In this document: positions 1 through 27,152 of the stretch, piece by piece
How positions within the stretch are numbered: the first letter of the stretch is position 1
How the letters are laid out: the number at the start of each line of letters is the position of its first letter
IMG/VR virus record: IMGVR_UViG_3300031539_000259
Location: 1 to 27,152 of that record
DNA from: a virus
Direction: 5' to 3' (one strand)
Length of the DNA: 27,152 nucleotides
The notes under the pieces: generated by a model
Told to the model about the DNA's origin: nothing
What the model saw: only the letters and a program-made list of their open reading frames with translations
Database searches by the model: none
Program-made: the position numbers and the translations under genes

Positions 1-948
1 GCCAGAAAATATCATCCAGATAAAAACGCTGGTAATGAGGAATCAGAGCAGAAATTTAAAGCCGTAAGCGAAGCGTATGAAACTCTATCTGATGAGAAGA
101 AGAGAAAGGCATATGATTCTAAGATGTCATTTTCTTTTGATTTTAATAGATGGGGACAAGCGTTTGGTCAGCGACAAACTAAATCCAAAGCTACTCATTT
201 TAACACACATATAAGACCAGAACCACCAAAGGGTAATGATTTAAAAGCGGTTTTAGATTTGACGTTGGAAGAGATTTATTCTGGATGTAAAAAGACCATA
301 AAAATTAATAAATGGAAACGATGTCCGGTTTGTGATGGAACGGGAGCTAGAACCAATCAGCCATGTTCACAATGTAGCGGTATGGGTTCTATTAGAGTTC
401 TTCAACACAATTCTATGTTTGGTCAGTCCATATCAGTAGAAACATGTCGAAAATGTTACGGTAGCGGGGTAGAAATAAAAGATCCTTGTGTTTATTGTAA
501 GGGTGAAAGTAGGATAAAAGAAGAAGGTACCATTAGGGTTAAAATACCACCACTAATAAATAGTAATAATTTTATTATAATAAATGGCGAGGGTGATGCA
601 GGGAAGCTAAATGGCCCTAATGGAAACCTTAATATTACCATTAATGAATTACCTCATAAAACATTTAAACGAAAAGAAAATGATTTATACACTGAAATAG
701 AAGTAAGTATAACAGATTTGGTATTAGGGGCTGTTGCTAAAGTACCTACGTTAGATGGTAATAAGGTCGATATAAAAATTCCAGCTGGTCATAGCCCTCA
801 TATGTGGTGTAACGTAAAAGGTAAGGGACTAATAGAAGAGAATGATTTGATAGTTACCCTTAAATTAACAATTCCTACTAATTTAGATAAAAGACAGAAA
901 CAATTATTTGAGGAATTGCGTGAAATTGAGAACATTATTGTAATTTAA
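1..948 (+). CDS. dnaJ: DnaJ-like cochaperone, 5' partial
   Basis: The reading frame is open from base 1, so the gene starts outside the window; the first ATG in view (124) is internal. Codons 5-9 read HPDKN, the signature of the J domain that stimulates Hsp70 ATPase, followed by the KFKAVSEAYETLSD helix. There is only a short G/F-type linker. Fragment residues 108-167 carry four CxxCxG-type zinc repeats (CPVCDGTG, CSQCSGMG, CRKCYGSG and CVYCKGES); the last lacks the final Gly. The C-terminal half has the beta-rich substrate-binding layout of type I DnaJ (IKIPAGHSP). About 315 residues are visible, shorter than the roughly 375 of bacterial DnaJ. Phage-encoded DnaJ could steer host DnaK in virion assembly or replication; that role is inferred. 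Family assignment is secure. Confidence 0.92.
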   Translation, partial: ARKYHPDKNAGNEESEQKFKAVSEAYETLSDEKKRKAYDSKMSFSFDFNRWGQAFGQRQTKSKATHFNTHIRPEPPKGNDLKAVLDLTLEEIYSGCKKTIKINKWKRCPVCDGTGARTNQPCSQCSGMGSIRVLQHNSMFGQSISVETCRKCYGSGVEIKDPCVYCKGESRIKEEGTIRVKIPPLINSNNFIIINGEGDAGKLNGPNGNLNITINELPHKTFKRKENDLYTEIEVSITDLVLGAVAKVPTLDGNKVDIKIPAGHSPHMWCNVKGKGLIEENDLIVTLKLTIPTNLDKRQKQLFEELREIENIIVI

Positions 949-990
949 AAATATATATTATAGTAATACATCTTTAAATAAGGACATAAA

Positions 991-1320
991 ATGGGAATAA
1001 AATTAAATTTAGAAGATCGGTATTTTATTAGTATGTACGCCCGCAGGCTTATATGCACAATGAAGCTTAGAAGTGTAATTGATAAATTCTTTGCTCAAAT
1101 TGAAATAACTCCTGAAGAATTTAAAAAATATGGAGTTGTTATTGATTCGAAAACACTGGAATTTTCATGTACTGACTGTGAATATACAGTTGAATATAAT
1201 GATTTTCCTTCTCCCGTAATTGAGTCTATGAAGAAATACATTTCTATGTTTGACTATGATAAAGTAAAAAATAATGAAATGTTACAAAAAACTTTTAAAT
1301 ACTTTAGAAAGTTAATATAA
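991..1320 (+). CDS. hypothetical protein (109 aa)
   Basis: I do not recognise this protein. It is 109 residues, mixed charged, with no signal peptide or membrane segment. A single CxxC (CTDC, near residue 60) is too little to call a zinc site. The ATG at 991 follows AAGGA about 6 bases upstream, an acceptable ribosome binding site. It sits 42 bases after the DnaJ gene, and its stop directly abuts the ATG of the next gene, so the two are probably co-transcribed and translationally coupled. No clear copy of either promoter motif found elsewhere in the window lies in the 42-base gap. Confidence 0.7.
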   Translation: MGIKLNLEDRYFISMYARRLICTMKLRSVIDKFFAQIEITPEEFKKYGVVIDSKTLEFSCTDCEYTVEYNDFPSPVIESMKKYISMFDYDKVKNNEMLQKTFKYFRKLI

Positions 1321-2004
1321 ATGGGTGTTCGTCGAGAAATAACTTGTGTATTTCATAATTCTATAGAAGAAACTATTAAGATATTTAAAGAGGAAATCAT
1401 GCAGATTTCCGTTGATAGTAAAAATAAAAATAGAAATGAGATATATAGTTTTGCGTTTTGTAGATATGATGATTATAAAGTCATAACTGAAAAAATGTAT
1501 GTATTGGTATATCCGTATACTATAATGTTTTTATGGTCGCCAGTTGCTTTAGCTTTATTTTTAAATGAAACATTACAAGTAAATGGCGGAGATAGCGGAG
1601 AATTAGAAGTACAAGATTCATTAATAGGTAAATTTAACAATCTACCAAACATACATTATTTAGGAAGTATTTTTAATATGAAAGGTGAATTATTTGAAGC
1701 CTTTACAATTAATGATGATATACCAAAAGAAAACGCAATTAGTTTGTTTGAAAAGAGATTATTAGAAATTGATGAAATTTCCCCTGAAGATGATGATATA
1801 ATTCATGTATCAATGGAATTTTTAAACTATCAAATAGAAAAATTCAGAACTCAAATAGAAGCAAGTATTAGTTCTGAAGATGGGTCAGTTCCATCTATTG
1901 AAGAAAATCCATTTGCCAATGATTATTATGACCACGATATATTACCAGTAGAAGATAAGAGACCATTAGGAGAACAAAAGGTATTTGGTGATCAGGATGT
2001 ATAG
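1321..2004 (+). CDS. hypothetical protein (227 aa)
   Basis: This is an unknown protein of 227 residues. Residues 1-120 are mixed alpha/beta with a hydrophobic stretch (MFLWSPVALALFL, around residues 69-81) that is too short and isolated to call a membrane protein. The C-terminal 60 residues are acidic and Pro/Glu/Asp rich, probably disordered. The ATG follows the upstream stop with no gap, and I see no convincing Shine-Dalgarno sequence, so translation probably depends on coupling. Its 3' end overlaps the start of the glycosyltransferase gene, suggesting one transcription unit. Function is not assignable from sequence. Confidence 0.7.
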   Translation: MGVRREITCVFHNSIEETIKIFKEEIMQISVDSKNKNRNEIYSFAFCRYDDYKVITEKMYVLVYPYTIMFLWSPVALALFLNETLQVNGGDSGELEVQDSLIGKFNNLPNIHYLGSIFNMKGELFEAFTINDDIPKENAISLFEKRLLEIDEISPEDDDIIHVSMEFLNYQIEKFRTQIEASISSEDGSVPSIEENPFANDYYDHDILPVEDKRPLGEQKVFGDQDV

Positions 2005-2791
2005 AATAGGTATATTTATCCCGGTTTATTTTAGGGAAGATTTAGTAATTAAATCTTTAGAATCTTTATTAAAGTCAAATTTTAAATTTTTAGAAGTATT
2101 TCTGTCTGTAGGTATAAATGGAGCTAATAAGAAATTTAGAGATTTCCTTAAAGATTATGTGATTAATAATAGTATGCAATTTAAAGGAAAGAAATTCACT
2201 TATATAGATGTATTTGATCCTAATGTTAATTTCGGAAAACCAAAAATCATTAATGCAATGGCTAAGAAAAATGAACATGTGTTTGATTTCTTAGTAAGTA
2301 TGGATTCTGATATTCAAATCACGGATCCAGATTGGTTATTAAAATTGGTACACGTACATAATAAATATATGAAGAAAATAGAGGATGGTAGACCGCTTGC
2401 CGCATTATGTGCTAATCAAGAAGGTCATTCAGTACATCAAGTAAATAAACTCGGAAAGGTATCGTTGAAACTAGATGATTATACATTAGTAACCACTCGA
2501 ACCAATCAAGGAGTTGCTGGTGGGATATTAATGGCATCCAAGCATATGTGGAAACACATAGGAGGATACCGGGCATCTAACATATACGGTTCTGATGATG
2601 GTTCTTATGCTATTGATTCTAACAATATGAATTTTCTTATGGCATATGTAGAAGAAATTAAATGCTTCCATCCAACTGATGAAAATATAAATTATGCCGA
2701 ATGGAAATTACGTTCAGTTAATGGTGAATTAAGCGATGATGAAAAGAATGGGTTCTTTGAGAATTTAAGACATGAAAATATACAAGTTTAA
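1997..2791 (+). CDS. family 2-type (GT-A) glycosyltransferase
   Basis: The N-terminus IGIFIPVYFRED followed by a helix and EVFLSVGINGANKKF is the opening of the GT-A nucleotide-sugar fold. FLVSMDSDIQI near residues 97-107 supplies the DxD-type motif that binds the metal and nucleotide diphosphate. Later comes GVAGGILMASKHMWKHIGGYR, typical of the acceptor-side part of GT2 enzymes. I chose ATG 1997; the frame can be extended upstream to TTG 1985, which is less likely. The gene overlaps the previous stop by 8 bases and the next gene by 20 bases. The product probably transfers a sugar to a phage or host substrate (virion protein, DNA or envelope); the acceptor cannot be read from sequence. Confidence 0.8.
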   Translation: MYRIGIFIPVYFREDLVIKSLESLLKSNFKFLEVFLSVGINGANKKFRDFLKDYVINNSMQFKGKKFTYIDVFDPNVNFGKPKIINAMAKKNEHVFDFLVSMDSDIQITDPDWLLKLVHVHNKYMKKIEDGRPLAALCANQEGHSVHQVNKLGKVSLKLDDYTLVTTRTNQGVAGGILMASKHMWKHIGGYRASNIYGSDDGSYAIDSNNMNFLMAYVEEIKCFHPTDENINYAEWKLRSVNGELSDDEKNGFFENLRHENIQV

Positions 2792-3554
2792 TCATGTATT
2801 CGATCATATCGAAATCACGTTACTTGAACATTTTGGAAATAGACCGGAATATGACAAGACGCTTGTTGTACTAGGTTATAACGTATTACCTTCTTTAGAT
2901 TTTCTTAGGCAGAAATACCCCGGTTTCAAAATTGTAATATATCAACTTGAACAATTGGCTAAGGACTCCCCGTGGGTAAATAAAGGTTGTTATGAAGTAT
3001 TAAAATCTGCTGATGAAATATGGGATTATGACCAAGGAAACATAAAGTGGATACAGACCAATTATAAGCTAAAAGTTGATAAATTCTTACCCTTAATGTA
3101 CACTAAAGCACTCGAAACAATACCAGTTGTTAAAGAACATGAATGTGATATAGATGTTTTATTTTATGGATATATACACGAAAGAAGAGCACGATATCTT
3201 ATTCAGTTACAACATATAATGGCTGGAAAATTTAAAGTTTTTGATTTATATGGTGTTTGGGAACAAGATCTAGATGAATACATAAAAAGGTCTAAGATCA
3301 TTGTTAATATCAGGTCTAGGGATCACGGAAGACAAGAACAACCTCGTATATATTATCCTGTTATCAATGGGAGATGTGTTTTAAGTGAAAAAAGTCCAAT
3401 AAACTATTTTGGAGATGCCATAGTAGAATCAGAATATCTAAAAATGGTAGATAAGACCATGGAACTACTTAAAACGGGCGAATGGCTTGATGTAGCGTAT
3501 CAATCAAGTGAAAAGTATAAAATTCAGTCTGAAAAATATGAAATGTTATTATAA
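2772..3554 (+). CDS. GT-B-like glycosyltransferase
   Basis: This 260-residue protein looks like a compact GT-B type transferase. Residues 30-90 contain the pattern of a Rossmann-like N-domain (KTLVVLGYNVL, FKIVIYQLEQL and ADEIWDYDQGN). The C-domain carries IDVLFYGYIHERRARYL followed by SKIIVNIRSRDHGRQEQPRIYYPVINGRCVLSE in two parts, resembling the nucleotide-sugar binding region of group 1 transferases in which a conserved Glu precedes an R-I or R-L pair. It overlaps the GT-A gene by 20 bases, so the two enzymes are likely made together and may act successively on one glycan. The exact family and the sugar are unknown. Confidence 0.6.
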   Translation: MKIYKFNHVFDHIEITLLEHFGNRPEYDKTLVVLGYNVLPSLDFLRQKYPGFKIVIYQLEQLAKDSPWVNKGCYEVLKSADEIWDYDQGNIKWIQTNYKLKVDKFLPLMYTKALETIPVVKEHECDIDVLFYGYIHERRARYLIQLQHIMAGKFKVFDLYGVWEQDLDEYIKRSKIIVNIRSRDHGRQEQPRIYYPVINGRCVLSEKSPINYFGDAIVESEYLKMVDKTMELLKTGEWLDVAYQSSEKYKIQSEKYEMLL

Positions 3555-3562
3555 ACTATAAT
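3550..3562 (+). promoter_or_regulatory. putative late-type promoter core TATAAACTATAAT
   Basis: TATAAACTA overlaps the stop codon of the preceding gene and ends 18 bases before the gp25-like start codon. It is one of eight copies of the same core in the window (plus strand 3550, 13325, 15075, 19572 and 27003; minus strand 19557, 24554 and 26926), all directly upstream of genes. It resembles the T4 late promoter TATAAATA. Promoter activity is inferred. Confidence 0.6.
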
Positions 3563-3576
3563 TAAAGTAGTTTAAT

Positions 3577-4572
3577 ATGGCTTTATCAATTACATTATCA
3601 TCATACGCTGCTAAAATCGGCGAATCTATTACTATAACGGGAAGTCAAGATACACAATCAGTTATTGTTATATCTACCCTTACTCATGTAAGTAATATAG
3701 TAACCGTTACAACAAGTTCAAATCATGGGATTATAGTAGGTAGACCAGTTATAATAGCAGGGACAACCGAAAGTGGATATCATGGTACTTTTACTGTAGT
3801 TTCTATAATTAGTTCAACGACATTTACATATGCATTAACTGGTTCATTAGGAAATGCTACTGGAGGAACTGCCACCTACAATCAGATATTTAATATACCA
3901 CATAATAAAAACGTAGTTACATTTAATGGTGTTGTCGCTAATATATTATCTGGTAATATTAATGGTACCAGTTTAGATGTTATAGTTCCTCTGTTAGCAG
4001 ACGATGGATATGTGGTAGTAGAGACATTTTTAGATGTAGATACGGATGATCAAAGTGCAACCAGCTCAGAAGAGTTTGACATACAATATGACGACGACGC
4101 ATTTCCTGATAATATAAAAACACCAGCTCTATATCATAAAGGATATATAAATAATAGAGTTAAAACATTATATACAGATCCAAGTCCAGACGCAAGCTAT
4201 AATCGGGATTTTTCATATAGTAATTTTGTGGAAATTGTGGATGAAAATAGCATGATTCAGAATTTTCTATCATTAATATTGACTAGTCCTTTGGATAGAA
4301 TGTGGGAACCTGATTTCGGTTCATCCATTCCTAGAATTCCCTTTCAGTTGATATCATCAGATACAGATTATTTAACAAGTGAAATATTAAATGAAGCCGA
4401 AAGGTTGATAAATACCTACGAAAAACGTATTACTCTTATAAGATCAGAATCTATTGTTTCTGTTGACCCAGATAATAATAAAATAGATATTATATTTGCC
4501 ATACAAGTACCTACCGGGGAAGTAAAAGAAGTCGGGGTTACATTAGGACAAGTACAAAATGAGAATATGTAA
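3577..4572 (+). CDS. 25: gp25-like baseplate wedge protein with N-terminal IPT-like domain
   Basis: Residues about 205-325 match the GPW/gp25 family of contractile-tail baseplates: FVEIVDENSMIQNFLSLIL, then TSPLDRMWEPDFGSS and IPFQLIS, and a closing beta hairpin. T4 gp25 is about 130 residues, whereas this protein has 331. The extra N-terminus looks like an IPT/TIG Ig-fold (strands at 4-26 and about 105-171, including VVTFNGVVANIL and TSLDVIVPLLADDG). A second beta module at about 27-104 (VTVTTSSNHGIIVG, then YHGTFTVVS and TTFTYAL) is apparently inserted into one of its loops. It has a late-type promoter motif 18 bases upstream. The product would sit in the wedge next to the tail tube or sheath start; the extra domains may face outward. 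Family call is solid, the domain boundaries less so. Confidence 0.85.
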   Translation: MALSITLSSYAAKIGESITITGSQDTQSVIVISTLTHVSNIVTVTTSSNHGIIVGRPVIIAGTTESGYHGTFTVVSIISSTTFTYALTGSLGNATGGTATYNQIFNIPHNKNVVTFNGVVANILSGNINGTSLDVIVPLLADDGYVVVETFLDVDTDDQSATSSEEFDIQYDDDAFPDNIKTPALYHKGYINNRVKTLYTDPSPDASYNRDFSYSNFVEIVDENSMIQNFLSLILTSPLDRMWEPDFGSSIPRIPFQLISSDTDYLTSEILNEAERLINTYEKRITLIRSESIVSVDPDNNKIDIIFAIQVPTGEVKEVGVTLGQVQNENM

Positions 4573-4574
4573 TC

Positions 4575-5513
4575 ATGGTTATTCAAGATGTCAGTAATAG
4601 ATTAAAAATAATTTATACACCTGATAGAAAAGCAGATTTTAATAACATAGCCAAAGAATTGGGATTTTTAGAATCTAATTTCCAACCCAAAAAAGATGTA
4701 ATAATCAATCAATTTGGAACTTATTCTCCGTATGGAGGAAATGCATCATTACAATCTATTGAGATAAAAGATAATAGAGATAATGGAGGGGTTACTCACG
4801 TTATCAACGATTCTTTTTTCTTTGACTATAATAACGATAATATAGATATCATAGTTAGAAATCTTAAACATTTCGGGAATAAGTATATCATCAATATTGA
4901 GTCTAAATTATTCAGCGGTGAGTTCATCAAAGAATCAGAATCATCAATTAAGAATACTAAAGGAAATATAATAATTTTTGAAAGCGATGAAGCAAAAAAA
5001 ATGACACCAGTAATGCATGATTTTATGCATAAAATGAGGATGAATAATTCCAGAATGATAATGCCTTTAATACGTAAATATGCTGACACAGTGACCTTAT
5101 TTCACAGTAAAAGGCATTTACTTACAGGATATGCTAATATTCTTACCTATTTGAATTTTATGAAAACCCCAGATAGGGAAAATCTTCTCAGTTTAACAGG
5201 GAAAAGGGGAGATTGTAATGTACATTTTGACAAAGGAAATAACAGAATAACGTTGAAGGTGTTTGGTACACATAAAGGTAATATAGTAATGGATTTTCTG
5301 ATAAATAACCAGATATATAAATCTGATAAAAGTAGGATACGACCATCAATGCCATACATATTATTGAACACCAAACCGATACAGTTATTAAACCAGAAAA
5401 TGATATATTTTACCGCTAAATATAAGAAAACCACCGTGTTTGTTATCCCTTTGATGTTAAAGTCGGATAGTGCACTAAAAAGTCTTCGTGGGGGATTTAA
5501 TTTATTATCCTAA
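4575..5513 (+). CDS. hypothetical protein downstream of gp25 (312 aa)
   Basis: This is an unknown protein of 312 residues. Its ATG lies two bases after the gp25 stop, so it is almost certainly co-transcribed with gp25. It is rich in Asn, Ile and Lys, with no signal peptide or membrane helix. Residues around 145-185 are basic and Met-rich (MHDFMHKMRMNNSRMIMPLIRKYAD). Position next to gp25 makes a baseplate or other tail role the first guess; several T4-like wedge genes sit beside gene 25, but I cannot match this sequence to gp53, gp6 or gp7. Treat the role as inference. Confidence 0.75.
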   Translation: MVIQDVSNRLKIIYTPDRKADFNNIAKELGFLESNFQPKKDVIINQFGTYSPYGGNASLQSIEIKDNRDNGGVTHVINDSFFFDYNNDNIDIIVRNLKHFGNKYIINIESKLFSGEFIKESESSIKNTKGNIIIFESDEAKKMTPVMHDFMHKMRMNNSRMIMPLIRKYADTVTLFHSKRHLLTGYANILTYLNFMKTPDRENLLSLTGKRGDCNVHFDKGNNRITLKVFGTHKGNIVMDFLINNQIYKSDKSRIRPSMPYILLNTKPIQLLNQKMIYFTAKYKKTTVFVIPLMLKSDSALKSLRGGFNLLS

Positions 5514-5540
5514 AAAAATTAGTAACCTACCCTAAAAAAT

Positions 5541-5550
5541 CTTACATTTA
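5541..5550 (+). promoter_or_regulatory. putative early/middle promoter core CTTACATTTA (uvsX)
   Basis: CTTACATTTA is preceded by an A-rich run (CCTAAAAAAT) and lies 30 bases before the uvsX start codon. It is one of seven copies of CTTAYATTTA upstream of replication-region genes. The C variant is shared only with the gp32 promoter. There is no recognisable TTGACA at the -35 distance. Activity is inferred from recurrence. Confidence 0.55.
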
Positions 5551-5580
5551 TATCATACATACTTTAAAAAGGAATATGAT

Positions 5581-6906
5581 ATGGCCAAGAGTAAAGAAAC
5601 ATCTTTAGATTTTTTTAGCAGCATAAAAACTGGGAATAAATACGCAGATGGTGAAGTAGACTTATCTACTAGTCAATGGTTTGACACTGGTTCCTATGCA
5701 TTTAATGCTATCTTATCAGGGGATATGAATAAGGGCATGCCAAATAATCGAGTTACTATGCTTGCTGGCGGAGAATCAGTGGGTAAATCATTTCTCGCTG
5801 GATATGGTCTTGCAAGACCCGCAGCACAAGAAGGATATTTTACCTATTACATAGATGCTGAAGGAAGTGTCGGTGATGAAAATATCATGAAATATGGTTT
5901 GAAACGCGGGCAGTTTAAAATAATACCAGAAGATATAGTAGAAAACGTAAAAAGCACTATGAATTCTATAATAAATCAGATTGAAGCAAAGCAAGGTACT
6001 GGAATAGAGAATGAACTTAAATGTGCATTTATTCTAGATTCTCAGGGGCAGTTGGATACCAATAAAAGCAGATCTGACTTAAACGAAGGGAAGGAAAAGG
6101 CAGATTTAACGTTTCAGAAAGAACTCAAAAAAATGTATAAAACAGTTGTTACGCGAATGGCTGTATTAAAGATTCCTCTTGTTGTCATAGCTCATATTTA
6201 TAAAGATAATATCACTCCCTTCATAAAAAAGACAGTAGTATCTGGCGGTCAGGGGGGATTGTACGGGTCATCTAATATAGTTCTTCTTACTAAAAGACAG
6301 TACAAAGAAGGTTCTATTAGAAAAGGTACTTTGTTAAATGCAAAACTTGTAAAAAGCAGGACTTGTATTGATGGAATAGAAGCCCCTATTTATCTTAATT
6401 TTGAAAAGGGACTGAATAGGTGGTATGGATTACATACATTTGCTGAAAATGCTGGTCTTTTAGTACTACATAGAGGAACTAAAACAGAAGAGAAACAAGG
6501 TATTATTATCCCAGATAGATTAAAAGAATCGTCTGATGGCGGGAAGACTTTCAAGAAACCTAAAGATATCTGGGTAATTAAAGACCCTAAAAAAGAACCT
6601 AAAGATTGGATTGTATGCAAAGATACTGAACTACATAAGAAAAGTACTATCGGAACAATCTTTGATGAAATTAATGAATGGGTTGGTAATAATTTTAAAC
6701 TTACCGATCCTGTTGACTTTGATTATGATGACTGGGAAGAGGATATTGCCGAAGTAAATGAAGAGTCCGAGGAAAAATCCACAGAATTAGCTGATGAAAA
6801 ACCCGAACAAGCCGCTGAGGAAAAAAACGAAAAATCCGAAGAAGCCGTTGATGTAAAATCCGACGAAAAAGTTACTGTTAAAAAAAGTTTCAAAAAAACT
6901 AAATAA
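5581..6906 (+). CDS. uvsX: UvsX/RecA-type recombinase
   Basis: This protein would form the recombinase filament on ssDNA and catalyse strand exchange for recombination-dependent replication and repair. Walker A is GGESVGKS at residues 63-70, followed by FTYYIDAEGS at about 87-96. Walker B is AFILDSQG at about 149-156. SGGQGGLYGSSN at 221-232 fits the DNA-binding L2 loop region. Length is 441 residues against about 390 for T4 UvsX; the excess is mainly a C-terminal tail from about residue 385 that is very rich in Glu, Asp and Lys (EEDIAEVNEESEEKS and onward), probably disordered and possibly regulating DNA access as RecA tails do. AAGGA lies upstream of ATG 5581. It heads the cluster that continues with helicase and gp32. 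Confidence 0.93.
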   Translation: MAKSKETSLDFFSSIKTGNKYADGEVDLSTSQWFDTGSYAFNAILSGDMNKGMPNNRVTMLAGGESVGKSFLAGYGLARPAAQEGYFTYYIDAEGSVGDENIMKYGLKRGQFKIIPEDIVENVKSTMNSIINQIEAKQGTGIENELKCAFILDSQGQLDTNKSRSDLNEGKEKADLTFQKELKKMYKTVVTRMAVLKIPLVVIAHIYKDNITPFIKKTVVSGGQGGLYGSSNIVLLTKRQYKEGSIRKGTLLNAKLVKSRTCIDGIEAPIYLNFEKGLNRWYGLHTFAENAGLLVLHRGTKTEEKQGIIIPDRLKESSDGGKTFKKPKDIWVIKDPKKEPKDWIVCKDTELHKKSTIGTIFDEINEWVGNNFKLTDPVDFDYDDWEEDIAEVNEESEEKSTELADEKPEQAAEEKNEKSEEAVDVKSDEKVTVKKSFKKTK

Positions 6907-6935
6907 TTTTTTGGTCATGTATAGGACTGATAGGA

Positions 6936-6945
6936 CTTATATAAT
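6936..6945 (+). promoter_or_regulatory. weak promoter-like motif CTTATATAAT before helicase
   Basis: CTTATATAAT begins like the CTTAYATTTA core but diverges at its 3' end, and lacks the A tract seen at the other copies. It lies 21 bases before the helicase start codon. It may be a weak member of the class, or chance in AT-rich DNA; readthrough from uvsX would also supply the helicase. Confidence 0.25.
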
Positions 6946-6966
6946 ATATATTGGATATAACACACA

Positions 6967-8751
6967 ATGGATTTTAGAAAAAGTAAACCAAAAAATGCTG
7001 GGCCTGCAAGTACCCAAATAGGAATATCATCAGAATTAGATAATATTCAAAGTACTCAATCAGACCAGCCTCAATCAGACCAGCCTCAGTTAGTTAAATC
7101 ACAACCAACTCCGGTCGTATTTCAAAGTATATCTAGGGAAGAAATTATCATTCGTAGAATGTTTGATGATCCTGTAATTCAAAATAAATTACTAAAGCAT
7201 TTAGACCCCGATTTATTTGAAGATGATATACATAAATCTTTATGCACGGCAATAACAAAAGGCTATAATAAATATGGTAAGTTTCCACAAGCAGAAGAAT
7301 TATCATTAGCATTACCAGATAACTCAGCTGAGAAAATTAGACTTACCAAAATAATGAACTTAAGAATTAAGACAATAGAACGAAATATTGTTATTGATGT
7401 AATAGAGAATTATTTCAGAGAAAAAAAGACCGAAAATATTTTAGGCAATGCCGCTGAAGCCATTCATGATAAGGATTTTGCTAATATATCTTCGTTAATT
7501 TTGGATCTACAGGAAGCCGTGAATTTCTCTCTCTACATGGATATAGGGTTAAATCTAGTAGAAGATGTTGATGAAGCGCTGAGACGATTAAATGATACAC
7601 ATAAGCCCATCCCATCTGCTTTGAGTGATATTAGAACATGGACAATGCAAGGAGAAGGAGTAGGCGGATGGTATCGGGGGCTATCTGTTTTTATGGGAAT
7701 GCCTAATGTAGGTAAAACTATACTGCTTTGTAACGAAGCTGCGTTCTCGTTCCAAAATGGATATAATGTTCTATATGTTACATTGGAAATGGAGGAAGCC
7801 CTTATATGGGAACGCATCACAGTAAATGTAACAGATATACCCTTGAATAAAATACGAGGCGAGAGTGGTGGGGATATTAAAAAATTATTGAGAGAACATA
7901 AAATAGGAAATAATCCTAAACAAGGCGAATTATTTGTACGCGAATTGGACTCTACCACTACGGCCTTAGATATTGAAAATTTGATTAATGAAATTAAGTT
8001 ATCAGAAGGCATAACTATTGATATATGCTTTATAGATTATATTCAAATAATGAAACCAATTATCCGCAAGGGTTCTATAAATAACAGAAATGGTTCGTTA
8101 TATTCATTTGGTAAAGAAATAGCTGAACAATTACGTGATTTATCTCGCAAACATAAAATTCCGATTGTTACACCATCTCAATTGAATAGAGATGGTTACA
8201 GCAACACAAATGCTGATATGAAAAATACAGCCGGGAGTGCTGGGTTAAATGATACTGCCGATTTTATTGTTACTATTACAACAGATCCTTATCTGGAGAA
8301 ATATGGTATGTTTTTACATACTATTATCAAAAACAGATTTGGACCAAAAATGATAACATTCTTAACAGAATGTGATACCATGCACATGAGAGTACGGTCT
8401 GCGTCTAATGAAATGAGAAAACAATATAGTGAAGCTCAAGTAAATGAAACTGTACAAATTGCTAATTTTAATAGAAACCCTAATGAAAAAATAGGCGAAG
8501 AAGTTGTAAAGGATAAAGCTACAGTAGATGCCGAAAAAAAAGAAGAAGAAGCGAATAGATTTAACAAAATAAAACAGGATGTTATCAAAAAAGAGCGCGA
8601 AAAGAATAAAAATAAAGAAAATTGCGTAAAAACCGAAGAAGTTGATATAAAAAACTCTATATTAGACACAGAGGACAGTACTTTTAAAAAGGGAAACTTC
8701 TTAGATACTGTACGCAAAAGAAAAGATGAATCTAATTCGGATAATACATAA
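6967..8751 (+). CDS. 41: replicative DNA helicase, DnaB/gp41 family
   Basis: This is a hexameric 5'-3' helicase of the RecA-fold superfamily 4, expected to unwind the fork and work with the primase encoded at 11008. An N-terminal helical domain (about residues 55-190, DnaB-N type, including MFDDPVIQNKLLKHLDPDLF) is followed by the motor domain. Walker A is GMPNVGKT at 244-251, then VLYVTLEMEE at about 268-277, Walker B ICFIDYIQ at 353-360, and VTPSQLNRDG with a downstream TADFIVTI strand. The length of 594 residues exceeds T4 gp41 (475); the surplus is a Gln/Ser/Pro-rich N-terminus with a duplicated SDQPQ and a long charged C-terminus rich in Lys and Glu. Its stop overlaps the next ATG by one base. 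Confidence 0.93.
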   Translation: MDFRKSKPKNAGPASTQIGISSELDNIQSTQSDQPQSDQPQLVKSQPTPVVFQSISREEIIIRRMFDDPVIQNKLLKHLDPDLFEDDIHKSLCTAITKGYNKYGKFPQAEELSLALPDNSAEKIRLTKIMNLRIKTIERNIVIDVIENYFREKKTENILGNAAEAIHDKDFANISSLILDLQEAVNFSLYMDIGLNLVEDVDEALRRLNDTHKPIPSALSDIRTWTMQGEGVGGWYRGLSVFMGMPNVGKTILLCNEAAFSFQNGYNVLYVTLEMEEALIWERITVNVTDIPLNKIRGESGGDIKKLLREHKIGNNPKQGELFVRELDSTTTALDIENLINEIKLSEGITIDICFIDYIQIMKPIIRKGSINNRNGSLYSFGKEIAEQLRDLSRKHKIPIVTPSQLNRDGYSNTNADMKNTAGSAGLNDTADFIVTITTDPYLEKYGMFLHTIIKNRFGPKMITFLTECDTMHMRVRSASNEMRKQYSEAQVNETVQIANFNRNPNEKIGEEVVKDKATVDAEKKEEEANRFNKIKQDVIKKEREKNKNKENCVKTEEVDIKNSILDTEDSTFKKGNFLDTVRKRKDESNSDNT

Positions 8752-9110
8752 TGGGATTTAGAAGTAATTACGTTGATGAAATTAATTCTCTATTGATGGA
8801 GAAGCGTTTTGATGGCGACGTTCAAGAATCATTACATATTCCAGAACATAAATTTAAGAAGATATCAGAAAAATTTAATTATGTACTTAAAACAGTATAT
8901 ACAAATCATATTGAAGAAGATATAAAAATGTTTCATATTATTCTTTCTCTACAGAATTATTTTGATATGCAGTGGCTTACTGATAATGTATTAGATAATG
9001 ATAATAGAAAAATAGTATCTGATGAAATGCATGAAGAATATAATATTAAATATATACCTAAAAAAAAGAAGAAAATATGTCCCGCCAAAAAAGAGATAGA
9101 GACGAAGTAA
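8751..9110 (+). CDS. hypothetical protein (119 aa) after helicase
   Basis: The start codon shares one base with the helicase stop (TAATG), so translation is coupled. The 119-residue product appears largely helical and ends in a basic segment (YIPKKKKKICPAKKE). It is not recognised. It is too short for the T4 helicase loader gp59 (217 residues) and lacks any similarity I can see, although its position between helicase and gp32 makes a helicase or fork accessory role plausible. The next gene starts inside it with a 34-base overlap. Confidence 0.65.
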   Translation: MGFRSNYVDEINSLLMEKRFDGDVQESLHIPEHKFKKISEKFNYVLKTVYTNHIEEDIKMFHIILSLQNYFDMQWLTDNVLDNDNRKIVSDEMHEEYNIKYIPKKKKKICPAKKEIETK

Positions 9111-9706
9111 AAAAGGTTAAGGATAGTGTAGTTCTGGAGCATAAAAAAGAATCCGATGCACTCCCTCCTATTGTTAGAGATACTGGCGGTTCTATTGCTG
9201 CATTAAATGGAAATAAATCTCTTTATTTTAAGAAATGGGTGCGTGATCTACAGGAAAGAAAAAACCCTCTTATTGGTAAAGATTATATTATGGCAGCAAA
9301 GGAATATAATACGGAATCTAAGCTAATAGGGGAAGCAAAGGTAGAAGACCTTTCAGATGAGATGAGGGATACTCTGGATAACGGTGCGAAGGAATATAAG
9401 AATAACACCGTGGATTATAATAAAGATGACCAGACAGGCTTAGACACAGGAGATGATGAAGCATCGCTTAAGGATCGTGGGGATGAGTCAGAGGCTAATT
9501 TCATTGACATAACGATAGTAGAAAACCTTACCAAAGACCTTCAAGATCAGATTGATGAAGATATAGAGAAGGAAGCTCGTTCCAAATTAAAGGAATATCA
9601 TCAAGATGATGAATATGAGCCAGAAATAGACATTCCATCGGTTATTGAGAATTTTAGGTTTGTTCTAATTGCCCACAAATCATCAGATCAAAAATTATTA
9701 AAATAA
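9077..9706 (+). CDS. hypothetical acidic protein (209 aa) before gp32
   Basis: This is an unknown protein of 209 residues that starts inside the preceding gene (34-base overlap, different frame). The first 20 residues are highly charged and basic (SRQKRDRDEVKKVK); the middle, at about 85-155, is strongly acidic and low in hydrophobics, probably disordered. The last 40 residues become more structured (IPSVIENFRFVLIAHKSSDQKLL). ATG 9077 has a purine-rich AAAGAAGAAA upstream. The arrangement of basic head, acidic linker and short folded tail would suit an adaptor, but no family is evident. Confidence 0.65.
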   Translation: MSRQKRDRDEVKKVKDSVVLEHKKESDALPPIVRDTGGSIAALNGNKSLYFKKWVRDLQERKNPLIGKDYIMAAKEYNTESKLIGEAKVEDLSDEMRDTLDNGAKEYKNNTVDYNKDDQTGLDTGDDEASLKDRGDESEANFIDITIVENLTKDLQDQIDEDIEKEARSKLKEYHQDDEYEPEIDIPSVIENFRFVLIAHKSSDQKLLK

Positions 9707-9730
9707 ATTAGGTTACCTTTATAAAAAAAA

Positions 9731-9740
9731 CTTACATTTA
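9731..9740 (+). promoter_or_regulatory. putative early/middle promoter core CTTACATTTA (gp32)
   Basis: CTTACATTTA follows an unbroken run of A and lies 48 bases before the gp32 start. The sequence further upstream (GTTACCT about 20 bases before the motif) resembles the GTAACCT at the same distance before the uvsX copy, so these two promoters share more than the core. The leader ends in two purine-rich Shine-Dalgarno candidates (AAAAGGAAAA and AAGGAG), consistent with strong translation. Confidence 0.55.
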
Positions 9741-9788
9741 TTACTGTGATTATTTTTATTAAATAAAAAGGAAAAAAGGAGAAATAAA

Positions 9789-10943
9789 ATGACTAACAAA
9801 TCCACAGGTATCGATGAAGATGTATTTGCTGTAGATATGGAACAGCAACAGGCCGTTAACAAAGAAATGGCCTCGAAGAAAAAAAGAAAAGAAGACCCCA
9901 GATTTTATAAACCCCGATTATCAAAGAAAGGCGATTACTACATTGGTAGTTATCAAACGATGATTCGCCTTCTACCTCAAAAGGGATGGATTCAGGACAA
10001 ATCACTGCCTTTCTCACAAGAGCAACACATGCACTATATTAAAGAAGAGAAGAGTGGATTATTTCTTTATATCAAGTGCAGAAAGACATTAGGCCCTAAT
10101 GAAAAATGTCCTATATGTGATGCTAACTGGGCTGTATGGAGAAAAGCCAAGGATTCTAACGACAAAGTGATGTTGGAGATTGCAAAAGACCGTATAGCTA
10201 AAAAAACTGCTATTGGTAATGTTCTTATTTGTGCTGATTTGAATAATCCAGATTTAAACGGAGAAGTTAGACTTTGGGAGCATACATTACCCATTAATGC
10301 TAAATTATTAGCCCCTCTCAGGGCTGGTGATACATCTAATGATGCAGGTGAACCGGAGAAAAAAGGTTTTAAGAAAAAAGAGGTCCAAGAGAAAGTTGAA
10401 TTTTTTATTCCTTTTCATCCTACACAAGGACGAAATCGTATTCTTATCATTGAAGCACCATCAGATAATCCCATCATGGTATCTTATAATCAATCTTATT
10501 GGGATGAAGAAAACAGTGTGTTAGGATGGTATCCTAAGGGCGGAAATCCAGAAAATGATGAAATGATTGTTCCGGCTACAACCGAAGAAATAATGGCTGT
10601 ATTGGAAAAAACAATGTCTTTGAAGGAATTCACTGATGATGTACCTAGTGTTGAAGAAATGATTTTAAAGTTGAATGAATACAACGAAAAAGCTATAGAA
10701 GCGGGTGCCCGTCCCATAGTAGATGATAAAAGTTCAGGTACTCGACCAGCATTAACACCAAGACCCGATGAAGGAAATGCAAAGAAGTTCTATGCAACAG
10801 ATGATTCAACTGGGGATGATCCGGGTGATGCACCCCCACTTAACCAAAGCATAAAAGAGGAACCAGAGAAGACAGATAAATCAAAAGTAGCAGACGCTGC
10901 TCCAGCTGCTACTAATGACGATGATGATGACCTGCCATTTTAA
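9789..10943 (+). CDS. 32: gp32-like single-stranded DNA-binding protein
   Basis: This protein would coat ssDNA at the fork and in recombination. A Lys/Arg-rich N-terminal part (SKKKRKEDPRFYKPRLSKKG, 29-48) leads into the core. Cys97, Cys107 and Cys110 (KCRKTLGPNEKCPIC), with His80 or His82 upstream, closely follow the His-Cys-Cys-Cys zinc site of T4 gp32. Adjacent core strands include GNVLICADLNNP and EVRLWEHTLPINAKLL. Length is 384 residues against 301 in T4, with a long acidic C-terminus ending in DDDDDLPF, which is the form of the bacterial SSB protein-interaction tip rather than the T4 gp32 tail. It has a strong leader and is followed at once by a strong terminator, so it is probably expressed as an abundant separate transcript. 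Confidence 0.9.
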   Translation: MTNKSTGIDEDVFAVDMEQQQAVNKEMASKKKRKEDPRFYKPRLSKKGDYYIGSYQTMIRLLPQKGWIQDKSLPFSQEQHMHYIKEEKSGLFLYIKCRKTLGPNEKCPICDANWAVWRKAKDSNDKVMLEIAKDRIAKKTAIGNVLICADLNNPDLNGEVRLWEHTLPINAKLLAPLRAGDTSNDAGEPEKKGFKKKEVQEKVEFFIPFHPTQGRNRILIIEAPSDNPIMVSYNQSYWDEENSVLGWYPKGGNPENDEMIVPATTEEIMAVLEKTMSLKEFTDDVPSVEEMILKLNEYNEKAIEAGARPIVDDKSSGTRPALTPRPDEGNAKKFYATDDSTGDDPGDAPPLNQSIKEEPEKTDKSKVADAAPAATNDDDDDLPF

Positions 10944-10968
10944 CATTTAACTTTAATGATTAAGAGTT

Positions 10969-11004
10969 GGGAGAGTGTGGGCGTTCACACTCTCCCCTTT
11001 TTTT
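10969..11004 (+). terminator. intrinsic terminator after gp32
   Basis: A perfect 11-bp stem, GGGAGAGTGTG (10969-10979) with CACACTCTCCC (10986-10996), has a 6-base loop and is followed by C and seven T. It is the strongest hairpin in the window, is unusually GC-rich for this genome, and ends gp32 transcription immediately before the primase start codon. Confidence 0.9.
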
Positions 11005-11007
11005 AAA

Positions 11008-12225
11008 ATGAAAAATTTTAATACTGATAGAATACCTGACCATGTTTTACACGAAGCAGTTCAAAGTACGTTAGGTGGAGAAGGACTTAGAACAATTTCT
11101 GGTGGCTATAATTTTCGATGTCCTATATGCGGCGATTCGAAGACTAACAAAAATAAGAAGCGGGGATATGTTTTACACGATGATGGTAAATGGGTTTATT
11201 TATGTCATAATGAATGTGGGAGTATGAGTTTTTTAAATTTTCTTAAGGAATACCACCCTTCTAAATTTAAAAGTATTATTTTTTATGAGTTCAAAAATAA
11301 GAAATATAGAACAGAGCAAAGAGAAATAAAAACAGAAGCACAGAAAACATACAAAGCAAATGAAATTTATCAATTTAAAAAAGGTGAGTTATTAAGCATA
11401 TATGATTCACATCCAATGGCTAGAAAAGCACTTACATATTGTAAGGAAAGGCAAATTAGAAAGGGTGCATATTCTAAATGGTTTGTATGTATAGAGGGGG
11501 AGCAATTTCTTACCCGTAAAGAAGGTGGGGGTCTTGTACTTAATGATAAAGGATTCCCTAAAGGCAATGAATATCGTAATAGGTTAATAATTCCTTATTA
11601 TATATTTGGTAAGAAATGGGTTCAGTTTGATGCTAGGGCATTGGATGATAGTTTTCTTCGATATAGAAATTTGGAAGACGTTGATCGTGAATTATATAAC
11701 ATTGAATGGTTAGATATATCAAAGCCATTTTTTCTATTAGAAGGTTCTATTAATTCCACATTTATAAAAAATTCAGGAGCATTTGGTGGAACAAAACACT
11801 TAAAAGGTTTTTTACAAAAATATCCTCATCTAACAGAAAATGCGCATAATGGAACATTTATATGGGATAACGATGATGCTGGATACAATGAAATGAAATA
11901 TACCATTGACTTAGGCTTTAATTGGTTTAATTGGAGTACGATCACGCCATTAGAAAAATATATGTTTAAAGATGATGGCCAGTTAAGAACTATTGATGAT
12001 ATAAATGATTTAGTGCTTTATACTGATGTAGCAGATATAGACAATGAAGGCTATATAACATATAATAGTTTAAAGAAATACATCGAACCACCCGGTGGCG
12101 GAGACATGAAGATAAAAATGTTATACGGCAATCGGGAAAAGATGAGGAAAGAAAAGTTTAAAAAAGCTTTTAGCGACGCTAGAGAAAAAAGGAAAACCAA
12201 AGAATTAAAACTAAATTGGGGATAA
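11008..12225 (+). CDS. 61: DNA primase, gp61/DnaG type
   Basis: The primase makes RNA primers for lagging-strand synthesis with the gp41-like helicase. The N-terminal zinc-binding domain has Cys38 and Cys41 (CPICGDS) and Cys66 and Cys70 (CHNEC). The TOPRIM core follows with FFLLEGSINS at 241-250 (Glu245) and FIWDNDDAG at 284-292 supplying the acidic metal ligands. Length is 405 residues from ATG 11008 (T4 gp61, 342). The frame is also open upstream to GTG 10975, but that codon lies inside the terminator stem. From ATG 11008 there is no Shine-Dalgarno sequence, only the T tract of the terminator, so expression is probably low and depends on terminator readthrough or an unseen start. Confidence 0.88.
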   Translation: MKNFNTDRIPDHVLHEAVQSTLGGEGLRTISGGYNFRCPICGDSKTNKNKKRGYVLHDDGKWVYLCHNECGSMSFLNFLKEYHPSKFKSIIFYEFKNKKYRTEQREIKTEAQKTYKANEIYQFKKGELLSIYDSHPMARKALTYCKERQIRKGAYSKWFVCIEGEQFLTRKEGGGLVLNDKGFPKGNEYRNRLIIPYYIFGKKWVQFDARALDDSFLRYRNLEDVDRELYNIEWLDISKPFFLLEGSINSTFIKNSGAFGGTKHLKGFLQKYPHLTENAHNGTFIWDNDDAGYNEMKYTIDLGFNWFNWSTITPLEKYMFKDDGQLRTIDDINDLVLYTDVADIDNEGYITYNSLKKYIEPPGGGDMKIKMLYGNREKMRKEKFKKAFSDAREKRKTKELKLNWG

Positions 12226-12228
12226 ATT

Positions 12229-13320
12229 ATGGATAAAGACGTACAGTCAGCATTGAGAAAAGGTAATCCTTCATTAGAAGAATCCGCAGCAATTTCAAAA
12301 AAATTGGAAGAACATTTACAAAAAGACCAGTTAGGCCCGGAGCAAATTGAAAATGATTTTTTTGAAGGTGATGGTATTATTTCGGATGCTATTATAGAGG
12401 CTTCTCAAACAGTAGCGAAAGAAAAGGAAAAGAGAATCAAGGAAATAAAGACGAGAGCATCAAAGAATCGCAAAGAAGTTAATAAAATTAAAAAAGACGC
12501 GGGAGTTCGGCGCTCAAAACAAAGCCAATTTCCTACACGCTCGCATGAATTTTTAGCCGATGATAGTCTCAGTAGACGTGGAATACATGTTGTGTTATCT
12601 AATGAAGGGTCTGAAATATATAAAGACGGTGCTGATATAGCTCCGCGCCTTTTAATGGGCAGGGATTATTTTGGAAAGAAATGCACACTTAATGCGTTTG
12701 ATCATCTGATAACTGTTAAAGAAAAGATAAAAGCATCGAGAGGAGAGAACCCAAATAATGCACCTCAATGGATAGTTATCAGTAATGATACATCTATAAT
12801 TAGTGATAGATATTTATTAACAAGATTAGAAGAATTAAAACCTAATACACATGTAGCAGGAGCTTATGGATTTGAACGAATCAGAGCTTCTGGTAAATGG
12901 TATCAAGTTGATAACGTAGCCGAACAAAAATATCTTAGAGGGTGTTATATGCAAGGTAATATTAATAATATTGATTGGGATTTCATTGTCGGTAGTAAAT
13001 TTAAAGATAGACCTAAATCTCGTATAATTATAGCACACGGCCCTTTCATTGCAGTGCGTGGTGAAACATTTATGACTATAGATTTTACCGATATGGCTAA
13101 AAACATAAAAAAAGGTTTTTTTCATTATATGGCTGATATTTCAATGGAATGCTTAAAACGTGGATTGAAAGCTGGTCAAGTAAAAACATTAACAGGTCAG
13201 TATGAAAACATACATGATATGAAGGATGACCCTGATTTTAGGCATGATCAATCATATTTTGCATCTAAATGGCAACCTTTATTACCAGCTTCTTTATATC
13301 CTAATGATGATTTTAAATGA
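12229..13320 (+). CDS. possible GT-A-fold glycosyltransferase with coiled-coil N-terminus
   Basis: The first 100 residues are charged and helical (about 55-95 rich in Lys, Glu and Arg, probably coiled coil). The rest, from about 115, shows a GT-A-like order: WIVISNDTSIISD (181-193) where the nucleotide-sugar metal site would be, AGAYGFERI (210-218), then HGPFIAVRGETF (270-281) and FFHYMADISMECLKRGLKAG (297-316). These last two resemble the GT2 segments in which a transferase strand is followed by a helix that includes an acidic base. No classical DxD is evident. It follows the primase with 3 bases between stop and start. An enzyme that glycosylates phage DNA or a virion protein would fit, but the family call is tentative. 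Confidence 0.5.
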   Translation: MDKDVQSALRKGNPSLEESAAISKKLEEHLQKDQLGPEQIENDFFEGDGIISDAIIEASQTVAKEKEKRIKEIKTRASKNRKEVNKIKKDAGVRRSKQSQFPTRSHEFLADDSLSRRGIHVVLSNEGSEIYKDGADIAPRLLMGRDYFGKKCTLNAFDHLITVKEKIKASRGENPNNAPQWIVISNDTSIISDRYLLTRLEELKPNTHVAGAYGFERIRASGKWYQVDNVAEQKYLRGCYMQGNINNIDWDFIVGSKFKDRPKSRIIIAHGPFIAVRGETFMTIDFTDMAKNIKKGFFHYMADISMECLKRGLKAGQVKTLTGQYENIHDMKDDPDFRHDQSYFASKWQPLLPASLYPNDDFK

Positions 13321-13324
13321 TATA

Positions 13325-13333
13325 TATAAACTA
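13325..13333 (+). promoter_or_regulatory. putative late-type promoter core TATAAACTA
   Basis: TATATATAAACTATAATAAA contains the core at these positions, 23 bases before ATG 13357, with TAAGGA as ribosome binding site between. The downstream extension TAATAAA is close to that of the gp25 copy. Confidence 0.6.
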
Positions 13334-13356
13334 TAATAAATAGTTAAGGATATAAC

Positions 13357-14040
13357 ATGTTTAGATTAGATAAAACAAAGAAATTAGCCGATGAGGTTCA
13401 AGCATTGACCGAGGGACAGGAGGTTGATTCTCAATTAGGAACTAATAATATAGCCACCCCTACAGATGATGGAATAGAAGATTTTAATAAAGGGGCTGAA
13501 TTTGGATATCCCCATCAAAATCATTATATTGTTGAGAGTAGAGTAGGCGATTATCTTAAAGATAAATTTGGTAAAAAGAAACCTGCCGGAAAGACAACAG
13601 TGATACATAATTCTGATGGCAGTCAGTCTGGTAGTTTCATACCAAATCCTCCAGAAGATATAGATGAACCAAATCCTTTTATAAGACCAGAAGTCACAAA
13701 AGAGAGAGCGGAGACGGCTAATAAAGAAGATATGAGAGCTAAATTAGAACGCGCAGTGACTTACTATGCCATAGATAAGTTAAATATAGATATGATAGAG
13801 TACGGAAATCTTATGCATGTTAAAAAATATAACCCAGAAAAACTTAAGAAGGTTAAAGAGAAAAAAAGCCTTGCGTATATTTCAGACGACGAGATTTTAA
13901 ATGCTAGGGAAATATGGGAAAAATACCCAGAATATCATGAACATAGAAACGACATAGTACAAAAAGATACCACAAAATATGTTCCTGAGTATCGCAAGGA
14001 AGAAAACTCTGAAACCCCCGAAAAAAATAGAAGACCATAA
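13357..14040 (+). CDS. hypothetical protein behind a late-type promoter (227 aa)
   Basis: This is an unknown hydrophilic protein of 227 residues. The N-terminal half is low in hydrophobics and rich in Asp, Gly, Pro and Asn (IPNPPEDIDEPNPFIRPE near 99-116), probably extended. Residues about 120-205 are charged and helical. The C-terminus is again Glu, Asn and Lys rich. TAAGGA precedes ATG 13357. It is transcribed alone between a TATAAACTA motif and the hairpin at 14075, so it is a likely late gene, perhaps a virion or assembly component. No homologue is recognised. Confidence 0.65.
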   Translation: MFRLDKTKKLADEVQALTEGQEVDSQLGTNNIATPTDDGIEDFNKGAEFGYPHQNHYIVESRVGDYLKDKFGKKKPAGKTTVIHNSDGSQSGSFIPNPPEDIDEPNPFIRPEVTKERAETANKEDMRAKLERAVTYYAIDKLNIDMIEYGNLMHVKKYNPEKLKKVKEKKSLAYISDDEILNAREIWEKYPEYHEHRNDIVQKDTTKYVPEYRKEENSETPEKNRRP

Positions 14041-14063
14041 ATTAGATTTTATACTAAATAATT

Positions 14064-14073
14064 CTTATATTTA
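14064..14073 (+). promoter_or_regulatory. putative early/middle promoter core CTTATATTTA (gp45)
   Basis: ATAATTCTTATATTTA lies directly upstream of the hairpin at 14075. If the motif acts near -10, the RNA for the clamp gene would begin at or inside that hairpin. Confidence 0.55.
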
Positions 14074-14074
14074 T

Positions 14075-14103
14075 GACAGGGATTTATTTCCCTGTCATTT
14101 TTT
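14075..14103 (+). terminator. intrinsic terminator hairpin before the clamp gene
   Basis: An 8-bp stem, GACAGGGA (14075-14082) with TCCCTGTC (14089-14096), has a 6-base loop and is followed by A and six T. It would end transcription from the gene at 13357. It lies just after the promoter motif at 14064 and 15 bases before the clamp ATG, so it could instead form at the 5' end of the clamp mRNA. Confidence 0.75.
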
Positions 14104-14118
14104 GTTTGGAGAATTTCT

Positions 14119-15051
14119 ATGAACGCTGATATAAAATTTACACCAGAATATATGGAAGTATTGAATAATATGCTTAAAATTGTTGCCGATCTACCCAATA
14201 GGCGACATGCTTTAATATTCAAAAAAGATGGTCTATACCTACATTCGGCTATGGCTTTAGACACTTTGGTACACACAATCACTACCGAAAAAAATATAAA
14301 TTTCGCCCCAGATGAAATAGGAATAACTAATCTAAGCGAATTTATTAATTACTCAAATGCAATCGGATACCCGGAAAAAGAAACAAAAATAAGCCTGATA
14401 GAGGAATTGACTACTAAAAGAGAAAAGATAAGCTCGTTTAAGTTTGAAGGGGAACACGCAACGTATAGAATGCCTGTTGCCCAATTAGCTGCATTTAGAA
14501 GGGATTACGATAAGAAAGTTCCAATATCAAGGGATAAGGATCCTATGGACTTGGTGGGTAAATTCTATCTAGACGTGGATGACCTTAAACGTATTGTAAC
14601 TGATATACAGCTGATGGGAAAATCAAATTCATTTGGTTTATCAGTTGCGAATGATAAAATAACCATGTATATGTCAAATATACAAAATCATCAAGTAACT
14701 AAGGTAATTGACGAAACTAAGGCAAAAGTATTTGATAGTTATAGCACTACTGCACATGAACAGGATAATAATCATCCGTTTAAATTATTCCCTAATAAAA
14801 TATTTAGGTATATGTCCTATTTTGGGTGTGATTTTGAAGTAGAATTAAGAGTAATGAAAAGAGCAAAGGGTGATATAATGGCCGTTAAATGTTTTGGTGT
14901 TATGGATTTTATTGAACAGAAAAAGACTAAATCTATGAAAAAAGCTGATAATATAGCAGATGTGCCGAAAGAACCAGTAAACGTATTTATTGGAACCCAA
15001 GAAAATTCTGCACACGCAGCTTCAGCAAATATGCTCAAAATAGTCAGATAA
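14119..15051 (+). CDS. 45: gp45-like sliding clamp (PCNA fold)
   Basis: The layout follows T4 gp45. A first beta-alpha-beta half (residues 5-120: FTPEYMEVLNNMLKIV, DEIGITNLSEFINYS, TKISLIEEL) ends in FKFEGEHATYRMP. A second half (148-262: FYLDVDDLKRIVTDIQLMGK, FGLSVANDKITMYMSN, then VELRVMKRAKGDIMAVKCFG) aligns by eye with the gp45 segment that begins at its second helix (AEDLQQLL). It would trim to a ring that tethers the polymerase; in T4 the clamp also activates late promoters. At 310 residues it is longer than T4 gp45 (228), with a C-terminal extension of about 40. It is monocistronic, behind an early-type motif. A second clamp-like gene lies at 17489. Confidence 0.68.
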   Translation: MNADIKFTPEYMEVLNNMLKIVADLPNRRHALIFKKDGLYLHSAMALDTLVHTITTEKNINFAPDEIGITNLSEFINYSNAIGYPEKETKISLIEELTTKREKISSFKFEGEHATYRMPVAQLAAFRRDYDKKVPISRDKDPMDLVGKFYLDVDDLKRIVTDIQLMGKSNSFGLSVANDKITMYMSNIQNHQVTKVIDETKAKVFDSYSTTAHEQDNNHPFKLFPNKIFRYMSYFGCDFEVELRVMKRAKGDIMAVKCFGVMDFIEQKKTKSMKKADNIADVPKEPVNVFIGTQENSAHAASANMLKIVR

Positions 15052-15074
15052 TAATTTCATCAAAACTAGATGTA

Positions 15075-15083
15075 TATAAACTA
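15075..15083 (+). promoter_or_regulatory. putative late-type promoter core TATAAACTA
   Basis: TGTATATAAACTATATATAA contains the core, 44 bases before ATG 15128. The placement makes the GTG at 15095 an unlikely start, because a transcript beginning just downstream of the motif would leave it almost no leader. Confidence 0.6.
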
Positions 15084-15127
15084 TATATAAATTAGTGTAT
15101 ATAGTTTCATTTAAGTGGGTTAAAAAC

Positions 15128-16750
15128 ATGAAAAAAACCGAATTATTAGAAGCCTTCAAATCAATTCAAAAAGATATTGGTCCTAAAAAAGTCACAAATC
15201 TTGCGAATAAAGATGTTCTTGTGAAAGAGATGAAGGGCATGACCACCAAAAAAACAGATAAAAATACAGAAATTATTTCTGCTCTTTCTGATATTAGCAA
15301 GGTCATGTTAAAAAGTAAATTAGAATCCGAATGGAAGCCCACTCGAACATCGATTAGTGATTTATCACAACGGTTTTTGGTAGAAGCAGAAATGACTGGT
15401 AAAAGACAACCAAATGCTTTCAGATTAAATTTACAGCCTATAGTTATGGATAATACCCATGCTAAATTTAGTGCTACCCGCGCAGATAAATCAGCAATTA
15501 TTGAACTTTTATATCCTAACGCAAATGGTAAAATCACTGTTAAAGTCCAATTGGATGGATCAGAAGATAAATTAGTTGAAGTTGGTTTAGAAGACGAAGC
15601 TTATACAGTTAATTTTGGTGAATATATCATACATCTTATTGATGAATCTATAGCAGATAGTCGTAATGCCGAACAGGCTGATCTAAATGATTATATGTAT
15701 GGAAATAATGAAACCCCAGAAAAACCCAATTCAGAAGCTCCGATGGGAAGCGTTAATGATAGAGGGTCTAATTCTAATATATCAGTGGGTGGCCCTATGT
15801 GGGAATCTGATAGAAGATCTATGAATGAACTGCTTTCGTTAATAGAAGCAGATGATGAAGAACTCGACGTAGAAGAAGATGACACAAGTGATGTCGAAGG
15901 CATTGTTGACGAAGCAGGAGCGGAAGACGAAGACGCAGGAGACGCAGGAGACGCAGGAGGTTTTGGTGAAGAAGATTTTTCAATGGATGCAAGCGGCGAC
16001 ACAGAAACTTCAGACGCGTTTGATAATGATTTTGGATTCGGTGGTGGAGGGGGTAGTGATTTTGGCAGTGGTGGCGGTGGTGAGGATTTTGGCGGCGCTG
16101 AGGAAGGAGGAGATGTAAATGCTGAAGGTGGCCCCTCTGGAGAAGAAACTGAATTTCTAACATTCAGAGATAAAACCGATTGGTTACAGTCTTCTATGGA
16201 TACCATGCAAAATCTAATTTCACAAGCTATGGGCCAAAAGATGCAAGAAGGTAAAGGTGTTATTCTTACATCTGATGAGATCATGAATGGTACTGCAGGC
16301 ATGAGAAATGTTGATAAACCAGTTGATATAGTTGATAAGTTTCTAAAAATTTATCCAGAACTAGATGAAATTGATTTGACTGAAGAACATTTGGAACAAA
16401 TAGAACAGAAATTAGACCTTAATGATAATCAGTTTGACGCATGGCTTGCTCAGAAATTACCAGAACTTAGGGGCGAAGATGAAGTAAATGAAACATTGGA
16501 TAACGAAATGTTTGATGACTTTAAGCCTATGGGTGGTGAAGAAGAACCTACAACAGAAGAACCCGGAATGGAAGGAGATTTTGAAGATTTCATGGACGAG
16601 ACTGCTCCAGAAGAAACTGAGACCCCGGTTGAAAGAAAAGAAGCCGAGATAGAACTGGGTTTACCATCAGAAACAAACGAATTTTCTGAAATAGGCGAAG
16701 GAGAAGCCGAAGAAGTCGAAGAAGAACCTAAAGAATCTAAAGAAAAATAA
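15128..16750 (+). CDS. large acidic hypothetical protein with Gly-rich centre
   Basis: The start is ATG 15128 (540 residues); the frame is open to GTG 15095, which is probably not used. Residues about 1-190 form an apparently folded domain (helical start, then strands such as AFRLNLQPIVM, GKITVKVQL and YIIHLIDES). The centre is extremely Asp/Glu/Gly rich, including three GDA repeats encoded by tandem 9-bp units (15932-15958) and a Gly run interleaved with DFG. A helical segment (TDWLQSSMDTMQNLISQAM and onward) follows, then another acidic tail. Such composition suits a prohead core or scaffold protein, or another abundant assembly protein, but no family is recognised. It is bounded by a late-type motif and a terminator. 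Confidence 0.7.
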   Translation: MKKTELLEAFKSIQKDIGPKKVTNLANKDVLVKEMKGMTTKKTDKNTEIISALSDISKVMLKSKLESEWKPTRTSISDLSQRFLVEAEMTGKRQPNAFRLNLQPIVMDNTHAKFSATRADKSAIIELLYPNANGKITVKVQLDGSEDKLVEVGLEDEAYTVNFGEYIIHLIDESIADSRNAEQADLNDYMYGNNETPEKPNSEAPMGSVNDRGSNSNISVGGPMWESDRRSMNELLSLIEADDEELDVEEDDTSDVEGIVDEAGAEDEDAGDAGDAGGFGEEDFSMDASGDTETSDAFDNDFGFGGGGGSDFGSGGGGEDFGGAEEGGDVNAEGGPSGEETEFLTFRDKTDWLQSSMDTMQNLISQAMGQKMQEGKGVILTSDEIMNGTAGMRNVDKPVDIVDKFLKIYPELDEIDLTEEHLEQIEQKLDLNDNQFDAWLAQKLPELRGEDEVNETLDNEMFDDFKPMGGEEEPTTEEPGMEGDFEDFMDETAPEETETPVERKEAEIELGLPSETNEFSEIGEGEAEEVEEEPKESKEK

Positions 16751-16771
16751 AAAAACTATATATTTAATATT

Positions 16772-16800
16772 AAAGGGCCATGAAAAAGGCCCTTTTTCTT
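16772..16800 (+). terminator. intrinsic terminator
   Basis: AAAGGGCC (16772-16779) pairs with GGCCCTTT (16788-16795) around an 8-base loop, followed by TTCTT. It closes the transcript of the acidic protein gene and lies 11 bases before the next promoter-like motif. Confidence 0.85.
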
Positions 16801-16811
16801 TGGTTAAAAAA

Positions 16812-16821
16812 CTTATATTTA
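16812..16821 (+). promoter_or_regulatory. putative early/middle promoter core CTTATATTTA
   Basis: GGTTAAAAAACTTATATTTA lies between the terminator and ATG 16827, with only 5 bases between the end of the motif and the start codon. If the motif acts near -10, the message would be leaderless or nearly so. Confidence 0.5.
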
Positions 16822-16826
16822 TATGT

Positions 16827-17492
16827 ATGAAAAAAGAATTAGAAGAAAAGCTGTATAAAGAATTTCCGTTACTCTATGCGGAACATAAATTACCAATGTC
16901 CCATACATGTATGTGTTGGGGATTTGAACATAGTGATGGTTGGTATAATTTGATTTATAAATTGTCTTCTAAATTAGAACGCCTGATAAAGAAACAAATG
17001 GATGAAACTAAGATAGCTGATAAAGAATGTGTATGTGGATGTAAGCTAACTGATCATAATTATTCTATGAATAATACATGCACCACAGTACATAAAATAT
17101 CGTATTATCCTTTTAAGAATAATTGGTTCACAGTGCCTAAATCCAAACCATTAATGATATATAAGAGCATTTTACAAAAATTTAAATTATGGATTAATAT
17201 GTTATGTAAATTTATATCACCTGTAATCTATAAAAAGGTTAAATGCAGCTGTAAAGGATATGAAGAATATCACGCGACCGCATCACAAGTAAAAGAAAAA
17301 TTCGGTACGCTTCGTTTTTATGGTAATAATTTTACAGATGAGATGGATAAATTAGTTGATGCAGCCGAACGTAAATCAGCAAAAACATGTGAATATTGCG
17401 GTAAGCCCGGAAAGCAAAGAAATGGTGGTTGGGTACGTACTCTTTGTAATACATGTAATAAAACCCTTGATAAAGAAGAGGAGATTGAATGA
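16827..17492 (+). CDS. phage zinc-ribbon protein of unknown function (221 aa)
   Basis: This resembles a phage protein type that I recognise by pattern but not by function: an N-terminal CMCWGFEHSDGWYNLI block (28-43), a central ASQVKEKFGTLRFY block (152-165), and a C-terminal zinc ribbon CEYCGKPG with CNTC (Cys188, 191, 207 and 210). Extra cysteine clusters at 68-72 (CVCGC) and 140-142 (CSC) may bind further metal. The conserved-looking N-terminus supports ATG 16827 over any later start, although no ribosome binding site precedes it. Its last four bases overlap the start of the second clamp-like gene, so the two are coupled. It contains no membrane segment that I trust. Confidence 0.72.
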   Translation: MKKELEEKLYKEFPLLYAEHKLPMSHTCMCWGFEHSDGWYNLIYKLSSKLERLIKKQMDETKIADKECVCGCKLTDHNYSMNNTCTTVHKISYYPFKNNWFTVPKSKPLMIYKSILQKFKLWINMLCKFISPVIYKKVKCSCKGYEEYHATASQVKEKFGTLRFYGNNFTDEMDKLVDAAERKSAKTCEYCGKPGKQRNGGWVRTLCNTCNKTLDKEEEIE

Positions 17493-18733
17493 GTACAGAA
17501 TTAGAAGTAAAGAAACCTGCCATAATGGATATTAGTGCATATAGCAATATCCAACAAAAGTTAAATTTTTTAGCACAAGGGTTGAGGAATTTAAAAGATG
17601 CCGAAAAGCAATTAATTTATATTGAATGTTATACAAAACCCGCTGAAACAGATGAGGAAGAAGACATTAATATAATTCGTTTCAGTACAGATGTTTCTAT
17701 TTGGACAGAAATATCCCCTTTAAATAAACACACAACCCCAATACTGGAAAAATCAATTGCTGTTAATTTATATGACCTTTATAATGTTGTACAAAATTCT
17801 ATTTCAGATAGTACTGAATTTATTTCTTTTAAACTTGATGAGACAGATACTAGCAATCCTAATCTTGTGATATCCGGTTTTTATAATGAACTACGGGAAT
17901 ATGATGAACTGGAAGTGAGTTTAAAGATTCATGAGATGGAATTTCCACGAAGAGAATTTAAATCATCAAGGGATGCTGATTTGATTGCAATGTTTGAATT
18001 AGACCATTTATCATTATTTAATATTCTTCGTATGAACATTGAACATAAAACAGAAGGCGTTAATGTTGTTATAAATGATAAAAAGATATCATTCCAAACA
18101 GATTATAATGGACTAAAAACTTCATTGATTATTAAAAGCTACCGAGATCAGTTATTCTTCAAGGATTTTACTGTGTTCATACCATTCTATTTTTTGAATT
18201 TAATGGCGGGTACGGGAGATATAGAAAATGTCAAATTTCATGTATTCAATGATTCAGTGATAGTAGAGGCGGGTGGATATAATTTTATATATAAAATAGA
18301 AAAAGAAGTCGAGGGATTTAAAATATCAGATGATGAACTTGAAGATTTTTGTGTAGTTGACCCTAAGAATGCCGAAGCTGTTATGACGTTGGTAAACAGG
18401 GTTAATAAACCTGCTCCTATTTCGGTTGCGAGTATATCTAAATTAGAAGATCAGATGGCAGAAATAAAAACTGGATTAGATGGTAGATATAAAATATCTG
18501 TTTTATTAGAATGCATAATGCAAGCAGAAACACCAATTACAATTGATACCGATATATTTCAATGGATGGTTACTAATACACAAGTAGATGGTATTAAAAT
18601 ACAGCGGTATGCTCATACTAATAACATATATATTTCATACGAGAACGAGCTATTTATAAAAAAGATCCAATATATACATGATATTTTCACAGATTATAGA
18701 ATGGTAGAAACTACTAAAAAGTTGGAGGCGTAA
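17489..18733 (+). CDS. second, DnaN/beta-like sliding-clamp candidate
   Basis: The 414 residues repeat a clamp-like order. Residues 89-104 (SIAVNLYDLYNVVQNS) and 142-153 (EVSLKIHEMEFP) mirror the end of beta-clamp domain 1. Residues 168-272 mirror a whole domain: MFELDHLSLFNIL, VNVVINDKKISFQTDY, DFTVFIPFYFLNLM, ENVKFHVFNDSVIVEAGGYNFIYKI. Residues about 330-400 look like a degenerate third domain (PITIDTDIFQWMV, VDGIKIQRY, NIYISYEN). Bacterial DnaN has three domains in about 366 residues. This differs from the gp45-like gene at 14119 in length and domain count. ATG 17489 overlaps the previous stop (ATGA) and follows a good GAGGAG site. The early-type motif at 16812 would drive it. The fold call rests on pattern only. 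Confidence 0.45.
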   Translation: MSTELEVKKPAIMDISAYSNIQQKLNFLAQGLRNLKDAEKQLIYIECYTKPAETDEEEDINIIRFSTDVSIWTEISPLNKHTTPILEKSIAVNLYDLYNVVQNSISDSTEFISFKLDETDTSNPNLVISGFYNELREYDELEVSLKIHEMEFPRREFKSSRDADLIAMFELDHLSLFNILRMNIEHKTEGVNVVINDKKISFQTDYNGLKTSLIIKSYRDQLFFKDFTVFIPFYFLNLMAGTGDIENVKFHVFNDSVIVEAGGYNFIYKIEKEVEGFKISDDELEDFCVVDPKNAEAVMTLVNRVNKPAPISVASISKLEDQMAEIKTGLDGRYKISVLLECIMQAETPITIDTDIFQWMVTNTQVDGIKIQRYAHTNNIYISYENELFIKKIQYIHDIFTDYRMVETTKKLEA

Positions 18734-18957
18734 TGGAAAAGGGAACTAAATTAATTTATGCGTCATTAGGATTCGAAGCAGATGGAACGCCAACCCATGA
18801 TTCGTATAGTCAAGAATTAAAGTTTGATCAATTCATTGATGATAAAATAATGGGAATAACAAAAGAAGGATTTATTAGAATAATTGATCCCGAAAAATGT
18901 AAAATATTAGATACGGATATGTATTTTACCGAACACGATAATCCCCTTTTAGGTTAA
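18733..18957 (+). CDS. hypothetical protein (74 aa)
   Basis: This is a small unknown protein whose ATG shares a base with the preceding stop (TAATG) and follows a strong TTGGAGG site, so it is a real, coupled gene at the end of the zinc-ribbon/second-clamp operon. It has 74 residues, mixed charge and no cysteine cluster or membrane helix. Its stop overlaps the stop of the minus-strand gene (TTAA shared), leaving no terminator between the two convergent units. Position suggests a replication accessory, but nothing in the sequence proves it. Confidence 0.65.
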   Translation: MEKGTKLIYASLGFEADGTPTHDSYSQELKFDQFIDDKIMGITKEGFIRIIDPEKCKILDTDMYFTEHDNPLLG

Positions 18958-19523
18958 TCTTCATTAACCTTATCAGCAGCACTATCTTCATCTTCATCTT
19001 CAGACTCATCTGATGGAGTTTCTTCGTCCCCGAACATATTTTCTACACTATCTTCTTCGTCGGTAGGTTCTTCATCAGTAGTTTCTCCCATGTCACCCAT
19101 GATGTCGTCTAATTCTGCATCTCCCATGTCACCCATGATGTCGTCTACTTCTGCATCTCCCATGATGTCTCCTAATCCGTCATCTTGCGGAGTTTCTTCA
19201 GAAATTTCTTCAGGAGTTCCTCCCATTTCATCAGCAAATTCATCTTCGGCTAATTCAATATCTTCTGACTTTTCTGTTTTATCTGGTGTCATTCCCGGAA
19301 GATCAGCTATTTTTTCATCAAATTTGTTTTTTACTAATTCAGCCATTTCACCATCAGACATATACATATATTTTTCAGGATTAAATTTTCTGTCATGATC
19401 TACTTCAGCAGCAGCTGACCTATATAACCCTTTAACTTTAGCTTCATTCCGTTCATTTACGGGAAGTCTTTCATTTGCGTCTCTTATTAACCGGGTTTCT
19501 TCTACAATAGCTTTTATTTTCAT
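18954..19523 (-). CDS. acidic repeat protein, late-type, minus strand (189 aa)
   Basis: ATG at 19523 has GGAAA upstream; the frame is also open to TTG 19535, which is less likely. The first 75 residues are basic to neutral and helical (MKIKAIVEETRLIRDANERLP). The rest is almost entirely Asp, Glu, Gly, Met and Ser, with a tandem DDIMGDMGDAE-type repeat encoded by two 36-bp units and a partial third. A small folded head with a long acidic tail recalls prohead core or other packing proteins, but the family is unknown. A TATAAACTT motif lies 25 bases upstream on this strand. It is convergent with the second-clamp operon and divergent from the gene at 19633. Confidence 0.65.
   Translation of the reverse strand: MKIKAIVEETRLIRDANERLPVNERNEAKVKGLYRSAAAEVDHDRKFNPEKYMYMSDGEMAELVKNKFDEKIADLPGMTPDKTEKSEDIELAEDEFADEMGGTPEEISEETPQDDGLGDIMGDAEVDDIMGDMGDAELDDIMGDMGETTDEEPTDEEDSVENMFGDEETPSDESEDEDEDSAADKVNED
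19085..19156. repeat. tandem 36-bp repeat within the minus-strand acidic gene
   Basis: Two 36-bp units (19085-19120 and 19121-19156) differ at one base and are followed by a truncated third copy. They encode repeated DIMGDMGDAE blocks on the minus strand. The length is a multiple of three, so copy number can change without breaking the frame. Confidence 0.85.
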
Positions 19524-19548
19524 GGTATTTTCCAAATGTTGTTATTAA

Positions 19549-19557
19549 AAGTTTATA
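19549..19557 (-). promoter_or_regulatory. putative late-type promoter core (minus strand) TATAAACTT
   Basis: Read on the minus strand this is TTATATAAACTTTTAATAAC, with the core 25 bases before ATG 19523. It diverges from the plus-strand copy at 19572, 14 bases away. Confidence 0.5.
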
Positions 19558-19571
19558 TAAATTTGTTATTG

Positions 19572-19580
19572 TATAAACTA
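19572..19580 (+). promoter_or_regulatory. putative late-type promoter core TATAAACTA
   Basis: TTGTATAAACTAAATATAG contains the core, 52 bases before ATG 19633. With the minus-strand copy at 19549 it forms a compact bidirectional promoter region of about 30 bases. Confidence 0.6.
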
Positions 19581-19632
19581 AATATAGAAATAAAAACTTA
19601 GTTAATATTTTTATTTAACGAGGAAGAAAATT

Positions 19633-20376
19633 ATGTACGATTTATTTAGTATGGAAAAACTGCTTGAGGGCGCAAAAATAGCAGAAAAAATAGCTGATGG
19701 CGTTGTAGACGAACAGGCATATAATGTATTAACGCAATGTGTTAATGAAGAAGTATTAATAGAGAGCAGAGAAGAAGTAGAAAGTATTTTGGAAAATGCT
19801 GGTAAGATTAGCGGAGAATTGGATCTTGACCAATTGGCTAAAGAGGTCAAAGAAGCATTGCCAGAAGCAGCTGCACCTAAAGCTGCACCTAAAGCTGCAC
19901 CTAAAGCTGCACTTAAAGCTGTACCTAAAGCTAAAAAAGAATGTGTTAAAGAGGAATGTGCAGAAGCATGTAAAGATAAATGCGAATGTAAAGGTAAATG
20001 CGAATGCAAAGGTAAAACCGAAGCAGCAGCAAATCCCGGAAAACCAGCGGCTGGTATGGACTCTATAGACAAGTTCCTTACTGCGGCTCCTGTTAAGCAG
20101 AAAGATTTTGTAGATGCAAATACGAATTCTGAGCATACACCTTCTGGGTCAGCTGATAAAGCAGAAGTTGACAAAAATGCTGAATCTACTCAAAAAGAAA
20201 TGGTCAAAGAAGCAAATGCTAAGAAGAAATTCGAAGAAGTTGCTAAAAAACAGAATAAAGTTAATTTGACCGAAAGCATCAATAAATTTAAAGGATTCGT
20301 AGAAAGCATCAAAACCGACGAAAACGCTAAGTTTGTAGATGCCGTCATTAACGGATTTGATATAATCTGGAAATGA
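19633..20376 (+). CDS. low-complexity protein with Ala-Pro-Lys repeats and Cys cluster (247 aa)
   Basis: This is an unknown protein with three parts. Residues 1-78 are helical and acidic. Residues 79-100 are a repeat of A-A-P-K units encoded by 12-bp repeats. Residues 104-125 hold seven cysteines (104, 109, 113, 117, 119, 123 and 125) in a Lys-rich CKDKCECKGKCECKG pattern that could bind metal. The last 100 residues are charged and helical, ending in a more hydrophobic INKFKGFVESI and FVDAVINGFDIIWK. GAGGAAG precedes ATG 19633. A late-type promoter suggests a structural or assembly role; the Cys cluster resembles a metallothionein only in composition. Confidence 0.65.
   Translation: MYDLFSMEKLLEGAKIAEKIADGVVDEQAYNVLTQCVNEEVLIESREEVESILENAGKISGELDLDQLAKEVKEALPEAAAPKAAPKAAPKAALKAVPKAKKECVKEECAEACKDKCECKGKCECKGKTEAAANPGKPAAGMDSIDKFLTAAPVKQKDFVDANTNSEHTPSGSADKAEVDKNAESTQKEMVKEANAKKKFEEVAKKQNKVNLTESINKFKGFVESIKTDENAKFVDAVINGFDIIWK
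19870..19929 (+). repeat. five tandem 12-bp repeats (GCTGCACCTAAA)
   Basis: Three perfect copies (19870-19905) are followed by two single-base variants. Each unit encodes Ala-Ala/Val-Pro/Leu-Lys. It is an in-frame minisatellite that could vary in length between related phages. Confidence 0.85.
19978..20013 (+). repeat. two 18-bp repeats encoding KCECKG
   Basis: AAATGCGAATGTAAAGGT at 19978-19995 is repeated with one change at 19996-20013. The duplication doubled the CxC motif of the cysteine cluster. Confidence 0.85.
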
Positions 20377-20409
20377 TCATTTCATAATAACAGATTCTCA
20401 ATATATTAA

Positions 20410-20440
20410 GGGACATTTTTTAATAAAATGTTCCTTTTTT
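20410..20440 (+). terminator. intrinsic terminator before the polymerase gene
   Basis: GGGACATTTT (20410-20419) pairs with AAAATGTTCC (20425-20434), with one G-T pair, around a 5-base loop and is followed by six T. It ends the transcript of the gene at 19633 and lies 13 bases before the next promoter-like motif. Confidence 0.8.
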
Positions 20441-20453
20441 ATGTCTAAAAATT

Positions 20454-20463
20454 CTTATATTTA
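20454..20463 (+). promoter_or_regulatory. putative early/middle promoter core CTTATATTTA (polymerase)
   Basis: TAAAAATTCTTATATTTA lies immediately after the terminator, and only 14 bases separate it from the polymerase ATG. Those bases contain ACAGGAGA, so the leader would be little more than the ribosome binding site. Confidence 0.6.
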
Positions 20464-20477
20464 GGACAGGAGACTCT

Positions 20478-23369
20478 ATGCCCGATAATTCCCCCGAAAA
20501 TCGCCCAATGTATACTGCTATTCACCATGATAGGTTTAATGACCTGATATTTATATGGTATGCAGATGGCACAAAAAACGGGTTTAGGGTTAAACACCGT
20601 TCATACACTCCTGTCCAAGGACAAAATGATGCAAAACCTTCTGGAATGGTAGATATATTTGGTAGGGAACTATATGAAATCATAGTTACGGGTAAAGAAG
20701 AAATGGACATTCGACAATATAATATGGGTGCACATAATGATATTGCCGAATGTGATATAGATTTTAGAACCAGATGGTTAGAAGAACATTACAAAAAAAT
20801 GGATGATATACCAGTAAACGTATCCGATTTCAATATATGCTTTCTTGATATAGAGGTCTCGGCTACCGATAGGTTCCCCCATGCGGATCAGGCAGATTAT
20901 CCCGTAAACTGCGTTACCATACATTTTACTAAAACAGGGAAATATTATGCATTCGGCCTGAACAGAGAAATTAAACCAGAACTGACAGAAAAATTATCTC
21001 AATCCAATTGTGAATATATAAATTGTCCAACAGAACGAGGTTTATTAACTGAACTATTTACCAAAATCGGAGAAGGTGGGGCTGATTTCTTATCTGCATG
21101 GAACGGGCATTACTATGATTTCCCTTATTTAGTTAATAGAGCAGCAAAATTAAATGTTGACATTAAGTTAATGAGCAGACTCCCTCAACAATATAAAACT
21201 GCATATGTAAGTAAACGCGACAATAATTTAGTTCTGGGCGGAACTGCAATGGTGGACTTTCTTCTGTTATACAGAAAGTTTACCATTAAAGAACAAGATG
21301 ATTTTAAACTGGATACCATAGGTAAACTTGAAACGGGTGAACATAAAGCACCTTTACCCGATAAATATAAATCATGGGTTAATTATTGGGATGATTGGGT
21401 ATGGTATAACTTTAAAGATGTAGAACTGATGGTAAACATCGAAAAAGCATGTAAGATGTTTGATACTACTATACATGCATGTGCTGAGGCTAGAGTTCCT
21501 TTTGAGAGTATATTTGAAACCAAGAAAATGGAAGTAGGATTTATTCTGAACTATTTACATCGCGAAGGAATTGCGATGCCCCCATTAAGAGATAGACCAA
21601 GGCAGTCTTTCGCTGGGGCTTATGTGTATGCTAAGGTCGGATACTACACTTATTTAGTATCATATGATTATGGTTCTATGTATCCTTCATTTATCATGGG
21701 AGCAAATACTTCTCCTGAAACTAAAGTTATTTTGAAGAATGGTGAATATTTTGATGCAAATATGAACCGGGTGACTGACGTAGACCCTTCAACTCTTGTG
21801 AGAAGTCCTTTAAAAGTCTTTAAAACTAATGGAGATGGTAGTGAAGAAATAGATTATGAGGTATTTTATCGAAGCGACAAAGTAGGTATCATACCACGAG
21901 TTACTGAGAAGATATTCATTGGTCGTAAAGGACATAAAAAAACACAACAGCAGTTTGAGCGCGAAGGGGATTACGCACAGGCATCTGTATATGAAATGAA
22001 GCAAAAGACCTATAAAATTTTTGGTAACGGTCTTTATGGTCTATTAGGCAATCCTTATTTCCAATTCTATGATCTAGATAACTCAGGTACTATTACAGCA
22101 TTTGGCGTTGAACTAATTACTTATACGATTAAACATCTTTGTCGATATTTGGAAGGGGAATTTAAGGTAGATCCAAGGTTTATAGATGCATTCGGCGCAC
22201 CCCCTAACATAGACGAATCTCTCGAAGGAAGTTTTGAAGAAGTAAATGAAGATACAGGCAAAGTAGATATCCATTATAATAGACTGTCTCATGGTGATAC
22301 TGATTCTTTCTTTGTTAAATATCAAGACATATACTTACCATTCATTGATAAAGTAGATAAAGAAGTTGAAGTCACCGTAGTTAAAGGGAATAAGATTATA
22401 TATAAAACGTCTTATCAATTAGATACAGAAGAGAAAGCTTCCAAAAAAGATTTTAATAATAAATGCATAGAATATTGTGAATCGTGGACTAAAATTGATA
22501 ACGAACACAAAGCTAAAGCGTTTAAAGATGGAATGTATATAGAAGGCGAATATAGGGTTTTCTATAACAGACACTGCCTAACTGATTTATGTAGGGTATT
22601 AGATGCTGTATTAATGGAAGATGTTCTTTCTGGTATAATGCAGAAATTCGCTGATAAATGGAATTTTATGAAGAATACATTAACTCTTAAAAGGGAAAAA
22701 TGTATAACTCAGGCTATTGTCACAGCTAAGAAAAAATACATATGTAACGTAGAAAGTAACGAGGATATTAAAATTTATGACCCAGATAAACGGTTTAAAG
22801 TCACTGGATTAGAAATTGTTAGAAGTTCTACTACCCCATTTTCTCGTAAGTTTGTTTTGAATTGCGTTAAAGAACTTCTTAATACAATGGATAAGTCGCA
22901 TATACGCGATGAATATATTAAGATAAAAACTGATTTCTTTGCCATGGCAGAGGAAGGTAAAATATATGACTTGGCTATTCCATCTGGTATTAAAACAGAT
23001 CCACCTGATTATGATGATATGTTAAAGATGACCGAGGAAGATAGGAAAAAAATAGATTGGCGAGTACGTGCGGGGGCGGCGTGGAATTTTTTAATCAGAA
23101 ATGATGAAATATTAAAAGATGAAATGTACGAACCTATATATGGCGGAGCAAAAGCAAAGTTCCTAAAGCTGGCACATAATGAGTTTGGAATTAACTCACT
23201 TGCCTTTATCGGAGACGAATGCCCTCAGAGGATAGTAGACAGATTTAATGTAGACTGGAATGCTCAATGGGAAACTGGATTTGCAAATGTAATGAATAGA
23301 CTTTTCGATGCGGTAGGATGGGGCGAAGTTGAATACGATGAACGCGATTCTATGATGGAATTGCTTTGA
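20478..23369 (+). CDS. 43: family B replicative DNA polymerase (gp43-like)
   Basis: This is the leading- and lagging-strand polymerase with proofreading. Exo I is FLDIEVS (Asp124, Glu126), Exo II is WNGHYYDFPYL and Exo III is YNFKDVELM. Polymerase motif A is SYDYGSMYPS (Asp397). Motif B is KIFGNGLYG (Lys513, Asn517, Tyr520), with Gly where most family members have Ser. Motif C is HGDTDS (605-610, Asp607 and Asp609). All catalytic acidic residues are present, so the enzyme should be active in synthesis and exonuclease. It has 963 residues against 898 in T4. The C-terminus ends in SMMELL, where T4 gp43 carries its clamp-binding peptide. ACAGGAGA precedes ATG 20478. Confidence 0.97.
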   Translation: MPDNSPENRPMYTAIHHDRFNDLIFIWYADGTKNGFRVKHRSYTPVQGQNDAKPSGMVDIFGRELYEIIVTGKEEMDIRQYNMGAHNDIAECDIDFRTRWLEEHYKKMDDIPVNVSDFNICFLDIEVSATDRFPHADQADYPVNCVTIHFTKTGKYYAFGLNREIKPELTEKLSQSNCEYINCPTERGLLTELFTKIGEGGADFLSAWNGHYYDFPYLVNRAAKLNVDIKLMSRLPQQYKTAYVSKRDNNLVLGGTAMVDFLLLYRKFTIKEQDDFKLDTIGKLETGEHKAPLPDKYKSWVNYWDDWVWYNFKDVELMVNIEKACKMFDTTIHACAEARVPFESIFETKKMEVGFILNYLHREGIAMPPLRDRPRQSFAGAYVYAKVGYYTYLVSYDYGSMYPSFIMGANTSPETKVILKNGEYFDANMNRVTDVDPSTLVRSPLKVFKTNGDGSEEIDYEVFYRSDKVGIIPRVTEKIFIGRKGHKKTQQQFEREGDYAQASVYEMKQKTYKIFGNGLYGLLGNPYFQFYDLDNSGTITAFGVELITYTIKHLCRYLEGEFKVDPRFIDAFGAPPNIDESLEGSFEEVNEDTGKVDIHYNRLSHGDTDSFFVKYQDIYLPFIDKVDKEVEVTVVKGNKIIYKTSYQLDTEEKASKKDFNNKCIEYCESWTKIDNEHKAKAFKDGMYIEGEYRVFYNRHCLTDLCRVLDAVLMEDVLSGIMQKFADKWNFMKNTLTLKREKCITQAIVTAKKKYICNVESNEDIKIYDPDKRFKVTGLEIVRSSTTPFSRKFVLNCVKELLNTMDKSHIRDEYIKIKTDFFAMAEEGKIYDLAIPSGIKTDPPDYDDMLKMTEEDRKKIDWRVRAGAAWNFLIRNDEILKDEMYEPIYGGAKAKFLKLAHNEFGINSLAFIGDECPQRIVDRFNVDWNAQWETGFANVMNRLFDAVGWGEVEYDERDSMMELL

Positions 23370-23373
23370 ATAA

Positions 23374-23383
23374 CTTATATTTA
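23374..23383 (+). promoter_or_regulatory. putative early/middle promoter core CTTATATTTA
   Basis: GAATAACTTATATTTA begins 5 bases after the polymerase stop and lies 37 bases before ATG 23421. A strong AAAGGAG site sits between. Confidence 0.5.
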
Positions 23384-23420
23384 AATAGGAATAGATTATC
23401 TTCTAAAGGAGTAAAATACA

Positions 23421-24116
23421 ATGACACCAGATGAACGTAAAAATAAATGCAAGACAAGAAACGTGGTATTATTTGATGGAGAAAAATTTTATAGATTCAC
23501 CGTTAAAAACGGAGAATTTTCTAAAATAATAACTGACATCATAACCAATATATTAACCATGGATTTTTCAAATGATACAATTAAAAATTTTACGGTAATA
23601 GTGGATGGTTATAAGCCATATAACTTACCATTTGATAAAGAAAAATTATTGAAAATAAAAGAAGATTGGAAAAATACTAAGATACCAATAAATCAGACTG
23701 TAGAAGAAAAAGATGTATCGGTATGTACAACTAATGGCCTGCACGTATACGATCAAAAGGTAATCAAAAAAATTAAAATTTTAACTGATATAATGGATTC
23801 AGATAAACCGTTTGATAATGTGTTGAGTGTATCTTATTTAATATTTGATGTTGACGGAGAAGAGTTTAAGGTACCAACAGAAAAAGTTAAAATAGAACGC
23901 TTATGGCTAGGGTTAATGCTGGGAAATGATGCTGGGTTTTTTGACCTAGACGATTTAAACAATGGTGATATATTGATTGAGAAGATAAAAACCATCGAAT
24001 ATAATTATGAAGAAAAACCATTTAAGGAAAAATCCCAAAGAATCCGAAATTCTATTGACCTTTGTAATGCAATTGTAGCGGAAGATAATAGTGAATTAGA
24101 TAGAAAAACTGCCTAA
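23421..24116 (+). CDS. hypothetical protein after polymerase (231 aa)
   Basis: This is an unknown protein of 231 residues, with a good AAAGGAG site before ATG 23421 and its own early-type motif. It is mixed alpha/beta (FTVIVDGYKPYNL; VSYLIFDVDGEEFKVPTEKV), soluble, with only two cysteines and no recognisable catalytic motif. The location between polymerase and clamp loader suggests DNA metabolism by association only. It ends 5 bases from the convergent minus-strand gene at 24122, with no terminator seen between them. Confidence 0.7.
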   Translation: MTPDERKNKCKTRNVVLFDGEKFYRFTVKNGEFSKIITDIITNILTMDFSNDTIKNFTVIVDGYKPYNLPFDKEKLLKIKEDWKNTKIPINQTVEEKDVSVCTTNGLHVYDQKVIKKIKILTDIMDSDKPFDNVLSVSYLIFDVDGEEFKVPTEKVKIERLWLGLMLGNDAGFFDLDDLNNGDILIEKIKTIEYNYEEKPFKEKSQRIRNSIDLCNAIVAEDNSELDRKTA

Positions 24117-24121
24117 CGTAA

Positions 24122-24532
24122 CTACTTTAACGGGCCACCTAGATTATAGCCACCGCTATCTCCAGCCCATTCACCAGAGCTAATATTAGCATTATCGTTA
24201 CGACCTTGCCCCGATTTGAGAGGGTCTAATGTAATAGCCCCTTTTCCAGCGATAGGGTAATATTTAACACCATTACCAAAAGACTGTGCTTTTATTACTT
24301 GTTTAAGCTTATTATTTGGTAAAGTTTGTTTAAAATAGTCAGCTTTATCATTAGGGTTAAAAGATATAGCGTTTGCAGGCGGGCCAGTTGTACCAACCGT
24401 TTGAGGTGGTTTATTAGCATCATCGGAACTTGGGGCTTCAAATATCAATTTAAAGGCAGTTTCTATGGTCTCTAATAAATTAGAGTTATTCCCAGTTTTT
24501 AACTGTTTGAGATATTTAACAAATTTATTCAT
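24122..24532 (-). CDS. hypothetical late-type protein, minus strand (136 aa)
   Basis: This is an unknown protein with a basic, amphipathic N-terminus (MNKFVKYLKQLKTGNNS) and a Pro/Asn/Gly-rich remainder ending in GEWAGDSGGYNLGGPLK. The N-terminus is not a convincing signal peptide. A TATAAACTG motif on this strand ends 13 bases before the ATG at 24532, leaving a very short leader without a clear Shine-Dalgarno sequence. The small size, lack of an enzyme motif and late-type promoter suggest a virion or internal head protein; this is inference. Confidence 0.6.
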   Translation of the reverse strand: MNKFVKYLKQLKTGNNSNLLETIETAFKLIFEAPSSDDANKPPQTVGTTGPPANAISFNPNDKADYFKQTLPNNKLKQVIKAQSFGNGVKYYPIAGKGAITLDPLKSGQGRNDNANISSGEWAGDSGGYNLGGPLK

Positions 24533-24545
24533 GATAATCTAAATA

Positions 24546-24554
24546 CAGTTTATA
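24546..24554 (-). promoter_or_regulatory. putative late-type promoter core (minus strand) TATAAACTG
   Basis: Read on the minus strand this is TTTTTATAAACTGTATTTAG. It lies 6 bases from the plus-strand CTTATATTTA motif at 24561, so the two classes of motif stand back to back. Confidence 0.5.
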
Positions 24555-24560
24555 AAAATT

Positions 24561-24570
24561 CTTATATTTA
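24561..24570 (+). promoter_or_regulatory. putative early/middle promoter core CTTATATTTA (gp44)
   Basis: TATAAAAATTCTTATATTTA, 26 bases before ATG 24597, with AGAGGA as ribosome binding site. It would drive the clamp-loader operon. Confidence 0.6.
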
Positions 24571-24596
24571 CTAGGTACCCTAAATAGAGGATAATT

Positions 24597-25634
24597 ATGG
24601 ATCTATTAACTAATCCAGATGCGGTTATTCAAGCAGCTGAGGAGCAGAATAAACTAGGTAAAGAGATAACTGAGCTAAAGAATAGCGCATGGACTGAGAA
24701 ATATCGACCTGCTAAATTAGCTGATGTTATATTACCTGACGAAATTAAGAATAATATTAATTCCAAGTTTGAGCGAAATAGTTTCCAAAACATGATATTT
24801 CACTCTGGAAGTCCCGGAACTGGAAAAACAACCGTTGCTAGGGTAATTCCTGCAGAGCATGGGTGTGATTATATGTTTGTTCGTTCTGCTTCAGAATCCC
24901 GTCTAGATTTGATTGATGCGATTGCATCCTATGGTATGCAAATGAGCGTCAACGAGAAGCCACGCTTCGTTGTTATTGATGAGGGCGACAGAGTGCCCGG
25001 AAGTAATATAAACGCCTTCTACGCGGCCCTACAGCCCCTTATAGAGGCCACTACAGACACGTTAAGGTTTATTATCACATGTAACCATCTCCACTTGATT
25101 CCTGAGGCTGTTCGCTCTAGATGCATACCCGTTTCTTTTGCCCATAATGACAAATCTATCAAAAAAGCCATGTGGAAACGACTAAATGAAATAGCCAAGA
25201 TAGAAACTGATAAAGTTGGTGGAAAAGTAAATGAAGATACAATGATTCAGATAGCTAAAATCAATTTTCCTGATATGCGAGCTATGTTAAATCAAATGCA
25301 ATATAATTTTGATAGCCATAACGGTTCTATAGAAGGCGATATATCAACAATTACCTTAGACCATATCAAGGCATTATGGGAACTTATCAAAGAAAATGAT
25401 GATATTCTGCCTGTTAGAAAATATTACACCGAATATATTTCAGATTTAAATGGTATATTTCTTCCTTTATTGAATTATATAGTGGATAATGATTATGAGT
25501 TTTCTAAAAAACATTTACTTTCATTAGGTAAAATAGTCTCAGATCATCAATTTATGGCAGCATTTGATAGGATGGAACCTGAGGTCAATATTTTTGGGAT
25601 GATATCTAAGGTTATTAGGTTGCTTCATGGGTAG
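24597..25634 (+). CDS. 44: clamp loader ATPase subunit (gp44-like)
   Basis: This AAA+ ATPase opens the sliding clamp and loads it at primer-template junctions. WTEKYRPAKLADVILPDEIK (32-51) is the standard clamp-loader opening. Walker A is GSPGTGKTT (71-79), Walker B is VVIDEGDR (125-132), with sensor 1 in FIITCNH and the SRC arginine-finger motif at 174-176, followed by a helical lid and collar domain. The 345 residues compare with 319 in T4 gp44. The first 30 residues form an extra Gln/Glu-rich helix. AGAGGA precedes ATG 24597. The gp62-like gene begins inside its last codons (8-base overlap), as in T4-type 44/62 pairs, where coupling sets the 4:1 subunit ratio. Confidence 0.93.
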   Translation: MDLLTNPDAVIQAAEEQNKLGKEITELKNSAWTEKYRPAKLADVILPDEIKNNINSKFERNSFQNMIFHSGSPGTGKTTVARVIPAEHGCDYMFVRSASESRLDLIDAIASYGMQMSVNEKPRFVVIDEGDRVPGSNINAFYAALQPLIEATTDTLRFIITCNHLHLIPEAVRSRCIPVSFAHNDKSIKKAMWKRLNEIAKIETDKVGGKVNEDTMIQIAKINFPDMRAMLNQMQYNFDSHNGSIEGDISTITLDHIKALWELIKENDDILPVRKYYTEYISDLNGIFLPLLNYIVDNDYEFSKKHLLSLGKIVSDHQFMAAFDRMEPEVNIFGMISKVIRLLHG

Positions 25635-26052
25635 ATTTAATCCGTTCGATTTTTTAAGCGGAAGAACTAAATGTATTCCTCCTACTCAGGAAGAACAAGA
25701 ATCATTTGATTTTTGGAGTACATTAGTGGCATTTTCAATGGTACCCGGTTCAATGCCTGTATGTGATGCCATTAATACGATAGGATTTTCTAGATTACCC
25801 AAAAAGTTTCAATGTATGGCATTTACTCAACTGGACGGAAAATCCATGTATGGTAAGTGGCAAAAAACTAAAACCAGTAAGACAAAATCTAATAAAGATT
25901 ATGCCAATAAAATATGTAAACTATTCGATTGCTCAGAAAATGAAGCAAAATCGTTAATTGATAATAAAATATTTGATGAAAAACATATAAACCATTTATA
26001 CGAAATGGCATATGAACCAGATAAAGTTAAAATAAGCAAAGCGAAGAAATAA
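25627..26052 (+). CDS. 62: clamp loader small subunit (gp62-like)
   Basis: The 141-residue product lacks ATPase motifs. Residues about 44-78 (MPVCDAINTIGFSRLPKKFQ, then FTQLDGKSMYGKWQK) match the T4 gp62 segment that reads MPAVYAMNLIG ... RGKRYGKWAK in the same order. A following segment (KICKLFDCSENEAKSLI) fits the gp62 KLLAKRYQVNTNDAINY region. gp62 is the non-ATPase fifth subunit that completes the loader with four gp44. It is shorter than T4 gp62 (187 residues). Its ATG overlaps gp44 by 8 bases, and its stop shares one base with the next start. Confidence 0.75.
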   Translation: MGRFNPFDFLSGRTKCIPPTQEEQESFDFWSTLVAFSMVPGSMPVCDAINTIGFSRLPKKFQCMAFTQLDGKSMYGKWQKTKTSKTKSNKDYANKICKLFDCSENEAKSLIDNKIFDEKHINHLYEMAYEPDKVKISKAKK

Positions 26053-26270
26053 TGGCAGATTTAGGAAAAATGACCGACATTGAAGTGATTCAACATTACT
26101 TTAAAGTGGACGAAGAAACAGCACAGAAGCTGATTGACGAAGGCATGGACATGGATGTTCTCAGAGGAAAAGTAGATGTACTTAAAGATACATTTACTAA
26201 AGAATTTAAAGATATAACTGAAAAAATGAAAACAGAATTAAGTAAAATTGTTAATGACTTTGAGCTTTAG
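26052..26270 (+). CDS. small helical protein after clamp loader (72 aa)
   Basis: The start shares a base with the gp62 stop (TAATG). The 72 residues look entirely helical: residues 6-35 (MTDIEVIQHYFKVDEETAQK and LIDEGMDMD) form a three-helix UBA-like pattern, followed by an amphipathic helix rich in Lys and Glu. Residues 17-28 (FKVDEETAQKLI) echo the C-terminal FDCSENEAKSLI of the gp62-like protein. Its 3' end overlaps the convergent gene by 20 bases. A clamp-loader or fork accessory is plausible; no family is recognised. Confidence 0.65.
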   Translation: MADLGKMTDIEVIQHYFKVDEETAQKLIDEGMDMDVLRGKVDVLKDTFTKEFKDITEKMKTELSKIVNDFEL

Positions 26271-26895
26271 CATCTAATTCATCAATTTTGTTATTTTCTT
26301 CTTCACTATTTTCTGTATCATTAACTTCGCTGAATTTCTTTAAAATCATCTGAAGTTTGGGATCTCCTAAATAATTCTTGTAATTCCCAGTACCAAAAGC
26401 GAAATCTATTAAAAAATCAATTGGGGTTTGCCCGTTTAAATCCTTGATATCGAGTACATTTTTATCTTCTACTGAATCTTCTCCATTTTCACCTTTTTCG
26501 GTGACAACGTAAGATAAGTCAGTATCAAGAACTTTTTTTATAAGATCATATTTAATTTTCTCTGTATATGCCCCAGCAGCAGATGATACAAGAGACATTA
26601 ATACAGTATCACCAACCGAATTTTTAAAAGCAAGATATATAGGATCCAAGTCAAGGATTTCTGGAACGCCTTGTTCTGCCCATATATGTAATTGACTTGT
26701 CCATTCACGTTTATCCGAATTTGGTATTTTTTTAACAAATTGAAGCGGATGTTGCTTTAAAGCTTTTACTTCTTCGTCGGTGATGGGCTTTACATTATCT
26801 TCGAATTTCTCTTGGATAGCTTCGATAAGCTCAATGTAATTTTCGTGCTCGTCCTTTAGTGCATTTAAGAAGTGATGAAATTTTCGTTTATCCAT
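26251..26895 (-). CDS. ankyrin-like hypothetical protein, minus strand (214 aa)
   Basis: Residues about 85-180 suggest ankyrin-type repeats: NSVGDTVLMSLVSSAAGAYT followed by YDLIKKVLDTDLSYVV, and then DIKDLNGQTPIDFLIDFAFG, with the N-G-x-T-P and helix-loop pattern of the repeat. A helical N-terminus (1-60) and an acidic C-terminal tail flank it. A protein-binding role is implied, partner unknown. AAAGG precedes the ATG at 26895, and a TATAAACTA motif on this strand lies 22 bases upstream, so it is probably a late gene. It overlaps the plus-strand gene at 26052 tail to tail by 20 bases. Confidence 0.6.
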   Translation of the reverse strand: MDKRKFHHFLNALKDEHENYIELIEAIQEKFEDNVKPITDEEVKALKQHPLQFVKKIPNSDKREWTSQLHIWAEQGVPEILDLDPIYLAFKNSVGDTVLMSLVSSAAGAYTEKIKYDLIKKVLDTDLSYVVTEKGENGEDSVEDKNVLDIKDLNGQTPIDFLIDFAFGTGNYKNYLGDPKLQMILKKFSEVNDTENSEEENNKIDELDAKAQSH

Positions 26896-26917
26896 GATAT
26901 ATACCTTTTACAACTAA

Positions 26918-26926
26918 TAGTTTATA
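26918..26926 (-). promoter_or_regulatory. putative late-type promoter core (minus strand) TATAAACTA
   Basis: Read on the minus strand this is CTATATAAACTATTAG, 22 bases before the ATG at 26895. A second, weaker relative (AATAAACTA) lies further upstream on the same strand at 26962-26970. Confidence 0.55.
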
Positions 26927-27002
26927 TAGATAGCCATAATTAAACTACTCAATATATATAATAGTTTATTTTTATTAAAAAAAATTGGAAATTTATTACT
27001 TG

Positions 27003-27011
27003 TATAAACTA
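27003..27011 (+). promoter_or_regulatory. putative late-type promoter core TATAAACTA
   Basis: TTGTATAAACTAATAATAAA contains the core, 40 bases before ATG 27052, with a strong TAAGGAG site between. It is the plus-strand half of a 156-base divergent region with late-type motifs on both strands. Confidence 0.6.
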
Positions 27012-27051
27012 ATAATAAAATGTATTACGTTAGTTTTTAAGGAGTGATAAA

Positions 27052-27152
27052 ATGGCCATATTTGGACAGGGTGCACCCGGTGTAAGAATAAGATTAAGAG
27101 ATTTAAGTGAAGTTAATTTAGTTTTAAATCCCAATATAGTAGGCGGTCTTGT
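27052..27152 (+). CDS. N-terminal fragment of a possible tail sheath protein, 3' partial
   Basis: Only 33 codons are visible: MAIFGQGAPGVRIRLRDLSE, then VNLVLNPNIVGGLV, cut by the window end. A short start followed by PGV-x-I and an alternating hydrophobic strand, then a Gly-Gly-Leu-Val turn, is reminiscent of tail sheath N-termini, and a strong late-type promoter and TAAGGAG site suit an abundant virion protein. The fragment is too short to decide; another major structural protein is possible. Confidence 0.4.
   Translation, partial: MAIFGQGAPGVRIRLRDLSEVNLVLNPNIVGGL

Follow-up and report, generated by a model that had tools for sequence, protein, structure and literature searches.

In the window, by which we mean the whole 27,152-nucleotide stretch of viral DNA analysed here, the ten-base word CTTAYATTTA marks replication-type transcription units, and it probably serves as a single-element, −10-type promoter of this gene class, the equivalent of a middle class. 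The phage is a very distant relative of T4. Replication and structural units are cleanly separated by motif class, and related phages keep this layout but spell the motif slightly differently. The enrichment of the motif, its strand and placement, the division into classes and, in the relatives, the register between −10 and ATG were all computed directly; we infer that it works as a promoter in the cell, when it does so and where transcripts begin. The motif may explain how T4-like phages lacking the usual middle-gene activator switch on their replication genes.

Both strands of the window together contain eight exact copies of CTTAYATTTA, with 0.72 expected (100 dinucleotide shuffles, maximum 3). 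Seven of the eight lie on the plus strand, in intergenic DNA ahead of replication-type genes, and these are the positions reported by the initial annotation, which were all correct in place and strand. The eighth (5417–5426, minus strand), absent from that annotation, is antisense within the ORF 4575–5513 and probably a chance occurrence. Upstream noncoding DNA, comprising 22 regions and 1,819 nt of the window and its extension in strain L009, holds seven copies vs. 0.04 expected (200 shuffles), whereas coding DNA, 94.5% of the window according to our own gene calls, holds only the antisense copy. These calls derive from a simple longest-ORF scheme, with starts chosen by ATG and Shine–Dalgarno score, rather than from a curated annotation. 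Given the single antisense coding copy and the upstream excess, the equal frequency in coding DNA that the initial annotation had named as grounds for refutation was not found, and enrichment, strand and placement confirm the motif as a mark of replication-type units. L009, a strain almost identical to the window (98.7% over 10.5 kb), retains all four copies that fall in the stretch common to both. That an AT-rich word should merely recur by composition in AT-rich intergenic DNA is very improbable: TATATTT alone does have a sizeable random background, and the excess vanishes once one mismatch is allowed (16 words vs. 14.95 expected), so that the signal is the exact motif, but the upstream enrichment of the exact motif, its conserved placement before orthologous genes and the start-codon register described below all argue against chance.

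The motif is spelled CTTACATTTA at 5541–5550 (+), ahead of a gene for a UvsX-like recombinase (5581–6906, +; E 1.9e-35), with the −10 hexamer TACATT at 5543–5548 and a predicted +1 at A5555, and likewise at 9731–9740 (+), ahead of a gene for a ssDNA-binding protein (9789–10943, +; E 3.3e-15), with the hexamer at 9733–9738 and a predicted +1 at 9745. The other sites read CTTATATTTA. The first of them (14064–14073, +) precedes gene 14119–15051 (+), possibly a gp45-type sliding clamp according to a phrog_223 match (4.9e-4) in one of four family members, not the window's own; its AlphaFold model has a mean pLDDT of 38. The copy at 16812–16821 (+) ends 5 nt ahead of the ATG at 16827, which has no Shine–Dalgarno sequence and would be leaderless or nearly so, and forms one unit with gene 17489–18733 (+), whose model (mean pLDDT 69.9) folds like the DnaN sliding clamp (Z about 21, rmsd 7–9 Å). 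Further copies lie at 20454–20463 (+), ahead of a family B DNA polymerase gene (20478–23369, +; E 1e-125) with a predicted +1 at A20468, at 23374–23383 (+), ahead of gene 23421 between the polymerase and clamp loader genes, and at 24561–24570 (+), ahead of the gp44-like clamp-loader gene (24597–25634, +; E 1.7e-50). A recognized or fold-matched replication protein or a weak clamp match is found in five of the seven motif units; gene 23421 has no assignment. Searching the PDB by sequence with A4 and A5 gave no match. At the unit of the gp41/DnaB-like replicative helicase (6967–8751, +; E 2.1e-70), the variant CTTATATAAT (6936–6945, +) is the sole form of the motif, and the relatives carry TATATTT or TATATTA at this gene.

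All seven window sites contain the hexamer TAYATT, which would occupy the sigma-70 −10 position (−12 to −7), with transcription starting 7 nt downstream of the hexamer. Four successive positions directly 5′ of the motif are A at six or seven of the seven sites, in agreement with the A/T tract noted initially. The absence of a conserved −35 element also held: the best match to TTGACA at any of the seven sites is three of six letters. In the relatives, 6 of 50 TATATTT sites have at least five of the six letters at 16–18 bp (background 2%). A search for the MotA box (wwwTGCTTtA), which in T4 lies 11–13 bp upstream of the −10, gave 3, 7, 4, 7, 5, 4, and 3 of nine matching letters, the two highest scores stemming from T-rich stretches of differing sequence, and no fixed sequence is common to the sites. 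In place of a −35 and a MotA box, the lineage of the window keeps the A-tract and CT at −14/−13. Judged by the T4 consensuses as given in published papers, the motif is, as originally claimed, neither an early, nor a MotA-dependent middle, nor a late promoter of that phage. The three copies said to adjoin terminators do so, next to terminator-like hairpins at 16772–16795 (+) and 20408–20436 (+), 5′ of the motifs at 16812 and 20454, respectively, and at 14073–14098 (+), where the hairpin follows the 14064 motif immediately downstream instead of preceding it and its 5′ arm contains the predicted +1 at A14078. Reading by eye, we also noted AAATTAG about 18 nt 5′ of three sites (5541, 9731, and 14064); the four others lack it.

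True relatives (L098, G003, G004, and G005) have polymerases 52–58% identical to that of the window. The exact ten-mer is nearly absent from them (between 0 and 3 copies in each record, about as many as its reversed control), but TATATTW precedes the orthologs of the replication units in 20 of 24 cells (15 TATATTT, 5 TATATTA), a cell being a gene–phage pair with a tblastn ortholog; G003 and G004 are related to each other, so that cells are not independent, and genes 23421, 13357, and 18954, having no ortholog in the relatives, were left out. CTTAYATTTA is therefore the form that a clade-wide TATATTW class takes in a single lineage, sister lineages having TATATTW ahead of the same replication genes. 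The initial annotation made no mention of this class. An exception is uvsX, which is preceded by TATATTW in none of three relatives, although the gene of the window has the motif. Upstream regions of G003 contain 33 copies of TATATTT vs. about 11 expected, those of L098 one vs. 1.26, and in a de novo k-mer search of the 165-kb relative the families TATAAACTA and CTATATT/TATATTTA ranked top. Distant T4-like phages were rejected as carriers of the motif: among the matches listed for 80 polymerase-alignment loci, an excess occurred only in L009, and L018, the best of the listed distant loci (polymerase 27% identical), has no such motif ahead of its genes. A scan of genome contigs with alignment A3 found no relative, whole-protein single-sequence scans found only L009 and the distant L010, and megablast against phages gave no match.

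The relatives also allow start points to be read from sequence. In the clade, TATATTT is followed by ATG after exactly five nucleotides 28 times, as against about 9; the counts for all remaining spacers between 0 and 15 range from 5 to 13 (Poisson P 5e-7). A chance origin of this peak was rejected, as three control words were flat and 775 kb of distant T4-like phages had 2 occurrences at this spacing and their maximum, 14, at N3. By gene calls, the distance of five applies to 7 of 33 TATATTT sites in G003, 5/20 in G004, 0/6 in G005, and 1/1 in L098. The peak therefore suggests that +1 falls on the A of the ATG and that the hexamer is a −10 element, which would make these genes, among them genes for an exonuclease, DnaQ-like and SbcD-like proteins and dCMP deaminase, apparently leaderless. 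The predicted +1 is an A at 37 of 50 TATATTT sites, leaderless ATGs counted in. In the window it is A at 3, G at 2, and T at 2 of the seven sites, and at one of the seven the spacing exceeds N5 by a single base, which would make it near-leaderless. Alternatively, the motif might act in RNA, being processed or bound by ribosomes or a RegA-like repressor within the leader of replication transcripts, and its position 5–48 nt ahead of the start codons would suit this, as would the repression of replication genes by RegA in T4 mentioned in a record note. We regard such a role as improbable, because the N5 register of the relatives fits a −10-to-start distance and not a leader element, the distances in the window vary widely, and three sites adjoin terminators, as expected for promoters of new units.

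Structural-type genes carry a different motif, TATAAACT, a class in the same window that the initial annotation missed. In the relatives it precedes structural-type units in 20 of 20 cells, two of which also have TATATTT, and none of the 24 replication-unit cells. Plus-strand copies lie at 3550–3557, overlapping the end of gene 2772–3554 ahead of gene 3577 (weak virion/baseplate matches), at 13325–13332 ahead of gene 13357, at 15075–15082 ahead of gene 15095/15131, at 19572–19579 ahead of gene 19633, and at 27003–27010 ahead of a large gene that is complete in L009 (10416–13679) and that we take to be tail-sheath-like, no family call naming it. Minus-strand copies precede the minus-strand genes 18954–19535 (19550–19557), 24122–24532 (24547–24554, divergent from the replication-class site at 24561), and 26251–26895 (26919–26926). 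This motif, which the structural genes would use, resembles the gp55-read late promoter of T4 with one C inserted. The clade's TATAAACTA class resembles the T4 late promoter TATAAATA (gp55/gp33/gp45) in lacking a −35 and in that a gp55-like late sigma is encoded, in G003 (phrog_234 match) and in G004; it differs by the one extra C and by a probable start one base further, position 14 being an A at 48 of 53 sites. CTTAYATTTA is excluded from the T4 late class.

What reads the replication motif is less certain. The proposal that a phage factor is responsible stands in part: a phage sigma is possible, since no MotA/AsiA was detected in the relatives and G003 encodes two extra sigmas, but the −10 hexamer shared with early-type promoters also allows a host sigma. 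The families PF09114 and PF09010 had no match at E ≤ 1 in six records, which are fragmentary and in which divergent homologs may escape, and phmmer gave weak AsiA matches only (best E 0.028). The two further sigma-70-family proteins of G003 (165-kb record), sig161 and sig107, both contain Sigma70_r2 and r4 and match phrog_351. An ortholog of sig107 occurs in L136 (62% conserved); sig161 was found in no other contig. The records of the window, L009, G004, G005, and L098, all of them fragments, contain no sigma-70 gene above the family cut-off. Both sig161 and the sig107 ortholog in L136 are preceded by early-type promoters of the form TTGACA-17-TATATT. A search of G003 for a TATAAT-type host promoter class found hardly any sign of it: 18 perfect TATATT but one TATAAT stand behind −35-like sites.

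The relatives' early-type and replication-type promoters thus share their −10 hexamer, so that a single sigma, which might be that of the host, could serve both classes. The main rival to an early phage factor is accordingly an unmodified primary sigma of the host that recognizes TATATT by the −10 alone, timing then being set by where the genes lie, by terminators and by copy number. This is possible but somewhat doubtful. It would fit the common hexamer (early-type sites of G003 have it in 18 of their 19 perfect −10s) and TGn ahead of 13 of 57 TATATTT sites in the relatives (background 4.5%), and phage Ma-LMM01 is reported to use host SigA-type promoters in all phases (PMC5780444). The window sites, however, have neither TGn (0/7) nor a −35, and promoters with neither are normally weak; the sharp division between replication and structural units and the use of TATATT rather than TATAAT even at early-type sites also speak against this explanation. 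We lean, short of conviction, toward an early phage factor that redirects the host RNA polymerase, a role for which the G003 sigma-70-family proteins are candidates. That one of these proteins or a counterpart itself reads the motif is plausible, if still tentative. Their domains and phrog_351 matches, the early-type promoters ahead of them, the conservation of sig107 in L136 and the failure to find MotA/AsiA in the relatives point this way, as does the sigma gp36 of phiEco32 (PMC8948821), but both G003 proteins retain region 4, the normal −35 reader, which gp36 is said to lack, and sig161 was found in G003 alone.

More speculatively, a branch of the T4 lineage might have exchanged MotA/AsiA for a sigma cascade, from host sigma to phage sigma(s) to gp55, the −10 spelling drifting with the reader. 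The host sigma would read the TTGACA-17-TATATT early promoters, from which one or two phage factors of the sigma-70 family would be expressed, and these in turn would steer host RNA polymerase to the −35-less TATATTW/CTTAYATTTA replication promoters, often giving leaderless mRNAs, and gp55 would then read the TATAAACTA late promoters.

One close parallel is provided by the MotA/AsiA-dependent middle promoters of T4, a MotA box plus a sigma-70 −10. Like these, the window sites have a sigma-70-type −10 without −35 ahead of replication genes; T4 middle promoters drive nucleotide genes too. They differ in that the window sites lack the MotA box, MotA/AsiA was not found in the relatives, and the hexamer is TATATT/TACATT instead of TATAAT, with many apparently leaderless starts in the relatives. 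Middle transcription in T4-like phages without MotA is an old gap, consensus searches in RB49, RB43, and Aeh1 having failed according to one study (PMC1524935), and the clade offers an answer that is concrete and can be tested. It is a promoter code of two classes, which sorts transcription units into replication or structure, with a gp55-like protein and two sigma-70-family proteins as candidate readers and with apparently leaderless genes that permit start points to be read from sequence alone. The sigma gp36 of phiEco32 is reported to read single-element promoters, tAATGTAtA, with starts 6–8 bp downstream (PMC8948821). Those middle/late promoters likewise combine one short element, no −35, a start a few bases downstream and a phage-encoded sigma, but their sequence and phage group are different, the G003 sigmas keep region 4, and in our clade the sigma reader is a candidate. 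The Campylobacter T4-like phage NCTC12673 is reported to use two AT-rich promoter motifs, deduced from RNA-seq (PMC6024767); 31 upstream regions in its first 50 kb contain 0 TATATTT, 0 TATAAACT, and 6 TATAAATA. RpoD-like sigma genes are described, in passages that name no target promoter for them, for jumbo T4 relatives of group 2 (PMC7824862); G003 parallels these phages in its sigma-70-family genes, but its 165-kb record is below jumbo size.

The 27,152-base virus record is a far relative of the T4-like phages, in which PHROGs recognise genes for UvsX, a DnaB-like helicase, an ssDNA-binding protein, primase, family B polymerase and clamp loader. Among the matches listed, its polymerase is less than 30% identical to phage records. 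L009 represents a second strain (98.7% identity across 10.5 kb), and scanning with 54 residues of the polymerase brought up true relatives: L098, the near-identical records L099 and L100 (the longer being G003, 164,708 bases), L101 (record G004, 112,584 bases) and L102 (record G005, 39,264 bases). Polymerases of these relatives are 52–58% identical, and gene order is conserved.

The exact motif CTTAYATTTA (class M) occurs eight times in the window against 0.72 copies expected, and seven times in upstream noncoding DNA, where shuffles give 0.04. The initial annotation had placed it upstream of seven genes or operons, as a mark of replication units, nearly always after an A/T tract and with no conserved −35 element. 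All seven positions were borne out, each on the plus strand between genes. The description of the sites also held: an A-tract is common to them, as is the core CTTAYATTTA, otherwise only scattered single A/T positions recur, and the best −35 match is 3/6. No TGn was found at the window sites. The eighth copy lies antisense inside ORF 4575-5513, and allowing one mismatch removes the excess. Gene 23421-24116, located between polymerase and clamp loader, has its own M motif; no ortholog of it was found in the four relatives.

Two classes alternate along the window, because genes other than those of class M carry TATAAACT (class L) upstream, in the remaining gaps. Over the whole window its excess is modest (8 vs 2.95; one of 100 shuffles is as high), in upstream DNA it is 6 vs 0.28. 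It precedes genes 3577, 13357, 15095 and 19633, the minus-strand genes 18954-19535, 24122-24532 and 26251-26895, and a large gene continuing into L009. Class L genes are termed structural-type from weak virion matches of gene 3577 and from this large gene, which we take to be sheath-like; most are without a named family. Between genes 24122-24532 and 24597, divergent and almost adjoining L (minus) and M (plus) sites lie at 24547-24570, a pair kept in G003, G004 and G005.

Exact CTTAYATTTA is not enriched in the relatives (0 to 3 copies per record, close to the reversed control). Their orthologous replication units instead carry TATATTT or TATATTA upstream in 20 of 24 gene-phage pairs and TATAAACT in none of the 24, whereas structural-type units have TATAAACT in 20/20 and TATATTT in 2/20 (Fisher P 6e-13 and 2e-6, for pairs that are not independent of each other). 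The four replication pairs without TATATTW are uvsX in all three testable phages and the ortholog of gene 17489-18733 in L098, where it has no upstream gap. De novo k-mer counting in G003 ranked the same two motif families highest.

The position of TATATTT relative to start codons points to a promoter. In the relatives, TATATTT-N5-ATG occurs 28 times, compared with 5–13 at other spacers from 0 to 15 (Poisson P 5e-7); three control words were flat, and 775 kb of distant T4-like sequence contained no peak at 5. By gene calls, TATATTT stands at distance 5 in 7/33 sites in G003, 5/20 in G004, 0/6 in G005 and 1/1 in L098, among them upstream of genes for an exonuclease, a DnaQ-like protein, dCMP deaminase and an SbcD-like protein. 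With TATATT taken as a −10 hexamer spanning −12 to −7, +1 would fall on the A of the ATG, and the predicted +1 base is A in 37 of the 50 TATATTT sites examined in G003 and G004, leaderless ones included. This register together with A at +1 would be expected of leaderless promoters and is hard to explain otherwise. The window site at 16812 is nearly of this type, its motif ending 5 nt before ATG 16827 without a Shine-Dalgarno sequence. Most probably, CTTAYATTTA is a replication-class promoter with a −10 element alone and represents one spelling of a type shared across the clade. TATATTT also lies exactly 5 nt before the ATG in the G003 and G004 orthologs of gene 1-948, which is open at the window start and matches PHROG 14336, a family with no function; from its HPDK and CxxCxGxG repeats, the protein is presumably DnaJ-type.

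T4 middle promoters are described as having a MotA box and depending on MotA and AsiA (PMC2988021); the window M sites, in contrast, have no consistent MotA box, and neither MotA nor AsiA was found in the relatives. In T4-like phages without MotA the middle consensus is described as not recognisable (PMC1524935), and in marine T4-like cyanophages T4-like middle promoters are reportedly missing, together with motA and/or asiA (PMC5780444). The nearest working analogue is phiEco32, whose sigma gp36 is reported to read a single-element promoter (PMC8948821); RpoD-like sigmas are also on record for T4-related jumbo phages (PMC7824862). A search of open papers on TATATTTA as a phage promoter turned up one unrelated paper. 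A dedicated phage factor, as the initial annotation proposed, is plausible, and G003 encodes two candidates on its plus strand, at 107761-108591 (L108:7761-8591) and 161876-162613 (L111:1876-2613), both with Sigma70_r2 and r4 (phrog_351). The former has a 62% identical ortholog in L136, and TTGACA-17-TATATT stands upstream of the 161876-162613 gene and of the L136 ortholog of the other. G004 matches G003 almost only across 1-101 kb, so the sigma region may just be absent from that record. Two points speak against these sigmas as readers of class M: both retain region 4, and early-type promoters of G003 share the TATATT hexamer (18 of 19 perfect −10s, TATAAT in one), as if one sigma read both. 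For class L, a gene for a gp55-like late sigma is present in both G003 and G004 (phrog_234 in G003, 26802-27314, minus strand), in line with a T4-like TATAAACTA class; position 14 is A in 48 of 53 L sites, which fits a box with one base more than TATAAATA.

Three window M sites adjoin terminator-like hairpins, as initially annotated. At the 14064 site, position 14078, where transcription is predicted to begin, lies within the 5′ arm of hairpin 14073-14098; RNA begun there would carry only half of that arm, and read-through RNA the entire hairpin. G004 has a like layout upstream of its ortholog of gene 17489-18733, with a promoter-type motif directly before a hairpin and the predicted start in the 5′ arm. 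The modelled protein of window gene 17489-18733 folds like the bacterial DnaN sliding clamp (Z about 21), and one weak family match suggests a gp45-type clamp for gene 14119, so that this phage possibly has two clamps. A strong terminator-like hairpin of 12 pairs (10969-10996) separates the ssDNA-binding protein and primase genes, and the likely primase ATG (11008) lies within 12 nt of it, without a Shine-Dalgarno sequence. Inside gene 19633-20376, a short repeat at 19880-19935 codes for APKA-type units.

Follow-up and report, generated by a model that had tools for sequence, protein, structure and literature searches.

The window, that is, the whole stretch of DNA analyzed here, is the 27,152-nt IMG/VR virus record IMGVR_UViG_3300031539_000259 (positions 1 to 27,152; features lie on the plus strand unless noted). 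Matches to Pfam and PHROGs identified genes for UvsX, a DnaB-type helicase, a gp32-type single-strand binding protein, a gp61-type primase, a family B polymerase, and a gp44-type clamp loader. A preliminary description had singled out two further open reading frames as encoding different sliding-clamp-like proteins, and both were found, at 14119-15051 (310 aa; clampA, a probable two-domain gp45/PCNA-type sliding clamp) and at 17489-18733 (414 aa; clampB, a predicted three-domain DnaN-fold sliding clamp). ClampB is overlapped by 4 nt by a codirectional zinc-ribbon gene (16827-17492), which probably starts at ATG 16827 and not at the TTG of a longer open reading frame, because a promoter-like motif at 16812 falls inside the longer frame. 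In the related record L089 (1-1596), the zinc-ribbon homolog is split by about 386 residues resembling an intein (KEKFG^CYDTKTEV ... VWCGN^SLRFY); the window copy has no intein-like insert. A DnaJ-type protein is encoded at 124-948, with zinc-finger and C-terminal parts and no visible N-terminal J domain.

The family B DNA polymerase (gp43-type; 20478-23369) matched PHROG 262 (E = 1e-125) and Pfam DNA_pol_B. Its C-terminal tail, DERDSMMELL (23337-23366), is a candidate clamp-binding peptide similar in character to the SLDFLF end of T4 gp43, and its form is conserved in the relatives (DQTDLMMELF, DERDTMVDIL, DERDTMVDLL, and DQTEMMCDLF), so that a short hydrophobic-acidic polymerase end was found in all five phages. 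Farther downstream lie the gp44-type large subunit of the clamp loader (24597-25634; PHROG 168, E = 1.7e-50; AAA, E = 1.6e-10) and a 141-aa gene (25627-26052) that follows gp44, is conserved in relatives, and had no family match in Pfam or PHROGs. The single loader pair previously proposed for the window is thus secure for gp44, and the probable small subunit is assigned through its gp62 position. Each phage relative searched has one gp44-type gene.

Since the window polymerase is less than 30% identical to those of the best isolates listed, the phage represents a deep, divergent T4-type branch. One record, 3300031565_000788 (L002 and L003), is near-identical to the window. Its tail sheath protein (L003, 10416-13679) has 1,087 aa, of which only the final 300 or so match known sheath proteins; a large insertion is therefore likely. 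L089 has 58% polymerase identity and 44% clampB identity to the window. The polymerases of L095 (a 112-kb record) and of L096 and L097 (164- and 54-kb records, which are the same phage or nearly so) are 53 to 55% identical to that of the window. A more distant polymerase (42%; L110) was found on JAFXNA010000004.1 (L110 and L112 to L115), a 317-kb contig binned in a sheep rumen Bacteroidaceae metagenome-assembled genome (MAG). Given its T4-type phage replication module, this contig probably represents the genome of a jumbo phage that was wrongly assigned to a bacterial bin; the MAG has one gp44-type gene on the phage contig and two weaker matches on another contig. Isolate phages, Bacteroidales genomes, and GTDB contigs beyond one yielded no further clampA or clampB homologs.

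Searches with the clampB sequence against Pfam, PHROGs, NCBIfam, and the PDB found no match, and the DnaN families of Pfam and NCBIfam were absent at E ≤ 1 for clampB and its homologs. In comparisons with profiles of 21 gp45 and 18 Bacteroidaceae DnaN sequences, clampB scored at the background level given by other window proteins as controls. An AlphaFold2 monomer model from a five-row alignment (mean pLDDT, 75.1; pTM, 0.61) nevertheless has three tandem domains, each made of two β-α-βββ units (domain 1, about residues 9 to 160; domain 2, about 165 to 269; domain 3, about 284 to 395), plus an extra C-terminal helix (397 to 413). The full domain that had been delineated by eye at residues 168 to 272 corresponds to domain 2 of the model. 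With this model, the best 50 Foldseek rows from the PDB were all bacterial beta clamps or complexes containing one (E, 5.5e-16 to 1e-14), and the best viral-library matches were phage DnaN proteins. VIA structural alignment with DnaN gave a Z score of 25.8 over 348 of 414 residues (model range, 10 to 401; 11% identity), with an rmsd of 6.6 that we read as reflecting domain orientation in the model; gp45 and PCNA are missing from the VIA list, an absence that carries no meaning. Identity to the matched DnaN structures was 6 to 14%. Because the DnaN fold was obtained from a five-row alignment of a protein without recognizable relatives, we take the fold as established by prediction, and clampB is almost certainly a DnaN-fold protein. 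The order of beta-clamp strands and helices first noticed in the sequence is therefore borne out from end to end, and the predicted structure is that of a DnaN clamp, not of a protein lacking a clamp fold or belonging to an unrelated family. ClampB is a DnaN-like clamp by modeled structure and falls outside the described DnaN families by sequence.

The identity of clampA is less firm. For clampA and its homologs, searches of Pfam, PHROGs, NCBIfam, and PDB sequences gave no credible match, and the clampA profile gave no signal against gp45 (21 phage sequences), Bacteroidaceae DnaN (18 sequences), or clampB, with other proteins of the window serving as controls. The AlphaFold2 model of clampA, built from a three-row alignment, is of low confidence (mean pLDDT, 33.3). 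The elements predicted in it run helix, three strands, strand, helix, three strands, and again helix, three strands, helix, strands, an order that fits that expected of two clamp domains. When this order was compared with single clampB domains, the score was reached by 5 to 50 of 1,000 shuffled orders, and for the whole clampA order against clampB it was reached by 37 of 2,000; the scores against clampB domains were about equal to those of clampB domains against one another. Foldseek placed PCNA first (best E, 0.01), with PCNA, 9-1-1, and beta chains in about 20 of the top 50 rows, although matches from low-confidence models such as this one are unreliable. We consider clampA to be probably a sliding clamp of the two-domain gp45/PCNA type; as to the gp45 layout originally proposed for the 14119 product, the element order in the low-confidence model fits, and gp45 profiles give no signal.

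These weaknesses bear on a different interpretation, in which clampB is the sole sliding clamp, a DnaN-fold ring having replaced gp45 in the lineage of this T4-type phage, and the 14119 product is another conserved replication protein. The poor clampA model and the blindness of the gp45, DnaN, and clampB profiles to it are in line with this, and T4-like jumbo phages without a recognizable gp45 have been described, namely, RaK2 (PMC3622015) and CBB (PMC5259590). That the clampA element order fits two clamp domains, that clamp chains, even with so weak a model, make up about 20 of the top 50 Foldseek rows, and that clampA is more conserved than clampB (see below) speak against it, and we regard it as rather unlikely.

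Both clamp genes share a promoter-like motif with replication genes. The motif CTTAYATTTA has eight matches in the window versus 0.72 expected, and seven of the eight are on the plus strand, 15 to 58 nt upstream of uvsX, gp32, clampA, the gene overlapping clampB, the polymerase gene, the gene at 23421, and gp44. The clampA copy, CTTATATTTA (14064-14073), lies 55 nt before the gene, and the copy before the zinc-ribbon-clampB pair (16812-16821) lies 15 nt before ATG 16827; those of the polymerase gene and gp44 are at 20454-20463 and 24561-24570. The early suggestion that both clamp genes stand behind one early-type motif was thus confirmed. A second motif, TATAAACTA, has six matches (0.87 expected), at 3550, 13325, 15075, 19572, 26926 (minus strand), and 27003, and precedes a gp25-region gene, the genes at 13357, 15095, and 19633, and one minus-strand gene. 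It is also enriched in the relatives (in part of the 317-kb contig, 41 matches versus about 2 expected), and its sequence is similar to that of the T4 late promoter, given in PMC5259590 as TATAAATA. From the placement of CTTAYATTTA before the clamp genes and of the TATAAACTA-type motif before others, both clamp genes belong to the early-type class.

Homologs of the gp55-type late sigma factor were found in three relatives (L160, 6805-7314, minus strand; L173, 18805-19323, plus strand; L188, 7629-8291, minus strand). In T4, the hydrophobic C-terminal tail of gp55 (SPSLDFLYEAND) binds gp45. The first two of these homologs clearly lack it: the gp55-type proteins of L096 and L095 have the C termini KQAKWSTSTDD and NQARWDGNSGE, respectively, without a hydrophobic clamp-binding tail. 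According to a review, gp55 proteins of the T4 family have kept this tail (PMC2988020). Clamp-coupled late transcription through a gp55 tail is therefore not supported by the sequences of L096 and L095, and these tailless sigma factors give no motif support for a transcription role of either ring.

Two independent environmental phages, L095 and L096, also have both clamp genes beside pol-gp44-gp62, with the gene order as in the window (gp32-gp61-12229-13357-clampA-15095-clampB-19633-pol-gp44-gp62; the match to 13357 in L096 is weak). ClampB homologs are present in L089, L095, and L096, and clampA homologs are present in L095, L096, and the 317-kb phage contig; the L089 record begins downstream of the expected clampA position. 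On the 317-kb contig, clampA has a 389-aa gene on one side and gp61 on the other, and clampB was not detected there by sequence. This 389-aa gene (P0002; L112, 10787-11953), between gp32 and clampA, looks clamp-like with three domains by eye; we do not claim it as a third, three-domain clamp, as its E value with the gp45 profile (0.005 to 0.009) was equaled by an unrelated 139-aa open reading frame. Matches of Tenacibaculum phage PTm1 ORF-083 to clampB and ORF-282 to clampA were weak and short, failed profile comparison, and were put down to chance. PTm1 also has an unannotated 279-aa gene (166719-167558) between the pieces of its split DNA polymerase. Judging by length, this gene probably encodes A0A5S9ERV6, a clamp-like match in BFVD, which would make it an unrecognized clamp in an isolate.

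Between L096 and L095, amino acid identity is 81% for the polymerase, 74% for clampA, 70% for gp44, and 56% for clampB, and dN/dS is about 0.27 for clampB and 0.07 for clampA, rough ratios since synonymous changes are near saturation. Both clamps are under purifying selection and both genes are maintained; clampA follows the core replisome more closely, and clampB evolves faster. The faster change of clampB (56% versus 70 to 81% for the replisome core) would suit a decoy, already raised in the preliminary description, or a poison. In this scenario, a mimic of the beta clamp would titrate away or block the clamp-binding proteins of the host (polymerase III, mismatch repair, and DnaA regulation are the envisaged targets) and so stop host replication, with clampA alone serving phage replication. 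The shared fold of clampB and the host clamp agrees with this idea, as does the charge of its ring helices, about neutral (the six sum to +1, versus about +6 in E. coli DnaN, from sequence). By-eye estimation, however, also gives a low value for the ring helices of T4 gp45, which is a functional clamp, so the charge says little, and we rejected it as a sign of a decoy that does not bind DNA. Moreover, clampB has no profile similarity to Bacteroidaceae DnaN, shares its promoter-like motif with pol and gp44, stays upstream of pol in L089, L095, and L096, and is under purifying selection, all of which make a decoy improbable.

Known closed clamp rings contain six clamp domains, and three-domain DnaN-fold protomers close as dimers. 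ClampB should accordingly form a dimer, and clampA, if it is the two-domain gp45/PCNA-type protomer that we consider most likely, should form a trimer. A heteromeric ring of clampA and clampB, another early suggestion, might be expected of two genes in one module behind the same motif, yet 3a + 2b = 6 is solved only as 2 + 0 or 0 + 3; three-domain and two-domain subunits cannot sum to a mixed ring of six, and such a ring is very improbable. With a mixed six-domain ring excluded arithmetically, two separate sliding clamps are the best reading, and one that we hold with modest confidence. Given the promoter-like motif that they share with pol, gp32, uvsX, and gp44, both should be made together with the replication machinery, and the single gp44/gp62-type loader would load both rings. 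ClampA, being better conserved, probably acts as the principal processivity ring of the T4-type polymerase, and clampB would probably have a second task, in lagging-strand synthesis, repair or recombination, or a replication-transcription link; these roles could be reversed. Such a division of labor, which we infer along with the clampA fold, ring stoichiometry, and loading, is the best reading of the pair. Whether both proteins work as rings on DNA seems to us evenly balanced, and the complete arrangement, one replisome with a dimeric three-domain and a trimeric two-domain clamp served by a single gp44/gp62-type loader, is a tentative proposal that falls slightly short of even.

If true, a T4-type lineage would have two rings of different symmetry and one visible loader, which must open both, while the polymerase and other partners must choose between them; the symmetry specificity of the loader and the choice of partners would become directly testable. 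The clampB case also shows that a beta-type clamp can be present in a T4-type phage without being recognizable from its sequence, and since such clamps escape sequence searches, profile-based clamp inventories are incomplete.

Two clamps are unusual in a T4-type phage because T4 manages with one ring, gp45, for both replication and late transcription. Text searches of papers available without subscription found no report of two clamps in one phage, which does not establish priority. Like T4 gp45, clampA belongs to a T4-type replication module, and its predicted elements follow the order of two clamp domains, but it is longer (310 versus 228 aa), has no profile similarity to gp45, and is encoded apart from gp44. 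A clamp of the PCNA superfamily has been described in T4-like jumbo phages (PMC7824862). ClampB resembles the bacterial beta clamp DnaN (E. coli 2POL, Rickettsia 6PTV, and B. subtilis 4TR6) in its three tandem domains, with a whole-length match at a Z score of about 25. It differs from DnaN in the low identity and lack of a family match noted above, in the extra helix that follows the last strand of the model, and in its genomic setting, a T4-type replication module that includes a family B polymerase. A DnaN fold in a phage genome is also known from phage-encoded DnaN proteins (for example, A0A6J5KWN4, Achromobacter phage Motura, and Pseudomonas phage PaBG). More than one clamp gene per genome is likewise familiar from eukaryotes, which have PCNA plus 9-1-1. 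Metallosphaera sedula builds a PCNA heterotrimer from multiple PCNAs in one genome (PMC4894655). In both of these systems, the clamp subunits share one two-domain architecture, whereas the two clamps predicted here differ in domain number.
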